A program made the position numbers and the translations under genes. Shown here in pieces: positions 1 through 64,000 of a stretch of 64,000 nucleotides of DNA. Source of the stretch: Nonlabens sp. Ci31 (GTDB taxonomy: Bacteria > Bacteroidota > Bacteroidia > Flavobacteriales > Flavobacteriaceae); NCBI RefSeq assembly GCF_012974865.1, contig NZ_CP043633.1, positions 2,303,001-2,367,000 of the forward strand. The letters run 5' to 3'. Below the pieces are notes generated by a model. It saw only the letters and a program-made list of their open reading frames with translations. It did no database searches and was not told where the DNA came from. The first letter of the stretch is position 1. The number at the start of each line of letters is the position of its first letter.

Positions 1-846
1 CATATCATAAGGCTGATTGGCATTTTCTGGAACGAGATCTTCCAGACCAAGACGGATTTCGTCATCTAATTCAAACGGCATATCTGCAGGTTTATCTTCA
101 CAATTTTGAGGCATATAACTCAGCATCTGTTTGATCTGATGGATACATTGAATATCGTTTGCAGCTGTTAAATGCGTCACTCCAGATTTAGTCGCATGTG
201 TTTTGGCACCGCCTAATTCTTCGGCAGTAACGACTTCATTTGTTACTGTCTTAACTACATTAGGACCAGTAACAAACATATAGCTGGAGTTTTCTACCAT
301 CAAGGTAAAATCGGTCATTGCAGGAGAATAGACGGCACCACCGGCACAAGGTCCCATAATTGCAGATATTTGAGGAATCATTCCTGATGCCATTACATTT
401 CTATGAAAGATATCTGCATAGCCACCTAAGGAACGCACTCCTTCTTGAATTCGAGCACCACCGCTATCATTTAAACCGATAACAGGAACACCTATTTTCA
501 TCGCCATATCCATTACTTTACAAATCTTTTCGGCGTGTGTTTCTGAAAGGGCACCTCCAAAAACAGTAAAGTCTTGCGCAAAAACACAAACCTGTCTTCC
601 GTTTATGGTTCCGTAGCCAGTGACTACGCCATCCCCATAAAATAGTTGTTTCTCCATACCAAAATCCTTGGTGCGATGCGTTACTAAAGCTCCCATTTCT
701 TCAAAGGACCCGTCATCTAGTAAAAAATGTACCCGTTCTCTTGCGGTTAACTTTCCTTTTGCATGTTGCTTCTTTATACGTTCTTGCCCACCTCCTAAAA
801 GAGCTAGCGTCAATTTATCTGCGAGTATTTGCTTCTTATCTTCCAT
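1..846 (-). CDS. pccB: Propionyl-CoA carboxylase, carboxyltransferase (beta) subunit, partial
   Basis: The first 282 residues of an acyl-CoA carboxylase carboxyltransferase are visible; the C-terminal part lies beyond the window edge (the family is usually about 510 residues). It starts MEDKKQIL. It carries the crotonase-fold oxyanion-hole region with [13 protein letters not shown] near residue 122 and [16 protein letters not shown] near residue 163, typical of PccB and methylmalonyl-CoA decarboxylase alpha chains. Only 2 bases separate it from the biotin carboxylase gene upstream, and a biotin carrier and a propionate-CoA ligase are in the same run, so carboxylation of propionyl-CoA to methylmalonyl-CoA is the most likely role. 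Other short acyl-CoA substrates are possible. Confidence 0.9.
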
Positions 847-848
847 GG

Positions 849-2321
849 TTACTTATTTCTTTTATCCCAATTTGAACTGATCTTCAAAGGAGCTTTTACT
901 GTTTTCTGATTTTTAAGATACAGTTGTAAACCTACTAAAGCTGCTATTTTACGCTCTTCTGTATATTGTTTTTTTAGTTGGTCTGGCGAATAATAATTTT
1001 TCACAAAATGAGTGTCAAAATTCCCTGATCTAAACGCCTCATGCTCGCAAACAAATTTGCCAAAAGGTAGCGTAGTGGCAATACCTTCCACTTTATAATG
1101 ATCAATCGCCTTTATCATTAACTGAATGGCTTCTTCTCTATTTTTCCCGTAAGTAATCAACTTAGATAGCATAGGGTCGTAGTAAATAGGTACCTCCATT
1201 CCTTCTTCAAAACCATTATCCACCCTTATTCCCTCACCAGTTGGAAGCTTGTAAACAGATAGCTTACCAATGCTAGGAGTGAAATTTTCTAGTGGATCTT
1301 CAGCATATACTCTTACTTCCAGAGCGTGACCTGTTATAGATAAATCTTCTTGAGTAAACGCTAGTTTTTCACCGCGTGCGACTTTAATTTGTTGTTCTAC
1401 CAGATCAATTCCCGATATCAATTCGGTAACAGGATGCTCCACTTGTAAACGCGTATTCATTTCCAGAAAGTAAAATTTCTTATTTTCATCGAGCAGAAAT
1501 TCGACTGTTCCAGCACCAACATAATCGCAAGCCTTAGCCACTTTTATAGCAGCTTCACCCATTGTTTTTCGTATCTCAGGAGTAAGAACCACAGAAGGAG
1601 CTTCTTCTACTACTTTTTGATGACGTCTTTGCACGCTACATTCTCGTTCAAAAAGATGGACTATATTTCCATGAGTGTCGGCAAGTATTTGAATTTCAAT
1701 ATGTCTAGGAGAACCGACATATTTTTCAATGAATACAGACCCATCTCCAAAAGCGGCTTTTGCTTCACTTATGGCTCTTTCCATTTGTTCTGGCAGCTCC
1801 TGTATATTTTCAACGATCCTCATTCCTTTTCCACCACCACCAGCAGAGGCTTTGATTAAAATAGGAAAGCCTATTTCTAGAGCAACTTTCTCTGCAAGTG
1901 CTACGTCAGTTATTGCTTCTTCAATGCCAGGAACCATCGGGATATTATAATCACGTACCGCTTCTTTTGCCGCTAGTTTATTACCCATTACTTGAATAGC
2001 ATGTGGTTTGGGACCTATAAAAACGATCCCAGCATCTTCAACTAATTGTGCAAATTTTGCATTTTCGCTTAAGAAACCATATCCAGGATGTATCGCATCA
2101 GCGCCAGTATCTTTGGCTGCTTGAATCACTTTTTCCATCACGAGATAGGATTCTGAAGAAGGTGCAGGTCCTAGCAAAACGGCTTCGTTTGCAAAACGTA
2201 CATGAGGTGCACCACGGTCAGCTTCAGAATAAACTGCGACAGTTTTAATACCCATCTTTTGAGCAGTTTTCATGACTCTTATAGCGATTTCTCCACGGTT
2301 TGCTATTAGTATTTTTTTCAT
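849..2321 (-). CDS. Biotin carboxylase subunit of acyl-CoA (propionyl-CoA) carboxylase
   Basis: 490 residues with the full biotin carboxylase order: N-terminal [16 protein letters not shown], an ATP-grasp glycine-rich loop ([14 protein letters not shown], about residue 160), the active-site segment [14 protein letters not shown] (about residue 290) and the C-terminal biotin carboxylase domain. It carboxylates biotin with ATP and bicarbonate. The carrier is not fused and is encoded by the next gene upstream. The end ([13 protein letters not shown]) extends beyond the bacterial AccC core. Neighbouring pccB and the propionate-CoA ligase favour a propionyl-CoA carboxylase rather than fatty-acid-synthesis AccC. 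Confidence 0.93.
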
Positions 2322-2336
2322 ACTTTTATTTTAACT

Positions 2337-2354
2337 CCGCTTTCGCGAAAGCGG
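2337..2354. repeat. Palindrome CCGCTTTCGCGAAAGCGG, intergenic
   Basis: Perfect 18-bp copy of the window-wide palindrome, between the biotin carboxylase and carrier-protein genes. Confidence 0.95.
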
Positions 2355-2396
2355 TACTATTATTAAGGTCTTCTCTTCTATTAAACTTTTAGAAAT

Positions 2397-2879
2397 CTAA
2401 CTTTCCATCTCGATAATAAGTTGCCCTTTATCCACTGAATCATCAATTTTAGCTTCAATTGATTTTACAATACCTTTACCGTCAGAAAGAATGACATTTT
2501 CCATTTTCATGGCAGATAATACAAAGAGCGGTGTGCCCTTTTCAATAGGATCACCAGCGTTAACCATTATGTCAATAATGTAGCCAGGCATAGGAGCCAT
2601 AATATTATTGGATTTTGTTTCTGTTTTTTCAAAAAGTCCCATTTGAGCAACCATTGTGTCATGCTCATCATCAATTTTTACGCGATAACTGTTTCCATTC
2701 ACCATAATGGTCATTGTTTTTTCAATCAATTTTTCGGTAATTATTTCCACATCATAGGCTTGATGATCTTGTAATAAATGAAAATTAGTAGTAGAAATTT
2801 GATGTATATCTAGAGATGATAAATCATTAGTAGTAACAGAAAAATCTTGTTGATCCACGTGAATAATATAGTTGCTCAT
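2397..2879 (-). CDS. Biotin carboxyl carrier protein of acyl-CoA carboxylase
   Basis: 160 residues when started at MSNYIIHVDQ; the open frame runs upstream to 2954, but that stretch overlaps the acs end and reads unlike the family. The C-terminal biotinyl-lipoyl domain has the AMKMEN biotin attachment site, the lysine lying about 35 residues from the end, after MPGYIIDIMVNAGDPIEKGTPLFVLS. The N-terminal half is a variable linker domain. It shuttles carboxybiotin between the two enzyme subunits encoded just downstream. A perfect palindrome copy lies between this gene and the biotin carboxylase gene. Confidence 0.93.
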   Translation of the reverse strand: MSNYIIHVDQQDFSVTTNDLSSLDIHQISTTNFHLLQDHQAYDVEIITEKLIEKTMTIMVNGNSYRVKIDDEHDTMVAQMGLFEKTETKSNNIMAPMPGYIIDIMVNAGDPIEKGTPLFVLSAMKMENVILSDGKGIVKSIEAKIDDSVDKGQLIIEMES

Positions 2880-2920
2880 AAGCTGCAATAATTTTTTAAA
2901 AGTTAAGGAGAAATAGTAAA

Positions 2921-4828
2921 TTATAAAACCTTGTCCATAATATCTTGTACACATTCTGGATTCAATAGTGTACTCGTGTCACCCAGATCGCTTGTGTCGT
3001 TTCCTGCTATTTTTCTAAGTATGCGACGCATTATTTTCCCAGAACGAGTTTTAGGTAAACTTTCCGTAAATTGGATTTTATCAAGTTTTGCAATGGGCCC
3101 GATTTGTTCGGTAATAATTTGATTGATTTCTTTTCTTAAATTATCGTGGTTTCTGCTTTCTCCAGTTTCTTTTAAGGTTACATATCCATACAATGCGTTT
3201 CCTTTGACATCATGTGGGAAACCTACTATAGCACTTTCAGAAACTGCTGGATGTTCATTTATAGCATCTTCTATAGGAGCTGTGCCCAGATTATGTCCAG
3301 AGACTATAATTACATCATCTACACGACCGGTTATTCTGTAATAACCTACTTCATCTCTCAATGCGCCATCTCCTGTAAAGTACATGTTTTCAAAAGCAGA
3401 GAAATAAGTGTCTTTATAACGTTGGTGATTTCCCCAGATAGTTCTTGCGATACCAGGCCATGGGAATTTTATGCACAAACGGCCATCTACTTGATTACCG
3501 TTTATTTCTTTGCCATGTTCATCTAACAATGCGGGTTGAATACCTATAAATGGTAAGGTGGCGTAAGTAGGTTTTGTTGGTGTCACATATGGAATAGGTG
3601 TTATCATAATACCGCCAGTTTCAGTTTGCCACCACGTATCCACAATAGGCGATTTTTTCTTTCCGATGTTATCGTCATACCAGTGCCATGCCTCTTCATT
3701 AATAGGTTCTCCTACGGTTCCTAAAACTTTTAAAGATGATAAATCATACTTTTCGACGTGTTCCACACCTTCTTTTGCAAGTGCTCTAATAGCTGTAGGA
3801 GCTGTATAGAATTGAGTCACTTGATGTTTTTCTACAATTTCCCAAAAGCGTCCATAATCTGGATAGCTTGGTACGCCTTCAAACATAAGGGTTGTTGCTC
3901 CGTTTGCTAACGGGCCATAAACTATATAACTGTGTCCAGTGATCCAACCTATGTCTGCCGTACACCAATACACATCATTTTCTTTATATTGAAATACATT
4001 CTTAAAAGTATAGGCGCTATACACCATATAGCCAGCTGTGGTATGCACCATTCCTTTGGGCATGCCAGTAGAACCAGAGGTATATAAGATGAATAAAGGA
4101 TCTTCTGCATCCATAACGGTAGCGACAAGCTCTGTTGAAGCCTCGTCTAACAAAGGCTGCAACCATTCATCACGACCTTCTTTCATACTGATTTCTGTAT
4201 GTATGCGTTTGGCAACTAAAACACTTTCTACACAGCTACAATCTTTTAAGGCCTCATCTACAATTCCTTTTAAATCGATTGTTTTTGCACCGCGATAGGA
4301 TCCATCTGATGTGATGACCATTTTACAATCGCTATCCTTAATTCTGGTAGCAATTGCAATCGAAGAAAAACCTGCAAATACCACAGAATGTATGGCTCCT
4401 ATGCGCGCGCAAGCTAATATGGAGATAGCTAACTCTGGAATCATAGGTAAATAAATACATATGCGATCCCCTTTTTTAATTCCTTTAGCTTTCAGCACAT
4501 TTGCAAACTTATTGACACGATGGTATAATTCTCTATAAGTAATATGTTGAGGAGCTTCTTTAGGATCGTTAGGTTCAAATAGGATGGCTGTTTTATCGCC
4601 TCTAGTAGCGAGATGTCTATCGATGCAGTTTTCTGTAATGTTTAATTTTGCACCTTCAAACCATTTTACTTCTGGTTTTTTAAAGTCCCAACTTAAAACT
4701 TGGTCCCATTTCTTGCGCCATAGAAAGTGTTCTTCGGCAATTTCTTCCCAAAATGCTTCAGGGTTATTTACTGATTTTCTATATACTTGATAATATTCTT
4801 CTAGGTGTTTTATATGATAATTACTCAT
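2921..4828 (-). CDS. acs: Acetyl-CoA synthetase (AMP-forming)
   Basis: 635 residues from MSNYHIKHLEEY. The frame opens further upstream, but a start at 4855 would overlap prpE and lacks family similarity. ANL-superfamily motifs are present: the ATP-binding loop YTSGSTGMPKG near residue 260, DTWWQTETGG, YFTGDGALRD, GRVDDVIIVSGHNLG, and the C-terminal KTRSGKIMRR with the catalytic lysine that acetylation controls in this family. It activates acetate, or another short acid, to acyl-CoA. It lies 10 bases after the paralogous propionate-CoA ligase, so the two are probably co-transcribed. Confidence 0.93.
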   Translation of the reverse strand: MSNYHIKHLEEYYQVYRKSVNNPEAFWEEIAEEHFLWRKKWDQVLSWDFKKPEVKWFEGAKLNITENCIDRHLATRGDKTAILFEPNDPKEAPQHITYRELYHRVNKFANVLKAKGIKKGDRICIYLPMIPELAISILACARIGAIHSVVFAGFSSIAIATRIKDSDCKMVITSDGSYRGAKTIDLKGIVDEALKDCSCVESVLVAKRIHTEISMKEGRDEWLQPLLDEASTELVATVMDAEDPLFILYTSGSTGMPKGMVHTTAGYMVYSAYTFKNVFQYKENDVYWCTADIGWITGHSYIVYGPLANGATTLMFEGVPSYPDYGRFWEIVEKHQVTQFYTAPTAIRALAKEGVEHVEKYDLSSLKVLGTVGEPINEEAWHWYDDNIGKKKSPIVDTWWQTETGGIMITPIPYVTPTKPTYATLPFIGIQPALLDEHGKEINGNQVDGRLCIKFPWPGIARTIWGNHQRYKDTYFSAFENMYFTGDGALRDEVGYYRITGRVDDVIIVSGHNLGTAPIEDAINEHPAVSESAIVGFPHDVKGNALYGYVTLKETGESRNHDNLRKEINQIITEQIGPIAKLDKIQFTESLPKTRSGKIMRRILRKIAGNDTSDLGDTSTLLNPECVQDIMDKVL

Positions 4829-4838
4829 GGCTTTTTTT

Positions 4839-6734
4839 TTATTTATGAATCCCAATGCCTTGGGCTTGATATATGGATTTAATTTCTTCTATTATGGATA
4901 GGTCATCTATGGTAGATGGGATGTTGTATTGAAGTTCGTCTGCTATATGGCGTAGTAATTTACGAAGTATTTTACCACTTCTTGTTTTAGGTAATCGGTT
5001 CACCACAAGTATATCTTTAAAAGAGGCAACAGCACCTATTTCACGTCTTAAGGCTTGGATAATTTCCTGCGGAATATGAAGTTCATCAGCTAGGTATTCA
5101 GGTTTTAAAACGATAAGCCCTAATGGTTTTTGTCCTTTTAAATCGCAATGCACACCAAAAACGGCGCACTCTGCCACTGATTTATGAGAGGCGATGACTT
5201 CCTCCATTCCGGCAGTAGATAGTCTATGTCCAGCTACGTTGATAACATCGTCCACGCGACCAGTAATAAATACATATCCATCTTCGTCTCTATAACCTCC
5301 ATCACCAGAAAAATAATAGCCTGGAAAACGGTCTAAATAATCAGATTTGAATCGTTCTGGATTACCCCATAGATTGCTTAACATTCCTGGTGGTAATGGT
5401 AATTTTACAGTAACATAACCTTCAACTCCAGCAGTTACTTCTTTTCCTTCATCGTTTACAATTCGTATATCATAGCCACAAACAGGAAAACCTGCAGAGC
5501 CTCCTTTTATAGGCTGTAATTCTACGCCCACCATATTTGCTAACATGGGCCAGCCACTTTCAGTTTGCCACCAGTGGTCTATGACGGGAACTTTTAATTT
5601 CTCTTGAGTCCATGTTAATGTGCTGACATCACAACGTTCTCCAGCCAGAAATTGGTATTTTAAACAAGAGATATCAAATGATTGAATCATCACGCCATCA
5701 GGGTCTTCTTTTTTAATGGCCCTAATGGCAGTAGGAGCGGTAAACATAACTTTTACACGGTGCTCACTAATCACGCGCCAAAAGGTAGAGGCGTCTGGTG
5801 TTCTTACAGGTTTTCCTTCAAATAGAACCGTCGTATTCCTGTTGAGTAAAGGACCATAAGCAATGTAGCTATGTCCAACTACCCAACCCACATCACTTGC
5901 TGCCCAGAAGCTGTCTCCTTCATCCACTCCATAAATGTATTTCATGGAGAATTTCAATGCAGTAGCATAACCACCTGTATCTCTTATAATTCCCTTGGGC
6001 GTTCCAGTTGTTCCTGAGGTATATAGAATGTAAGATGGGTGCGTTGAGGCTACGGGCACCGCTTCGATAGAATTGGAGGTTTCTACGAGATGTGCATAAT
6101 CTATATCATAAGGTTTTGCAGGAATTTGTACTCCTAGTTTCCTGTCGTATACAATGACGTGATCTGGTTGGTGTTTCGCTTTCGCGAAAGCGTCATCCAC
6201 AAAAGGTTTATAAGGGATTATGCGATCTATTTCTATCCCATTAGAAGCTGTGATAATGGCTTTAGGTTTGCAGTCATCAATACGTATGGCCAACTCCTGA
6301 GGCGCAAAACCACCAAACACTACAGAATGTACAACGCCTATTCTCAGGCATGCCAGCATTGCATACAACGCCTGCGGAATCATGGGCATATAAATGATGA
6401 CGGTATCTCCTTTTTCAATTCCCAAGCTTTGCAATCCTCCGGCTAATTTTGAAACTTCTAGGTGCAATTTATAGTAGCTAATATGCTCTTTTGTTGCCGT
6501 TACAGGCGAGTCGTAAATAATGGCATCTTGCTCACCATAACCATTTTTGATATGGGTATCGATGCAGAGATAACTCAAGTTGAGTTTGCCATCTTCAAAC
6601 CATTGATTGTGGTCGCTTTTATTTTTAGACAGGATGTTTTGAGGCATTTTATACCAGTCTAGTTGCGCAGCTTGTGTCTTCCAAAAATGTTCTGGATGAT
6701 CCATACTTTTTCTATAAAAATCTACATAACTCAT
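4839..6734 (-). CDS. prpE: Propionate-CoA ligase (PrpE-like)
   Basis: 631 residues of the AMP-forming acyl-CoA synthetase family with YTSGTTGTPKG near residue 238, DHWWQTESGWP, YYFSGDGGYRDEDGY, GRVDDVINVAGHRLST and KTRSGKILRK. The HWWQTESGWP variant and overall pattern fit PrpE/AcsS3-type propionyl-CoA synthetases rather than Acs. Its start overlaps the preceding small ORF by 4 bases (ATGA), implying translational coupling. Product propionyl-CoA would feed the carboxylase encoded downstream. A palindrome copy at 6177-6192 is part of the coding sequence and encodes AFAKA. Confidence 0.88.
   Translation of the reverse strand: MSYVDFYRKSMDHPEHFWKTQAAQLDWYKMPQNILSKNKSDHNQWFEDGKLNLSYLCIDTHIKNGYGEQDAIIYDSPVTATKEHISYYKLHLEVSKLAGGLQSLGIEKGDTVIIYMPMIPQALYAMLACLRIGVVHSVVFGGFAPQELAIRIDDCKPKAIITASNGIEIDRIIPYKPFVDDAFAKAKHQPDHVIVYDRKLGVQIPAKPYDIDYAHLVETSNSIEAVPVASTHPSYILYTSGTTGTPKGIIRDTGGYATALKFSMKYIYGVDEGDSFWAASDVGWVVGHSYIAYGPLLNRNTTVLFEGKPVRTPDASTFWRVISEHRVKVMFTAPTAIRAIKKEDPDGVMIQSFDISCLKYQFLAGERCDVSTLTWTQEKLKVPVIDHWWQTESGWPMLANMVGVELQPIKGGSAGFPVCGYDIRIVNDEGKEVTAGVEGYVTVKLPLPPGMLSNLWGNPERFKSDYLDRFPGYYFSGDGGYRDEDGYVFITGRVDDVINVAGHRLSTAGMEEVIASHKSVAECAVFGVHCDLKGQKPLGLIVLKPEYLADELHIPQEIIQALRREIGAVASFKDILVVNRLPKTRSGKILRKLLRHIADELQYNIPSTIDDLSIIEEIKSIYQAQGIGIHK
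6177..6192. repeat. Palindrome CGCTTTCGCGAAAGCG inside prpE
   Basis: Perfect 16-bp copy read in frame as AFAKA in the minus-strand protein. Confidence 0.95.
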
Positions 6735-6955
6735 GGCTTTGAGTTTTTAGATGTAAAAAGACAAAACCAATCGGGATTGAGAATTTTTAATTTTATAAGA
6801 GACCATGGAAGGGCAACAAGGCATGCGCCTATGACAAGTGATTGTAGAACACCAACACCTGATTCACTTTCAAATTTTATTCTACAGAATAGAGTGATGA
6901 CCGCATATAGGGTGATAACAATATCTGATGTTTTTGGGTTTATCGTAAAATTCAT
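6731..6955 (-). CDS. Small membrane protein at the head of the prpE-acs-pcc operon
   Basis: 74 residues with two likely transmembrane segments (about 12-27 and 36-58) and a conserved-looking tail KLKILNPDWFCLF. The last codons overlap the prpE start (ATGA), and a promoter-like TTG-N19-TATGTTTA lies upstream, so it is probably the first gene of the operon. No function is recognised. A role near an acid transporter or in membrane association of the ligases is only a guess. Confidence 0.6.
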   Translation of the reverse strand: MNFTINPKTSDIVITLYAVITLFCRIKFESESGVGVLQSLVIGACLVALPWSLIKLKILNPDWFCLFTSKNSKP

Positions 6956-6971
6956 GTCTTTAAACTTTAAT

Positions 6972-7002
6972 TAAACATAGTTTGTTTGCATACAAAACCA
7001 AT
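6972..7002 (-). promoter_or_regulatory. Promoter and 16-bp operator-like motif of the propionate/acetate operon
   Basis: On the minus strand TTG (6999-7001), 19 nt, then TATGTTTA (6972-6979) fits the Bacteroidota TTG-N19-TAnnTTTG promoter. The 16-bp TGCATACAAAACCAAT (6987-7002) covers the -33 element and spacer, and recurs exactly, inverted, before the porin-symporter operon at 13771-13786. Confidence 0.6.
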
Positions 7003-7029
7003 ATTTAAGTAAGATTTGTAAGACTGCTT

Positions 7030-7395
7030 TTAAGTCACGAGTTCCAGAATTTCTGAAACTACTTTTTTAATTGAAAAAGGTTTTGTTAAATATTTATCAG
7101 CTCCGAGTTTTAATCCTTCTTCAATATCTGAAGCTTTATTTTTTGCGGTTAAGAAAACTACTTTTGTAGCTTCTAGATTCTTTTTGTTTTTTATTTGTTT
7201 TAATGTTTCATATCCATCCACATTAGGCATCATCACATCTAATAATACCACGTCAGGAATATGATTTTCTATGATCTCTAAAGCTTCACTTCCATCCCTT
7301 GCTATAAATACTTTAAAGCCCTTTTTCTTAAAGGCGTATTCCAGCGACATGACAATATTGGGCTCATCATCAACGATTAAAATCTTGTGTTCCAT
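7030..7395 (-). CDS. Single-domain response regulator (CheY-like)
   Basis: 121 residues forming only a receiver domain: acidic pair D9/D10, phospho-acceptor D53 in LLDVMMPNVDGY, T83 and K85 in FLTAK. There is no output domain. It lies 14 bases after the symporter-histidine kinase gene and is its probable partner, signalling through protein contact or a phosphorelay. If the kinase is inactivated by the amber codon in its H-box, this regulator may be orphaned. Confidence 0.92.
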   Translation of the reverse strand: MEHKILIVDDEPNIVMSLEYAFKKKGFKVFIARDGSEALEIIENHIPDVVLLDVMMPNVDGYETLKQIKNKKNLEATKVVFLTAKNKASDIEEGLKLGADKYLTKPFSIKKVVSEILELVT

Positions 7396-7409
7396 ATAAG
7401 ACGTACAAT

Positions 7410-10100
7410 TTAACTAATTGGTAAGGTAAAAACAAATTTAGCACCTGATTTTAATGTCTTATCTACCCATATTTTTCCATGATGCTTTTCAATAATTTGT
7501 TTAGTTATAGCAAGTCCTAGTCCACTGCCTATGGGTTTAATGGTGTTTTGATGTTTAGACTGGTAAAATTTATCAAACACATATTCCATATCTTCTGCGG
7601 GAACTCCTTTGCCATTATCTGTTACGGCTATTTCTAAAGTGGTATTTCCTAGTTTGTAATCTATTTCTATATGTCCTGATTCTGGTTCACAAAACTTAAT
7701 GGAGTTGGAGATTAGATTTGTAAAAACTTGAAGAATTCTATCTTCATCATAATTCATTTTAAAGCGTTGCTTGTTTTTAATACTTAGAGTAATTCCTTTT
7801 TTTGCGGCTATATGTTGTGTGTTTGCTACAGCTTTTTTTATAGTTTCTTGAATGTCTAGGTAATTGACATCTAAGTTTAGTCTTCCAGTTTCTAGCTTTT
7901 CAAAGTCTAATATGTTATTGATAAGCCTCCCGAGCCTATCTGAATCTTGAAGTATGTTCGTAAGAAATTGCTTTTTAATTTCTTTAGGCATGTCATCTTC
8001 ATCATCCATTAATAGTTCTGTGGCTGTTCTTATCCCGGTAATAGGTGTTTTTAGCTAGTGTGCTACCGTGTCTAGAAATTCATCTTTTTGCTTGTCTTTA
8101 TCTACTAATTCTTGATTGGCATTTTTTAATTTTGAAGACAGATGTGATAATTCGACCGATTTTTCAAGAAGTATTTTATTACTCACAATATTCTCCTTGG
8201 ACTCTTCTAATATTCTAAGTACTTCCACGAGACTTATTTGCTCTTCTTTTACGACACTAGCAATTAGAATTTTTGCTGATGCACTTCCTATACTTCCTGT
8301 CAATAGTTTTTCAGAAAAATTAACTAATCTCGCATCTGCTAGTTGTGTGTCTTGTGGTAATTTATATGTAGTAAAGAATATATTCAAAGCTCTAGCAGCT
8401 TTTTTCTCCCCAAGAAATCGAACCAGCACATTTTTAATGTCGGCCACATAAGCTTCTCCTTTCCAGACGAGTGCGCTGTCTTGTAAAGCAGTAAAATTTG
8501 TACTGTCCACAAACATTTCAGCATAATTGCGTTCTCTGTAATTTCCTTTTGAGATAATTGAAAAGACTAAATAGCTTAAAAGATTAAATAAAATACTCCA
8601 GAATAAAGCGTGTGCTGGTGGACTCAGGAAGTCTATTCCAAATAAGGCATAAGGCTTGAGTGCAGCAATACCGTTTAATCCATATTGAGTAAAATTGTCA
8701 GAACCTGTATATGCTTCTAATGTAAATGGAAGTAGTAGGGTATATATAGTGATGCAAAATCCTGTAATAATTCCAACGATCGCACCTTTTGAAGAGCCAC
8801 GATTCCAGAAAAGGCCTATAAAAAAAGAGGGTGCTAGTTGTGCAATAATTACAAAAGAAATAAGTCCGATAGAATACAAAGACAATTGTTTTGAAAATGA
8901 CACATAGAAAAAATAAGCAGTGATTATAATGGAAAAAATAGAAATGCGCCTAATATTCTTGATGTATTTCTCATTACGCTCTGTGTGACTTTTTATAAAC
9001 TTATCTAAAAAACCATAAGGGATGATAAGGTTGTTACTTACCATAATGGATAGTGCTAAGGTGGACACCACTACCATAGATATTACCGCAGAAAAACCAC
9101 CAAGGAAAACCAGTGTAGCAAGAAAAGAATTGCCACTGTCTAGGGGCAAGAGCAGTGAGTAATATTCGGCATTTGCGCTATCTCCAAATGTGATTTTACC
9201 AGCCCAAGCAATAAAAATTACAAAAACGTTGAACAACAAAAGATATAAAGGGAATAGCCATATCGCTTTTTTTAAATATTTTTCTCGGTTGTTTTCTAAT
9301 ACGGATACTTGAAACTGGCGTGGCAGTAAAAAGATAGCCATAAAAGATAGAGCAATCATAAAGAACCAGTTAAACCCATCCTCTAATCCAGAAAGGCTGG
9401 TGAGTTCTTTAAAATTATCCATCACTGCTACTTGATTATAAATATCTGTTGTGCCATTAAATAGATAAAAGGTGATGTAGATCCCTATAATGAGAAAAAA
9501 CACGAGCTTTAATATTGATTCAAAAGCAACCGCAGTAATAATTCCCGTGTGCTTTTCTGAAGCATCGGTATTTTGTGTTCCAAAGAAAGCTGCAAATATG
9601 GCGAGCAGTAATGCTACGTAAAAAGTAGAATCGTCTAATATTGTAGTGGAAACATAGCTCGTATTGTCTGCGATGATTTCAAAGGTTTCAGAAACCGCTT
9701 TAAGCTGTAAAGAAATATAAGGAATGGTACCAAATAGGCATATTAAAGTCACTAACGCTCCTAAAAATCTATTGTTCCCGTAGCGTAAAGAAATAAAATC
9801 TGCTATCGAAGAAATTTTGTTTTGGTTAGAGATTCTTATGACTTTTCTAAGTACCAGAATCCATAGTGGCGCGGCAATTACTGGACCCAAATAAATAGGT
9901 AAAAAATCAATTCCAGAGTTAGCTGCAATACCTACACTACCATAGTAAGTCCATGCAGAGCAATAAACCGCTAATGATAAAGTATAGACATAAGGATTAT
10001 TAACCCATTTGCTTTTTTTCTTTTTTTCTGCAAGAAACGCAATGAAGAACAGCACCGCTAGATAAGCGACGATGATCACTATGAGTGCATAATTATTCAT
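7410..10100 (-). pseudogene. Na+/solute symporter-histidine kinase (CbrA type), interrupted by an in-frame TAG
   Basis: Read through, this is 896 codons: about 13 transmembrane segments of the SLC5/SSS family (residues about 5-510), a STAC-like linker (about 540-640), a coiled coil, a HisKA domain and a HATPase (NLISNSIKF, DNGKGVP, GSGLGLAI). A TAG at 8055-8057 interrupts the H-box directly after the phospho-accepting histidine (DTVAH, stop, LKTPITG). The frame is otherwise intact, and the following ORF could restart at 8009. Glutamate (GAG) is the usual residue here, so one G-to-T change explains it. Alternatives are a sequencing error or readthrough. Such kinases usually sense uptake of short-chain acids or amino acids, which fits the neighbours. 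Confidence 0.85.
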
Positions 10101-10287
10101 AATATCTTTTTAGTACAATACCAGAAATAATTATAGAAAGAAGCCAGATAGAAAAAACAGAAAAGTAGAAGGTAGGGAAGCCCCATACAGCTCCTTCAAA
10201 ATTAAAAATGAGAACAAAGGGTATATTGAATACTAAAAATAAAGCTATCGAAAGGACTATTAGTTTTTGCTCGTGGCGTTTTTTCAT
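10093..10287 (-). CDS. Small membrane protein preceding the symporter-kinase
   Basis: 64 residues, two transmembrane helices (about 11-30 and 40-58), ending in LKRYYE and overlapping the symporter-kinase start by 8 bases. The pairing resembles the small partner ORFs often found before SSS-type symporters. Exact family not recognised. Coupled translation suggests a subunit or assembly partner. Confidence 0.65.
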   Translation of the reverse strand: MKKRHEQKLIVLSIALFLVFNIPFVLIFNFEGAVWGFPTFYFSVFSIWLLSIIISGIVLKRYYE

Positions 10288-10358
10288 TTATAAGGTATAA
10301 TATAGGCTACTAATTTAGATAAATATAGTTCTTGACTCTAGATTTTGAATGTTTGTTT

Positions 10359-10374
10359 CGCTTTCGCGAAAGTG
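10359..10374. repeat. Palindrome copy CGCTTTCGCGAAAGTG, intergenic
   Basis: One mismatch from the 16-bp consensus. It lies upstream of the small membrane protein / symporter-kinase genes. Confidence 0.85.
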
Positions 10375-10434
10375 AGGTTCTCTACAACAATTCGTATGTT
10401 ACAAACTCCTTAACTGCTGGAGCTCAATTAAGAA

Positions 10435-10465
10435 AATCAGCATCACAAATATTGCGATGCTGATT
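10435..10465 (-). terminator. Rho-independent terminator after the symporter
   Basis: Perfect 10-bp stem AATCAGCATC / GATGCTGATT around an 11-nt loop, followed by TTTTC on the minus strand. It lies 25 bases beyond the symporter stop codon. Confidence 0.75.
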
Positions 10466-10489
10466 CCTAACTATTAAAAATACGGTTTC

Positions 10490-12196
10490 TTAGTGACCAG
10501 ATGCTTCTCCAGCGTTAGAAGGTATTCTTATATTTTCTACTATTTCTTGAACGTTTATGGGTGGAGCAGGAGTCATTCTAGAAATAACAATTGATACTAC
10601 AAAGTTTACAAACATGGCAACGGTTCCAAACCCTTCTGGAGAAATACCAAACCAATAACTAGATTTTAATCCTTCAACAGCTTCTTTTCCACCATCAAAT
10701 ATTCCAAATTTGAATTTCAACATATAGAAAAGCATTAATGTTAGTCCTGTGATCATACCTGCAATAGCGCCCTCCTTATTCATGCGTTTGTCAAATATTC
10801 CTAAGACAATTGCAGGAAAAAATGAGGCGGCGGCTAGTCCAAAAGCTAGTGCGACGACAGCAGCTACAAATCCTGGCGGATTGATACCAAAATAACCAGC
10901 AATAACAACAGCTACTGCAGCAGCGACACGCGCAGCGATAAGTTCTCCTTTTTCAGAAATTTTAGGGGTTAAGATTTTTTTGAATAAATCGTGAGAGATA
11001 GAAGAAGCAATTACTAATAAAAGTCCTGCAGCAGTGGATAATGCAGCGGCTAGACCACCTGCGCCTACTAAAGCAATTACCCAATTAGGCAATCTTGCAA
11101 TCTCTGGATTTGCCAGTACCATAATATCGCGGTCTATAGTCAGTTCATTCGTGCTTTTATCTGCAACGTATTGTATAACGCCATCACCATTTTTATCTTC
11201 AAACTCTATAAGACCCGTCTTTTCCCAGTTACCAAACCATTCTGGTAAATCTGCGTAGTTCTTGTTGCTTACTGTTTCTATTAAATTGACTCTTGCAAAT
11301 ACGGCAACTGCTGGAATTGTGGTGTACATAATGGCAATGAATAATAAAGCCCAACCTGCAGACTTACGCGCATCTTTTACACGTTTAACGGTAAAGAAAC
11401 GAACAATAACGTGCGGTAGTCCAGCTGTACCGGCCATTAAAGCAAGTGTTATGGCAAATATATCCATAGTAGATTTGCTTCCTGTTGTATATTCACTAAA
11501 GCCTAATTGTGCGTGCAAACCGTCTAATTTATCTAAAAGATAGGTACCATCTTCTCCTGCCTGACCTAATCCTATTTGAGGAATGACATTACCGGTCATT
11601 TCAAAAGATATAAAAATAGCAGGTACCATGAAAGCAAAAATAAGAACGCAATATTGCGCTACTTGTGTATAGGTAATTCCTTTCATGCCACCTAGAACGG
11701 CATAAAAAAGTACAATCGCCATACCTATGTAAACGCCAGTTTCGATTTCTACCTCTAGGTATCTAGAAAAAACAATTCCTACACCTCTCATCTGACCAGC
11801 AACATAAGTAAACGAGACAATTAATGCTGCAATTACAGCAACTATACGTGCTAGGTTAGAATAGTATCTGTCTCCAATAAAATCGGGTACTGTAAATTTC
11901 CCAAATTTCCTGAGATAGGGAGCGAGTAATAAGGCCATTAGCACGTATCCTCCAGTCCACCCCATTAAATATACAGATCCATCATAACCTCCAAAGGATA
12001 CAATTCCTGCTAGTGATATAAATGATGCGGCAGACATCCAGTCAGCAGCTGTTGCCATACCGTTAACGATAGGGTGAACGCCACCACCAGCAACATAAAA
12101 TTCTTTTGATGATCCTGCTCTCGCCCATATGGCTATGCCTATATAGAGTGCAAATGAGGTTCCTACGAGTATCCACGTCCAAGTTAATATTCCCAT
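10490..12196 (-). CDS. Na+:solute symporter (VC_2705-type, ActP-like)
   Basis: 568 residues with about 13 hydrophobic segments. The N-terminal pattern (FYVAGGGVHPIVNGMATAADWMSAASFISLAG) and AGGLAAALSTAAGLLLVIASSISHD are characteristic of acetate/pyruvate-type sodium:solute symporters. The gene immediately upstream encodes a DUF4212 protein, the known small subunit of the VC_2705 subfamily. An extramembrane loop near residue 310-340 contains an EF-hand-like DKNGDGVIQY. With a porin upstream and acetate/propionate activation genes nearby, uptake of short-chain acids is likely. The substrate is inferred, not shown. Confidence 0.88.
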   Translation of the reverse strand: MGILTWTWILVGTSFALYIGIAIWARAGSSKEFYVAGGGVHPIVNGMATAADWMSAASFISLAGIVSFGGYDGSVYLMGWTGGYVLMALLLAPYLRKFGKFTVPDFIGDRYYSNLARIVAVIAALIVSFTYVAGQMRGVGIVFSRYLEVEIETGVYIGMAIVLFYAVLGGMKGITYTQVAQYCVLIFAFMVPAIFISFEMTGNVIPQIGLGQAGEDGTYLLDKLDGLHAQLGFSEYTTGSKSTMDIFAITLALMAGTAGLPHVIVRFFTVKRVKDARKSAGWALLFIAIMYTTIPAVAVFARVNLIETVSNKNYADLPEWFGNWEKTGLIEFEDKNGDGVIQYVADKSTNELTIDRDIMVLANPEIARLPNWVIALVGAGGLAAALSTAAGLLLVIASSISHDLFKKILTPKISEKGELIAARVAAAVAVVIAGYFGINPPGFVAAVVALAFGLAAASFFPAIVLGIFDKRMNKEGAIAGMITGLTLMLFYMLKFKFGIFDGGKEAVEGLKSSYWFGISPEGFGTVAMFVNFVVSIVISRMTPAPPINVQEIVENIRIPSNAGEASGH

Positions 12197-12221
12197 AATA
12201 TTTTTATTTTTTTAAGTTATT

Positions 12222-12482
12222 TTATTCGTCAACTCCGTATTTTTTATCCAGTTTATTCATCAATCTTATATAGACGAATATCAGGACAACAAATACATAA
12301 ATAGATCCCTGTTGTGCAAACCAGAATCCTAATTTGAAGCCGCCCAGCCGTATGGAGTTTAATTCATCTACTAATAGAATTCCACAGACAAATGAGACGA
12401 AGAACCAGATGGTTAGTAATATGGTTAAGTACCGCAGGTTTTCCTTCCAGTAAGCCGTTGCGTTTTTTTGTTTATCAGTCAT
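12222..12482 (-). CDS. DUF4212 symporter small subunit
   Basis: 86 residues: an N-terminal KENLRYL motif, two transmembrane helices (about 17-37 and 52-72) and an ending VYIRLMNKLDKKYGVDE. This pattern is diagnostic of DUF4212, the small subunit paired with VC_2705-type symporters. It sits between the porin and the symporter with 12- and 25-base gaps, consistent with one operon. Confidence 0.9.
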   Translation of the reverse strand: MTDKQKNATAYWKENLRYLTILLTIWFFVSFVCGILLVDELNSIRLGGFKLGFWFAQQGSIYVFVVLIFVYIRLMNKLDKKYGVDE

Positions 12483-12494
12483 AATGTTTTTGTT

Positions 12495-13742
12495 TTATAA
12501 ATAAATCATCGCTTGAAGCGAAATAATATTATCTTCTATCGCACCGAAGTTTTCGGTCTTATATTCTAATGTTAGTTTGGAATTATGACCGCTCATATAA
12601 GCGTTCACACCTAGGCCCAAAGTGCTTCTATTATCAGTTACTGCGTCATAACTATGGGAACCATAGCTTACGTAAGGTTGGTATCTTGTTGATGCTTTAT
12701 CACCTTTGAAGACATAGCCTACGTGGCCGTAAAACATACTTCCAGTTCCATAGGCACTGAATAAATAGTTTTTTCCATAATTATTAGATTGAAAAACCGC
12801 GTACGCAGTTAATGCACTACCGTCATCACTTAATGGAGTGTCATAAAAAGCATCTATTGCAAAAATGGAAACATCTTCTCCTTGGAGTTCAGGCGTAGTT
12901 AAAGAGCCTGTGTTGATGACAGATCCTTTAGGATGTAAAAAGAATCCAGCTCCAACATTGAATATTTTTTTACCACCTAGATAGGTTCCTACTTTATAAG
13001 GTAAAACATTGGATTCTGAGTCAAAAAAGTGATAATCAAAATATCCTGAATATGTTTTTCCTGCGTCCTTTGAACCCAATGAGGCTCTACCGTTATAAAC
13101 AGCATCACCACCAGCGGCTGCCACACGACTGTCTAAGGAAGAAACAGCGGCATCATTTATAGCAACTCTATATTGAAGTTTACCGAATTTACCTTTTGCA
13201 AACACTCCTAAATGACGTGCAAATTGATCTGATAGCCCAATGGTAGCCCATGACTGACGATGGTTGTCTAACGTCATCATGTTTAAAGTGCTTTGATTAT
13301 TTAATCTTGAAATACCATTAAAATAATGTAACCCACCACCTACGGTATGATCAGTTCCTAAACTATATTGTGCCCAGACATCATGAAAAAAGAGTTGAGA
13401 TCCATCTCCTTTTCCTGTTGGACTTAGGGTGGAGCTGGTTACATTATTAAGGCCAAAATGAGTTAAAATTAAAAAGTTCTTGTTGATTTGTGCATACATC
13501 AAAACACGAGCGCGCCTTAAATTAAAATTTAACTTGCTGTTTTCATTACCATTGGAGTCTACTGTCTCATCTGTATTATAATTAGCTTGAACTTGTGCCC
13601 ATGATATGAAACGCAGGTATTTTGATCCATCTTCATTGAATTTATAGGTAAGCCCTCCTGTATAATCAGGAGAGCCTTGGGCAATCATAAATTGATAGGA
13701 TAGGAAAGATAATCCCAACAGTATTAAAGTTTGTTTTCTCAT
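12495..13742 (-). CDS. Outer-membrane porin (OprO/P-like)
   Basis: 415 residues with a signal peptide ending near residue 22 (FLSYQFMIAQG) and alternating beta-strand segments throughout. The last residue run (ISLQAMIYL) is a typical outer-membrane strand. The segment LRFISWAQVQANYN and following RRARVLMYAQINKNF resemble phosphate-selective-type porins of Bacteroidota. As first gene of the porin-DUF4212-symporter operon it probably admits the same small acid through the outer membrane. Confidence 0.78.
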   Translation of the reverse strand: MRKQTLILLGLSFLSYQFMIAQGSPDYTGGLTYKFNEDGSKYLRFISWAQVQANYNTDETVDSNGNENSKLNFNLRRARVLMYAQINKNFLILTHFGLNNVTSSTLSPTGKGDGSQLFFHDVWAQYSLGTDHTVGGGLHYFNGISRLNNQSTLNMMTLDNHRQSWATIGLSDQFARHLGVFAKGKFGKLQYRVAINDAAVSSLDSRVAAAGGDAVYNGRASLGSKDAGKTYSGYFDYHFFDSESNVLPYKVGTYLGGKKIFNVGAGFFLHPKGSVINTGSLTTPELQGEDVSIFAIDAFYDTPLSDDGSALTAYAVFQSNNYGKNYLFSAYGTGSMFYGHVGYVFKGDKASTRYQPYVSYGSHSYDAVTDNRSTLGLGVNAYMSGHNSKLTLEYKTENFGAIEDNIISLQAMIYL

Positions 13743-13770
13743 AAAGTTTTAAGGTTTAGTGAATGACTAA

Positions 13771-13786
13771 ATTGGTTTTGTATGCA
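13771..13786. promoter_or_regulatory. 16-bp motif before the porin operon, same as at 6987-7002
   Basis: ATTGGTTTTGTATGCA is the exact reverse complement of the motif in the propionate/acetate promoter. It sits 29 bases upstream of the porin start codon. A chance 16-bp match in the two relevant promoter regions is very unlikely, so a shared regulator-binding site is inferred. Confidence 0.6.
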
Positions 13787-13852
13787 CCGCTAAACTCCTA
13801 AAAACAATCTGTTAATTAAAAATCAATATACTTAATTGGTAAATACCTATAG

Positions 13853-14272
13853 TTAATCTTTGAAACGCTCCCATTTTATGAGCATAAATTTATCTCCTAG
13901 TTCGGTAACAACAACACCAGCACCTTTGATATTGATGGTATTAGTAAAATACTCCCCTAACTCGATACCGTTTAAGATCTTGTAAGTGGGATGGTAATTA
14001 GAATTATAGGGACGTTTGATATTGTATTTTTTTACCCAATTCATGATACTCACATGGGAGATTCCTAGAATACGCTCGATCTCGCGATAGGATAAGCCTT
14101 CTAAATATAACTGAAGTGATTTATTTACGTAATAATCATCAATTTTCTTTCCTATCTTATTGACAGAGAAGAAGTATTGACATTCTTTACACTTGTATCG
14201 TTGTCTGTTATTTACAATCCCACTTTTAATGTTTCTATCAGAATTGCAATTAGGACATATTTGAATTTTCAT
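13853..14272 (-). CDS. Zinc-ribbon / HTH protein resembling an IS1-type transposase N-terminus
   Basis: 139 residues. The N-terminal zinc ribbon has CPNCNSDRNIKSG and RYKCKECQYFF (four cysteines). A helix-turn-helix follows (YLEGLSYREIERILGISHVSIMNWVKKY, about residues 54-81), as in InsA/IS1-family N-terminal regions. No DDE catalytic domain follows; instead there is a short C-terminal domain ending FMLIKWERFKD. The lack of IS ends and its place beside two acid-use operons suggest a domesticated DNA-binding regulator. TAATTTAGCA occurs twice just upstream (14279, 14298), a possible own operator. Confidence 0.75.
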   Translation of the reverse strand: MKIQICPNCNSDRNIKSGIVNNRQRYKCKECQYFFSVNKIGKKIDDYYVNKSLQLYLEGLSYREIERILGISHVSIMNWVKKYNIKRPYNSNYHPTYKILNGIELGEYFTNTINIKGAGVVVTELGDKFMLIKWERFKD

Positions 14273-14772
14273 ATATACTAATTTAGCATAAATATATTAA
14301 TTTAGCAATATAATTGATATTTATAGATAAGAATTAACTGATTTTATTATAAATGAATAATGTAAAATCCAACCTGACTAATTTTAAAATATTTAAATCA
14401 GTCAGAATTATGATGGGTATAATCTTAGAAAATTTAAGTGTTTTATAAATTTTAAACGTCTGAAATGGAACTATTATATGTTCAGACAAGCAAATTAGTC
14501 CTCTATAAAAAGTGTCTTTTTATATCCGTATAATACCATTATGAATTTTAAATGTCGGTGTAATAAATTGATTTTTTTTTGTTTTAATAAGGCTAAAAAT
14601 ACAAGCATAGCCTTTGTCACGGTTCTATTTTTCAACGATAGAAAAATAAAAAAGAAACAATTTATAACGACATTTGATGCTCAATTTGGTGTCAGTTGGA
14701 CTTATTAAATTACTATTCAATGTAAAAAAATAGCTTATAAGGTATCCAGCGGTACAATTCTTAGAAAGTCGA
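14273..14772. other. Intergenic region, AT-rich
   Basis: About 500 bases between the zinc-ribbon gene and the PBP1A stop. The first 40 bases hold the direct repeat TAATTTAGCA (14279-14288, 14298-14307) and a TATATTTA-type promoter for the zinc-ribbon gene. The rest is AT-rich with no convincing ORF or RNA seen. Confidence 0.6.
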
Positions 14773-17124
14773 TCACAACTCCTTAGTAGGTTCAACGGCA
14801 GGTAAAGGGACCGCAAGGCTATCCATCAAAACACTGTCTATCTTAATGGGTGGATTTGCTAATAAGGAATCTCTGATTCTTAGACTTTCTAAGTATATAC
14901 TATCATTTTTATAATAGCTAGTAGACTCTAAAGCGTTTTTCTCACTGTATTCAGGACAGGAAAAGTAGGGTTGGTCGTATTCAAAATTAGTCAACAAGGG
15001 GTTCTTCCAACTGCTTAAACTTTTAAACATAGATGCTACCATAGGCATTGCGGTTCCAGCGCCACTACCCATGTAAGTGCTTTCAAAATGGACTCGCTTA
15101 TCTCGAGCGCCTACCCAGGAACCTATCACTATTTCTGGGGAGCAAGCAATAAACCAACCGTCTCCATTATTTTGTGTGGTACCTGTTTTTCCTATGATGT
15201 TATAAGGAATCTCATAATTGCTAAATCCAGCACCAGTTCCATTTGTCAAAACTTCTCCCATCATTTGTTGAAGTTTTTTCACACTGTGTCTACTCGCCAC
15301 ATTGCCTTCATATTTGGGCTTTGCTTGGTACAAAATAGTTCCTTTTTGATCGGTTATGGTTTGAATCATGTAGGGTTTTATAAGACTTCCACCATTAGAA
15401 ATGCTCGCGTATGCGGTTACCATTTCCATTAAGCTAATAGGAGCTGTTCCCAAAACTATAGAAGGAACCTCTGGAATATCAGAGGTAATGCCCATTTTTT
15501 TTGCTTTTTTGATCGTATTTGGAACACCTACTTGTAATTGCAATGTTGCTGATACGGTATTTACACTATTAGCTAGTGCACCGTGTAAACTGTAGCTGCC
15601 TCCATAGGTGCCGTTGCTATTTTTGGGTTGCCAGTCTTCGTATTTACTATACTTACGAAGGGAGTTGTCGTAATAAGTGCACGGATCAACTCCTTGCTCT
15701 AAGGCCGTGAGATAGGTGATAGGTTTGAACGTAGAGCCTACCTGATTTTTACCTTTTATGTTATCTATTTGTGAGAATCCGTAATCAATACCGCCTAAAT
15801 ACCCCATAATGGCGCCACTACGGCTGTTCATAGCGAGAATACCCGTGTGTAAACGCACTAACGAACTGATAATACTGTCTTCTACAGTCTGCTGTCGCAG
15901 CTCAAATCCTTTTCCTATTTTCCAGTACCTTCTCGCTTGAGTTTTTTGCAGGTATTGGTTGATTTCGTTTTCTGTTTTTCCTTCGGCAAGCATTTTTTTG
16001 ACAATTGGCTGAATGGACATCAGGTTTGACATAAAGGCTTGCTTTCCACCTTCAGTGGTTTTACTGGTCCAGTTCTTATCCATCAAGTTTTGCAACCTGA
16101 GCATTTGTCGTTCCATGGATTGCTCTGCATATTTCTGAATATTAGGTTGCAGCGTAGTGTAAACCTGTAAACCGTCTAATTCTAGATCATAAATTTCTCC
16201 ATTAGGAGCAGGATGATTTGCTGCCCAAGAGTTAAATTCTGCTCTGACGTAATCTTTGTAATATCCAGAAAGCGAAGAGTTTTTTTGAGCTGGACTGTAT
16301 CTAAGTGTCAACTCCGTTGTAGCGACATCAGCCTCTTTCTGAGTAATGGCGCTATTTTTTACCATTTGCGCCAGCACAACGTTTCTACGGTTTGTCGAGT
16401 TGATAGGGTTTTTTCTTGGATTGTAATAGGTGGGTGCTTTGAGGACTCCTACCAGTGTGGCACATTCTGAAAGGCTTAAATTTGAAGGGGTCTTACTGAA
16501 AAATCGTTGTGCAGACTTCTCGATCCCGTAAAGGTTTTCACCAAAGGATACGGTATTAAAATACAGTAACAGCAGTTCTTCTTTAGTATAAATTTTCTCT
16601 AAACGTTTTGCTATAATAAGTTCCCGCATCTTATTGATGGGTGTACTCAATAGCCACATTTCTTTGCGGCCAAAAATATTTTTTGCTATTTGCTGGGTAA
16701 TGGTACTACCGCCGCCTTTTCCTTGTTGCATTAAAATAGACTTTACAAAAACTCGGGCATAACTTTTATAGTCGATACCTGAATGATCGTAAAATCGCAC
16801 ATCTTCTGTGGCTACTAATGCCTTTATCAGATATGGATTTAATTCTAAGGAATCAATATTACTGCGATTTTGAAGATAGAAATAGGCGATAGGCTTTTTA
16901 TCACTTCCATAAACGGTAGATGTTACTGGGTTTTCAAGCTTGGCCAATTCCTTTTCATTGGGCACATGACCGAATAGTCCCATATAAGTACCTAAAAACA
17001 AAATCGCGACAAAAGAAACACCTGCAAGCATCAAATAACCTAGGGACTTAAATGGATGCTTTTTCAAATAATTGAAAAAGCTCGTTGCTTTAGCGGCTAT
17101 TTTTTGTCGAAATGATGTTGCCAT
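14773..17124 (-). CDS. mrcA: Penicillin-binding protein 1A
   Basis: 783 residues with a cytoplasmic start, one membrane anchor (about 29-48), a GT51 glycosyltransferase domain (ATEDVRFYDHSGID with the catalytic glutamate, then GGSTITQQIAKN) and a transpeptidase domain with GSTFKP (serine nucleophile, SxxK), SVN and KTGTT. It polymerises and crosslinks peptidoglycan at the inner membrane. The tail (residues about 735-783) is Pro/Asp-rich and low in complexity. It is monocistronic, with long flanking gaps. Confidence 0.95.
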   Translation of the reverse strand: MATSFRQKIAAKATSFFNYLKKHPFKSLGYLMLAGVSFVAILFLGTYMGLFGHVPNEKELAKLENPVTSTVYGSDKKPIAYFYLQNRSNIDSLELNPYLIKALVATEDVRFYDHSGIDYKSYARVFVKSILMQQGKGGGSTITQQIAKNIFGRKEMWLLSTPINKMRELIIAKRLEKIYTKEELLLLYFNTVSFGENLYGIEKSAQRFFSKTPSNLSLSECATLVGVLKAPTYYNPRKNPINSTNRRNVVLAQMVKNSAITQKEADVATTELTLRYSPAQKNSSLSGYYKDYVRAEFNSWAANHPAPNGEIYDLELDGLQVYTTLQPNIQKYAEQSMERQMLRLQNLMDKNWTSKTTEGGKQAFMSNLMSIQPIVKKMLAEGKTENEINQYLQKTQARRYWKIGKGFELRQQTVEDSIISSLVRLHTGILAMNSRSGAIMGYLGGIDYGFSQIDNIKGKNQVGSTFKPITYLTALEQGVDPCTYYDNSLRKYSKYEDWQPKNSNGTYGGSYSLHGALANSVNTVSATLQLQVGVPNTIKKAKKMGITSDIPEVPSIVLGTAPISLMEMVTAYASISNGGSLIKPYMIQTITDQKGTILYQAKPKYEGNVASRHSVKKLQQMMGEVLTNGTGAGFSNYEIPYNIIGKTGTTQNNGDGWFIACSPEIVIGSWVGARDKRVHFESTYMGSGAGTAMPMVASMFKSLSSWKNPLLTNFEYDQPYFSCPEYSEKNALESTSYYKNDSIYLESLRIRDSLLANPPIKIDSVLMDSLAVPLPAVEPTKEL

Positions 17125-17556
17125 AATTTGAAAATTCTAAAGGAATATTTGAAACGAATGTAGCTTGTTTTACAGTAGTAAGTTCAACTTTTATGATTCC
17201 CATTGTTTTTATTTAATATCTGAATGATACAAATAATAAGGAGTAGTTCCATGTTGATATAAACAACAATCCTCTGCTACCTAGTATTTAAGCCATTGAA
17301 AGATTTAGGAAAGAGAATGTTATTTGGTGAATAGCTAAAAACATGGACCTCTTACTCCAGCTATGTCCTATTGCAACTAAGCTTATTACTACTTTGAAAG
17401 TGAAGACCTGCACACAGGAGGGAATTATTTTGATGAGTCTATTAGATAATTACCAAGCACTGCTATGACGACAGAACCAAGCGTTCAGACAAACAATACT
17501 ACAGGAGTTCATATTTTTTCACATCTCCTATATACATAGGAATCATCTTAAATTTC
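17125..17556. other. Intergenic region upstream of PBP1A
   Basis: On the minus strand, ORF-free sequence with TACATTCG about 35 bases before the PBP1A start as a possible -7 box. Apart from this I see no gene or recognisable RNA. Confidence 0.5.
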
Positions 17557-17600
17557 ATGATTTAAGTCATTGGTATTCCTTTAGGTAACAGCTAGTTTTA
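17557..17600 (+). promoter_or_regulatory. Crp/Fnr-type promoter before a long leader
   Basis: Dyad TGATTTAAGTCA (17558-17569) inside ATGATTTAAGTCAT, 23 nt, then TAGTTTTA (17593-17600). This is the spacing shared by the other Crp/Fnr-like promoters in the window. The nearest start codon is about 270 bases downstream. Confidence 0.6.
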
Positions 17601-17868
17601 CAGATGAGCTGTTATAAATAAAGAAAAGCCATCTAGTCACACGACGATTTCTAGGCCGTAGAAGTTTGTTGAAGTAGTAATAAAGTATACATCTAAGTAG
17701 CATATAGAACTAGGGGTTGATTCCTACCGTTTCAATGTGACTTATTTATTCACCTCTAGAAACACCTCTGTAGAAAAATAAATCGCAGACTAATCAAGTC
17801 GGACGAACTCCTAAAAGGCGTGAGGTGTGCAGCGATAATGTCTCCGTATAAAATTAAATATCTATATA
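17601..17868 (+). other. ORF-free 268-base leader or possible RNA
   Basis: Between the 17593 promoter box and the 126-residue gene there are stops in all forward frames. It begins near a hairpin with arms AACAGCT / AGCTGTT (17587-17632). It could be a long 5' UTR, a small RNA, or remnants of a lost gene; I cannot tell which. Confidence 0.4.
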
Positions 17869-18249
17869 ATGAAAAAACAAAAAACATTAGGCATTTGGAT
17901 GGATCATTCTACTGCAAATTTGATAGACTTAGAGTCTAAAAAAGACAATCATTCGATAGTATCAGATTTTACTTTTGACACACAAGAAGAGGCCTTGAGT
18001 AGAAGTGAAAACCTGATGCATAACAAAAGACAGCAAATGCATGAAGCTTACTACAAGAAAATTGCAGCTGTTATTTTAAAATTTGAACACGTGCTTTTAT
18101 TTGGTCCAACCAATGCAAAAACAGAACTGTATAATTACGTGAATGCCGATTTACGTTTTAAGCATATAAAAATAGAAACTAAAGCGGCCGATAAAATGAC
18201 CGAGAACAAGAAGGTTGCTTTTGTTAGGAATTATTTTGAACATCTATAA
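17869..18249 (+). CDS. Conserved 126-residue protein, possibly eRF1/Pelota-domain-like
   Basis: Begins MKKQKTLGIWMDHSTANLIDL and has a central AAVILKFEHVLLFGPTNAKTELYNYV segment. This pattern is common in Bacteroidota stress clusters and resembles a bacterial version of the archaeo-eukaryotic release-factor third domain. No signal peptide or membrane segment. The catalytic role, if any, is unknown. It probably uses the Crp/Fnr-like promoter at 17557 with a long leader. Confidence 0.6.
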   Translation: MKKQKTLGIWMDHSTANLIDLESKKDNHSIVSDFTFDTQEEALSRSENLMHNKRQQMHEAYYKKIAAVILKFEHVLLFGPTNAKTELYNYVNADLRFKHIKIETKAADKMTENKKVAFVRNYFEHL

Positions 18250-18267
18250 AACAGTTCCTGATATATA

Positions 18268-19578
18268 TTAGTTGGTATCTGATTTTGTCCCGTAAAACTT
18301 GTCAAATATCACGCATGCTGTCAAATCACCGGTTACATTAACAGCAGTCCTAAACATTCCTAAAATACGATCAATACCTATAATGATTATTAGGCCATCA
18401 ATAGGAATGCCTGCGCTTTGTAATACAGATGCAAGAATAATAACGCCACCCCCAGGAATAGCAGGTGTCCCTATAGAAGCTGCTACCACTGTAAAGGTGA
18501 TTAATAGAAGACTCATCACAGACAATTCTATACCATAGGCTTGCGCCATAAATAAAGTGGTCACACATTGGAACAATGCCGTTCCATCCATATTGATGGT
18601 AGCGCCAATAGGGACGACAAAGTCACTGATATGTGAAGATACTCCTAACTCTTCATCAGCTGTTTTCATAGAAATGGGCATCACTGCTGCCGAGCTTGCT
18701 GTGGAAAAGGCGAGTAGTTGAGGTTCTTTGATCGCTTTTAAAAAGGCAAACGGATTCTTATTAGTAACTACTGATACCAGTATCAAATAGAATATCAATA
18801 ATACGAGCAGGCCTATAATTACCACAATCATGTAATACCCGAGACCAAGGAATATTTCAATACTGGTTCTTGAGAGTAAGGCAGCCATTAAACCAAAAAC
18901 GGCGTAAGGAACGAGCATCATTGCCCAGGACACTACAATCATGCATATTTTTTGAATGGCTTCAGAAAACCGAACGATAGGCTTTGCTGTTTCTGTACGA
19001 AGTTGGGTAATTGCTACACCTATAATAATGGTAAAAATGACCACACCCAACATTTCTCCTGTTAGAATAGACTCCATCGGATTATTAGGAATAAGGTTAG
19101 ATATCGCGTTAGGAATGTTACCGATAATATCCGTTTGTTCATCAGGCACTATTGGGCTCTGACCACTGTTAGGAAACCCACCTAGCTCAAAAATATATTG
19201 ACCAGGTTTCAAAATTAGTGTTACAACTACTCCTATCACTATGGCTATGGATGTGGTAAAAATGAAATATAACAACAATCGAAGACCAAAGGTTTTAAGG
19301 TTATCTGACGTGTTCCCTACAATTCCAGTAATTATGGATGTAAATATCAATGGAATCATAATCATTTGAACCATTCTCATAAAAATCTTACCAGGAAGGT
19401 CCAACCAATCAGCCATCAGCAAACTCATGTTTTCTGGAACTAATCCTGTTGATGGATTGAGTAGAACTCCTATTCCAGCCCCTAAAAGGAGGCCGATAAT
19501 TACTTTAAGCCACAAACGGCCTTTAATAAGCTGATCTAAATGAACAGATAGGTTATTAAGAGATCTGAATTCTATCAT
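18268..19578 (-). CDS. Dicarboxylate/amino acid:cation symporter (DAACS, GltP/DctA type)
   Basis: 436 residues from MIEFRSLNNLS; the longer frame would need a TTG start inside an inverted repeat. Family signatures are clear: AFSTASSAAVMPISMKTAD (serine-rich hairpin), PIGATINMDGTALFQ, TPAIPGGGVIILASVL and DRILGMFRTAVNVTGD. Eight or more membrane segments plus two re-entrant loops are expected. It imports glutamate or C4-dicarboxylates with Na+ or H+. Its stop codon lies 19 bases from the stop of the convergent upstream gene. Confidence 0.93.
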   Translation of the reverse strand: MIEFRSLNNLSVHLDQLIKGRLWLKVIIGLLLGAGIGVLLNPSTGLVPENMSLLMADWLDLPGKIFMRMVQMIMIPLIFTSIITGIVGNTSDNLKTFGLRLLLYFIFTTSIAIVIGVVVTLILKPGQYIFELGGFPNSGQSPIVPDEQTDIIGNIPNAISNLIPNNPMESILTGEMLGVVIFTIIIGVAITQLRTETAKPIVRFSEAIQKICMIVVSWAMMLVPYAVFGLMAALLSRTSIEIFLGLGYYMIVVIIGLLVLLIFYLILVSVVTNKNPFAFLKAIKEPQLLAFSTASSAAVMPISMKTADEELGVSSHISDFVVPIGATINMDGTALFQCVTTLFMAQAYGIELSVMSLLLITFTVVAASIGTPAIPGGGVIILASVLQSAGIPIDGLIIIIGIDRILGMFRTAVNVTGDLTACVIFDKFYGTKSDTN

Positions 19579-19591
19579 ATATTTATTCTTA

Positions 19592-19616
19592 ATGTTTGAT
19601 AAGAGTATCAAAACAT
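19592..19616. promoter_or_regulatory. Inverted repeat before the DAACS gene
   Basis: TTTGATA-AGAG-TATCAAA (19595-19612), extended by ATG/CAT at the ends. It begins 14 bases upstream of the start codon. This is a repressor-like position, or a leader hairpin; the spacing differs from the Crp/Fnr-like sites in the window. Confidence 0.4.
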
Positions 19617-19738
19617 TGGTTGCTTTTTATCTATTTAAAAATGAGGCGCTTTATAATCATGTCTTATAAAAACTAATACGGCAGGTGTTTATACCCGATA
19701 CCAAAGTAAAATTGGGATGCTTAGGTGGTTTTTATTTC

Positions 19739-19754
19739 CGCTTTCGCGAAAGCG
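19739..19754. repeat. Palindrome CGCTTTCGCGAAAGCG, intergenic
   Basis: Perfect copy with flanks extending the dyad (TTTC / GAAA), between the DAACS and WG-repeat genes. Confidence 0.95.
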
Positions 19755-19816
19755 AAACAAACAACTATAAACGAGACCACAATAGACTTTAAAACTTGAT
19801 ATAAACAACCTTTTAC

Positions 19817-20419
19817 TTACTCTACTTTTAAAATGCTAAACCTGTTATTATCCTCTGTAACGGCTATAAGATGAGGGCTTATGAATTTAGAGTGTATAGT
19901 AGGGATGTCTTGTTGTAATTTTAATTTGTAAAACAATAAGTTATACGGTCCACGGATGTGTAAAGCCATCTTGTTTTCAGTGGTGATAATTAATTCATTA
20001 TAACTATAGCTTACTATATCCTTACCTAGTACATTGGTGCCATTCGTATCTGTTTTATAATGCTTAATAACCCTCGCATAACCATTTTCAAACGCAGTTG
20101 CAACTATATATACTGTCGGTATCACTGTTTCCCCTTTGGTATTTATATAACCATAATAGTGGACGTTTTCTCGCATTTCTTTGATAAGACACAAGCCGTT
20201 ACTAAACAAAGGATACTGCTCTGGCGCAGCTACAACGTCTTTTCTAAAGTCTATAACAAGTGTTCCATGGAGATCTATAAAACCCCAGCTATTATCTTTG
20301 CTTACCGCTATAAGGCCATCATTAAAATCACCTATTTTGTCGATATTTTCAAGTTGTTGTGCACTTGCGGGGTCAACTATACAGAAAAGGAATACCAGTA
20401 TTAATTTAAGAGCTTTCAT
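19817..20419 (-). CDS. Secreted WG-repeat protein
   Basis: 200 residues with a signal peptide (LKLILVFLFCIVDPASA, cleavage about residue 20). Two WG-type repeats are clear: SWGFIDLHGTLVIDF and YYGYINTKGETVIP, each about 45 residues apart as in KWG/WG-repeat beta proteins. The C-terminal half is less regular. Probably periplasmic or surface-exposed; function unknown. It has one of the best Crp/Fnr-like promoters of the window at 20448-20490. Confidence 0.75.
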   Translation of the reverse strand: MKALKLILVFLFCIVDPASAQQLENIDKIGDFNDGLIAVSKDNSWGFIDLHGTLVIDFRKDVVAAPEQYPLFSNGLCLIKEMRENVHYYGYINTKGETVIPTVYIVATAFENGYARVIKHYKTDTNGTNVLGKDIVSYSYNELIITTENKMALHIRGPYNLLFYKLKLQQDIPTIHSKFISPHLIAVTEDNNRFSILKVE

Positions 20420-20447
20420 AATTTTAATTTTAGGGTTTCTATTTGGG

Positions 20448-20490
20448 TGAAATTAAGTTGCTATCTTATCTAATAAAATGATGAATGTCA
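20448..20490 (-). promoter_or_regulatory. Crp/Fnr-type promoter of the WG-repeat gene
   Basis: On the minus strand: TGACATTCATCA (20479-20490), 23 nt, TAATTTCA (20448-20455). The box ends 29 bases before the start codon. Confidence 0.6.
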
Positions 20491-20873
20491 GTTGAATTTA
20501 GCGAAATAAGTTATTTAGGGAACAGGAATAGGTGGTACAAATATCTATGAGTCTTATGACATCATTCATATGAATTTCTGCGATAACGGTCATTTTTTTT
20601 ACTCCTATATCAGACGCCTGTTAGGAGAAACACCTTTGTTCTAAGTAGAATTTCTATAACTTAAGAACTTACGTTTGCTTCTTTTTTATAGGTTTAAGGC
20701 TTGTCGAAGTGTCTTAGGTATGGAAAACAAAAGGTTCTTCTAAATCTGTTCTATAAATTTGCTTTAAAAGAGGTTTCTTAGGTCTGTAAAGTAGCTTGTG
20801 ATACGGTATATTGTGCTTCTTTCACTTCATAAAACTAGTAAGTACTTCCTTATCAACCTTAATATTCAATAAA
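20491..20873. other. Intergenic region before the aldo/keto reductase
   Basis: TAAATTTG at 20754-20761 is a plausible -7 box for the downstream gene. A weak dyad TGACATCATTCA (20557-20568) lacks the expected box 23 nt away. No ORF or RNA recognised. Confidence 0.5.
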
Positions 20874-21815
20874 ATGAAATACAATACCTACATCAAAAAG
20901 TCCACATTAGTTTCTGAAATTGGTTTAGGAACCTGGCAATTAGGTGAAAATTCGGGCTGGAAAAGTATGTCTGAAAAACAAGCTATTGATCTGGTTCATA
21001 ACTCTGTAGCATCTGGAGTGAATTTTTTTGATACCGCACCTAATTATGGTCATGGGACAAGTGAGATAAGGCTTGGAACAGCCTTACACCCTTTGGATAG
21101 AAGTAAGGTAGTGATCAACACAAAATTTGGTCATACGGTTTCAGGAAGGATCAATTATGATTCCAATTACATCCGTGAATCAGTAGAAGGTAGTTTGAAA
21201 AGATTACAAACAGATTATATAGATTCTGTCATCATGCACAGCCCGCCTATTGAATATCTAGACGGAAATAAAAACCCACATTATGAGGTGTTTGAAGAGT
21301 TAATCAAAGAAGGTAAAATCAATGCCTACGGAGCTTCCCTCGATACTTCTGAGGATATGAAGCTTTTTATGGATACCACAAAAGCTAAAGTTATCGAGGC
21401 ATTTTTTAATATACTCCATCAAGATACGGCTTCAGCATTTGCTTTGGCACAAAAAAAGGATGTTGCAATTATTGCAAAAATCCCTCTTGATTCTGGATGG
21501 CTTTCAGGTACATATAACGCAGAAAGTACTTTTAGCGGTATCAGAAACCGATGGTCAAAAATGGATATTATCACCAGAAGTAATTTGATAAAAAAAGTAA
21601 AAAATATAATAGACCATGAAAATCGTCTCGCACAGGCAGCGATTTCATTTTGTTTAGCATACGATGCGATTTCAACCGTTATCCCAGGTACTACTTCCAT
21701 TGCTCAGTTAAAAAGTAATTTAGAAAGCGCAGAACGTCCTATGCCCAAAGAATTGGTTCAAAAATTGGAAGATTTTTATCAAAACGAAGTGAAGCTTCTT
21801 GATCTACCCTGGTAG
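20874..21815 (+). CDS. Aldo/keto reductase
   Basis: 313 residues from MKYNTYIKKSTL; the frame opens 63 bases earlier without family similarity. It has LGLGTWQLG-like and NFFDTAPNYGHGTSEIRLG motifs with the catalytic Asp-Tyr pair, DYIDSVIMHSPP (histidine of the tetrad) and a C-terminal AISFCLAYDAISTVIPGTTS cofactor-binding segment. It reduces carbonyl compounds with NADPH; substrate not predictable. The segment around EAFFNILHQDTASAFALAQ is typical of the Tas/YghZ-like branch. Confidence 0.9.
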   Translation: MKYNTYIKKSTLVSEIGLGTWQLGENSGWKSMSEKQAIDLVHNSVASGVNFFDTAPNYGHGTSEIRLGTALHPLDRSKVVINTKFGHTVSGRINYDSNYIRESVEGSLKRLQTDYIDSVIMHSPPIEYLDGNKNPHYEVFEELIKEGKINAYGASLDTSEDMKLFMDTTKAKVIEAFFNILHQDTASAFALAQKKDVAIIAKIPLDSGWLSGTYNAESTFSGIRNRWSKMDIITRSNLIKKVKNIIDHENRLAQAAISFCLAYDAISTVIPGTTSIAQLKSNLESAERPMPKELVQKLEDFYQNEVKLLDLPW

Positions 21816-22024
21816 ATAGAATGAGGCCTGTTGGGCTTTATATTCTTTTTCAAAGAAGAATAGAAAGTAGTGCCTAACTAACTAAAATTAAATACAAAGT
21901 CTTTTGTTAAACACTTTAGATCATCACCGAGAAGGTGCTTAAGCCGGCGACTTTATAATATTAAGTAATCGACTTAGTAGGGGTAGTGATCACCTGTGGA
22001 GCCTTATAATTTGATATAGATAAG

Positions 22025-22067
22025 TGATATATATCATTTGATACGGCAAGTGGCATTTCTACATTTA
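22025..22067 (+). promoter_or_regulatory. Crp/Fnr-type promoter of the pta-ackA operon
   Basis: Perfect dyad TGATATATATCA (22025-22036), 23 nt, then TACATTTA (22060-22067), 19 bases before the first start codon. The half-site matches the core of an FNR box (TTGAT-N4-ATCAA), fitting low-oxygen control of acetate fermentation. Confidence 0.65.
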
Positions 22068-22086
22068 CTTTCTAAAACTTCATATA

Positions 22087-22554
22087 ATGAGTGATTTCAG
22101 AAATAGGCCGAAGGACAATTACATTCAAGAAGCCAGCTGGCAAAAGCTATACATCCTATCAGAACAATGGAAAACAGATCTTTTGTTTTTTAGAGACGAT
22201 ATCAGATTTCTACACCATCTTATCGATAAATATTTTCTATGGATTTCAAAAAAGGAGCATATTGATATGGTTCAGGAAATAGAAATCAACTTACTCCAAG
22301 TAGATAAACAAGCTGCTTTGTTATTGGAAAGAACCAACAAGCATTTACATCATCTCAGCCACTGCAGTGATGATCCTTTTAGATATGATTCACATCAATT
22401 TAGAGACGAACATGGAACTCTTGAAGAGGAGCTTACTCAATTTGTAAAAGACTTTAGAAAGAATCGAAGAGAAGTTTTTAAAATTACAGAATACATTATG
22501 GAGGGAGAAGAACTGGTGAGACAACTCAACATCATTACCCCAATTACCCCATAA
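22087..22554 (+). CDS. Hypothetical helical protein, first gene of the pta operon
   Basis: 155 residues, soluble, almost entirely helical and rich in charged residues, with WKTDLLFFRDDIRFLHHLIDKYF near the N-terminus. The same pattern (WLNTIAFWKDEIRFFEDLLKK) occurs in the broken gene at 29671-30037, so it belongs to a small family seen in this stress region. No known domain recognised. The Crp/Fnr-like promoter lies directly upstream. Confidence 0.75.
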   Translation: MSDFRNRPKDNYIQEASWQKLYILSEQWKTDLLFFRDDIRFLHHLIDKYFLWISKKEHIDMVQEIEINLLQVDKQAALLLERTNKHLHHLSHCSDDPFRYDSHQFRDEHGTLEEELTQFVKDFRKNRREVFKITEYIMEGEELVRQLNIITPITP

Positions 22555-22599
22555 TTTTTATTCCATAAACTAAGGAATAGGTAAAAAATAAACGCAACT

Positions 22600-22800
22600 A
22601 TGAAAGATCTACTATTAGAAATAACAGAACTTACGACTAAGATGGAAACCAATTATCCGGAGCTCTATCGTTCTTTAGATGAAAACCCAATCACTCTTGC
22701 CACCTCTAGTCATCCACATGTGGATGAGGAGGTAATGAAAGAGTATCTGAAAAGTCTAAAGCAACTACTTCAACACCATATAGAGACTCATAAGAATTGA
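22600..22800 (+). CDS. Small hypothetical protein in the pta operon
   Basis: 66 residues, acidic and helical (MKDLLLEITELTTKMETNYPEL at the start, SLKQLLQHHIETHKN at the end). The stop is 2 bases before the next start, indicating tight coupling. Function unknown. Confidence 0.7.
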   Translation: MKDLLLEITELTTKMETNYPELYRSLDENPITLATSSHPHVDEEVMKEYLKSLKQLLQHHIETHKN

Positions 22801-22802
22801 TC

Positions 22803-23168
22803 ATGGGAGAAATAGCAAAATCAGATCGGCAAATAACATTGTTCTATAGCTCAAAGTCTTCGAGGGCAAAACAAACTTTGGCGTATGCTAAAGCTGAAGG
22901 ATTGCCCATTCAAGAAATAGATATCTTAAAAACAAAACTTACTGGAACGCAAATAGTCGAGCTTGCTAGTAGATTGCATAAAGAAGTAGCAGACCTTGTC
23001 AACCAAGAACACCCTGCATATTCATCTATTTTTGAACATCACAAATTATCTACAGACGATTGGATAAAAATGATACAGCATAATCCGCAGCTTATGAAAC
23101 AGCCTATTGCTTTAAGAGGTGATACGACTATCTTAGTAGAAACTCCCGCAGATATCATTAAAATATAG
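22803..23168 (+). CDS. ArsC/Spx-like thioredoxin-fold protein lacking cysteine
   Basis: 121 residues from MGEIAKSDRQ. ITLFYSSKSSRAKQTLAYAKAEGLPIQEIDI followed by HNPQLMKQPIALRGDTTILVETP matches the ArsC/Spx/YffB fold (reductase loop, then the PxLxxRPI segment). The usual redox cysteine of the loop is serine and the protein contains no cysteine at all, so reductase chemistry is unlikely. A binding or regulatory role near Pta is inferred. Confidence 0.7.
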   Translation: MGEIAKSDRQITLFYSSKSSRAKQTLAYAKAEGLPIQEIDILKTKLTGTQIVELASRLHKEVADLVNQEHPAYSSIFEHHKLSTDDWIKMIQHNPQLMKQPIALRGDTTILVETPADIIKI

Positions 23169-23177
23169 ATCGAGTAT

Positions 23178-25286
23178 ATGACGAATAAAGCAACGAACAA
23201 AGCCATTTATATTGCCACCACATCTTCCAATAGTGGTAAGTCCATTGTATCTATAGGATTGATGCAATTGCTATTAAAGAAGGTCGTTAAAGTAGGCTAT
23301 TTTAGACCCATCATCGATGATATTGAGCCAGGTAAGCTAGATAATCATATTAATACGATCACCTCCTTTTTTAATCTAGATATTAAATTTGAAGATGCAT
23401 ATGCTTTTCAACGAAGCGATGTATTACGTAAAATAAATGAGGATAAAGATGATGAAATCATCCATACTATTATTAACAAATACAAGGCTATTGAAAAGCG
23501 TTTTGATTTTGTCATTGTAGAAGGGACCAGTTTTTCTGGACAAGGCTCTATGATCGAACTTGATATTAATGTAGTCATCGCAAAAAACTTAGGTATTCCA
23601 GCGATCATTTTAGCTAGTGGTGAGGGAAGTACTCTAGAAGGATTGGTCAGTGATCTTCAAATTACTTATGATTCTTTTAAAGATAGGGAGGTGGAAGTTT
23701 TATCTGTAATTGCTAATAAAGTAGCACCAGAGAATCAAGCTTTAATAGTTGCTGAGTTAAGGAAACAGTTGCCTTCTAACGTCATTGTAAATGCGATACC
23801 ATTAAATCCTATTCTGTCTAATCCGTCTATCAAAGAAATTGTTGAAGAGCTACATGCGACGGTGCTTTTTGGAGAATCTCATATCAATAATCAAGCAGGA
23901 TATTTTAGCGTAGGGGCCATGCAATTACGTCATTACCTCACCCATCTAAAAGAAAATAGTCTTGTGATAACCCCAGGCGATAGAGCAGATATTATATTGG
24001 GAGCTTTACAAGCAAATATTTCAGTTAATTATCCCGCTATATCAGGTATTGTGCTTACTGGTGGTCTTTTACCAGAAGAGGCGATTATTAAACTGATCGA
24101 AGGTCTTGCAGAGGTAGTTCCCATCATTTCAGTAAAAGGGGGCACCTTCTCGGTTGCAAACCATATAGGAACTATAAAATCACAAATCTACGCACAGAAC
24201 ATACAAAAGATAGAAACCTCCATAAAGGATTTTGATACTTATGTGCAAGAAGATGCGCTGGTAGAACGTCTCATTACCTTTAAAACGAAAGGAATTACTC
24301 CTAGAATGTTTCAGTACAACCTATTAAAACAGGCAAAGTCCAACAAAAAACACATCGTACTGCCAGAAGGACTTGACGAGCGTATTTTAAGAGCCACCAA
24401 ACAGCTTATTGATGCAGATGCAGCATTCATAACCTTATTGGGTGATAAAGAGCAGATAGAAGATAAAATTGCGTTCCTAGACATAGACTTAGATCTAGAT
24501 AAAGTGACTATTATTAATCCTGTTAAATCTGTAGATTTTGACGCTTTCGCGAAAGCGTTATACGAGCTGAGAAAACACAAAAATGTAAATCTTGCCATGG
24601 CAAAAGATTTGATGGAAGATGTGTCTTATTTTGGAACTATGATGGTCTATCAAGGAAAGGCAGACGGGATGGTCTCAGGAGCCGCTCACACTACCCAGCA
24701 CACCATAATGCCAGCACTTCAATTTATAAAAACAAAACCTGAAGCCTCTATCGTATCCTCTGTATTTTTTATGTGTCTAGAAGACCGTGTTTCTGTATTT
24801 GGAGACTGCGCGATCAATCCCAACCCAACAGCAGAGCAGCTTGCTGAAATAGCAATTTCTTCTGCAGCAACAAGTCGGGCATTTGGTATAGAGCCTAAGA
24901 TTGCTATGCTATCTTATTCCTCTGGTGTTTCGGGAAAAGGGGAAGATGTAGAGCGTGTGCGTATAGCAACAGAATTAATTAAGCAAAAACGCCCTGATCT
25001 AAAAGTAGAAGGCCCTATACAGTATGATGCCGCGGTAGATATGAAAATCGGAAAAGCAAAAATGCCTGACTCTGAAGTAGCAGGACAGGCTAATGTGTTT
25101 ATCTTTCCTGACCTCAATACAGGTAATAATACTTACAAGGCCGTACAACGAGAGACCAAAGCTCTTGCAATTGGGCCCATCATTCAGGGTTTAAATAAAC
25201 CGGTGAATGACTTAAGTAGAGGCTGTACCGTAGAGGATATTTTTAATACGGTTGTAGTTACTGCCATTCAAGCTCAAGGAGTTTAA
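23178..25286 (+). CDS. pta: Phosphate acetyltransferase (long form)
   Basis: 702 residues with three parts: an N-terminal BioD/P-loop-like domain (TTSSNSGKSIVSIGLMQ near residue 12), a middle DRTGG-like domain and the C-terminal phosphotransacetylase domain (about 380-700) with MVSGAAHTTQHTIMPALQ, and SYSSGVSGKGEDVERV. This is the long enterobacterial-type Pta, often regulated by pyruvate or NADH. It converts acetyl-CoA and phosphate to acetyl phosphate. A palindrome copy (24542-24557) encodes AFAKA inside it. It is followed 14 bases later by ackA. Confidence 0.95.
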   Translation: MTNKATNKAIYIATTSSNSGKSIVSIGLMQLLLKKVVKVGYFRPIIDDIEPGKLDNHINTITSFFNLDIKFEDAYAFQRSDVLRKINEDKDDEIIHTIINKYKAIEKRFDFVIVEGTSFSGQGSMIELDINVVIAKNLGIPAIILASGEGSTLEGLVSDLQITYDSFKDREVEVLSVIANKVAPENQALIVAELRKQLPSNVIVNAIPLNPILSNPSIKEIVEELHATVLFGESHINNQAGYFSVGAMQLRHYLTHLKENSLVITPGDRADIILGALQANISVNYPAISGIVLTGGLLPEEAIIKLIEGLAEVVPIISVKGGTFSVANHIGTIKSQIYAQNIQKIETSIKDFDTYVQEDALVERLITFKTKGITPRMFQYNLLKQAKSNKKHIVLPEGLDERILRATKQLIDADAAFITLLGDKEQIEDKIAFLDIDLDLDKVTIINPVKSVDFDAFAKALYELRKHKNVNLAMAKDLMEDVSYFGTMMVYQGKADGMVSGAAHTTQHTIMPALQFIKTKPEASIVSSVFFMCLEDRVSVFGDCAINPNPTAEQLAEIAISSAATSRAFGIEPKIAMLSYSSGVSGKGEDVERVRIATELIKQKRPDLKVEGPIQYDAAVDMKIGKAKMPDSEVAGQANVFIFPDLNTGNNTYKAVQRETKALAIGPIIQGLNKPVNDLSRGCTVEDIFNTVVVTAIQAQGV
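24542..24557. repeat. Palindrome CGCTTTCGCGAAAGCG inside pta
   Basis: Perfect copy read as AFAKA in the Pta protein (context FDAFAKALYEL). Confidence 0.95.
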
Positions 25287-25300
25287 ATCAAAAAACAAGA

Positions 25301-26497
25301 ATGAATATATTGGTTATCAACGCCGGAAGTTCTTCCATTAAATTTCAAGTACTACAAATGCCTTCTGAAGAGCTTATTTGTAGCGGAATTCTAGAACGTA
25401 TAGGCAATACTGATGCGGTACTCACCTACAAAACACGTAGTATGGAGGTTACTGAAACAGGAAATATAACAACTCATAAAGACGGTTTTCATAAAATTGT
25501 AAACTTGTTAATGCATCCAGATAAAGGCGTCATAGACCGCATGGAAGATATTCATGCGGTTGGACATCGTGTGGTACACGGCGGGAAGTTGTTTTCAAAT
25601 ACTACTATAATCACGGCTGAGGTAAAGAGTAAAATTAAAGAATTTTCTTCTCTTGCACCTCTGCACAACCCAAATAATCTTGAAGGAATTCTTATCGCAG
25701 AAGATCTTTTTCCCTTAGCAAAACAAATAGCAGTATTTGACACAGCTTTTTATAAAAGCCTACCCGAAAAGGCTAAAAAGTATGCGATACCCAACAAGTT
25801 TTACACAGAAGATAGCATACAAGTCTATGGTTTTCATGGGACTAGTCACAAATATGTTTCTGAAAAGGCTATAGAATACCTACAATTCAAACCATCCAAA
25901 ATCATAAGCATTCATTTAGGTAACGGTTGCAGTATGACAGCAGTTATGAATGGGAAGAGTGTGGATCATAGTTTGGGTTTTGCGCCTTCTAATGGTCTTA
26001 TAATGGGTTCTAGAAGCGGTGATATAGACCATGCTATTATCTTTTATTTAATAAACCATCTAGGGTACGACCTGCAAGAGATCGAGCGTATTTTAAATAA
26101 AGAAAGTGGCCTGTTAGGGCTTACTGGTTACACTGATTTAAGAGATGTGCAACTAGCAGCAGAAAACGGAAATAAAGACTGTATACTCGCTCTAGAAATG
26201 AATGCCTACCGAATTAAAAAATATATTGGTGCGTATGTAAGCGTTATGAATGGGCTAGACGCCATAGTGTTTACCGCGGGAATTGGGGAGAATTCTAGTG
26301 TGCTTAGAAAAAAAGTTTGCACAGAAATGGAGTACTTCGGAATTGATCTGAACAACGCAAAAAATGAACAGCGATCCAATGCTGTTAGGGAAATCAATAC
26401 GGCTGTTTCTAAAGTAAAAATACTTGTGATTCCAACTAACGAAGAGTTGGAAATTGCAAAGCAAACTTTTGAGTTACTTGCTATTAAAACGAAGTAA
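25301..26497 (+). CDS. ackA: Acetate kinase
   Basis: 398 residues of full family length. It starts MNILVINAGSSSIKFQ and includes VGHRVVHGG, FDTAFYKSLPEKAKKYAIP, YGFHGTSHKYV, HLGNGCSM and FTAGIGENS, all acetate-kinase signatures. It makes ATP from acetyl phosphate, completing the Pta-AckA route. Its 3' end overlaps the convergent P-type ATPase gene by 24 bases. Confidence 0.97.
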   Translation: MNILVINAGSSSIKFQVLQMPSEELICSGILERIGNTDAVLTYKTRSMEVTETGNITTHKDGFHKIVNLLMHPDKGVIDRMEDIHAVGHRVVHGGKLFSNTTIITAEVKSKIKEFSSLAPLHNPNNLEGILIAEDLFPLAKQIAVFDTAFYKSLPEKAKKYAIPNKFYTEDSIQVYGFHGTSHKYVSEKAIEYLQFKPSKIISIHLGNGCSMTAVMNGKSVDHSLGFAPSNGLIMGSRSGDIDHAIIFYLINHLGYDLQEIERILNKESGLLGLTGYTDLRDVQLAAENGNKDCILALEMNAYRIKKYIGAYVSVMNGLDAIVFTAGIGENSSVLRKKVCTEMEYFGIDLNNAKNEQRSNAVREINTAVSKVKILVIPTNEELEIAKQTFELLAIKTK

Positions 26498-28447
26498 CCT
26501 TAAAGCGTTTAGAACTACAACAATAGTAGAGCCTTCGTGAAAAGCAACAGCCAAACCAATGTTTGTAAGACCTAAAATAGTCGCTGGAACTAATAAAACG
26601 ACCACGCCCAAACTTATCCAGATGTTTTGTTTTATAACACGTTTAGAGGCCCTGCTCAGCCCTATCACAAAAGGTAAGTTCTCCATTTTATCAGACATCA
26701 ATGCGACATCTGCGGTTTCTAGGGCTACATCGCTACCCGCAGCTCCCATAGCAATACTAACCGTGCTTAAGGCCATTGCTGGGGCATCGTTGACGCCATC
26801 ACCTACCATTGCTATTTTACCATCGTGTTGTAAAAGGGATTTAATAGCGGCTACTTTATCTTCAGGTAATAAGTTTCCTCTTGCTTCGGTCAGACCAATT
26901 TGTTGAGCAATAGCATCACCCACATTTTGATGATCTCCAGTAAGCATGATCATGCGTCTTATACCGATTTCCTTTAATCGTTTAAGAGTACTAGCAGCTG
27001 TTTTACGAGGTGTATCCATGACACTTATCAATCCAGCTATTTTATTTTTAAAAGCAACCATCATTACTGTATGGCCATTTTTTAAAAGGTCTTCCATTTT
27101 AGAAACGAGTACTTCATCCATATCAATAGACGCGCTTTCCATCAACTTCATGTTTCCAATAAAGACTTTTTCTTGAAGGTATGTAGCTTCAATTCCTTTG
27201 CCTTGGATAGCATTCACATTTGTCGCTTTATTAGCAACTTCTATGTGGTACTGGCTTTTTATATCTTTAGCTACAGCTCTGGCTAGTGGATGGTTACTTA
27301 AGCTCTCTACTTCAAGTACTAATTGTACAAAATCACTTTCCTTAAAGTCATTCCATGGAATTATATGAGTAAGTTTTGGTTTTCCTTCTGTGAGGGTACC
27401 GGTTTTATCAAATGCTATAGTGGTAATTTCGCCTAGGTTCTCTAAAGCTTTTCCACCTTTTATGAGTACTCCTTTTTGTGCAGCTCTCGCAATACCACTT
27501 AATACTGCGCTAGGTGTAGAAATAGCCAGCGCACAGGGGCTTGCCGCTACTAAAACAGTAATAGCTCTGTAAAGACTGCTGTTAAAACTCTCGTCAATAA
27601 TTACATAAGCAAAACATAATAATACAACTACAAGTATCACTAAAGGGACATACCATTCTTCAAATTTCTTAGTGAGTCTTTGGGTAGGGGACTTTTGAGT
27701 TTCCACTTCACTGACCATTTTAATTAATCTGGAAACAGTAGAATCTTTACTCAACTTGAGTACCAGTACATCAAGACTGCTGTCACCGTTAATCGTACCT
27801 GTAAAAACGATATGTTTTTTATCAATAGTATCAAATGACGGTACATTAGTTTTGTCTGCGATAAATGTTTTATCAACCGGTATACTTTCTCCTGTAATTG
27901 GAGCTTGATTGACACTGCTACTGCCGCTAATAATGACACCATCAGCAGCAATTTTGGTATTGGGTTTTACAACGATAATATCAGTTATACGCAAGTCTTT
28001 TATGGCGACTTCTTCCAGTCTACCTTCCTTCTTTAAAAGAGCCGTTTTTGGAGATAATTTACCTAAAGCCTCAATAGATTTTTTAGCCTTATTCATGGCG
28101 TAATGTTCTAACGCATGACCTAAACTAAAAAGAAATAATAATAAAGCTCCTTCTGGCCATTTATCAATATATGCCGCCCCAGCAGCAGCAGCAATCATTA
28201 GAAAATCGATATCAAAACCACCTTTGATGATTTTTTTTGAGGCTTCCATAGAAATAAAATAGCCTCCAAAAAAGTAAGAAATGATATAGCCTGATAAAGA
28301 TACCCCTGTTGGGAAAGCAATGAGTTGTTCCATCAAAAAACTCGTGAATAGAAAAATACCGCTTAAAAGAGCAAAAAACAACTCTGTTTTATGACTTGAA
28401 ATGGAATGATGATCGGGAGTCTGATCTTCTTCTTTGTGTGCTACCAT
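26474..28447 (-). CDS. P1B-4-type heavy-metal ATPase (Co/Zn/Fe exporter type)
   Basis: 657 residues from MVAHKEEDQTPDHHS; the longer frame needs a TTG start. It has the actuator TGES (PITGESIPVDK), phosphorylation DKTGTLTEGKP, SNHPLA and GDGVNDAPA. The membrane metal site is SPC (AASPCALAIS) instead of CPC, and the end has HEGSTIVVVLNALRLL. These two features define the P1B-4 group (CoaT/CtpD/PfeT). There is no N-terminal HMA domain; the His-rich start may bind metal. A perfect 15-bp dyad lies about 63 bases upstream. Confidence 0.88.
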   Translation of the reverse strand: MVAHKEEDQTPDHHSISSHKTELFFALLSGIFLFTSFLMEQLIAFPTGVSLSGYIISYFFGGYFISMEASKKIIKGGFDIDFLMIAAAAGAAYIDKWPEGALLLFLFSLGHALEHYAMNKAKKSIEALGKLSPKTALLKKEGRLEEVAIKDLRITDIIVVKPNTKIAADGVIISGSSSVNQAPITGESIPVDKTFIADKTNVPSFDTIDKKHIVFTGTINGDSSLDVLVLKLSKDSTVSRLIKMVSEVETQKSPTQRLTKKFEEWYVPLVILVVVLLCFAYVIIDESFNSSLYRAITVLVAASPCALAISTPSAVLSGIARAAQKGVLIKGGKALENLGEITTIAFDKTGTLTEGKPKLTHIIPWNDFKESDFVQLVLEVESLSNHPLARAVAKDIKSQYHIEVANKATNVNAIQGKGIEATYLQEKVFIGNMKLMESASIDMDEVLVSKMEDLLKNGHTVMMVAFKNKIAGLISVMDTPRKTAASTLKRLKEIGIRRMIMLTGDHQNVGDAIAQQIGLTEARGNLLPEDKVAAIKSLLQHDGKIAMVGDGVNDAPAMALSTVSIAMGAAGSDVALETADVALMSDKMENLPFVIGLSRASKRVIKQNIWISLGVVVLLVPATILGLTNIGLAVAFHEGSTIVVVLNALRLLRFNSK

Positions 28448-28509
28448 GTAAAATAACTTTCTACTCAATTTAATACTTTAATCTGTAAGTCATTCATAAA
28501 AGATCAGTT

Positions 28510-28524
28510 CGTAAAAATTTTACG
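28510..28524. promoter_or_regulatory. Perfect dyad upstream of the P1B-4 ATPase
   Basis: CGTAAAA-A-TTTTACG, 7-bp arms with a single central base. The position suits a metal-responsive operator, but no regulator is visible. Confidence 0.35.
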
Positions 28525-28694
28525 GTTAAATTAACCTTCAACTTTGTGCTAGAAAGAGGTAAGTCCATCGTTCCTACTTCCTGATCTTGACGATCTACTA
28601 AATGTGGGACTGCTGGGTTAATTTGATCTGGGATAGGTGCGAATAGTATCTAAGCGATAAGCATTTACACGAACAAATCGGCTCTTGTTTAAAT

Positions 28695-28955
28695 CTATAG
28701 TACTGTGTGCTGTGGAAGGACATTGACACGAGCCCAAACCCTGTTTTCTAAGTACAGATAATTTCTTGCAGAGAGGTCATAATAGACCAAATAGTCTGGA
28801 AAATATACATAACGTACGGCTTCAATTCTATCTGGATAAAACCACCGTGGTAGAGGTGTATCGAGAGTAGGAGCTGTAATAATTAGTGCACAACTTCTCA
28901 ACACTAGAAATACAGTAAATAAGAGGAAGAACGATATACGAGCCTTATTATTCAT
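28695..28955 (-). CDS. Small exported protein, unknown
   Basis: 86 residues with a hydrophobic N-terminal segment (ISFFLLFTVFLVLRSC) that could be a signal peptide or anchor. The C-terminal part, YFPDYLVYYDLSARNYLYLENRVWARVNVLP, resembles a Tyr-rich motif of Bacteroidota stress-cluster proteins (DUF6515-like, from memory). An upstream TGACCCTCGCCA is close to the Crp/Fnr-like core but lacks a good box at 23 nt. Confidence 0.55.
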   Translation of the reverse strand: MNNKARISFFLLFTVFLVLRSCALIITAPTLDTPLPRWFYPDRIEAVRYVYFPDYLVYYDLSARNYLYLENRVWARVNVLPQHTVL

Positions 28956-29214
28956 AATGATATGGATATGCTACCAAGAAACTAAGGAAATAATGATGCT
29001 GAAATGGCGAGGGTCATTTTAAAAGTAAAGCCATTAAAATATATTTCAGTGACAACACTGAACGAATTCATAAAAAATTTCATAAAAATATATATATTCA
29101 GAAGTATAAAGAGCTTTCTACACAAATGCCGCGCTACCTTCTAAGACTATTGAACAAGTAAAAAGCGGGGAGATCCTAAAATAGCTTTCTTAATTATCAG
29201 CAGCGTATTTCAAT

Positions 29215-29574
29215 TTATAAATTAATGTTTAAAAACCCTTTTAAAACATCTACTTGAAACTCGCCTACGGCATACAGGTTTGCATCTGCATTCATTAACA
29301 CTAGTCCATATGCTAAATGCGAGAGCTTACAATCTTGGATAACTCCGTTTTCTAGCCCGCTAAAAATCGGCATAAAATGTTTGTGTGCTCCTATACCAGA
29401 AGAATGAGCTACCTTGATAGCTTTTTCAACAGCAGCTGTAATTTGTTCTGGAGACAATCCTTTGTCCAATAAATCACTGGCCAAATATTTCATGTTTACG
29501 GAGTAATAAAAGTCCATAAAATTATGAACGGCATGAGATACATCATATCTTTCTGTATATAGTATTAATTCCAT
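29215..29574 (-). CDS. Hypothetical cytosolic protein
   Basis: 119 residues, no membrane segment, with MELILYTERYDVSHAVHNFMDFYYSVNMKYL at the start and a KHFMPIFSG segment. Looks conserved and well-folded but I do not recognise the family. Same strand as the sigma-like gene and the broken paralogue upstream, so perhaps the same transcription unit. Confidence 0.6.
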   Translation of the reverse strand: MELILYTERYDVSHAVHNFMDFYYSVNMKYLASDLLDKGLSPEQITAAVEKAIKVAHSSGIGAHKHFMPIFSGLENGVIQDCKLSHLAYGLVLMNADANLYAVGEFQVDVLKGFLNINL

Positions 29575-29670
29575 AATTTGTTATTTTAAAATTGATTGGC
29601 AAAGAAGTCTATGATCAGTAATAGAGTGTCTAAAGACCTTTTAAGTCTTCAAAACATTTTTATTAAACAT

Positions 29671-30037
29671 TTAAAAGTTAGTAGTTAAAGTTTCCATTTT
29701 TAAAAGGATATAGTGATGTTGTTCTCTTGATGTTGCGTCAGAAACTCCATTTTTACCCTTGTCAATTCTCGATAATAATTTTTCGTGTTCCACAACACTC
29801 TTTTCCAGATCTTTAAATAAATCCTTGTGGATCGTATCCAGATTCTTTAGCATTTTTTCATAGTTTGTAGGGACCTTTCCTGACGCTTCCTTTTTCTTTA
29901 ATAAATCTTCAAAGAATCGTATCTCATCTTTCCAGAATGCAATGGTATTTAACCATTCCGTATTTTTTGTAATGTAAAACTTCTAATGCTGCACCTAATA
30001 AATATAGTGCTTTTGGGTTTAATTTTAAAGCATCCAT
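29671..30037 (-). pseudogene. Frameshifted helical protein related to the 22087 gene
   Basis: The first 27 codons (MDALKLNPKALYLLGAALEV) start at 30037 and run into a stop soon after. The rest (ITKNTEWLNTIAFWKDEIRF, then FFEDLLKKKEASGKVP and on to METLTTNF) is in another frame, open back only to a stop just before ITKN. The second part matches the WKTDLLFFRDDIRFLHHLI pattern of the 22087-22554 protein. A frameshift near 29965-29980 is the simplest reading. A fusion of two gene remnants is an alternative. Confidence 0.6.
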
Positions 30038-30080
30038 AATTGTAAATTTTAATTTTCTTGAGCTGTACTAGTGGAATATC

Positions 30081-30857
30081 TTAGTCCACTGTATATCTAT
30101 TAAATAAACTAACCTTCAGTAATTTTTGAGCATCATCTAATAGTTGTTGAACTTCTCTAAGAGAGCTGTTTCTTATCTGAGCAATTTCTTCTAACTCGAG
30201 ATGTTCGTTTGTAAACAATTCAAAAACAGTGCGCAGGGCAGGTGGTAGGTTATGTAACACCATCTCTATGTGGCTTTGAATCTTTTCATCACTAATATTG
30301 TTATCGATTTTATCGATCATGGCCTGTTCTTTATTTTCTATAAATACGTGGTTTAACTTATAGTCATTATGGTTGTAAGACATATCATCTAACTCTTCTA
30401 TCATCAGTAAATCGCCACCTCCATCAGTGCTGTATTTCTCTTCCATTTCATCCCATTCAGGCTTTGTATACACGTCAATATTCTTAAAGAAAATTTCATC
30501 AAACTCTTCTTCTATAATGACATCTTCTAACAGCTCATTGGTCTTTTTATACAGCCAGAGATAGAAATCTTTTTCATGTTCAACTTCTTCAATGTTGTCA
30601 TAGATTTCAATAAACAATTGATCTATAAAATCAGCGGCTTTATATTTCCCTTTGGAGAAGTGACCTTTTTTTATTGCCGTATGCAGTCTGCTATTGATAT
30701 AGGACTCTATTTCGGGCATTATTTTCAATACCAATTCATTAAACGAAGCTTGTTTGCCTTCTTTTTTTAGTTGAATAAGTGTTGTATGCGTATGGGTTAT
30801 GAATACACGGAACTCCTTTTTGTTTTGATAGGAAAGATTGGTTTGCATAGGATACAT
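30081..30857 (-). CDS. Sigma-70-like protein (ECF type)
   Basis: 258 residues. Residues about 40-110 (MPEIESYINSRLHTAIKK, YKAADFIDQLFIEIYDNI, KDFYLWLYKKTNELL) resemble sigma region 2. Residues about 205-250 (LPPALRTVFELFTNEHLELEEIAQIRNSS, REVQQLL) are a region-4 helix-turn-helix. The acidic linker between them is long (about 90 residues). No anti-sigma gene is adjacent. A Crp/Fnr-like promoter precedes it, so it could relay redox signals to other stress genes. Confidence 0.7.
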   Translation of the reverse strand: MYPMQTNLSYQNKKEFRVFITHTHTTLIQLKKEGKQASFNELVLKIMPEIESYINSRLHTAIKKGHFSKGKYKAADFIDQLFIEIYDNIEEVEHEKDFYLWLYKKTNELLEDVIIEEEFDEIFFKNIDVYTKPEWDEMEEKYSTDGGGDLLMIEELDDMSYNHNDYKLNHVFIENKEQAMIDKIDNNISDEKIQSHIEMVLHNLPPALRTVFELFTNEHLELEEIAQIRNSSLREVQQLLDDAQKLLKVSLFNRYTVD

Positions 30858-30875
30858 ATATAAATAAGTGAGTCG

Positions 30876-30918
30876 TAAAGATGTAACCTTGATACGGTAG
30901 ATAAAATGACATTAGTCA
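30876..30918 (-). promoter_or_regulatory. Crp/Fnr-type promoter of the sigma-like gene
   Basis: On the minus strand: TGACTAATGTCA (30907-30918), 23 nt, CATCTTTA (30876-30883). The box is the weakest of the group, but core and spacing fit. Confidence 0.5.
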
Positions 30919-30943
30919 GTAAATAAGAATAAATATATAACGC

Positions 30944-30986
30944 TGACCTGCATCTTTTTAGATGTTCTTGATGCAGAGTACATTTG
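30944..30986 (+). promoter_or_regulatory. Orphaned Crp/Fnr-type promoter of the BON gene
   Basis: TGACCTGCATCT (one mismatch from the core, 30944-30955), 23 nt, perfect TACATTTG (30979-30986). The IS insertion starts 12 bases further on, so the promoter is now cut off from the BON gene at 31989. Confidence 0.55.
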
Positions 30987-31965
30987 AATAAATTAATTGA
31001 GTTACACACTTAGCATCTGTTTTATATCTTTATGATAAATTGGTTTAGCTATTACCATTCTTTCTATTGTTTTATGGAATATGCTCTGTTTGGATTGAGA
31101 TCGATTAATTCTAAAACAGAATTCGTCAAAGTAGCTTTGCACATGCCATTTACTAACATGGGTAGGTATTGCTCTCAACCAAGATTTTAACTGCATAATT
31201 ACAACATGTAGTTCTTTAAAATTACTTCCGTTATTACTTAGCTTCTGCTCTATATCATAATTCTTTTTAAGTGGAGCATAACCTCTCCATTTATCGGTAA
31301 CTATTTTTGCAGAGGGATCTATATGTTCTTCAAATATTGGAGTTAGTGATTTAGCTGAGTAATCATCTATAGACTTCACATAAACTCTTTTGATTTTATG
31401 TTCGGCGCTCAGTTCTACCGCTATCACTGCTTTTTTCTTTTTTGAATCGTAACTTCTACCTTGCTTGCCTTGTTCTTTTCCCCCTACGGTAAATTCATCT
31501 ACATGAACTATTTCGGTTAGAGGATATTTTTGACTGCTTTTCATTGACTTTCTAACTTTCTGCATGAAATACCAAGCGGTACCTTGACGGATATCAAATC
31601 GCTTTCCCATTTGAACACTGGAAACACTCTTGGTACTAGTACTCATTTCAAACACAACGCAGAATGCCTTTTGCAAACCAAATTTAACCTTATGAAACAA
31701 GGTGTTTGCAGTGGCGCTTTCAACGTGATTGCAACTGTAACAGTGATATCTATAACCAGATTTTTCACAGCCCTTAGTGTGACCACATTTTGTACATGTA
31801 AAACCATCCTGCCATTTTATTTTTGCTAAATATGCTTTACAAGTATCATCATCTGGCAGTTCTTTCACAAAACTCAGTATATTTTGACCTTTAAATACTT
31901 CCATAACCCGTGTTATTAATGATAACAAGATACGGAAACTATATGACTAACTCAATAAATTAATT
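30987..31965. mobile_element. IS1595-family (ISXO2-like) insertion with 12-bp direct repeats
   Basis: AATAAATTAATT occurs at 30987-30998 and 31954-31965, flanking 955 bp (30999-31953) that contain one transposase gene. The element ends begin GAGTTA on both sides as short inverted ends. The family usually makes 8-bp target duplications, so part of the 12-bp match may be chance in AT-rich target DNA. Only one copy is in the window. Confidence 0.85.
31002..31904 (-). CDS. IS1595 family transposase (ISXO2-like)
   Basis: 300 residues from MEVFKGQNILS; the longer frame needs a TTG start. The N-terminal zinc ribbon (CTKCGHTKGC, YHCYSCNHVESATANTLFHK) is followed by the ISXO2 DDE/N domain with VHVDEFTVGGKEQGKQGRSYDSKKKKAV and IVTDKWRGYAPL. 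It appears intact. The stop codon overlaps the left end of the element. Confidence 0.93.
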   Translation of the reverse strand: MEVFKGQNILSFVKELPDDDTCKAYLAKIKWQDGFTCTKCGHTKGCEKSGYRYHCYSCNHVESATANTLFHKVKFGLQKAFCVVFEMSTSTKSVSSVQMGKRFDIRQGTAWYFMQKVRKSMKSSQKYPLTEIVHVDEFTVGGKEQGKQGRSYDSKKKKAVIAVELSAEHKIKRVYVKSIDDYSAKSLTPIFEEHIDPSAKIVTDKWRGYAPLKKNYDIEQKLSNNGSNFKELHVVIMQLKSWLRAIPTHVSKWHVQSYFDEFCFRINRSQSKQSIFHKTIERMVIAKPIYHKDIKQMLSV

Positions 31966-31988
31966 ATCGTTTTATCAAAAATCAACAC

Positions 31989-32159
31989 ATGATGAAATCA
32001 GATGTAACTGTTATAGAAAACGCCTTTGTTGACTTAGTGGGGCAACCAAATATGGATAAAGCTTCAGTTGATGTTATTGTAGATAAAGGCACAATAACTC
32101 TTGCGGGTACTGTAGAATATCATTCCAAGAAACGCGCTGCAGAAAAATCGTTTTTGTGA
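31989..32159 (+). pseudogene. BON-domain protein fragment
   Basis: A 56-codon frame reads VIVDKGTITLAGTVEYHSKKRAAEKS, the core of an OsmY/BON domain, then stops; downstream sequence shows no continuation of the domain repeats in this frame. Full BON proteins have one to three such units followed by a VKNV-type end. The IS inserted 23 bases upstream, between this gene and its promoter, so decay after loss of expression is likely. Confidence 0.7.
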
Positions 32160-32458
32160 ACTAAAAACTGGACAAAGACAATGTGTTGAACAAAATATTC
32201 AAATAGTAGGGGCATTGGTATGATTCTCAAACACGATCAATGCAAAATATATTTTAAAGCAAAGCATTATCAGAACATCCCATAAGCATATAGAGTATCC
32301 TACAGATGTGTCATCTTGTCTTTGCTATAAAACAGCCTGTTATTTAGGATGTTTTGACGCAGTAGATTCTTTATAAGGCCTGATCAAGGTTCCTGAAAAA
32401 AAATGACAATACGTTAAATATCATCTAAATGGTTAAAAAAAATTATATTTGTAAAAGA
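32160..32458. other. Intergenic region with the HYC_CC_PP promoter
   Basis: TATATTTG at 32444-32451 is a perfect -7 box lying only 7 bases before the ATG at 32459, suggesting a very short or absent leader. The rest is probably decayed BON-gene sequence; no other feature seen. Confidence 0.5.
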
Positions 32459-32878
32459 ATGAAACAAATATTCCACAGATCAATAGCAGTTTGTATGGCA
32501 ATTGTAGTGCTTATGACTACCATGTCATTCACTATTGATATGCACTATTGTGGGGATACTATGGTGGATTACTCTTTCTTTCACAATGCAGCTACTTGCA
32601 ACATGGAAAAGGCAGTTGTAACGCCTAGCTGTGAGAATTCAGAAATGAAAAAAAAGTCCTGTTGTTCAGACGAGCAGGTAATTATCGCGGGACAAGATGA
32701 TTTAAAAGATAATTTTTCAAATCTTACCTTCGAGCAACAAGTCTTTGTTGCTTCATTCAGCGCTACTTATATCAGTCTGTTTGAAGGAACAACTTCAAAA
32801 AAGGTTCCTTTTATAGATTACGCACCACCTTTTGTCAAACGCAATGTGCAAGTACTGCACCAGTCGTTCTTAATTTGA
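32459..32878 (+). CDS. HYC_CC_PP family protein
   Basis: 139 residues from MKQIFHRSIAV with an N-terminal hydrophobic segment (signal peptide). It shows the three family marks in order: DMHYCGDTMVDYSFF, KKKSCCSDEQ and a C-terminal YAPPFVKRNVQVLHQSFLI. The family is found next to copper/RND genes in Bacteroidota. The cysteines and histidines suggest metal binding in the periplasm. It precedes the CusA-like pump and opens the metal island. Confidence 0.9.
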   Translation: MKQIFHRSIAVCMAIVVLMTTMSFTIDMHYCGDTMVDYSFFHNAATCNMEKAVVTPSCENSEMKKKSCCSDEQVIIAGQDDLKDNFSNLTFEQQVFVASFSATYISLFEGTTSKKVPFIDYAPPFVKRNVQVLHQSFLI

Positions 32879-33022
32879 TTTTTAAACACTAGCCCAGTCC
32901 CATTAACTATCGGGATCGGGAAAAAGCCCTAAAGTTCTTACATCTAGGGTAAAATGTATGGTGCTTGTTTTTCTGTAATCCAGAAGTTCCATCCTTTTAT
33001 AACTGTTTAATTATCAAAGCAT

Positions 33023-36000
33023 ATGCTTAATAAAGCAATCAAATTCCTTATCGAGAACAAACTTGTTGCCGTTTTAATGCTTACTCTATTTGTAGGTTGG
33101 GGTATGGTAAACGCACCCTTTGGTTGGGATACAGGTTTTCTACCTTCTGATCCCGTGGCAGTAGATGCCATTCCCGATATTGGTGAGAACCAGCAGATTG
33201 TTTTTACCAAATGGCAAGGTCGATCTCCACAAGATATTGAAGACCAGATTACGTATCCTTTAACAACCTCATTACTGGGGATTCCTGGAGTAAAAACAAT
33301 TCGCAGTTCTTCTATGTTTGGTTTTTCCAGTATCTACATCATTTTTGAAGAAGATATAGAGTTCTATTGGTCCCGCAGTCGGATTTTAGAGAAGTTAAAT
33401 TCGCTGCCAGCTAACTTATTACCAGATGATGTAAATCCTTCTTTAGGACCGGATGCCACAGGTTTAGGTCAAATATATTGGTACACCTTAGAAGGTCGTG
33501 ATGAAAAGGGAAATGTAACCGGAGGATGGGATTTACAAGAGCTGCGCAGCATTCAGGATTATTATGTGAAATATGCCCTTTCTGGTGCAAGTGGGGTTTC
33601 AGAAGTAGCTTCTATAGGGGGGTATGTTCAGGAATATCAGGTAGATGTGGACCCAGAAAAAATGCGTCAATACAAGATAGGCCTTAACCAAATTGTCAAA
33701 GCAGTAAAAGAGAGCAATCAAGATATAGGAGCGCAAACCTTAGAAATTAATCAAGCAGAATATTTAGTTCGTGGTTTGGGTTATATCAAGTCTATAGCAG
33801 ACATTGAAAATGCTGTCGTTTCTTCAGAAAACTTTACAGCATTGCGCATTAAGGATGTGGCAAAAGTACATTTAGGGCCCCAAGCCAGGCGTGGTATTCT
33901 GGACAAAGAAGGTGCTGAAGTTGTCGGGGGAGTTGTGGTAGCGCGTTACGGTGCAAACCCTATGGAAGTCATCAATAATGTAAAAGCAAAAATTGAAGAA
34001 CTCAAAGGTGGTCTGCCTTCAAAAGTGCTGGCAGACGGTCGTACCTCTCAACTTACCGTAGTTCCTTTTTATGACCGTAGCGAGCTTATTGAAGAAACCC
34101 TGGACACGCTAAGCGAGGCATTGACGCTAGAAATCTTAATTACCATTTTGGTTATTATCATCATGCTCTTTAATTTAAGAGCTTCTATCTTAATTTCTGG
34201 ACTTTTGCCAGTTGCGGTTTTAATGGTTTTTGTAGCCATGAAAATCTTCAATGTAGATGCTAATATTGTGGCACTTTCAGGTATCGCCATCGCCATTGGT
34301 ACTATGGTTGACGTGGGTGTTATTCTAGCCGAAAATATGATTCGGCATATGGACGATGAGAAGTTACGCTTTAGCGAAAGCGGGGAGGAATTCACCACAA
34401 ATGAAATTATATACAACGCTACAGCAGAGGTTTCTGGAGCTATTTTAACAGCTGTTCTGACTACGATCATAAGTTTTGTACCCGTCTTTACTATGATAGG
34501 GGCCGAAGGAAAATTATTCAGGCCACTAGCGTTTACAAAAACTATGGCACTTTCGGCATCTTTAGTCATCGCTTTATTTATCATACCGCCATTAGCCGCA
34601 TATTTATTTAAGAAGAAGAATATTAAAATCTCCTTTAATTATGTGCTGAATAGTTCCCTTATAGTACTGGGTGTTTTCGCTATAATTTATGGGTATTGGT
34701 TAGGATTGATTTTAGTTGCTTTTGGTATTACAACGCTATTAACCTTGAGAAATACGCTTTCGCGAAAGCGTGCCAACCTTATAAATATCATTATAGCATC
34801 AGCTGCTATTGTTGTATTACTGGCAACTTACTGGAGACCACTAGGCTTTGACAGAAGCATTATTGTTAATCTAATTTTTGTCTCTATCATTTGCTTTGGA
34901 ATTCTAGGGCTATTCTCTGTATTGAGAAGGTATTACGGTCGGATTTTGAGATGGGCATTAGCAAATAAACTCTTGTTTTTAGTGATTCCTACAGCAGTAC
35001 TTGTTTCTGGTGTATGGATCATGAATACCACAGGAAAGGAATTCATGCCATCGCTTAATGAGGGCTCCTTCCTATTCATGCCTACCTCTTTGCCACATGC
35101 GGGTGCAGAAGAAAACAAACGCGTATTGCAACAATTGGATATGGCAGTAGCTAGCATTCCAGAGATAGAAACTGTAGTAGGTAAATCGGGTAGAACAGAG
35201 AGTGCACTTGATCCTGCACCCCTTTCTATGTATGAAAATATGATTCAGTACAAGTCTGAATATATGCGCAATGAAAACGGAGAACGACAGCGCTATAAAG
35301 TCGATGCAAACGGGCTTTTTATAACAAAAGACGGGCATCTTGTTATCAATCCTAATACCGATATAGACGCTAATAAGAACGAGTACGATGCCTCCAAATT
35401 AAGAGATCCATTTAACATGGAAAATAAGCATCTATTAGAAGATGAAGATGGGGAATACTATCGCAACTGGCGACCTGAAATTAAAAACCCCGATGATATA
35501 TGGAATGAAATCGTAAAGGTGACCAAGTTGCCAGGGGTGACCTCTGCTCCTAAATTACAACCTATTGAAACTCGATTGGTCATGCTGCAAACAGGAATGC
35601 GAGCACCTATGGGAATTAAAGTTAAAGGTCAAGATTTAGCACAAATTGAAGCCTTTGGTTTACAACTAGAAGAGATTCTAAAACAAGCCGAAGGGGTAAA
35701 AGAACAAGCTGTTTTTGCTGACCGTATTGTAGGTAAACCTTACTTATTAATCGATATCAAACGCGAGCAATTAGTGCGATACGGTATATCAGTTATGGAT
35801 GTGCAGCAAATTTTACAAGTGGCTGTTGGTGGAATGCCATTGACACAAACGGTAGAAGGTCGAGAACGTTATGGGGTGCGCGTGCGTTACCCAAGAGAAT
35901 TACGTAGCAATCCAGACGATCTTAAAAAGATTTATGTCCCAGTAGAAAAAGGCAGCCCTGTTCCTTTGGGAGAGCTGGTAGATATACGTTATGAAAAAGG

Positions 36001-36820
36001 CCCACAAGTGATTAAAAGTGAAGATACTTTTTTGATAGGTTATGTGTTGTTTGATAAGCTCGATGGATTTGCCGAAGTAGATGTCGTGGAAAATGCCCAA
36101 GCATTGATCCAACAAAAAATAGCTGCTGGTGACCTAATGGTTCCTAAAGGAATCAGTTATCAATTTACAGGAACTTACGAAAATCAATTGCGCGCAGAGA
36201 AAACACTTTCAGTTGTGGTCCCACTAGCACTGATCATTATTTTTCTCATACTTTATTTCCAGTTCAAATCTGTAAGCACTTCGCTTATGGTATTTACAGG
36301 TATCACAGTTGCTTTTGCCGGTGGTTTTATAATGATCTGGCTGTATGGTCAAGATTGGTTCTTTAATTTTAGTTTTTTTGGCGAGAACATGCGCGATCTA
36401 TTTAACATGAAAACCATCAATTTAAGCGTGGCGGTTTGGGTTGGTTTTATAGCCTTGTTCGGTATAGCAACTGATGATGGTGTAGTTATGGCAACCTACC
36501 TCAAGCAGAGCTTTGATCGGGAAAAACCTGTGGATGTAAAAGGGATACGTCATGCGGCATTAGAGGCTGCTCAGCAACGAATTCGTCCTTGTTTGATGAC
36601 TACAGTAACCACTATTCTCGCCTTACTTCCTGTACTGACCTCGACTGGAAAAGGAAGTGATATTATGATACCTATGGCGATCCCAATTTTTGGGGGAATG
36701 GTGATCGATATTACTTCATATTTCTTGGTGCCGGTGCTTTATAGTTGGCAAAAGGAATATCAATGGAGGAAAAAAGAGAGGTTGGAGGCTGGAAGCAGGA
36801 AGCTGGAGGCTGGAAGTTAG
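33023..36820 (+). CDS. cusA: CusA/CzcA-family heavy-metal RND pump
   Basis: 1265 residues, longer than typical CusA (about 1050). The core has NLRASILISGLLPVAVLM, SGIAIAIGTMVDVGVILAENM, FMPSLNEGSFLFMPTSLP and FGIATDDGVVMATYL. Extra length comes from added membrane segments after the first half (about residues 535-650) and a soluble insert (about 750-810), both common in Bacteroidota CusA. It expels Cu(I)/Ag(I) with CusB and CusC, encoded nearby. The tail RLEAGSRKLEAGS is translated from the minisatellite. A perfect palindrome (34755) encodes LSRKR. Confidence 0.93.
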   Translation: MLNKAIKFLIENKLVAVLMLTLFVGWGMVNAPFGWDTGFLPSDPVAVDAIPDIGENQQIVFTKWQGRSPQDIEDQITYPLTTSLLGIPGVKTIRSSSMFGFSSIYIIFEEDIEFYWSRSRILEKLNSLPANLLPDDVNPSLGPDATGLGQIYWYTLEGRDEKGNVTGGWDLQELRSIQDYYVKYALSGASGVSEVASIGGYVQEYQVDVDPEKMRQYKIGLNQIVKAVKESNQDIGAQTLEINQAEYLVRGLGYIKSIADIENAVVSSENFTALRIKDVAKVHLGPQARRGILDKEGAEVVGGVVVARYGANPMEVINNVKAKIEELKGGLPSKVLADGRTSQLTVVPFYDRSELIEETLDTLSEALTLEILITILVIIIMLFNLRASILISGLLPVAVLMVFVAMKIFNVDANIVALSGIAIAIGTMVDVGVILAENMIRHMDDEKLRFSESGEEFTTNEIIYNATAEVSGAILTAVLTTIISFVPVFTMIGAEGKLFRPLAFTKTMALSASLVIALFIIPPLAAYLFKKKNIKISFNYVLNSSLIVLGVFAIIYGYWLGLILVAFGITTLLTLRNTLSRKRANLINIIIASAAIVVLLATYWRPLGFDRSIIVNLIFVSIICFGILGLFSVLRRYYGRILRWALANKLLFLVIPTAVLVSGVWIMNTTGKEFMPSLNEGSFLFMPTSLPHAGAEENKRVLQQLDMAVASIPEIETVVGKSGRTESALDPAPLSMYENMIQYKSEYMRNENGERQRYKVDANGLFITKDGHLVINPNTDIDANKNEYDASKLRDPFNMENKHLLEDEDGEYYRNWRPEIKNPDDIWNEIVKVTKLPGVTSAPKLQPIETRLVMLQTGMRAPMGIKVKGQDLAQIEAFGLQLEEILKQAEGVKEQAVFADRIVGKPYLLIDIKREQLVRYGISVMDVQQILQVAVGGMPLTQTVEGRERYGVRVRYPRELRSNPDDLKKIYVPVEKGSPVPLGELVDIRYEKGPQVIKSEDTFLIGYVLFDKLDGFAEVDVVENAQALIQQKIAAGDLMVPKGISYQFTGTYENQLRAEKTLSVVVPLALIIIFLILYFQFKSVSTSLMVFTGITVAFAGGFIMIWLYGQDWFFNFSFFGENMRDLFNMKTINLSVAVWVGFIALFGIATDDGVVMATYLKQSFDREKPVDVKGIRHAALEAAQQRIRPCLMTTVTTILALLPVLTSTGKGSDIMIPMAIPIFGGMVIDITSYFLVPVLYSWQKEYQWRKKERLEAGSRKLEAGS
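34367..34382. repeat. Degenerate palindrome CGCTTTAGCGAAAGCG inside cusA
   Basis: One mismatch from the consensus, read as RFSES in the pump. Confidence 0.8.
34755..34770. repeat. Palindrome CGCTTTCGCGAAAGCG inside cusA
   Basis: Perfect copy read as LSRKR, in the extra membrane-rich region of the protein. Confidence 0.95.
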
Positions 36821-37203
36821 AAGTTGGAAGCTGGATGTTGGATGCTGGAAGTTGGAGGTTGGAAGTTGGAGGCTGGAAGTGGGAAATTGGATGCTAGAAG
36901 TTAGAAGCTGGATGTTGGAGGCTGGAAGTTGGAAATTGGATGCTGGAGGTTGGATGCTGGAAATTGGATGCTGGAGGTTGGAAATTGGAAATTGGATGCT
37001 GGAAGTTGGAAGCTGGAAGTTGGAGGTTGGAGGCTGGAAGTTGGAGGCTGGAGGTTGGAAGTTGGAAGTTGGAGGCTGGAAGTTGGAGGCTGGAAGTTGG
37101 AAGGCGGAGGCTGGAAGCTGGAAATTGGAAGCTGGAGGTTGGAAATTGGAAGATGGAAGATGGAAGATGGATGCTGGAGGTTGGAAGTTAGAAGCTGGAA
37201 GTG
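36775..37203. repeat. 7-bp minisatellite array 1 (TTGGAAG/CTGGAAG/TTGGAGG)
   Basis: About 60 imperfect tandem copies of a 7-base unit. Because 7 is not a multiple of 3, all forward frames stay open and read as W/K-LEVGS-type repeats, so the long ORFs here are not believable genes. It begins inside the cusA stop region (the last residues of CusA come from it) and ends just before the IVP gene. Two rounds of an inverted copy lie on the far side of the IVP gene at 37640-37667. Confidence 0.95.
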
Positions 37204-37226
37204 AAATTTAAAAAAAAAATAGCGGA

Positions 37227-37595
37227 ATGATACAATCGTATAAAGATTTGGAAGTTCACAAAATGTCTTTTGCCTTAGCAATGGAGATCTTTTGGGTAAC
37301 TCGAAAATTTCCGAAGGAAGAGGTTTATTCCTTGACTTCTCAAATCGTGCGGTCATCGCGGTCTGTGAGTGCAAATATTAGTGAAGGCTGGGCAAAACGA
37401 GTTTATGAAGGTGTTTTTAAGCAGCATCTTATTCATTCGTTGGGATCCAATTCTGAAACGGAAGACTGGTTGAATGACGCTTCTGAATGTGGATATCTTC
37501 CTAAGGATGTATTCACCGACTTAATTAAGAAGAACGATTCAATCGGTAGAATGCTTACAAAGCTTCATCAAAACTGGAAGAGCTATGAAAAATAG
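37227..37595 (+). CDS. Four-helix-bundle protein (23S rRNA IVP / Avd-like)
   Basis: 122 residues with the family pattern: YKDLEVHKMSFALAMEIFWVTRKFPKEE, then SLTSQIVRSSRSVSANISEGWAKR, and a C-terminal helix IGRMLTKLHQNWKSYEK. Members were first found in rRNA intervening sequences, and one branch (Avd) assists diversity-generating retroelements. No reverse transcriptase or template repeat was seen here. It sits between a minisatellite array and inverted copies of the same unit, suggesting a mobile or repeat-associated unit inside the metal island. Confidence 0.88.
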   Translation: MIQSYKDLEVHKMSFALAMEIFWVTRKFPKEEVYSLTSQIVRSSRSVSANISEGWAKRVYEGVFKQHLIHSLGSNSETEDWLNDASECGYLPKDVFTDLIKKNDSIGRMLTKLHQNWKSYEK

Positions 37596-38883
37596 GATAT
37601 TAAATATGAAAGGAAGTAATAAGTGGAAGTTGTCAAAAATCCAATTTCCAGCTTCCAGCTTCCAACTTCTTACAGCGCTAGCCATAGCTGTTTTCATCCA
37701 AGACGGTGTGCAGGCGCAGTCTCTAGAATCATACATTCAAGAAGCTCAAGCCAACAACCCTGAAATCCAAGCCTTTAATCTCCGTTACAATATTGCGGAA
37801 GAAAAAGTCAATGAAGCCAACTGGCTACCCAGCACAGAACTAAGCGCAGGCTACTTTGTGAGCGAACCAGAAACTAGGACAGGGGCGCAACGAGCAAGAA
37901 TTGGTTTTAAGCAAATGTTGCCCTGGTTTGGTACCATCACCGCTCGTGAAAATTTTGCTTCCTCCATGGCTGAAGCCGAATATGTGGAAGTCACAATTGC
38001 CAAAAGAAAATTAGCGCTATCCGTGGCTGGAAGCTATTATAATCTTTATCAGATACGAGCGAAGCAGGTCGTGCTTTATGAGAATATTCAACTGTTGGAA
38101 ACCTATGAACGGCTTGCGCTTACCTCCATAGAAGTAGGCAAGGCATCAGCGGTGGATGTGTTGCGGTTACAGATACGGCAAAATGAATTGCAGCAACAAA
38201 AAGAAGTGCTGGAGGAAGAGTTCCTGGCAGAACAAACGGTGTTCAATAACTTACTGAACCGTGATCAACTGATGGCGGTGGACTTAGTCCCTTCACTAGA
38301 AATTCCAGCGGAAGATCTTGTGTACGGTTCAGATGCGTTGACACTCAATCCGGAATTGCTCAAGTACGACAGGCTTTACGAATCTGTGGCTCAGTCAGAA
38401 TTGCTCAACAAGCGGGAGAGTTTACCTATGTTGGGCTTCGGTGTGGATTACCTGCCCGTCACCGCTCGAACGGATATGAACCCTTCGGATAACGGGAAAG
38501 ACGTTTTGATGCCTATGTTTTCGGTTTCCATTCCCATTTTCAATAATCGTTATAAATCCATTTCCAAGCAAAATGAGTTGCGTCAGCAGGAAATTGAGAC
38601 CCAAAAGATGCAACGGTTGAATGTGTTAGAATCCGCTTTCGCGAAATCGAAATCCCAACGCAACCAGGCACGTATAAAATTCAATACACAACAGAAAAAC
38701 CTGAAACAAGCCCGCGATGCGGAAGAAATCCTCATTAAGAATTATGAAACGGGAACGATAAACTTCAATGATGTGCTGGATATTCAAGAGTTGCAATTAA
38801 AATTTCAGATGAACCAAATCGAATCTGTGCAGATGTATTATGTGCAAGCGGCGCTTATCAATTATTTAACGATGCAGACCTAA
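37585..38883 (+). CDS. TolC-family outer-membrane efflux protein (CusC-like)
   Basis: 432 residues; the ATG at 37585 overlaps the IVP stop by 11 bases, and an ATG at 37606 is an alternative. The signal peptide (LLTALAIAVFIQDGVQAQS) is preceded by KIQFPASSFQ, which is the translation of an inverted piece of the minisatellite. The body has two OEP repeats, with LESYIQEAQANNPEIQAFN opening the first. It forms the outer duct for the CusA pump. A palindrome variant lies at 38634. The stop codon lies within a REP-like palindrome. Confidence 0.88.
   Translation: MKNRILNMKGSNKWKLSKIQFPASSFQLLTALAIAVFIQDGVQAQSLESYIQEAQANNPEIQAFNLRYNIAEEKVNEANWLPSTELSAGYFVSEPETRTGAQRARIGFKQMLPWFGTITARENFASSMAEAEYVEVTIAKRKLALSVAGSYYNLYQIRAKQVVLYENIQLLETYERLALTSIEVGKASAVDVLRLQIRQNELQQQKEVLEEEFLAEQTVFNNLLNRDQLMAVDLVPSLEIPAEDLVYGSDALTLNPELLKYDRLYESVAQSELLNKRESLPMLGFGVDYLPVTARTDMNPSDNGKDVLMPMFSVSIPIFNNRYKSISKQNELRQQEIETQKMQRLNVLESAFAKSKSQRNQARIKFNTQQKNLKQARDAEEILIKNYETGTINFNDVLDIQELQLKFQMNQIESVQMYYVQAALINYLTMQT
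38634..38649. repeat. Degenerate palindrome CGCTTTCGCGAAATCG inside the tolC gene
   Basis: One mismatch from consensus, read as AFAKS. Confidence 0.8.
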
Positions 38884-38930
38884 CAGATTTTAAAAACCTG
38901 TTAGGTCTAAAAGAACCTGCTAGGTCTAGA
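38878..38930. repeat. REP-like palindrome upstream of the RAYT gene
   Basis: ACCTAACAG-(A/T run)-CTGTTAGGT hairpin followed by a partial copy ACCTGCTAGGTC. It contains the TAA stop of the TolC gene. The same hairpin follows the RAYT gene and occurs twice near 49350-49657. Confidence 0.85.
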
Positions 38931-38945
38931 CAACAAAACAACACT

Positions 38946-39534
38946 ATGAAGTATCAACCTTTTGAAACAGGACATTATTTCCATATTTATAATAGGGGGA
39001 ACAACAATGAGAATATTTTCTTGGAAAAAGAAAATTACACCTATTTCTTGAAGTTGATGAAAAAATACCTACTTCAGGTAAGCAATATTTATAGTTATTG
39101 TTTATTGCCAAACCATTTTCACATTCTTCTAAAATTTAAAGAGGATTCAGAATTTCAAGTAGATAAAAAAGAAAAAAAACCAGTGCTGCACCAGCCGTTT
39201 TCAAATATGTTGAATGCGTATACCAAATCAATAAATAAAAGGTACAACAGAAAAGGAAGTCTATTTCAGGAACATTTAAAAAGAATAAAAATCACCGAAG
39301 AGCAATATTTTTTTAAATCTGATTATATACGTGAACACAAATCCATCGCACCATCAAATTGAAGACTTTAGGACTTATAAATATTCCTCGTATGCCGCAT
39401 TGATCAGCCAAAAAGAAACTTTATTAAAACGTAATGAGGTGATTCAGTTTTTTGACGATGTAGAGAATTTCAAATATGTATTGAAACCCAAAAAAGTGGG
39501 TGTCGACGATGATCAGGAAGTCAGTTTAGAATAG
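38946..39534 (+). pseudogene. REP-associated tyrosine transposase (RAYT), frameshifted
   Basis: Start MKYQPFETGHYFHIYNRGNN, HUH motif in LPNHFHILLKFKE, then SLFQEHLKRIKI and FFKSDYI match TnpA_REP proteins. At about 39330 the frame changes: the first frame ends REHKSIAPSN, while the +1 frame continues NTNPSHHQIEDFRTYKYSSY, the expected YIxxNP and EDFxxYxxSSY motifs, on to 39534. One small deletion explains this. The gene sits between REP-like hairpins, its usual partner sequences. Confidence 0.88.
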
Positions 39535-39542
39535 AATTATAC

Positions 39543-39592
39543 AGACCTAACAGGTTTTTAAAACCTGTTAGGTCTAAAAACCCTAATAGGTT
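39543..39592. repeat. REP-like palindrome downstream of the RAYT gene
   Basis: AGACCTAACAGG-(T/A run)-CCTGTTAGGTCT hairpin plus a partial copy CCCTAATAGG. Confidence 0.88.
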
Positions 39593-39607
39593 TAAAAAAG
39601 AATAATT

Positions 39608-40174
39608 ATGAAACAAAATTTCTACATAAAAAACATGGTATGCGATCGGTGTATTAAGGTGCTCAAAAATGAGATCGAGGCACAAGAAATTGAATTGACT
39701 GAAATCGAACTGGGGCGCATACAGCTCAATGTCGAGAATGATCTAGAAATAGATCAACTGAAGCAGATTTTAGAGAGCAATGGTTTTGAGCTTATTGATT
39801 CTCCTGAAGATGAATTGACGGAGCAAGTCAAGATCCATCTCATCAAAATTTTGGGGGAATTACCAATGGAACTAAACGAGAAATTATCGACCCATCTCGC
39901 AGAAAAAATGCATCAGGATTATTCAAAAATTAGCAAAGTGTTCTCTACAACAGAAGGCATTACTATTGAGAAATATTACATCAAACTCAAGATCGAGAAG
40001 GTCAAGGAATTGATACAGACACAAAGGAAAAACTTTACGGAGATAAGTCAGCTATTAGACTACAGTCATATCAATCATTTAAGTAGGCAATTTAAATCCG
40101 AAACAGGCTTAAGTCTTTCAGAATACAAAGCAGAACAAAAAAACACGAGAAACCCATTGGACCAAATTGTATAG
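39608..40174 (+). CDS. HMA-domain/AraC-type transcriptional regulator
   Basis: 188 residues. Residues 1-65 are a heavy-metal-associated ferredoxin-like domain with the metal site MVCDRC (C12, C15). The C-terminal part is AraC-type DNA binding: KIEKVKELIQTQRKNFTEISQLLDYSHINHLSRQFKSETGLS. This fuses a metal-binding sensor directly to a helix-turn-helix, unlike MerR or CopY. It lies between the pump genes and the oxidase gene, so control of the copper island is the natural inference; Cu(I) is the likely ligand. Confidence 0.88.
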   Translation: MKQNFYIKNMVCDRCIKVLKNEIEAQEIELTEIELGRIQLNVENDLEIDQLKQILESNGFELIDSPEDELTEQVKIHLIKILGELPMELNEKLSTHLAEKMHQDYSKISKVFSTTEGITIEKYYIKLKIEKVKELIQTQRKNFTEISQLLDYSHINHLSRQFKSETGLSLSEYKAEQKNTRNPLDQIV

Positions 40175-40216
40175 ATATGAACCATAATTGTGACACAACG
40201 CACTGAATAACAGAAG

Positions 40217-40224
40217 TATATTTG
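40217..40224 (+). promoter_or_regulatory. -7 box of the multicopper oxidase gene
   Basis: Perfect TATATTTG, 28 bases before the ATG. No Crp/Fnr-like dyad at the 23-nt spacing; a separate (copper) control is likely. Confidence 0.5.
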
Positions 40225-40251
40225 ATATCCATTGTGTTAAAATTAAAAACT

Positions 40252-42699
40252 ATGAGAATGAGAATATTAGTTGTGCTCTTTCTAAGTGTTTCCTTCGGGG
40301 CAAAGGCACAATTGACGGCAAATAAAACGGAAGAAAATGTGGACAACTGGCCAGAGCATGTTTATGATCTTAGCATAGATTATGAAATAGTAAACTTTAC
40401 TGGAAAGCATATAAAAGCAATGACAGTGAATGGAGGAATTCCTGGTCCTAATCTGGAATTCAATGAAGGGGAGTTTGCGATTATCAATGTCACCAATAAG
40501 ATGGATGTAGAAACATCAGTTCACTGGCACGGATTGATTTTGCCTAATTTCTACGATGGCGTACCTTACTTGTCCACACCACCTATTAGACCTGGAGAAA
40601 CGCTACAATACAAGTTCGCTTTAAAACAATCTGGAACCTATTGGTACCATTCGCATACAGGATTACAAGAACAACGTGGTGTGTATGGTAGTATTCAAAT
40701 AAACCCAAAAACTACAGATCTGAAATACGACAAAGATCTGGTTTTAGTTCTTTCAGACTGGATGGATGAAAACCCGCAATCACAACTAAAAAACCTGAAA
40801 CGTGGTAACGAATGGTATTTGATTAAAAAGGGTCAGGTTCAAAGTTTAGATAAATTAATAGCACAAAACGCAGTTGGCGCCAAATTGAAAATGGCCTGGC
40901 AGCGCATGCCAGATATGGCGATTTCTGACAACTACTTTGACAAATTCTTTATCAATGGAAGTGCCCAGCAAAACTATCCTGATTTCAAAGCTGGTGATCG
41001 AGTGAGACTGCGATTCGTAAATGCGTCTGCAGCGACTTATTACTGGTTAACCTTTGGTGGCGATGACCCGATGTTGGTTTCGGCAGATGGTCTTGATGTC
41101 GTTCCTGTGAAACATAATAAGACCTTGATAGGTGTTGCAGAAACTTATGATTTCATCGTTACCGTTCCTGAAAATGGCAAATTACAGGTTAGAGCCACAG
41201 CACAAGATGGTTCAGGAGAAGCTTCAGCATTTATCGGGACAGGGGTACTACTTGAAGCGCCAGTAAATCCAGAACCCAACCTTATTAAAAGCATGAAACA
41301 GATGATGTCCATGGGTATGAAAATGGGTGCACCAGCTTCTAAATTCAATCCATCTAAAAATGATTCCATTCAGGTAATGGAAAAATATAAGATGGATATG
41401 AGCGGGATGCAAATGGACGGAATGTCAATGGACGATGGCGAGATGAAAATGGAGATGGATGGAGAAATGCAGGGAATGAAGATGGATTCGCTTTCGCGAA
41501 AGCGAAATAACGACAAGTCTAATGCCATGAAAAAAGATATGAAAATGTCCAAATCGCAGATGAAGATGAAGGGCAACCAGATGATGAATCACAACATGAA
41601 AATGGAAGATGATTCAGAAATGGCTACAATGAAAATGGGTTATATGATCCCAGATGATAAAGTAGTTGGTGACAATATGAAAACCGGTGGCAATCCAGCA
41701 TTTAATTACAACTACTTGCGTGCGAAAGAATCTACTGTGATTAAAAATGATAAGCCAGTGAAGGAGATGCTGTTCAACCTAACTGGAAATATGAATCGCT
41801 ATATTTGGAGTATTAATGGTGTACCTCTTTCAGAAACAGACAAGATAAAAATCAAGCAGGGCGAGGTTGTTCGCATCACGCTCAACAACCTGACCATGAT
41901 GCACCACCCGATGCACCTGCACGGACATTTCTTTAGAGTGCTGAATGAAAACGGAGCATACTCACCGCTGAAGCATACGGTTAATGTAGCACCCATGCAA
42001 AAGGTGGTGATCGAGTTTGATGCCAGTGAACAAGGTGACTGGTTCTTTCATTGCCATATTTTATATCATATGATGAGTGGAATGGCACGGGTTTTTAGTT
42101 ATGATACACCACGCGATGAGCGTTTAGAGGAATATCCTTTAAAAAACCTAACCAATGAAGCTGACCATATATTTACCTGGGGCGAGGTGAGCGCTGCCAG
42201 CCATATGACAGAGTTGTACGCCACCGCTACGAATATTAGAAACCAATTTACCCTAATGGGAGAATATGGCTGGAACAAGAATCTGGAAACAGAGTTTACC
42301 TATGAGCGGTATCTCAATGACTATTTCCGTGTTTTTGGTGGGGTAAATGTAGAGAATGAAGGAGCAGATAGTCTTGAGGACATCAATACTACTGCGATTG
42401 CAGGAGTGCGCTGGTTGATGCCGTTGCTCATTAATTCTGACTTTAGGATTGATAGTAAACTGCGCCCAGAAATAAGGTTCAGTACAGGCTTTATGATTTT
42501 CCCACGATTGGGAATCTATGGAGAATATGAATACCAGATGGATTTTGGTTGGGATGGCAACCTTCCACAAGGACAGGATTATGGAGAAGAAACCACTTGG
42601 CAAGTTGGATTGGAATATGTCTTAAGTCGCAATTTTTCTTTGATGAGCAGCTATGACAATAGGTTTGGCGCTGGTGGTGGATTGTCATTAAGATTTTAA
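40252..42699 (+). CDS. Multicopper oxidase fused to an outer-membrane-barrel domain (CopA-CopB/PcoAB type)
   Basis: 815 residues from MRMRILVVLFLSVSFGAKAQ (signal peptide). The cupredoxin part has the four copper motifs: HWHGLI, WYHSHTG, HHPMHLHGHFFRV and WFFHCHILYHMMSGM. A Met-rich stretch lies near residues 380-470 (many MxM/MKM). The last about 170 residues (TLMGEYGWNKNLETEFTYERYL to FGAGGGLSLRF) look like a CopB/PcoB barrel with an aromatic C-terminal end. Oxidation of Cu(I) next to an outer-membrane domain is inferred. A palindrome copy (41489) encodes LSRKR within the Met-rich stretch. Confidence 0.88.
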   Translation: MRMRILVVLFLSVSFGAKAQLTANKTEENVDNWPEHVYDLSIDYEIVNFTGKHIKAMTVNGGIPGPNLEFNEGEFAIINVTNKMDVETSVHWHGLILPNFYDGVPYLSTPPIRPGETLQYKFALKQSGTYWYHSHTGLQEQRGVYGSIQINPKTTDLKYDKDLVLVLSDWMDENPQSQLKNLKRGNEWYLIKKGQVQSLDKLIAQNAVGAKLKMAWQRMPDMAISDNYFDKFFINGSAQQNYPDFKAGDRVRLRFVNASAATYYWLTFGGDDPMLVSADGLDVVPVKHNKTLIGVAETYDFIVTVPENGKLQVRATAQDGSGEASAFIGTGVLLEAPVNPEPNLIKSMKQMMSMGMKMGAPASKFNPSKNDSIQVMEKYKMDMSGMQMDGMSMDDGEMKMEMDGEMQGMKMDSLSRKRNNDKSNAMKKDMKMSKSQMKMKGNQMMNHNMKMEDDSEMATMKMGYMIPDDKVVGDNMKTGGNPAFNYNYLRAKESTVIKNDKPVKEMLFNLTGNMNRYIWSINGVPLSETDKIKIKQGEVVRITLNNLTMMHHPMHLHGHFFRVLNENGAYSPLKHTVNVAPMQKVVIEFDASEQGDWFFHCHILYHMMSGMARVFSYDTPRDERLEEYPLKNLTNEADHIFTWGEVSAASHMTELYATATNIRNQFTLMGEYGWNKNLETEFTYERYLNDYFRVFGGVNVENEGADSLEDINTTAIAGVRWLMPLLINSDFRIDSKLRPEIRFSTGFMIFPRLGIYGEYEYQMDFGWDGNLPQGQDYGEETTWQVGLEYVLSRNFSLMSSYDNRFGAGGGLSLRF
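41489..41504. repeat. Palindrome CGCTTTCGCGAAAGCG inside the oxidase gene
   Basis: Perfect copy read as LSRKR in the Met-rich linker. Confidence 0.95.
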
Positions 42700-42735
42700 A
42701 TACGTAAATTAATAACCTTTATAAATACAAATAAT

Positions 42736-43326
42736 ATGAAAACAATGAAAAACAGTTTAGGAATCGTAGCTCTTGCTACTGCAATGACGCTTACCGTATC
42801 CTGCAAGGATGCATACAAAAGTGAGGCTCCTGAGCCTATGGTCAATGAAATGCATCAATCGTCCATGGAGGATGCAGAGGATATGTCAATGGATAACAAC
42901 CAAAACTCAGGTACTGAAGCAGTTTTGAAGGATTATTTCAGTCTGAAAGACGCATTAGTTAGTGATGACAATTCAACATCCAAGGATTTGGGAATGACAT
43001 TGACAAAATCACTAAAGTCTTTTGATGCATCCAACTATACTGCTAGTCAGCAGTCAGAATTGAAGGATATTATTGAAGATGCCACAGAGCACGCAGAGCA
43101 TATTGGTGAAAGCGATATCAAACACCAACGAGAGCACTTTAAGATATTAAGTAAAGATATTACTGATATGGTAGCTATTACAGGAACTGAAATGAAACTG
43201 TATGAGCAATTTTGCCCTATGTATGACGGTGGTGGTGCATGGCTAAGTACCAAAGAAGAAATAAGAAACCCTTACTTCGGTAGCTCCATGTTGAAATGTG
43301 GTAAAGTACAGCGGGAGATCAATTAG
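42736..43326 (+). CDS. DUF3347 lipoprotein
   Basis: 196 residues, lipoprotein signal (ALATAMTLTVSC, cysteine at about 23). DUF3347 spans about 60-190: DYFSLKDALVSDD, REHFKILSKDI, and CPMYDGGGAWLSTKEEIRNPYFGSSMLKCG. The same domain ends the CusB protein encoded at 49696. The MYDGGG/CP residues suggest copper binding in the periplasm. Its stop borders minisatellite array 2. Confidence 0.85.
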   Translation: MKTMKNSLGIVALATAMTLTVSCKDAYKSEAPEPMVNEMHQSSMEDAEDMSMDNNQNSGTEAVLKDYFSLKDALVSDDNSTSKDLGMTLTKSLKSFDASNYTASQQSELKDIIEDATEHAEHIGESDIKHQREHFKILSKDITDMVAITGTEMKLYEQFCPMYDGGGAWLSTKEEIRNPYFGSSMLKCGKVQREIN

Positions 43327-43582
43327 AGGCTGAATGTTGGAAGCTAGAAACTGGAGGTTGGATGTTGGATGTTGGATGTTGGAAGCTGGAAGTTGGAAGT
43401 TGGATGTTGGAAGTTGGATGTTGGAAGCTGGAAGTTGGAAGTTGGAAGCTGGAAGTTGGATGTTGGATGTTGGAAGCTGGAAGATGGATGTTGGAAGTTG
43501 GATGTTGGAAGTTGGATGTTGGATGTTGGATGTTGGAAGCAGGATGTTGGAAGTTGGAGGCTGGAAGTTGGAAGCTGGATAG
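43327..43582. repeat. 7-bp minisatellite array 2
   Basis: About 36 imperfect copies of TTGGAAG/TTGGATG/CTGGAAG, same unit and orientation as array 1. It separates the DUF3347 gene from the haem-binding protein gene. Open frames inside it are artefacts of the 7-base period. Confidence 0.95.
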
Positions 43583-43600
43583 CAGCTTAAACGATATAAA

Positions 43601-44056
43601 ATGAAAATTTTTAAGTTTATTGCTTGGTTGGCTCTTGTTGCTTTGATTGGGATACAATTCTTTCCCATAGATCGCAATGAGAGCTACTCAAGGCCTGAAA
43701 CTGATTTTATGGTCGTCAATGACGTGCCTGCTGAAATTCAGCATCAGTTACAGGTATCTTGCTACGATTGCCATAGTAATAATACGGCCTATCCTTGGTA
43801 CAATAACATCCAGCCTATTGCCTGGTACTTAGAAGATCATGTTAAAGAAGGAAAAGCCGAGCTTAATTTCAGTGAATGGGAGACTTATTCCAGTAGAAGG
43901 AAAAACAGTAAATTAAGGTCAATGATGAAGCAGATTGAAAGTGGTGAGATGCCTCTAGAGAGTTATACCCTAATTCACGGTGATGCCGTACTGTCCAAAG
44001 CACAGCAAACCGATGTTATAGAGTACCTAGTGAAGTTAAAAGAGAACAGAAACTAA
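43601..44056 (+). CDS. Haem-binding domain protein (c-type, CxxCH)
   Basis: 151 residues with an N-terminal membrane anchor (FIAWLALVALIGIQFF), then FPIDR and the haem site SCYDCHSNNTAYPWYNNIQPIAWYLEDHV. The ending (PLESYTLIHGDAVLSKAQQTDVIEYL) matches the family seen in Bacteroidota copper clusters. Probably periplasmic and one haem c; partner unknown. Confidence 0.88.
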   Translation: MKIFKFIAWLALVALIGIQFFPIDRNESYSRPETDFMVVNDVPAEIQHQLQVSCYDCHSNNTAYPWYNNIQPIAWYLEDHVKEGKAELNFSEWETYSSRRKNSKLRSMMKQIESGEMPLESYTLIHGDAVLSKAQQTDVIEYLVKLKENRN

Positions 44057-44077
44057 CCAATTTAAAAACCAACCAAA

Positions 44078-44611
44078 ATGAACAATTTTAAAGCTATTTG
44101 TACGGTATTCATAATCTCATTAACAGTGCTTTCCTGTTATGAAAAGACACCTCAACTTGCGCAAGAGACAACAATTAGTAATGAAGAAGTCGTTGACACT
44201 TCAAAAGAAAAAGAAGCGGTTGTCACAGTGATGAAATCCTATAAAGATGCGATTCAAAACTTAACGACAGAGGGTACTTTTGAACTGTTCACAACAGATG
44301 CTAACATATTTGAACAAGGTAAAGTAGAGGGGTCTTATAAGGAGTATATAGACGGTCATTTAGGTCCAGAATTAGGTCATTTCAAAAGCTTTACTTTTTC
44401 TGATTATGCAATAGATACCACTGTGAATATGCCATATGCATATACTACAGAAAACTATCTATATACTATTGTATTGAAAGGAGATGAAGCCAAGGGCATT
44501 AAGGAACGCACCATTGAAAGTAAGGGCGTGGCGACCTCCATTTTAGAAAAAATTGAGGGGGAATGGAAAATCATACATTCACACACCTCCTTCAAGAAGT
44601 TAAATCAGTAA
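44078..44611 (+). CDS. NTF2-like (DUF4440/SnoaL) lipoprotein
   Basis: 177 residues with a lipobox (LTVLSC at about 20). The rest is an NTF2-like cone fold: AVVTVMKSYKDAIQNLTTEGTFELFTTDANIFEQGKVEG and GEWKIIHSHTSFKKL. No catalytic residues can be assigned. It ends 2 bases before the copA start, probably coupled. Confidence 0.8.
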   Translation: MNNFKAICTVFIISLTVLSCYEKTPQLAQETTISNEEVVDTSKEKEAVVTVMKSYKDAIQNLTTEGTFELFTTDANIFEQGKVEGSYKEYIDGHLGPELGHFKSFTFSDYAIDTTVNMPYAYTTENYLYTIVLKGDEAKGIKERTIESKGVATSILEKIEGEWKIIHSHTSFKKLNQ

Positions 44612-44613
44612 TT

Positions 44614-47409
44614 ATGAAACACACCTATCACATACAAGGAATGACCTGTAATGGTTGTCGCAGTCACGTCGAGCAGACGCTTTCTAAAGTGGATGGTGTA
44701 ACTCATGTTTCGGTAAATTTAGAAAATGCAGAAGCCACCATTGAAATGGAATCCCACATTCCTCTCGAGACCTTTCAAAAGGCACTTCAAGAAGATGGCG
44801 ATACGTATTCGATTCATAAAAGTCCCCTCCCAACCTCCCCAAAGGAGAAGAGCCCAAAAATTGCAAAAGGTTCGATGACACACACCTACTCCATTCACGG
44901 AATGACCTGCAACGGCTGCCGCAGCCACGTTGAAAAAATACTTTCTGAAGTAGAAGAAGTTTCAAATGCTACGGTCGATTTAGAAAAAAAGGAAGCTACC
45001 ATAGTGATGGATAAACATATTCCTATTGAAAAACTTCAAGAAGTTTTAAAAAACGACGGTGGGACTTATAGCATTCACAATCTTGGCGAGCAAAGTCATT
45101 CTTCTGAAAAGACAGTAAAAACATCAAAGACTTCCAGCCCCCAACCTCCAGCTTCCAGCCTCGGTAAAGGTACTGGAACGTTCTACTGCCCGATGCACTG
45201 CGAGGATGACAAGACCTATAACAAACCTGGCGACTGTCCGGTCTGTGGGATGGACCTTGTAGAAGAACAAAATTTATCGGCCACCACAAGCGAACAGTGG
45301 ACATGCCCGATGCATCCAGAAGTCATAAAAGACGAATCTGGAGCTTGTCCTATTTGCGGTATGGATCTCGTTCCTATACAGCCAGATATTTCGGCAGAAG
45401 AGAAATCCTATAAAAAACTGTTGAAGAAATTCTGGATTGCGGTGGCGTTCACCCTGCCTATTTTCCTGATCGCCATGAGTGAGATGATTCCTAACAACCC
45501 GCTGTACGAGGTGATGGAACAAAAAGGGTGGAACTGGATCCAATTTGGCCTGTCCATTCCTGTCGTGTTTTATGCGACTTGGATGTTTTTTGAACGTGCC
45601 TATAGAAGTGTGAAGACATGGAATCTTAATATGTTTACCCTTATCGGTATAGGTGCAAGTGTGGCCTGGCTATTCAGTGTTTTTGGGATGTTGTTTCCAG
45701 ACTTTTTCCCAGAGCAGTTTAAAACAGAATCTGGTGCCGTACACGTCTATTTTGAAGCGGCTACTGTTATTCTTACTTTGGTGTTGATGGGTCAAGTACT
45801 GGAAGCACGTGCACATAGCAAAACCAACTCTGCTGTCAAAGAATTATTGAAGCTAGCGCCTAATAAAGCAGTACGTGTGGTAGATGGTAACGAAGAAGAT
45901 GTATCCATTGACCACATTCAAAAAGGAGATATTCTAAGAGTTAAACCAGGTGATAAAATTCCTGTGGACGGCATTATCACCGAAGGGAAAACCACCGTGG
46001 ATGAATCCATGATTTCTGGAGAGCCTATTCCGGTTGATAAAGCTGAGAATGATCAAGTAAGCAGCGGTACCATTAATGGTAACCAATCCTTCTTGATGAA
46101 GGCCGAAAAAGTAGGAAGCGATACTTTGCTTTCTCAAATCATAAAAATGGTCAACGACGCCAGTCGCAGCCGTGCACCCATCCAGAAGTTGGCCGACACG
46201 GTTTCCGGTTATTTTGTGCCAGTGGTGGTTGGAATTTCCATCATCACCTTTGCCGTATGGGCGATTTGGGGGCCTGAGCCCGCTTATGTATTTGCCTTGG
46301 TCAATGCCATTGCCGTCTTGATCATCGCCTGTCCTTGTGCGTTGGGACTAGCTACACCTATGTCTATTATGGTGGGCGTAGGTAAAGGCGCTCAAAACGG
46401 AGTGCTGATCAAAAATGCGGAAGCTCTGGAAAAAATGGACACCGTAGATACCTTGATAGTAGACAAGACAGGAACCATTACAGAAGGAAAACCGACTGTG
46501 GAAAAAATAGGTGTGTTTGGAGATCGCTTTCGCGAAAGCGAAATAACACAACTCGTTGCATCCCTCAACAGTTCCAGCGAGCATCCACTTGCGGAAGCCA
46601 CCGTTAAATACGGTAAAGAACAAAATACGGAAATTTTAAAAACTGAAAACTTTAGTGCCGTAACCGGTAAAGGAGTCGAAGGAACCGTTGATGGTAAAAA
46701 ACTCGATTTAGGAAATGCCAAAATGATGGCATATGCTAATGCTACCATTTCGCCAGAAATGGAAACTGAGGTACAATCCTTTCAAAAACAAGGTAAGACA
46801 GTTTCTTATCTGGCGATAGACGGCGTGGTATCTGGATATGTAGTGATTGGTGATAAAATCAAAGCAACCAGCGCTGAGGCAATTGCAGCGCTGCAAGAAA
46901 AAGGCATTGCTGTCATCATGTTGACAGGGGATAATCATGATACGGCTCAAGCCGTAGCTAGTGAGCTCCACCTAGCTGATTTTAAAGCAGGTATGTTACC
47001 AGAAGACAAACTCAACGAAGTAACTAAATTACAAGAACAAGGTAAAGTGGTTGCCATGGCTGGTGACGGTATCAACGATGCACCGGCACTTGCTAAAAGT
47101 GACGTAGGAATCGCGATGGGAACGGGAACTGATGTCGCCATCGAAAGCGCTATGATTACATTAGTCAAAGGCGATTTACACGGGATCTTAAAAGCAAAAA
47201 ATTTAAGCCATGCCGTAATGAAGAATATCAAGCAAAACCTATTTTTTGCACTGGTTTACAATACATTGGGTGTGCCTGTAGCTGCTGGAGTATTATTTCC
47301 TTTCTTTGGAATATTATTATCCCCTATGATTGCAGCTTTAGCAATGAGTTTTAGCTCTGTTTCCGTTATTGCAAATGCCTTAAGACTCAAATCAAAATCA
47401 ATCAACTAA
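44614..47409 (+). CDS. copA: Copper-exporting P1B-1 ATPase with two HMA and two metal-binding modules
   Basis: 931 residues from MKHTYHIQGMTCNGC. Order: HMA 1 (GMTCNGCRSH), linker, HMA 2 (GMTCNGCRSH), linker, two CPMH/CGMD metal-binding modules (about 190-265), then the ATPase with CPC (IACPCALGLATP), DKTGTITEGKP, SSEHPLAEA and GDGINDAPAL. Both linkers contain genome repeats in frame: a Pro/Ser segment from a CCCCTCC-type repeat (44821) and PPASSL from minisatellite sequence (45131). A palindrome (46525) encodes RFRES. It pumps Cu(I) to the periplasm. Confidence 0.95.
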   Translation: MKHTYHIQGMTCNGCRSHVEQTLSKVDGVTHVSVNLENAEATIEMESHIPLETFQKALQEDGDTYSIHKSPLPTSPKEKSPKIAKGSMTHTYSIHGMTCNGCRSHVEKILSEVEEVSNATVDLEKKEATIVMDKHIPIEKLQEVLKNDGGTYSIHNLGEQSHSSEKTVKTSKTSSPQPPASSLGKGTGTFYCPMHCEDDKTYNKPGDCPVCGMDLVEEQNLSATTSEQWTCPMHPEVIKDESGACPICGMDLVPIQPDISAEEKSYKKLLKKFWIAVAFTLPIFLIAMSEMIPNNPLYEVMEQKGWNWIQFGLSIPVVFYATWMFFERAYRSVKTWNLNMFTLIGIGASVAWLFSVFGMLFPDFFPEQFKTESGAVHVYFEAATVILTLVLMGQVLEARAHSKTNSAVKELLKLAPNKAVRVVDGNEEDVSIDHIQKGDILRVKPGDKIPVDGIITEGKTTVDESMISGEPIPVDKAENDQVSSGTINGNQSFLMKAEKVGSDTLLSQIIKMVNDASRSRAPIQKLADTVSGYFVPVVVGISIITFAVWAIWGPEPAYVFALVNAIAVLIIACPCALGLATPMSIMVGVGKGAQNGVLIKNAEALEKMDTVDTLIVDKTGTITEGKPTVEKIGVFGDRFRESEITQLVASLNSSSEHPLAEATVKYGKEQNTEILKTENFSAVTGKGVEGTVDGKKLDLGNAKMMAYANATISPEMETEVQSFQKQGKTVSYLAIDGVVSGYVVIGDKIKATSAEAIAALQEKGIAVIMLTGDNHDTAQAVASELHLADFKAGMLPEDKLNEVTKLQEQGKVVAMAGDGINDAPALAKSDVGIAMGTGTDVAIESAMITLVKGDLHGILKAKNLSHAVMKNIKQNLFFALVYNTLGVPVAAGVLFPFFGILLSPMIAALAMSFSSVSVIANALRLKSKSIN
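46525..46540. repeat. Palindrome CGCTTTCGCGAAAGCG inside copA
   Basis: Perfect copy read as RFRES in the nucleotide-binding domain. Confidence 0.95.
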
Positions 47410-47421
47410 TCTATATTTATA

Positions 47422-48009
47422 ATGAAATATACAATCATTCTTTTAGGCCTCGTACTATTAACTTCCTGCAAGGAAACCTCAAAAGAGATGGAAATGGAAC
47501 AAGTGGAAGAAGTTGCTGTACAGGAAACAACCGCAGCAGATTCAACAGAGAAAAAACCATTGAGCCCGCATGCAAATACTATGGCAATGATAGGTGATGC
47601 GCACATACATGTTGATTATTCGTCACCAGGAGTTCGCAATCGTATTGTATTTGGAGGCTTGCTTCCATATAATGCCGTCTGGCAGGCGGGCGCTCACAAT
47701 GCTACTTGGATGGAAACGAATAAGGATCTAAGCATCGCTGGTAAGGAGTTGAAAGCAGGAAAATATGGATTCTTTGTAATTCCCAATGAAAAGGAGTGGA
47801 CAGTCATTTTCAATAGCAATTGGGATCAACACGGCAAGGACGAATATGATGAAACAGATGATGTACTGCGATTTAAAGTAATGCCTACAGTATCAGAAGA
47901 TGTTCAGGAGCATTTAGAATACACGGTAGAAAAGACCAGCGACACTTCAGGAAAAATCAGTATGAGTTGGGAAAAAGTGACGATCGAGTTTCTATTTACG
48001 GTAAAATAG
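47422..48009 (+). CDS. DUF2911 lipoprotein
   Basis: 195 residues with a lipobox (LVLLTSC at about 17). The DUF2911 pattern is clear: VDYSSPGVRNRIVFGGLLPYNAVWQAGAHNATW, AGKYGFFVIPNEKEWTVIFN and the WD/DQHG segment. Periplasmic; function unknown, regular in Bacteroidota copper loci. Confidence 0.88.
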   Translation: MKYTIILLGLVLLTSCKETSKEMEMEQVEEVAVQETTAADSTEKKPLSPHANTMAMIGDAHIHVDYSSPGVRNRIVFGGLLPYNAVWQAGAHNATWMETNKDLSIAGKELKAGKYGFFVIPNEKEWTVIFNSNWDQHGKDEYDETDDVLRFKVMPTVSEDVQEHLEYTVEKTSDTSGKISMSWEKVTIEFLFTVK

Positions 48010-48010
48010 A

Positions 48011-48718
48011 ATGGTAAAGAGAAAAACAGGGCTTAAGATTAGAAAAGCACACCGGTATTTAGGTATCTTTTTAGGTATTCAGTTTTTAATGTGGACCATT
48101 AGTGGCATGTACTTCGGCTGGACCGATATTGATGAGATTCACGGCGACCATTTCAAAAAGGAAGTTCCACATCAGAGCGCATTTTCAGATTTGTTGGGAA
48201 GCTCGCAGTTGAAGATCAAAGGGCCTATTCGTTCGTTGGAACTGCTAGAGATTGCAGATTCACCTTATTATTGGATTAATGAAACGGCACTTTATGACGC
48301 GCGTACAGGTGCAAAGAAAAAGGAACTAACGGCAGATGAGGCAATCCAAGTAGCGCAGCGGTATATGCTTTCAGACTTAGAATTTGATCAAATAAAGCGT
48401 ATTGAAACCGTGGGCGATCATCACGAGTATCGCGGCCGGCCATTGCCAGCTTATGAGATTTCCTACAAGACCGATGAAAACCTAAAAGCCTATGTAGCTA
48501 TGGAGAACGGAGCTTTTCAAACCGTACGACATCGAGACTGGCGTTGGTTTGATTTCCTGTGGATGACGCATACCATGGATTATCAAGGACGTGATGATTT
48601 CAATACCATCGTCCTAAGAGTATTTTCTCTATTAGGATTAATTACGGTGTTCAGTGGCTTTTTGCTATGGTTTACCAGTTCACCTACGATTAGAAAAGTA
48701 AAAAAACGGATTAATTAA
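48011..48718 (+). CDS. PepSY-domain membrane protein
   Basis: 235 residues: N-terminal RKAHRYLGIFLGIQFLMWTISGMYFGW membrane helix, a PepSY-like extracytoplasmic region (about 60-170), and a second helix near 205-225 (LRVFSLLGLITVFSGFLLWF). This is the PepSY_TM type linked to metal reductases. Only one base separates it from the DUF2911 gene. Confidence 0.85.
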   Translation: MVKRKTGLKIRKAHRYLGIFLGIQFLMWTISGMYFGWTDIDEIHGDHFKKEVPHQSAFSDLLGSSQLKIKGPIRSLELLEIADSPYYWINETALYDARTGAKKKELTADEAIQVAQRYMLSDLEFDQIKRIETVGDHHEYRGRPLPAYEISYKTDENLKAYVAMENGAFQTVRHRDWRWFDFLWMTHTMDYQGRDDFNTIVLRVFSLLGLITVFSGFLLWFTSSPTIRKVKKRIN

Positions 48719-48731
48719 AATACTAAGTATC

Positions 48732-49223
48732 ATGGAAAACAACGACAAAATGAATCATGACTCAATGAACAAAAACCAATACACAAAATTTGTGGTCATG
48801 CTTGCGGCATCATTTGTGGCAATGTACATCACGATGTATTTGAATACCTATTCCATTGATCACGTCTATTTCAGCTTGACTCGATTTTATATGAGTTGTT
48901 TGGGTATTTCTGCCATGGCCGTTATTATGTTTGTAGCGATGCGAGGGATGTATCAAAATAAAAAGAAGAATAGTGCCATTATCGTTGGTAGTATCGCTCT
49001 CTTTTTAGGCGCGTTGGGATTGGTACGTGATCAGGAGTCGACGGTAGGAGACGTATTGTGGATGAAGGCGATGATCCCGCATCACTCGATTGCTATTTTG
49101 ACCAGTGAACGTGCTGATATTAAGGATCCAGAAGTAAAAGAGCTAGCAAATGCCATTATTGAGGCTCAGAGAAAGGAAATAGGCGAAATGAAAGCGATGA
49201 TAAAAAGGCTGGAGGATAAATAG
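48732..49223 (+). CDS. DUF305 membrane protein
   Basis: 163 residues: Met/Asn/His-rich start, three hydrophobic segments (about 20-40, 52-70, 82-100), then the DUF305 motif LWMKAMIPHHSIAILTSERA and EAQRKEIGEMKAMIKRL. The family is ferritin-like and copper-associated. The 3' part is duplicated in tandem just downstream. Confidence 0.88.
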   Translation: MENNDKMNHDSMNKNQYTKFVVMLAASFVAMYITMYLNTYSIDHVYFSLTRFYMSCLGISAMAVIMFVAMRGMYQNKKKNSAIIVGSIALFLGALGLVRDQESTVGDVLWMKAMIPHHSIAILTSERADIKDPEVKELANAIIEAQRKEIGEMKAMIKRLEDK

Positions 49224-49695
49224 TATGAGTTTAAGTATGATGATTTGGGCGCCCGGGCGGGCTATCCGTTACAATCTTTTTTATGCTGAAAAAGCACAAA
49301 AAAGGATTTCCACTTCTATCCCTAGCGCAAAAAACAACAACGAAAACAAACCTAACAGGTTTTTAAAACCTGTTAGGTTTAAACCATAGCAGGTCAACCA
49401 TTTATTAAAATTAGAAATTAAGCAAATGCTATTATTGAGGCTCAGAGAAAGGAAATAGGCGAAATGAAAGCGATGATAAATAGGCTGGAGGATAAATAGT
49501 ATGAGTTTAAGTATGATGATTTGGGCGCTCAAGCGGGCTATCCGTTACAATCTTTTTTATGCTGAAAAAGCACAAAAAAGGATTTCCACTTCTATCCCTA
49601 GCGCAAAAAACAACAACAAAAACAAACCTAATAGGTTTTAAAAACCTGTTAGGTTTAAACCATAGCAGGTCAACCATTTATAAAAATTAAAAACT
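49145..49695. repeat. 276-bp tandem duplication of the DUF305 3' end with REP-like and hairpin repeats
   Basis: Sequence from 49145 recurs 276 bases on from 49421, with scattered differences. Each unit holds the last codons of DUF305 (EAQRKEIGEMKAM), a hairpin repeat (ATCTTTTTTATGCTGAAA / AGCACAAAAAAGGAT) with TTCCACTTCTATCCCTAGCGC, and a REP-like palindrome (49349-49380; 49624-49657). Copy 2 has no start codon, so its protein fragment is dead. The DUF305 gene in copy 1 stays whole. Confidence 0.92.
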
Positions 49696-51435
49696 ATGAA
49701 TAAGAACATTTTATATATAGGAATCGCGGTAATTATAGGACTGCTTGCTGGTTGGCTCATTTTTGGAAGCAATTCCATAGATACACCATCCAGTAAGGAT
49801 CTGTCTGACATGTCAGACAGCCATGACCACGCAGGCGAATCTGCAGAACAAATGTGGACCTGCTCCATGCACCCACAAATTATGAAATCAGAGCCAGGCG
49901 ATTGCCCTATTTGCGGTATGGAGCTTATTCCAGCCGAGTCCAGTGCAGAAGGTCTTGCGGCAAATGAGATCAAAATGACTAAAAATGCCATGGCACTCGC
50001 TAATATTCAAACCACAACGGTAGGTAGCGGTGCGGCTTCTGATGATGAAGGAATGATATCGCTGTCTGGCAAGATTGCTGCTAACGAAGAAAATAACTCT
50101 GTACAAGCCAGTTATTTTGATGGTCGTTTGGAAAAACTGAATGTAAGTTATGAAGGCCAGCAAGTAAGTCGGGGACAATTATTAGCCACGATCTATGCGC
50201 CTCAACTGGTAGCAGCGCAACAAGAATTAATTACAGCAGCTTCTTTAAAAGAATCTCAACCAGAATTGTATCAAGCGGTACGCAATAAATTGAAGAATTG
50301 GAAACTGTCGGAAAGTCAAATTAATACCATAGAATCTTCAGGTAAGGTACGCGATAATTACCCTGTATATGCTACAGTTTCAGGAACAGTGGTACTCGTA
50401 ATGGCAGCAGAAGGTGATTATCTCAAACAAGGACAACCTATCCTAAAAGTAACTAACTTGAATTCGGTTTGGGCAGAATTTGATGCGTATGAAAGTCAAC
50501 TATCCAACCTTAAAGAAGGACAACAAATAAAAGTAACGACTAACGCTTATGCCAACAAGGAATTTGATGCCACCGTATCTTTTATAGATCCCATGCTTAA
50601 CAATGCCACTCGTACGCTAACCGTTAGAGCAACACTTAAAAATACAGAGGGTATTTTTAAGCCCGGAATGTTTGTGACTGGCAAATTGAAAGGAGAAACA
50701 AATAGGAACGAGGAATCACTTACAGTTCCTGCAAGTGCTGTGATGTGGACTGGAGAACGCTCGTTAGTTTACATTAAAACCAGTCTTAATGAGCCTGTTT
50801 TTGAAATGCGAGAAGTAAGGATCGGTAACCGTAGTGGTGAAAATTATACGATTACCGCAGGACTTCAAAATGGCGATGAGATTGTTACCAACGGTACTTT
50901 TACCGTTGATGCTGCTGCCCAATTACAAGGTAAAAAGTCCATGATGAACCAAGGAAAGGAAGAGCTTATTGAGATGCCCATGTCTGAAATGAAAATGAAA
51001 TTCTCTGAAAGCTTTCAGAAGGACTTTAAAAAGGTTTTACAATCCTATTTGCAAATGAAAGATGCCTTTGTAGTCAGTGATTCAGAGCAGGTTTCCGCTT
51101 TCGCGAAAGCGACATCAAAATCTTTAAAGTCTATAACTATAGGAAGTCTGGGTAAAATGGAACAATCGCATATTAAGAAAAGTATTGAAATGCTCGACGC
51201 CATTGCCAAAAATGAAGACCTTGAAAACCAACGAGATCATTTTGTAATACTGAATGAGAACATGGTAGTTATCGCGATGAATGTTAAAGGAGCAACTCCT
51301 GTATATGTTCAGAAATGCCCTATGGCTAACAACAACAAAGGTGCTGTGTGGTTGAGTACCGAAAAAGATATAAAAAACCCGTATTACGGTGATGCAATGT
51401 TGACCTGCGGAAGTGTGATTGAAGAGATCAATTAG
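49696..51435 (+). CDS. cusB: CusB-type RND periplasmic adaptor with metal-binding and DUF3347 domains
   Basis: 579 residues. An N-terminal anchor (ILYIGIAVIIGLLAGWLIF), a heavy-metal-binding module (WTCSMHPQIMKSEPGDCPICGMELIP, about 54-80), the HlyD/CusB barrel and hairpin (about 110-410), and a C-terminal DUF3347 (about 430-579; CPMANNNKGAVWLSTEKDIKNPYYG). It links CusA to the outer duct and may hand over metal. A palindrome copy encodes AFAKA in the DUF3347 part. A strong terminator follows. Confidence 0.92.
   Translation: MNKNILYIGIAVIIGLLAGWLIFGSNSIDTPSSKDLSDMSDSHDHAGESAEQMWTCSMHPQIMKSEPGDCPICGMELIPAESSAEGLAANEIKMTKNAMALANIQTTTVGSGAASDDEGMISLSGKIAANEENNSVQASYFDGRLEKLNVSYEGQQVSRGQLLATIYAPQLVAAQQELITAASLKESQPELYQAVRNKLKNWKLSESQINTIESSGKVRDNYPVYATVSGTVVLVMAAEGDYLKQGQPILKVTNLNSVWAEFDAYESQLSNLKEGQQIKVTTNAYANKEFDATVSFIDPMLNNATRTLTVRATLKNTEGIFKPGMFVTGKLKGETNRNEESLTVPASAVMWTGERSLVYIKTSLNEPVFEMREVRIGNRSGENYTITAGLQNGDEIVTNGTFTVDAAAQLQGKKSMMNQGKEELIEMPMSEMKMKFSESFQKDFKKVLQSYLQMKDAFVVSDSEQVSAFAKATSKSLKSITIGSLGKMEQSHIKKSIEMLDAIAKNEDLENQRDHFVILNENMVVIAMNVKGATPVYVQKCPMANNNKGAVWLSTEKDIKNPYYGDAMLTCGSVIEEIN
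51096..51111. repeat. Palindrome CGCTTTCGCGAAAGCG inside cusB
   Basis: Perfect copy read as AFAKA in the DUF3347 domain. Confidence 0.95.
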
Positions 51436-51486
51436 CACACACAGCAGGCAAAGGTTGAAACAATACTAAATCAAAATCATACAAGG

Positions 51487-51518
51487 AACCACGCTAAAAA
51501 AATAGCGTGGTTTTTTTT
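51487..51518 (+). terminator. Rho-independent terminator of the metal island
   Basis: AACCACGCTA / TAGCGTGGTT stem, A-rich loop, then eight T. It ends the plus-strand unit before the convergent minus-strand RND operon. Confidence 0.9.
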
Positions 51519-51535
51519 CATTTTCTTTTCAGTGT

Positions 51536-51757
51536 CTATCCTTTAGAAGGTGGCACAGCACAGCTAGCCGCTTCTTTTTTCACACCTAACTTTACTAAGA
51601 TGGTTTCTAATAAACACCACTTTGTAAAAGCAGATTGTATCAAGTTGACCCCTATGAAAACGGTAAACCACATCCAATTTGGGTTGACATAAACGCTGAG
51701 TACAACGCTCAATAATACCATGGTACCTACGATCACTCTAAAATATTTATTTAACAT
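51536..51757 (-). CDS. DUF2892 membrane protein
   Basis: 73 residues: MLNKYFRVIVGTMVLLSVVLS, a second helix (WFTVFIGVNLIQSAFTKWCLLETILVKLG), ending CAVPPSKG. This is the YgaP C-terminal/DUF2892 type that often accompanies rhodanese or sulfur genes; KWC may be the metal or persulfide site. Last gene of the minus-strand RND operon. Confidence 0.88.
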   Translation of the reverse strand: MLNKYFRVIVGTMVLLSVVLSVYVNPNWMWFTVFIGVNLIQSAFTKWCLLETILVKLGVKKEAASCAVPPSKG

Positions 51758-51774
51758 AATTCTTATTTTATTAT

Positions 51775-52080
51775 TTATATAAATCTATCTATAGGAACGA
51801 CCACTGCCTTAACAGGGTTGTTCGTTTCTAATGTTGTATTAAACTCTTCTATTAACCGAAACAAAATATCGATATGCTCCTCATCTGTAAAAGAGAAAAA
51901 TAGACAAGACTCTGTTCCAGAACCTGAACCAGAAAACCAGTTAGAGGCACTCAACAAAGTCGCTATATTTTTATAACCGTCAATGTCTGAAGTACTCACG
52001 TTTTCTATCTGTGCGTTTTTAAAGAGTTTCAATACCTTATTTTGAAACTCTTCTGCTGTTGTGACTATTACTAATTTCAT
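51775..52080 (-). CDS. PII-like small protein in the RND operon
   Basis: 101 residues with a ferredoxin-like pattern (MKLVIVTTAEEFQNKVLKLFKNAQI; DIDGYKN; FFSFTDEEHIDILFRLIEEFN; VKAVVVPIDRF). It resembles the PII/CutA-like proteins encoded with CzcA-type RND pumps in several lineages. No T-loop sequence of classical GlnB. It could sense metal or a nucleotide to tune the pump. Confidence 0.65.
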   Translation of the reverse strand: MKLVIVTTAEEFQNKVLKLFKNAQIENVSTSDIDGYKNIATLLSASNWFSGSGSGTESCLFFSFTDEEHIDILFRLIEEFNTTLETNNPVKAVVVPIDRFI

Positions 52081-52136
52081 CGTTTTATCTGATTTGGTAG
52101 TTCCAGCGCAGTCGGAAAGCGCGACTTTGCAAATGG

Positions 52137-55100
52137 TTATTTATAATTTTTCTTTTCTATCATGTAATATACCAGTGGTACGACCAATAAAGTAAGCACT
52201 GTAGAAACAATGGTTCCACCCATTAAGGATATGGCCAGTCCTTGGAAAATAGGGTCAAATAATATGACAAAAGCTCCAATAACCACTGTTCCAGCTGTTA
52301 ATAAAATAGGTGTCGTACGCACAGCTCCAGCTTCAATAGCGGCTTGTTTTAAAGGCACGCCATCGTCAGTTCGTAAATTGATAAAGTCAATAAGCAACAC
52401 CGAGTTCCTGACCATAATTCCTGCCAGAGCAATCATTCCAATAAAAGAGGTGGCGGTAAAGAAAGCTCCCATCAACCAGTGACCTAAAATAATACCTATT
52501 AAGGATAATGGTATGGCTACCATCATAACAATAGGGGCTTTAAAATTCTGAAACCACCCTACAATTAAAATATAAATCAAAATGATAGCGCCCAAGAAGG
52601 CAATACCTAAATCTCTAAATACTTCTAGCGTGATTTGCCATTCACCATCCCATTTTACGGTGTAGTCATCTTCAAAGTCAGGTTGTCCTAAGTACATTTC
52701 ATTAAGTTCATAACCTTCTGGCATGGGTATGGTTTTTAACTTTTCTTCCATCCCTAAAATAGCATAGGCAGGGCTCTCAAGTTCGCCGGCCATATCGGCC
52801 ATTACATAGACCACTCGCTTTTGATTCTTACGATAGATACTTTTAGCACTTGTGGTTTTTGTAATATCGACCAAATCAGCAATCGGTATCATATTACCTT
52901 GATTTGATGTCACTCGTAATTGTGAAATATCTTGTATGGTGGACTTTTCTTTTTCGTCAAGTGCCAGGACAATTCCTATTTGTTGCACCGCATCTTCATC
53001 ATAGAGCGATGTGATAGGACGGTTAGATAAAGCTAAATTCATAGTCTGAGCAATTTGTTGTGGAGCTACTCCATATAACATTGCTTTTTCTTTGTTAATA
53101 GTGAATTGATATTCTATTTGGTCGTCTTCAACCATCCAGTCTATATCTACCACATCATCTGTGTTTTTCAGGATGTTTTTAACTTCTTTAGCTACTGCCA
53201 TTTGTCCCTCGTAGTCAGGTCCATAGATCTCAGCAACAATAGTTGATAATACCGGTGGTCCGGGTGGAACTTCTACCAGCTTGACATTTGCATTATACTT
53301 AGCCGCAATCTTTTTAATGTCTGGTCGGAACAGGCTTGCTATGTCATGGCTTTGTGCATCGCGCTTCCCTTTATCAATCAAGTTGACTTGAATGTCTGCC
53401 ATATTACTACCGCCACGTAAATCATAGTGACGTACCAATCCGTTAAATGTAATAGGAGCAGAGGTTCCTATATAGTTTTGGTAGTTGACTACTTCAGGTC
53501 TTGTGGATAAGTATTGAGCAATTTCTTGAGTAACGACACCAGTGCGCTCTAGAGTGGTTCCTTCAGGCATATCAATGATTACTTGAAACTCGTTTTTGTT
53601 ATCAAATGGAAGCATTTTTACCGCAACAGAATTCGTAAAAAATAAGCCCATAGTAGCTAGTAGAATCACGAAGGTACCACCTAAGAACAGCCAGCGCTTG
53701 GAGCGACTTTCCATCAAGGGACCTTGAAATTTAGCATACAACCTGTAAATCAAAGTTTCTTCTAGTGGTTTCTCTGCTTTTTTAACAGCTCCTTTTTTCT
53801 CTTTTTCTCTTAAGAAAATATATCCCAAATAAGGGGTGATGGTCAAGGCTACAAAGAGTGATAATATCATAGCAATAGAAGCCCCTATAGGCATAGGAGC
53901 CATATAGGGTCCCATAAGTCCAGATACGAAAGCCATAGGTAATACTGATGCTATCACCGTAAATGTGGCGAGTATGGTAGGGTTTCCAACTTCGTTAATG
54001 GCATATAGTGCAGCATCCTTGAAGGGTAAGCGTTTCATTTTAAAATGCCGGTGCATATTCTCTGCAATAATGATGGAGTCATCCACCACAATACCCGTCA
54101 CAAAAACTAACGCAAAAAGTGTGATCCTGTTCAACGTATAATCCAGCGCGTAATAACTTAGTAAAGTCAGTGCAAAGGTGATAGGTACTGATAAAAACAC
54201 TACTAATCCACCACGCCAGCCCATAGCAAGCATCACTACAAATGTTACGGCAAAGATAGACCCGATGAGGTGCAAGAGTAATTCAGATACTTTTTGAGAA
54301 GCCGTTTCACCATAATTTCTTGTGATTTCTACGTGAACATCATCAGGTATAAGAGTCTTGCGTAAATGCGCTACTCTATCAATAATAATATCTGCAATTT
54401 TCATTGCATCAGCACCTTTGCGTTTTGCAACAGATAAAGTCACCGCAGGATATTCCGATAGATAATCCGTTTTTTTATCACTTCCTTGACCAAAACCTAA
54501 ACTCACATAACTCTGTGGTACTTGAGGACCGTCTATAATTTGAGCTACTTGTTTTAAATAAATCGGTTGATTTTGTTGCACACCGATCACGAGGTTTTCC
54601 ACATCGGTTACACTCGAAAGAAATTTACCTGTGTTGACAGTAAATTCCGTATCATTTCTATCAAAAGTACCGGAGTTTAACTGGGCATTATTTGCCTTGA
54701 TCATTTTAGAAACCGACATAAAATCCAGGCCGCTGGCAGCTAGTTTGTTTTTGTCTAGGACTACACGCAACTGGCGTTCACTACCCCCTATTTTATGTGT
54801 AATGGCAACGTCGTTTACTTTTTCAATTTCTGCTTTTAGTTCTTGAGCCATCTGTCCCAATTGAAAACCGTTATAATTTTCACTCCACAAAGTTAGTCCC
54901 AACATGGGGACATCATCTATGGCACGTGTTTTGACCAGCGGCATGGTCACACCTTCTGGCATCTGATCCATATGTTTGTTGATCTCGTTATAGAGCTTTA
55001 CAAAACTGCGTTCAATATCTTCTCCAACATAAAACTGTACAATCACCATTCCTTGTTCTTTCATCGAAGTAGAATAGACATATTCCACTCCTTTGATGTT

Positions 55101-55331
55101 TGAAATGAGTTGTTCCAAAGGTTTGATAACACGGGATTCTACCTCGGTAGGGCTGGCTCCAGGGTATCCAACAAAAATATCGGCCATTGGGACGTCTATT
55201 TGAGGCTCTTCTTCTCTCGGTATTAAAAACGAGCTGTACACACCTACGACCATAAATACGATCATTAAAAGCACTGTCAGCTTTGAATTCATAAAGACTT
55301 TGGCAATTTTGCCGGCTAATCCTTCTTTCAT
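52137..55331 (-). CDS. RND efflux pump (AcrB/HAE-type)
   Basis: 1064 residues of usual length. N-terminal MNSKLTVLLMIVFMVVGVYSSFLIPREEEPQI, LFALVFVTGIVVDDSIIIAENMHRHFK (aspartate pair of proton relay), and the second half GWFQNFKAPIVMMVAIPLSLIG, IGMIALAGIMVRNSVLLIDFI. The pattern is the HAE/MdtC-like type rather than CusA, so substrates may be organic or metal. Its TolC and adaptor are encoded just upstream. Confidence 0.92.
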   Translation of the reverse strand: MKEGLAGKIAKVFMNSKLTVLLMIVFMVVGVYSSFLIPREEEPQIDVPMADIFVGYPGASPTEVESRVIKPLEQLISNIKGVEYVYSTSMKEQGMVIVQFYVGEDIERSFVKLYNEINKHMDQMPEGVTMPLVKTRAIDDVPMLGLTLWSENYNGFQLGQMAQELKAEIEKVNDVAITHKIGGSERQLRVVLDKNKLAASGLDFMSVSKMIKANNAQLNSGTFDRNDTEFTVNTGKFLSSVTDVENLVIGVQQNQPIYLKQVAQIIDGPQVPQSYVSLGFGQGSDKKTDYLSEYPAVTLSVAKRKGADAMKIADIIIDRVAHLRKTLIPDDVHVEITRNYGETASQKVSELLLHLIGSIFAVTFVVMLAMGWRGGLVVFLSVPITFALTLLSYYALDYTLNRITLFALVFVTGIVVDDSIIIAENMHRHFKMKRLPFKDAALYAINEVGNPTILATFTVIASVLPMAFVSGLMGPYMAPMPIGASIAMILSLFVALTITPYLGYIFLREKEKKGAVKKAEKPLEETLIYRLYAKFQGPLMESRSKRWLFLGGTFVILLATMGLFFTNSVAVKMLPFDNKNEFQVIIDMPEGTTLERTGVVTQEIAQYLSTRPEVVNYQNYIGTSAPITFNGLVRHYDLRGGSNMADIQVNLIDKGKRDAQSHDIASLFRPDIKKIAAKYNANVKLVEVPPGPPVLSTIVAEIYGPDYEGQMAVAKEVKNILKNTDDVVDIDWMVEDDQIEYQFTINKEKAMLYGVAPQQIAQTMNLALSNRPITSLYDEDAVQQIGIVLALDEKEKSTIQDISQLRVTSNQGNMIPIADLVDITKTTSAKSIYRKNQKRVVYVMADMAGELESPAYAILGMEEKLKTIPMPEGYELNEMYLGQPDFEDDYTVKWDGEWQITLEVFRDLGIAFLGAIILIYILIVGWFQNFKAPIVMMVAIPLSLIGIILGHWLMGAFFTATSFIGMIALAGIMVRNSVLLIDFINLRTDDGVPLKQAAIEAGAVRTTPILLTAGTVVIGAFVILFDPIFQGLAISLMGGTIVSTVLTLLVVPLVYYMIEKKNYK

Positions 55332-55383
55332 TAGGTATATTTTTTGAGCGTTTTAAAAGGCTTCCCGATTTCTATCGAGATAT

Positions 55384-55456
55384 GTCTATCTTTTTTTGGC
55401 ACTTTTCGCGAAAGCGAAAACAATCACAAAAAGGATATTCACTGCTATCCTTAACG
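55384..55456. repeat. Variant of the hairpin repeat, with a palindrome half-copy
   Basis: ATCTTTTTTTGGCAC and CACAAAAAGGATATTCACT, then GCTATCCTTAACGC, match the hairpin repeat at 49240-49600. Between the arms, TTTTCGCGAAAGCG (55403-55416) is an incomplete copy of the window-wide palindrome. Confidence 0.7.
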
Positions 55457-55466
55457 CAGCATTTTG

Positions 55467-56543
55467 TTATTGAATGGACACTTTTGCCCCGTTGAAAAGC
55501 TTGCCTTTGGCAGTGAGAATAAAGCTCTCATCTACATTTAGTCCAGATAGAACCTCTACCTGATCACCTATATTTTTACCCAATCGCAACCATCGTAACA
55601 GGGCTGTATTGCTCTCGCTTACCGTGTAAACACCAGAGAGTTGTCCGTTTGTAATCAGTGCAGATGTAGGTATCAAAATACTGTTGTTTGTGGCCTTTCT
55701 CTCTACAGGGAAAGCTACTGTAGCAAACATTCCTGATAGTATGGGTACCTCTGTTTTGTCTAATGCAATTTTTACTAAGTACTGTCCGCCAGTTTGCTGA
55801 GCAGAAGTACTCACTTCTTTCACAGTGCCAGCAAGCGTTTCATCGATAGAGCTGACCATTACATTCACTTTTGTATCGGCTTGGATTTGTGATATTTCGG
55901 TCTCTGGAACTAGTGCCATCACTTCAAAATGGCCTGGAGCTTCTATGGAAATAAGCGGTTGTCCTGGATTTGCCATACCGCCTTTTTTCACATTCTTACT
56001 GGTAATCACACCGCTAAAAGGTGCTGTTATGTTGGTATAAGCAAATTGTGCATTGATTTCATTTTTCATTTGCTTGGCACTTTCCAACCGTGCTTTTGCC
56101 ATATTAAAATTGGCCGTCATATCATCCAGTTCTTTTTGTGATGCGCTATTCTCTGCAAACAAGTTTTTAAAGCGATTGTAGTCTTTTTGTGCATTGTTAA
56201 AGGCGACAGTAGCTTCTGTAATGCCGGCATTTATTTGGGCTCTTTTGGCTTGTAAATCAGTGTTGTTTATGGAAATCAATAATTGTCCTTCAGTCACTTG
56301 ATCACCTACATTTGCAGCAACACTGTTGACATAACCCATCATACGTGTGCTTAATTGTGCACTGTTTACGGCTTGTACTTTACCGCTTACCGATAGAAAA
56401 GAACTGTTGGTATTATCTGTAACCGCTTGTACGCTAACAGGAATTGCTTCAGAGAGGTCTTCTACAGTTGATGGCTCTTTGTCTCCACAGCTTGTGGCAA
56501 GTAAAGCAATAAGAATAGTGCTTATGATATATATGTTTTTCAT
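55467..56543 (-). CDS. RND periplasmic adaptor lipoprotein
   Basis: 358 residues from MKNIYIISTILIALLATSCG (lipobox cysteine); the frame upstream to 56576 lacks similarity. It has a barrel-sandwich (biotinyl-lipoyl) motif AANVGDQVTEGQLLISINN, coiled-coil hairpin (about 85-150), FSGVITSKNVKKGGMANPGQPL, and a beta-barrel and membrane-proximal domain. Works with the 52137 pump. Confidence 0.9.
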   Translation of the reverse strand: MKNIYIISTILIALLATSCGDKEPSTVEDLSEAIPVSVQAVTDNTNSSFLSVSGKVQAVNSAQLSTRMMGYVNSVAANVGDQVTEGQLLISINNTDLQAKRAQINAGITEATVAFNNAQKDYNRFKNLFAENSASQKELDDMTANFNMAKARLESAKQMKNEINAQFAYTNITAPFSGVITSKNVKKGGMANPGQPLISIEAPGHFEVMALVPETEISQIQADTKVNVMVSSIDETLAGTVKEVSTSAQQTGGQYLVKIALDKTEVPILSGMFATVAFPVERKATNNSILIPTSALITNGQLSGVYTVSESNTALLRWLRLGKNIGDQVEVLSGLNVDESFILTAKGKLFNGAKVSIQ

Positions 56544-56600
56544 TCTTTTTATTTTATGGATATGGAGTATCGACATGGTTAATGGGATCGTTGATTGCTA

Positions 56601-57911
56601 TTATGCTGTTTTAGTTAAAAAATGGAGGTAAGCTTGGGCATAATTAAACTCAAAAATGGTTTGATAGTATTCCATCTGTTTTTGAGCAAATTGTGTTTCG
56701 GCACTCAATAAGTCGGAAGCTTTCTCGAGACCTTCTTTAAATCTGTTGGTACGTATGCGCAATGATTCTTGAGACTGTTCTAAAGCTAATTCTGATAGTT
56801 TTAATTTGTTCCCGGCATCGGTAAGCATGCGCAGCGCTTTGTTGAGTTCGAGTTTGCTTTGTGATACATATTGCTCGTATTCCAGTTTTGATTTCTCAAG
56901 AGTGGCTTTACTTTTTTGAGCTTGGCCTATGCGCTGCGATCCTTTAAATAGGTCCCAACTCAATTGTGCACCTACTACATAACCATTGGCACTAGCTTGA
57001 AAGAGGTTGTCATCATATAATTCGTAAGATCCAAAGGCGTTCAATCTGGGTAGAAAAGCCATTTTATCGGCTTTGTTTGCGGCTTCGTAAGCATTTGTAG
57101 CCAGTTGCATCGCTCTGATATCTGATCTGTTTTCTGAGAAGTCATTTTCTTTAACCGTAATGCTCTGTACAGCAAGACTATCGCTAGGCTTATAGACGAC
57201 ATAACTTTCATCGTTCATTAAAAACGATAGGTAGTTAGAGGCATTTTGAACATTGCTTTGCGAGGTTTGTAGCTGGTTTTGTACTTCTGTAACACGCACC
57301 TCTACGTTAAGTACGTCAGCACGTTGTAAATAACCTTGTTTAAATCTGTTTTGAGCTAGTTTTAAATTGGCTCTTGCGGCTTTTTCTGTTTTTTCTAATA
57401 CAGCGACTCCTTTATAAGCTAATTGTAATTGCATGTACGCTTTCTCCACTTCAAAAGAGAAGTACTCCTCTGTACGTTGCCTTTTTAAAGACATGGCATC
57501 CATAGAGGCTCGTGCTGCTTTACGTTGATACAAGCCGTCTAGATTCATCAATGGCTGCTGCACTTGTATAACAGTAGCAAAGTTTTGAACACGGTCAGGG
57601 TTGTTTAGCAAGTCTGGATTAAAATCATTTTGTGTTAAAACCCCTTGATTTAATTTAGATCCAAATGCCATCAACGGATTGGTCGTTATAATACCCGTAT
57701 GGCTGGCGGTTATATTGGGTAGAAACACCGAGTTGGTCTGATTAAAATCAGCTTTTGCCTCCATAAATTCCTGTTGTGAAATTTTAATAGAGCTGTTGTT
57801 TTCAATGACCTTTATCGCGACTTCTTCTTTAGAAATCAAGACGGTTTGTTGTGCAAATACTTGTGGTAAAGCTGCAAAACTAACTATTATAAAAACTAGA
57901 ATTTTCTTCAT
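56601..57911 (-). CDS. TolC-family outer-membrane protein
   Basis: 436 residues with a signal peptide (FIIVSFAALPQVFAQQ), two OEP repeats with long helices, and PFLPRLNAFGSYELYDD-type strands. It starts the RND operon; the Crp/Fnr-like promoter is 18 to 62 bases before it. It exports substrates with the adaptor and pump encoded downstream. Confidence 0.9.
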   Translation of the reverse strand: MKKILVFIIVSFAALPQVFAQQTVLISKEEVAIKVIENNSSIKISQQEFMEAKADFNQTNSVFLPNITASHTGIITTNPLMAFGSKLNQGVLTQNDFNPDLLNNPDRVQNFATVIQVQQPLMNLDGLYQRKAARASMDAMSLKRQRTEEYFSFEVEKAYMQLQLAYKGVAVLEKTEKAARANLKLAQNRFKQGYLQRADVLNVEVRVTEVQNQLQTSQSNVQNASNYLSFLMNDESYVVYKPSDSLAVQSITVKENDFSENRSDIRAMQLATNAYEAANKADKMAFLPRLNAFGSYELYDDNLFQASANGYVVGAQLSWDLFKGSQRIGQAQKSKATLEKSKLEYEQYVSQSKLELNKALRMLTDAGNKLKLSELALEQSQESLRIRTNRFKEGLEKASDLLSAETQFAQKQMEYYQTIFEFNYAQAYLHFLTKTA

Positions 57912-57928
57912 TGTTATAAATTGATAGA

Positions 57929-57973
57929 CAAAAGTAGCCTGCTTAATTAAAGTTTTATGTGACCTAAGTCACA
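57929..57973 (-). promoter_or_regulatory. Crp/Fnr-type promoter of the TolC-RND operon
   Basis: On the minus strand TGTGACTTAGGTCACA (57958-57973) is a perfect Crp-type palindrome (TGTGA-N6-TCACA). From the core (57960-57971) it is 23 nt to a perfect TACTTTTG (57929-57936). Best site of the group. Confidence 0.75.
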
Positions 57974-58048
57974 CAGCGCTAAAAAAAATAGTCCAATCCC
58001 AACTTCATGACATTTGTTTGAAGTACATGACTTAAATTTACCGGTTCT

Positions 58049-59047
58049 ATGGATTCATTAACTCAAATAGTATTAGGAGCGGCTGTTGGTGAGGCTGTTT
58101 TAGGAAAAAAAGTAGGGAACAAGGCGATGCTCTATGGAGCTATTGCTGGAACTATACCGGACTTAGATGTAGCTGCTTCTTACTTTACAGATACGGTAAC
58201 CGCTCTTTCTATTCATCGCGGATTCACACATTCTATTGTGTTTTCGCTGCTTTTTGCGCCTGTTCTAGGTTGGTTGGTTTCTCGTTATGAAACCTATAAA
58301 GATTTTAAAGCTTGGTCGTGGTTGTTTTTTTGGGCATTTGTCACGCATCCTATATTAGATGCGCATACAACTTGGGGAACACAATTGTTTTGGCCGTTTG
58401 ATTTGAGGCTGGCTTTTAAGACCATTTTTGTTATCGACCCGCTCTATACACTTCCATTTTTAGCGTTTTTAATTTTGGCGTTAAGACAAAAACGAAGCTC
58501 TAAAAAAAGATCTTTTTATAATAAAACGGGACTTATAGTAAGTTCTTTGTATTTACTCTTTACCTTCTTTTTAAAATGGAGTGCCTTTTCGCAATTTGAG
58601 GCTGCTTTAAATAATCAACATATTGATTATTTAAAAATCGATACCAGACCAGCTCCTTTAAATACGGTACTGTGGAGCGCAAATGTAGAAACTGAAAAAA
58701 CTTTTTTATGGAGTAATTATTCGTTTTTTGACACACAACCTATCACTTTTGAAAGTTATCCTAAGAACCACGAGTTACTAGGTGATCTTGTTGAAAAAGA
58801 AGCTGTACAACGCATGATTGCTATTTCAGAGAACTGGTACACGATCACTAAAAAGAAGGACCAGCTCTACTTTAACGATTTGCGATTTGGACTTTTAAGC
58901 ATGGCGCCAAATTCCCAAAACTTTGTATTTCAATACAAAATAGACGTGGATACTACTGGAAACGTATATTTTACAGAGGTCGAAAAAGACACTAGTGACG
59001 CTAAAAAGTTACTGGTGGAATTGTGGACGCGTGTGAAAGGGAATTAG
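58049..59047 (+). CDS. YdjM-type membrane-bound metal-dependent hydrolase
   Basis: 332 residues. MDSLTQIVLGAAVGEAVLGKK, then AGTIPDLDV, HRGFTHSIVFSLLFAP and HPILDAHTTWGTQLFWPF form the DUF457/YdjM pattern, with metal-binding Asp/His and about four membrane segments. The C-terminal 130 residues look extracytoplasmic. Substrate unknown. TAAATTTA (58033-58040) is its likely -7 box. Confidence 0.88.
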   Translation: MDSLTQIVLGAAVGEAVLGKKVGNKAMLYGAIAGTIPDLDVAASYFTDTVTALSIHRGFTHSIVFSLLFAPVLGWLVSRYETYKDFKAWSWLFFWAFVTHPILDAHTTWGTQLFWPFDLRLAFKTIFVIDPLYTLPFLAFLILALRQKRSSKKRSFYNKTGLIVSSLYLLFTFFLKWSAFSQFEAALNNQHIDYLKIDTRPAPLNTVLWSANVETEKTFLWSNYSFFDTQPITFESYPKNHELLGDLVEKEAVQRMIAISENWYTITKKKDQLYFNDLRFGLLSMAPNSQNFVFQYKIDVDTTGNVYFTEVEKDTSDAKKLLVELWTRVKGN

Positions 59048-59081
59048 AAAGCTGCTAAGAATCACATTTGTTTTATAAGTT

Positions 59082-59099
59082 CCGCTTTCGCGAAAGCGG
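59082..59099. repeat. Palindrome CCGCTTTCGCGAAAGCGG, intergenic
   Basis: Perfect 18-bp copy, extended to TTCC/GGAA. Confidence 0.95.
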
Positions 59100-59112
59100 A
59101 ATTACAACCACT

Positions 59113-59250
59113 TTACTTTACCCTATCAGTACCTCCGTGTCCATCAGCTACCACGAGCATAGTCTTGATGCTGAGGTAGATGAGTTTAAAAAACGGAATG
59201 ATAGGATTCATCATTTTAAATCGCTGGTATTTTGAAATTCTTTGAGTCAT
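59113..59250 (-). CDS. Small 45-residue protein
   Basis: Reads MTQRISKYQRFKMMNPIIPF, then FKLIYLSIKTMLVVADGHGG, ending TDRVK. It has no stop interruption, is basic with a hydrophobic middle segment (about 19-35) and looks like a conserved short membrane-associated protein. Support is from composition only. Confidence 0.5.
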   Translation of the reverse strand: MTQRISKYQRFKMMNPIIPFFKLIYLSIKTMLVVADGHGGTDRVK

Positions 59251-59412
59251 GATTTTTGTTTTTTTACTGTTTACTGTAGTTTGACACCACTTATAACAGC
59301 CACTTAAATTTCTCTTTTGTCAATCAAGAAAATTTTACAAGAGTTCTCATTAATGATCCAGGCAGGAACCTCTCTGTATTTGCCCTGTATGCATTTTAAG
59401 CAGAAACTAAAA

Positions 59413-59444
59413 AGCCCTTTTGCAAATAGCAAAAGGGCTTTTTT
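59413..59444. terminator. Bidirectional terminator
   Basis: AGCCCTTTTGC / GCAAAAGGGCT stem with five-base loop and T-runs on either strand, after the Dps gene (minus strand). Confidence 0.88.
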
Positions 59445-59467
59445 AACAACTATTTTTTTGGAGCATT

Positions 59468-59941
59468 CTAATTCTGGTATGCAGACAGCATCCACACAAG
59501 TTTTTCTTGCTGCACAATATAATCACTCATTAGCGCAACAGTACCTTCATCATTAGCGTCTGCAGCTATAGATAAAATGGTTCTTTCTTTATGAAGTAAA
59601 ATCTTTAACGATTCTAGAATGCTGTTAATAGCTATTTCACCATCAGTCACATTCTCTGCAGATTTTATTTCAGAGATCTTGAGGTATTGATTATAGGTGT
59701 GCAGAGGAGTTGTACTTAGAGTGAGAACACGCTCAGCAATTTCATCTACTTTTATTAATGCGTCATTATAAAGCTCTTCAAATTTAAGATGTAATTCAAA
59801 GAACTTTTTCCCTTTTATGTTCCAATGAAATCCTCTTAGGTTCATATAGAGCAATTGATAGTTGGAGAGTAAATCATTTAACTCTGTAGCGGTAGCTTGC
59901 GATGCTTTTACATCTAAACCTATGTTGTTTGTGTTCTTCAT
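59468..59941 (-). CDS. dps: Dps-type DNA-binding/ferritin-like protein
   Basis: 157 residues. NLRGFHWNIKGKKFFELHLKFEELYND, then DEIAERVLTL hold the ferroxidase ligands (His, Asp, Glu) of Dps dodecamers. It oxidises and stores iron with peroxide and shields DNA. It lies 6 bases after the CstB-like gene, so it ends a peroxide/sulfur-stress operon. Confidence 0.93.
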   Translation of the reverse strand: MKNTNNIGLDVKASQATATELNDLLSNYQLLYMNLRGFHWNIKGKKFFELHLKFEELYNDALIKVDEIAERVLTLSTTPLHTYNQYLKISEIKSAENVTDGEIAINSILESLKILLHKERTILSIAADANDEGTVALMSDYIVQQEKLVWMLSAYQN

Positions 59942-59947
59942 AATTAT

Positions 59948-61276
59948 TTATTTAAAATCGTTAATACTTTCACTTAAATCAAACACAGTGGTGTCTTTTA
60001 AAATTCTTGATAAAATACTACTTCCCGCGGCACTTCTATAACCACCGAGGCAATGAACCACTACAGGCTTATTCCTTGGAATATGAACTCCACTTTGTCT
60101 CAATTCGTTTAATGGATGTGATGTTGCATTTTCAAAGAATTTTTCCTCATCAACTTCACTTAGATTGCGAATATCAATTATGGTGTAGTTATCAGGATTT
60201 TTCTTGAAATCTTTTAAATCTAATACGTCAGTTTCCATTAGGTTTTCTTTTTGGAGCGTAATGATTTCTTTTAATTGCTTTTCATACCCGATTTTAGCAA
60301 TTCTTTGGAGTATGTAGTCTTTACGCTCTTCTTTATCGATTACCAAAGTAAACTCTTCTTCTGGCTCCACGATTGCGCCTAGCCAGGTCTCAAACTTTGC
60401 ATTTTCTGAAACCGCTTGTATATTGATACTACCTGACAGATGACCTTTTTTAAATAAAGCTTCATCTCTTATGTCTACAATTAAACCAGTCGCCGTTGTA
60501 TCTCTTTTAAACGGAACTCTATCAATAGCCGGCTTTAGATTTTCTGCTCCAGCTTTATTGATATCTACATCAAATCCAAAATAGGAAGGTATAAAAGGTT
60601 GTCCATCAAGAATGGTATCCATAAACTTCTGCTTGGACTGTTTCTTAAACGCCCAATTGCTTTTACGTTCATCTCCTAGAGTACTACTAGCGGCATCACT
60701 CATACTCTTGCCACAAAGTGAACCTGCGCCGTGTGCTGGATATACTAAAGCATGATCTGGTAAATAATTAAACTTTGTGGAAAGGCTGTCATACATCATT
60801 TCTGCAAGCTCTTCGCGTTTAGCTTTCATATTACCAGCTTTTTCACGTAAATCTGGACGTCCCACATCACCTATAAATAAAGTGTCTCCAGTAAATAGGG
60901 CCGTTTCATCATCTTTAGTTGCAACAATTGTTATACTATCTGGAGAGTGTCCTGGTGTATTGATAGCACTTAGCATTACATCTCCAATTTTTATACTATC
61001 GCCATCGTCAAAGGATTTATGAGGGTAATCTGCGCCTAATTTTTTGCTGTTATAGATAGTTGCGCTAGTTTCTTTGTGAATCTGTAGGTGTGAGCTGACA
61101 AAGTCTGCATGTGGATGAGTTTCTATTACCGCTATGATTGTTGCGTTATTCGCTTTCGCGAAAGCGTAATACTGACTAGGATCACGTTCTGGATCAATAA
61201 TTGCCATTTCTCCATTATTTACGATCACGTAGGAATAATGAGCTAAAGGCTTATATTCAAATTGTTTTATTATCAT
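59948..61276 (-). CDS. CstB-like persulfide dioxygenase-rhodanese protein
   Basis: 442 residues with the CstB order. Metallo-beta-lactamase/ETHE1-type dioxygenase domain (about 1-240; ETHPHADFVSSH, NTPGHSPDS, TGDTLFIGDVGRPD, YPAHGAG). A rhodanese-like domain without catalytic cysteine follows (about 265-350; IVDIRDEALFKKGHLSGSINI). A C-terminal rhodanese has CLGGYRSA (about 355-442). It would oxidise low-molecular-weight persulfides to sulfite/thiosulfate. A palindrome copy encodes AFAKA near the N-terminus. Confidence 0.9.
   Translation of the reverse strand: MIIKQFEYKPLAHYSYVIVNNGEMAIIDPERDPSQYYAFAKANNATIIAVIETHPHADFVSSHLQIHKETSATIYNSKKLGADYPHKSFDDGDSIKIGDVMLSAINTPGHSPDSITIVATKDDETALFTGDTLFIGDVGRPDLREKAGNMKAKREELAEMMYDSLSTKFNYLPDHALVYPAHGAGSLCGKSMSDAASSTLGDERKSNWAFKKQSKQKFMDTILDGQPFIPSYFGFDVDINKAGAENLKPAIDRVPFKRDTTATGLIVDIRDEALFKKGHLSGSINIQAVSENAKFETWLGAIVEPEEEFTLVIDKEERKDYILQRIAKIGYEKQLKEIITLQKENLMETDVLDLKDFKKNPDNYTIIDIRNLSEVDEEKFFENATSHPLNELRQSGVHIPRNKPVVVHCLGGYRSAAGSSILSRILKDTTVFDLSESINDFK
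61151..61166. repeat. Palindrome CGCTTTCGCGAAAGCG inside the CstB-like gene
   Basis: Perfect copy read as AFAKA (context YAFAKANN). Confidence 0.95.
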
Positions 61277-61331
61277 AATTTCAAGTATTTAATTAAGTGC
61301 TTTAGTGCTGCCACATAAAGCCCTTATTTCT

Positions 61332-61997
61332 TTAGAGATCTTTTTTAGCGAGATACCAAGTGATTTTTTCTACAGAATCATCTGCAAGTCTCTCGTTTAA
61401 TGCATCAAGAGATTTTGGTGGTGGACAAATTACTTTATCGCCTCTTTTCCAGTCTAACGGCATTGATACTTTGTGTTTATCCGACATTTGTAAAGCATCT
61501 AACGCACGAAGTATTTCATCCATATTGCGGCCTACATTCAATGGGTAATACATAATTAAACGTATTTTCTTTGCAGGGTCTATAAAGAAAACGGCTCTTA
61601 CCGCAGCTGTTTCACTTTCATTAGGCTGTAACATCCCATATAGTTTTGATACTTTCATATCAATATCTGCGATAATAGGGAAGTCAAAATAAACTCCTGT
61701 AGTCTCCCTTACATTTTGTACCCAACCTAAATGTGCGTGAATACTGTCTATGCTCAATCCCAAAAGCTCGGTATTTAAAGCATCAAACTCAGGTTTTCTG
61801 ATGGCAAATCCGCTCATTTCAGTAGTACAAACAGGAGTGAAATCTGCTGGATGTGAAAACATAACTATCCATTTGTCTTTTGCAAAATCAGACATTTTAA
61901 TATCCCCCTTAGTTGTAACGGCTTCAAAATTTGGAGCTTTATCTCCAATTCTTGGCATTGAAATAGGTTGTTCCGGTAATAAATTCAAGTTATCCAT
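61332..61997 (-). CDS. 1-Cys peroxiredoxin (Prx6 type)
   Basis: 221 residues. SHPADFTPVCTTEM contains the peroxidatic cysteine; no partner cysteine of the 2-Cys type, and the extended C-terminal domain (MPLDWKRGDKVICPPPKS) is Prx6-like. It reduces peroxides. It is the first gene of the Prx-CstB-Dps operon and has a Crp/Fnr-like promoter. Confidence 0.93.
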   Translation of the reverse strand: MDNLNLLPEQPISMPRIGDKAPNFEAVTTKGDIKMSDFAKDKWIVMFSHPADFTPVCTTEMSGFAIRKPEFDALNTELLGLSIDSIHAHLGWVQNVRETTGVYFDFPIIADIDMKVSKLYGMLQPNESETAAVRAVFFIDPAKKIRLIMYYPLNVGRNMDEILRALDALQMSDKHKVSMPLDWKRGDKVICPPPKSLDALNERLADDSVEKITWYLAKKDL

Positions 61998-62030
61998 AAT
62001 AGTATTTACTTATTGAAATATTTTACGATA

Positions 62031-62074
62031 TAAATTTAAGCTATATTAATGGTTTTTACAGTAACATAGGTTAC
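62031..62074 (-). promoter_or_regulatory. Crp/Fnr-type promoter of the Prx-CstB-Dps operon
   Basis: On the minus strand GTAACCTATGTTAC (62061-62074; core TAACCTATGTTA), 23 nt, TAAATTTA (62031-62038). The core is a GTAAC variant, but the full palindrome and spacing match the group. Confidence 0.6.
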
Positions 62075-62103
62075 AAAACAAAGTTCTAAAAAACAACATA
62101 GAT

Positions 62104-62117
62104 GCTTTCGCGAAAGC
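62104..62117. repeat. Palindrome GCTTTCGCGAAAGC, intergenic
   Basis: 14-bp perfect inner part of the palindrome. Confidence 0.9.
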
Positions 62118-62142
62118 CTAATCAGTCATAAATAGATCTATT

Positions 62143-62505
62143 TCACAAAAGTTTGGGAAAGAACTTGCCTGTAGTTTTTGTATAGTTTTTATAATCGTGA
62201 AACTTAGCACTCCACTTTTTCTCTTTAAAAGCGGGACTTATTTATAAAAGCACTGACAACAATAGTGTTACGAGTATTTTAAACGTATAATAGCTGTATA
62301 AAGCATAACCACTACAAGCTAATAGAATGCCTGTGTAAACAGGAGGGGTTATGTGTTTATAAAGTCCGCTTTGAATGAGTTGACTTTTTGACTTAGGCGT
62401 TGGGAACGCTGATAGGTTTTTATTAAGTTGTAGCATTGAAAGTATTAATATGGAGATGCCTAAAATAGAAATAAATAATCCTTGTGTTTTTAAATATTTT
62501 GGCAT
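62143..62505 (-). pseudogene. Isoprenylcysteine/phospholipid methyltransferase-like fragment with in-frame TAA
   Basis: From MPKYLKTQGLFIS the frame reads SGLYKHITPPVYTGILLACSG (the family SAM-binding GPYRxxRHPxYxG-like region), then stops at 62242-62244. Directly after the TAA the same frame continues ISPAFKEKKWSAKF, HDYKNYTKTTGKFFPKLL to a TGA at 62143, matching the family C-terminus. One nonsense change explains this. The intact reading would be about 120 residues, already short, so N-terminal loss is also possible. Confidence 0.7.
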
Positions 62506-62790
62506 ATTTATTTCAATAAGTTGCACATTACATAGATATGCTATAAAAGAGCAGCTTGTCAACCAACTAGTATGTAATCTTTAGAATCTAATGTCATACA
62601 TATATGTTTGAAACAGGAGGGAAAATTAATAGTTTCGTCTTCTAGATCAGCTTTAAATATGGAACTTTAGTTTAGTAATCGCCCCCTTTTATTACTTATT
62701 TGCTTCTAGAGATTTATATCTTAAAGAGCTATTTTAATATAGTGTTAGGTTGATAGCTAACCGCATGGTGAAGAAAGTAAATCAATCTTT

Positions 62791-63480
62791 CTAATGTGTA
62801 CCGTCGATAACAAAATCCACAGCCATTTGAGCATGTAAATTGGTTGTAGCGAGCGCAGGGATCTTTACCTCTTTTTGTTTTAATAAAAGTGGTAGCTCTG
62901 TACATCCCAGAATAATTCCTTGAGCTCCTCGCTTTACCAACAAATCTATTTGATCCATAAAGAATTGTTTTGCCTCGCTCGTGAAGAGACCTTTTGTCAA
63001 CTCTTTAGATACATAATTGTGAGCTGGCACAATGTAATCGGACTCAGGAATGATAGTCTCTATATCATAATTAGACCTTAAGACACTAGAGATGAAATCT
63101 CCTGTCATAGTAGGTTTATTTCCTAATAATCCAAGCTTTTTTAAGCCTTTTCTTTTAGCTTCTTTACCAGTTGCATTTGCAATGTGTAAAATAGGGATGT
63201 TAATTTGTGGCTGTACAAAATCATAAACCATATGAGGCGTATTTGCACAAATAATAATGGCTTCTGCTCCAGCCTGTTCTAGTTTTAGAGATACATCGAG
63301 GTATTTAGCATTGATCTCATCCTTATTCTGTTTCCGCATTAACTCAATATTTATACTATGTATAATTAGTGGTGGATTGCCTTGGGTTCCAATTTTCTCA
63401 CCTACTAATTCATTAATTAGTCGATAGTATTCAATAGTTGAATGCCAAGATGTTCCGCCAATCATTCCTAATGTTTTCAT
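62791..63480 (-). CDS. Aspartate/glutamate racemase family protein
   Basis: 229 residues. MKTLGMIGGTSWHSTIEYYRLIN start, catalytic cysteines in CANTPHMVYD and GCTELPLLL. This is the broad amino-acid racemase family (RacX/YgeA branch). It may supply D-aspartate or D-glutamate, or act on another amino acid. Confidence 0.92.
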   Translation of the reverse strand: MKTLGMIGGTSWHSTIEYYRLINELVGEKIGTQGNPPLIIHSINIELMRKQNKDEINAKYLDVSLKLEQAGAEAIIICANTPHMVYDFVQPQINIPILHIANATGKEAKRKGLKKLGLLGNKPTMTGDFISSVLRSNYDIETIIPESDYIVPAHNYVSKELTKGLFTSEAKQFFMDQIDLLVKRGAQGIILGCTELPLLLKQKEVKIPALATTNLHAQMAVDFVIDGTH

Positions 63481-63633
63481 CGTAAAGTAGTTTTTAGAAG
63501 CCTCTTTTTATGGAAGTCATTTATAGTATTTAATAGTTCCTAACTGATATAATGCGGTTTCTTATTTTGTGATTGAATATTGTAAACGAGGCCTATGGTG
63601 TAAAACATTAGGAGTTGATGCTTTATTTTAATG

Positions 63634-64000
63634 CTATTCAAAGCTAATACTCCATATGCCGCGTACTTCGTTAACATCATAACCCAAGGCTTTATCTTCT
63701 GGATACAATAGGGAAATACTTGCAAGCACTTCAGGCTGTATATCTTTACTAGTTGTGCCATGACATTGTAGACACAGCGAGTTTGTCATAATAGGATAGT
63801 AAAAATGAGAACGCCCATTTTTTACTTCAGTTACAGGCTGGTAGGTATCATTAAGGGCTACCGCTTTTTTAAATTTATCTATGATCTCCAATTCTCTTGA
63901 ATTGGCTTGATTTATAGAATTTCTAGGTTGATCGCTCACTCTTTTTATGGTTGCATTTTGCGCGGTCGCCATACTGTCTGTAATAGGATAGGCTTGTTTA
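63634..64000 (-). CDS. DUF3365 haem-binding protein, partial
   Basis: The N-terminus lies beyond the window. Visible are the ATIKRVSDQPRNSINQANSRELEIIDKF pattern and the haem site SLCLQCHGT, then PEDKALGYDVNEVRGIWSISFE, as in Tll0287-like DUF3365 proteins. Probably a periplasmic c-type haem redox sensor or carrier. Confidence 0.85.
   Translation of the reverse strand, partial: KQAYPITDSMATAQNATIKRVSDQPRNSINQANSRELEIIDKFKKAVALNDTYQPVTEVKNGRSHFYYPIMTNSLCLQCHGTTSKDIQPEVLASISLLYPEDKALGYDVNEVRGIWSISFE

What the first reader, a model, noticed from the sequence alone, without database searches (positions are those of the whole stretch)
2337..62117. A highly repeated, stop-free palindrome (CGCTTTCGCGAAAGCG) spread through genes and spacers
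I count about 12 perfect or nearly perfect copies (2337, 6177, 10359, 19739, 24542, 34755, 41489, 46525, 51096, 59082, 61151, 62104) and three degenerate ones (34367, 38634, 55403), about one per 4-5 kb. A random 16-mer is expected about once in 4 billion bases. It is its own reverse complement and has no stop in any frame, so it can sit in coding DNA; it does so in all three frames (AFAKA in prpE, pta, tolC, cusB and cstB; LSRKR in cusA and the oxidase; RFRES/RFSES in copA and cusA). This is like cyanobacterial HIP1 in behaviour but different in sequence. Its role (replication, repair, uptake or methylation motif) is open.
Basis: partly seen in the sequence, partly recalled or inferred. Interest (0 to 1): 0.78.

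Follow-up and report, generated by a model that had tools for sequence, protein, structure and literature searches.

The report
Genus-wide repeated 16-base DNA palindrome
Marine bacteria of the genus Nonlabens carry hundreds of evenly spaced copies of one 16-base DNA palindrome, kept in place over long evolution, which look like a tag by which these bacteria could recognise and take up DNA of their own kind.

Summary
CGCTTTCGCGAAAGCG occurs 355 times in the 3.74-Mb genome (Markov expectation 0.0001-0.034). The 22 other genomes held of the genus have 180-737 copies each. The genus is Nonlabens, inferred from named loci. Of 397 family genomes scanned, two of other genera also have it genome-wide.

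Copies arose in place by base changes and mostly stay at the same codons while proteins drift to about 70% identity. They are evenly spaced and enriched between genes. Flanks are C-poor on the 5' side and G-poor on the 3' side over about 28 bp. The motif is absent from a 91-kb stretch with NRPS genes, a low-GC transposase stretch and two phages grown on a Nonlabens host, but present at host density in some integrase- or transposase-bearing phage groups.

This profile matches DNA uptake sequences of Pasteurellaceae and Neisseriaceae. Best explanation: a palindromic uptake (self-recognition) sequence in Bacteroidota (0.55). Uptake is inferred, not shown; no receptor was found. A HIP1-type methylation link is not supported. 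A chromosome-organising or Chi-like site remains open.

The parts
2338..2353 (.). perfect copy, intergenic (between ORFs 849-2321 - and 2397-2954 -)
6177..6192 (.). perfect copy inside an acyl-CoA synthetase gene (4839-6734 -)
10359..10374 (.). copy with 1 mismatch, intergenic
19739..19754 (.). perfect copy, intergenic
34367..34382 (.). copy with 1 mismatch inside an RND (ACR_tran, CusA-like) gene (33023-36820 +); exact in three aligned blocks of other genera
34755..34770 (.). perfect copy inside the same RND gene; at most 2 mismatches in 5 of 7 aligned blocks of other genera
38634..38649 (.). copy with 1 mismatch inside an outer-membrane efflux (OEP, TolC-like) gene (37585-38883 +); at most 1 mismatch in 7 of 8 aligned blocks of other genera
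41489..41504 (.). perfect copy inside a multicopper oxidase gene (40222-42699 +); absent in 5 of 5 aligned blocks of other genera
46525..46540 (.). perfect copy inside a heavy-metal P-type ATPase gene (44563-47409 +)
51096..51111 (.). perfect copy inside a CusB-like membrane-fusion gene (49696-51435 +)
55401..55416 (.). copy with 3 mismatches, all in the outer three bases of one half-site, intergenic
59083..59098 (.). perfect copy, intergenic
61151..61166 (.). perfect copy inside a metallo-beta-lactamase/rhodanese (CstB-like) gene (59948-61276 -)
62103..62118 (.). copy with 2 mismatches, both outermost bases (14-bp core intact), intergenic

Best explanation
The palindrome is the core of a DNA uptake sequence: a self-recognition tag read by the natural-transformation machinery of Nonlabens and of two other flavobacterial genera. 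A receptor with two-fold symmetry (a dimer, or two copies of one domain) would bind the 14-16 bp dyad and touch the C-poor/G-poor flanks, so that fragments with a copy are taken up better. Because such DNA recombines back into chromosomes, copies that arise by mutation are favoured, while a second copy close to an existing one adds little, which gives even spacing. SHOWN here: abundance, in-place origin, positional conservation, even spacing, the biased flanks, lineage variants, absence from a few probable acquisitions and from two phages without an annotated integrase, presence in some integrase- or transposase-bearing phage groups, and a ComEC domain in all 25 carriers searched. INFERRED: that the sequence acts in uptake, that a dedicated receptor exists, and that the maintenance is uptake-driven.
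For: Genus-wide: 23 of 23 genomes held, 180-737 exact copies. In-place origin by substitution, no gap, with amino-acid differences that fit the motif (pta), as reported for USS (PMC1626085, passages). Sites stay put: 34 of 37 aligned non-sprA comparisons have at most 2 mismatches against 65 of 287 control windows; two sprA sites exact at the same codons in 17 of 18 species each. Even spacing: 0 of 99 intervals under 1 kb against 9.25 expected (G000, exact copies); 2 of 74 against 15.9 (G002 without its one gap). 165 of 263 copies (63%) coding; PMC1626085 gives 65% for H. influenzae USS. Less-conserved flanks, as in USS. Lineage variants: outer base relaxed in G022, T favoured at +1 in 31 copies of G250/G266, recalling USS/DUS dialects. 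Two phages grown on a Nonlabens host have 0 copies at up to 3 mismatches; seven loci of two phage groups that include transposase- or integrase-bearing contigs have 93-232 per Mb at up to 1 mismatch: the contrast reported for Pasteurellaceae phages (PMC6776037, section 11 passages). A 91-kb stretch with NRPS genes and a low-GC transposase stretch have none. ComEC domain in 25 of 25 carriers searched. Riemerella columbina, also a flavobacterium, prefers its own DNA (PMC7965970, passages).
Against: I found no uptake data for Nonlabens and identified no receptor. Known DUS/USS are not palindromic and lie at about one per kb (PMC1626085), against one per 4-7 kb here even at up to 1 mismatch. ComEC rings in 10 of 14 control genomes, so it is only a necessary condition. 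Even spacing and conservation would also fit a chromosome-organising site. G000 counts per 20 kb are not under-dispersed (index 0.97), G016 intervals are only weakly so (P 0.047), and G002 is clumped if its 91-kb gap is kept (CV 1.96). L103, a 20-kb stretch of G000 at normal GC, has none and I do not know why. The phage contrast rests on one closely related pair with a known host, and on groups whose hosts are unknown; copies in the Mu-like phage lack the biased flanks.
Confidence: 0.55

Rival explanations
1. Binding site of a lineage-specific chromosome-organising or nucleoid-occlusion protein, evenly spread to fold or mark the chromosome.
For: A perfect dyad suits a dimeric DNA-binding protein; even spacing; biased flanks over about 70 bp in all; strong positional conservation. 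Prophages would acquire it once part of the chromosome.
Against: No origin-terminus trend visible in 20 stretches each of G000 and G019 (the origin was not located). A 91-kb segment without any copy is tolerated in G002 and two 20-kb stretches in G000. Copies inside phage portal and terminase genes at host-like density are not an obvious need of such a protein.
Confidence: 0.22
2. Orientation-free Chi-like recombination/exonuclease control site: a RecBCD/AddAB-type enzyme would respond from either side, with C-poor single strand 5' of the site as RecA loading zone.
For: Density of one per 4-7 kb at up to 1 mismatch is like that of E. coli Chi (recalled); the T/G-rich 5' flank sits where a 3' tail would be loaded; even spacing.
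Against: Known Chi sites are 5-8 nt and asymmetric (recalled). Phages P12024S/L lack it, though they bear recombination genes of their own. Which end-processing enzyme these genomes have was not tested.
Confidence: 0.1
3. HIP1-like sequence created and kept by an orphan DNA methyltransferase plus methyl-directed mismatch repair.
For: Over-represented, GC-rich palindrome in a low-GC genome; the model of PMC4390886.
Against: PF00145, PF01555 and PF02086 are patchy and all three are absent in G006, G007, G009, which carry 427-680 copies. Constraint covers 14-16 bp plus flanks, beyond a methyltransferase site. Other methyltransferase classes were not searched.
Confidence: 0.06
4. RNA-level or mobile element: terminator hairpin, or REP/MITE-type insertion.
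For: The 16-mer could form a 6-bp hairpin (by inspection, not folded); 98 of 263 copies are intergenic.
Against: Intergenic copies lie in all gene arrangements (++ 30, -- 28, -+ 21, +- 17, 2 at a stretch end). Flanks are T/G-rich before and A/C-rich after, the wrong way round for a terminator, without consistent pairing. The codon alignment shows substitutions, not insertion.
Confidence: 0.02

Closest known systems
Uptake signal sequence (USS) of Haemophilus influenzae and other Pasteurellaceae
   Same: Hundreds or more copies genome-wide; arises by substitution in place; about two thirds inside genes; somewhat more regular than random; flanking degenerate segments; two clade types; accumulates in temperate phages and not in likely lytic large ones (PMC1626085 and PMC6776037, passages).
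   Different: 9-bp asymmetric core at about one per kb with AT-rich segments on one side; here a 14-16 bp perfect palindrome, one per 4-7 kb at up to 1 mismatch, with biased flanks on both sides, in a family whose competent members examined showed no pilus homologues (PMC8459023, passages). Uptake not shown here.
DNA uptake sequence (DUS) of Neisseriaceae
   Same: Abundant motif with dialects that follow the phylogeny (PMC3630211, passages).
   Different: About 10-12 bp and asymmetric, bound by ComP (abstract of PMC3868556 in the listing); no counterpart known for this motif.
HIP1 and alternate HIPs of cyanobacteria
   Same: Highly iterated GC-rich palindrome.
   Different: HIP1 is 8 bp, HIPs lie at 1000-2000 per Mb and are tied to cognate methyltransferases (PMC4390886, abstract and first part of the Discussion); here longer, rarer, flanked, and without a universal methyltransferase of three classes.
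Chi sites
   Same: Density like that of E. coli Chi (recalled).
   Different: Short and oriented (recalled); this is a symmetric 16-mer.

Membership tests
DNA uptake sequence (USS/DUS) | Strong genome-wide over-representation | tested here: met
   355 against at most 0.034 expected; 23 of 23 genus genomes held
DNA uptake sequence (USS/DUS) | Arises in place by substitutions, not insertion | tested here: met
   pta codon alignment, 12 motif-lineage and 12 outgroup rows, no gap at the site; one gene only
DNA uptake sequence (USS/DUS) | More even spacing than random | tested here: met
   interval CV below random in G000, G004, G002 and weakly G016; G002 400 kb without its gap; per-20-kb index 0.36 in G019, 0.59 in G022, but 0.97 in G000
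DNA uptake sequence (USS/DUS) | Lineage-specific variants (dialects) | tested here: met
   outer base relaxed in G022; different +1 base in 31 copies of G250/G266; whether variants affect function is unknown
DNA uptake sequence (USS/DUS) | Present in temperate phages, poor in lytic phages and recent acquisitions | tested here: inconclusive
   met in the cases examined but these are few, related phages, mostly of unknown host
DNA uptake sequence (USS/DUS) | Competence machinery present | tested here: met
   ComEC domain in 25 of 25 carriers searched; other competence genes not tested
DNA uptake sequence (USS/DUS) | Preferential uptake of DNA with the sequence, by a specific receptor | not testable with these tools
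   needs an uptake or transformation assay
HIP (highly iterated palindrome, cyanobacterial) | Cognate DNA methyltransferase in every genome with the sequence | tested here: not met
   PF00145 14/23, PF01555 12/23, PF02086 4/23; three genomes with none of these; other classes not tested
HIP (highly iterated palindrome, cyanobacterial) | Short palindrome at about 1000-2000 per Mb | tested here: not met
   16-mer at 72-224 exact per Mb
Chi site | Short asymmetric sequence read in one orientation by RecBCD/AddAB (recalled) | tested here: not met
   motif is its own reverse complement; enzyme response not testable
REP/MITE insertion | Inserted copies | tested here: not met
   no gap at the site in aligned pta orthologues; other genes were not aligned with outgroups at codon level

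The most novel reading that the evidence does not exclude
An independent invention of DNA self-recognition for natural transformation in Bacteroidota, using a long symmetric site (about 70 bp with flanks) read by a two-fold symmetric receptor in an uptake machine without type IV pili, shared by Nonlabens and at least two more genera and usable as a tracer of gene flow out of these bacteria.
Probability: 0.48. Interest if true: 0.9.

Novelty: new variant of a known kind. Interest (0 to 1): 0.77.

Why it matters
[quoted passage not shown] passage). A flavobacterium was found to prefer its own DNA, but the k-mer search reported there was limited to short words and the top entries that I saw are A-rich (PMC7965970, passages and start of its Table 3). 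A clear 14-16 bp element with sister species, variants, and phage and transfer contrasts turns self-DNA recognition in Bacteroidota into a simple competition assay. It may also serve as a watermark: copper-resistance blocks in seven other genera carry copies at some of the same sites as this genome.

Tried and rejected
Extended hairpin: flank positions -k/+k pair above shuffle at a few positions (1, 3, 12) and below at others (4, 13, 16), so no consistent long stem. Origin-terminus bias: none visible in evenly spaced stretches. Other dispersed long palindromes in 77 named flavobacterial loci without the motif: none found; the top words listed for those loci looked like local repeats (loci of 5-22 kb, so a weak test). 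Universal methyltransferase: rejected for three classes. A signal needed by every phage: P12024S/L and 80 P12024-like contigs (831 kb, hosts mostly unknown; the list appears to include P12024L itself) have no copy at up to 2 mismatches. Literature: (open-licence PMC papers) gave no report of this motif or of an iterated palindrome in flavobacteria; I judged most by listings. One of the ten papers was checked; its passages concern absent words in animal genomes (PMC8034619).

Rows dropped and results against: L191 was left out of the G019 dispersion count (more than 1000 N). One search kept pairs of at least 60% protein identity and left out sprA; its 28 query sites include orthologous or reciprocal ones, one of 38 pairs had no aligned site, and three comparisons (two sites) had 10-11 mismatches. 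In one search the 45 within-genus pairs below 60% identity gave 4 exact and 8 at up to 2 mismatches; many are paralogues (pta against a PTA-domain paralogue). One search used only the listed places of each genome. Flank tables for intergenic copies and for G022, G250 and G266 pool both strands, so their mirror symmetry is imposed; the 69 AFAKA-frame coding copies, read in gene direction only, show both flanks. The 45-kb gap between exact copies in G000 holds two 1-mismatch copies. At up to 1 mismatch the reversed control gives 1 in G020 and 0 in the other 98 genomes.
Full report
OBSERVATION. The 16-mer CGCTTTCGCGAAAGCG occurs 10 times exactly in the window and 15 times with up to 3 mismatches; shuffled windows give 0.08 on average. 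In the chromosome (one contig, 3,740,082 bp) there are 355 exact copies and none of the reversed control. Markov models of order 1-5, fitted to 464 kb of this genome, expect 0.0001-0.034. The motif is nearly all-or-none: in 1.264 Mb from three species there are 195 exact copies, 57 with one, 11 with two, 8 with three and 24 with four mismatches; 35 of the 57 single mismatches are at the outermost base pair.

HOST AND RANGE. A pta search of named genomes put the window in Flavobacteriaceae. The 22 other genomes held of the genus have 180-737 exact copies and 362-897 at up to one mismatch; that is 72-224 exact and 145-269 per Mb at up to one mismatch, with rounded genome sizes for most. Of the 76 genomes outside the genus, four have 1-4 copies and 72 none. 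In a family scan of 397 genomes with the 14-mer core, 80 had any match; besides the four Nonlabens included, G250 (408) and G266 (857) have it genome-wide, and the next highest count is 19. A tree of the sprA-like protein puts 18 Nonlabens in one clade and G250+G266 in another (both 100/100), relation unresolved, so one or two gains. Between these two genera and Nonlabens five comparisons were possible, two of them the two directions of one site: of four distinct coding sites, two are shared at up to 2 mismatches.

ANATOMY. Among the 102 copies at up to 2 mismatches in 400 kb of G022 the core GCTTTCGCGAAAGC is nearly invariant (97.5-100% per half-site position), while the outer base is C 63%, A 20%, T 16% and G 1.5%. 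In 77 intergenic exact copies of three species, both strands pooled, the 3' flank has A at +2 and +3 (75%, 68%), T at +4 (55%), A at +6, +9 and +12 (53%, 65%, 61%), and G falls to 1-11% from +3 to +28 against 17% background; pooling makes the 5' side its mirror image. In 69 coding copies in the AFAKA frame, read in gene direction, the 5' flank is C-poor and the 3' flank G-poor as well, most clearly at wobble positions. Enriched 3' five-mers include CCAAC, ACAAC and AACAC. The element is thus about 70 bp. Flank pairing shows no consistent covariation.

PLACEMENT. 165 of 263 copies are in ORFs and 98 intergenic, against 8.5-13% non-coding sequence by a mechanical ORF call; all gene arrangements occur. 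Frames: AFAKA 86, LSRKR 41, RFRES 38. Spacing is even: G000 first 100 places, CV 0.68 against 0.99 +/- 0.10 and no interval under 1 kb (9.25 expected); G004 CV 0.46, G002 0.55, G016 0.77 (P 0.047). In 400 contiguous kb of G002 (76 copies at up to 2 mismatches) there is one 91-kb gap, with which the CV is 1.96; without it 74 intervals have mean 4,069 bp, maximum 9,482 bp and CV 0.46 against 0.99. Two large ORFs tested in the gap have condensation, AMP-binding and carrier domains, so it contains NRPS genes; that it was acquired is an inference. Counts per 20 kb have dispersion index 0.36 in G019 (19 stretches), 0.59 in G022 and 0.97 in G000 (20 each). No origin-terminus trend was visible. Two of 20 G000 stretches are empty: L108 (GC 0.309, with a DDE-type transposase) and L103 (GC 0.39, unexplained).

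EVOLUTION. In pta, 9 of 12 motif-lineage rows have the full 16-mer at the same codons (two pairs of these rows are identical there and probably the same genomes), one (G022) differs in the outer base and two (G009, G019) in one other base; the 12 outgroup rows show no gap, the nearest (Psychroserpens, L011) is three bases away, and residues such as Y, E and T stand where Nonlabens has F, K and A. In a sprA-like gene of about 2,400 codons two sites are exact at the same codons in 17 of 18 species each; the eighteenth (G014) has the first site about 55 bp upstream, and G000 has one mismatch in the second. The first site is absent in the 12 other genomes tested, G250 and G266 included. Outside sprA, 28 query sites gave 37 aligned comparisons, mean protein identity 79%: 22 exact, 34 at most two mismatches, mean 1.24; control windows in the same alignments: 8 of 287 exact, 65 of 287 at most two, mean 4.57. 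Copies are thus old, placed by substitution and held by DNA-level selection or drive.

MOBILE DNA. Two phages isolated on a Nonlabens (Persicivirga) host, P12024S and P12024L, have no annotated integrase and no copy at up to 3 mismatches; at the host density, five or more each would be expected. A scan of viral contigs found 41 stretches with an exact copy, some GC-rich and probably chance. Twenty selected ORFs were searched: they include portal, terminase, capsid and tail genes, and integrases in L206 and L220; Mu-like transposase genes are in L210 and L241. Contigs L204, L208, L213, L214, L225 and others were not resolved as temperate or not. Seven loci of two groups (Mu-like with L241's contig; the group sharing sites with L206) have 93-232 copies per Mb at up to one mismatch, at similar places in phages 74% identical in terminase; a more distant relative (34%) has none. 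Copies of the Mu-like phage lack the biased flanks.

TRANSFER. Of 13 stretches with clustered copies taken from 9 genomes of other genera, 9 stretches from 7 genera are homologues (66-81% in aligned pieces) of window 32.4-51.4 kb, a copper block with RND pump, outer-membrane factor, multicopper oxidase, P-type ATPase and membrane-fusion genes. At the six window sites inside it, 22 of 41 aligned places have at most 2 mismatches: 7 of 8 at 38634, 5 of 7 at 34755, 4 of 8 at 34367, 3 of 8 at 46525, 3 of 5 at 51096, 0 of 5 at 41489. In the G406 stretch all five copies found at up to 2 mismatches have 1-2 mismatches. This fits descent from a motif-bearing donor with decay where nothing keeps the motif; direction of transfer was not tested.

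MECHANISM. The set of traits is that of uptake sequences: in-place origin, about 65% in genes, more regular than random, flanking degenerate segments and clade variants (PMC1626085, PMC1939737, PMC3630211; passages), and accumulation in temperate but not likely lytic large phages (PMC6776037, section 11 passages). A ComEC domain is present in 25 of 25 carriers searched. Some flavobacteria are competent, one prefers its own DNA, and no pilus homologues were found in them (PMC7965970, PMC8459023; passages). What differs is the symmetry, the length, the lower density and the two-sided flanks, which point to a different, two-fold symmetric receptor. Uptake itself has not been shown. The HIP1-type methylation model is disfavoured. 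A chromosome-organising site and a Chi-like site stay open and are testable.

Noticed in passing
window 32459-51422: A copper-handling gene block (RND pump, TolC-like factor, multicopper oxidase, P-type ATPase, CusB-like) with homologues in seven other flavobacterial genera, where 22 of 41 aligned motif places keep the motif at up to 2 mismatches.
   Followed up: partly
loci (for example L150:10917, L159:11090, L145:9101); list: The AFAKA reading often falls in a signal-peptide cleavage region (for example VFAFAKA|Q in a sprA-like protein); 24 of 123 coding copies with a mapped start lie at codons 8-35, and 8 of these 24 read AFAKAQ. No control for enrichment was run.
   Followed up: partly
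L167-L172 (G002:C1:131676-222905): A 91-kb motif-free segment with very long ORFs, two of which were tested and are NRPS-like; perhaps acquired.
   Followed up: partly
G033:C18:82639-174393: Another genus carries eight motif copies at up to one mismatch on one contig; one of two stretches looked at is the copper block, the other is not.
   Followed up: partly
L108 (G000:C1:3179001-3199000) and L103 (G000:C1:2244001-2264000): Two motif-free 20-kb stretches: L108 is low-GC (0.309) with a DDE integrase-type transposase, L103 is at normal GC and unexplained.
   Followed up: partly
L012: A MAG labelled Dokdonia carries the Nonlabens motif at three exact sites and may be mislabelled.
   Followed up: no
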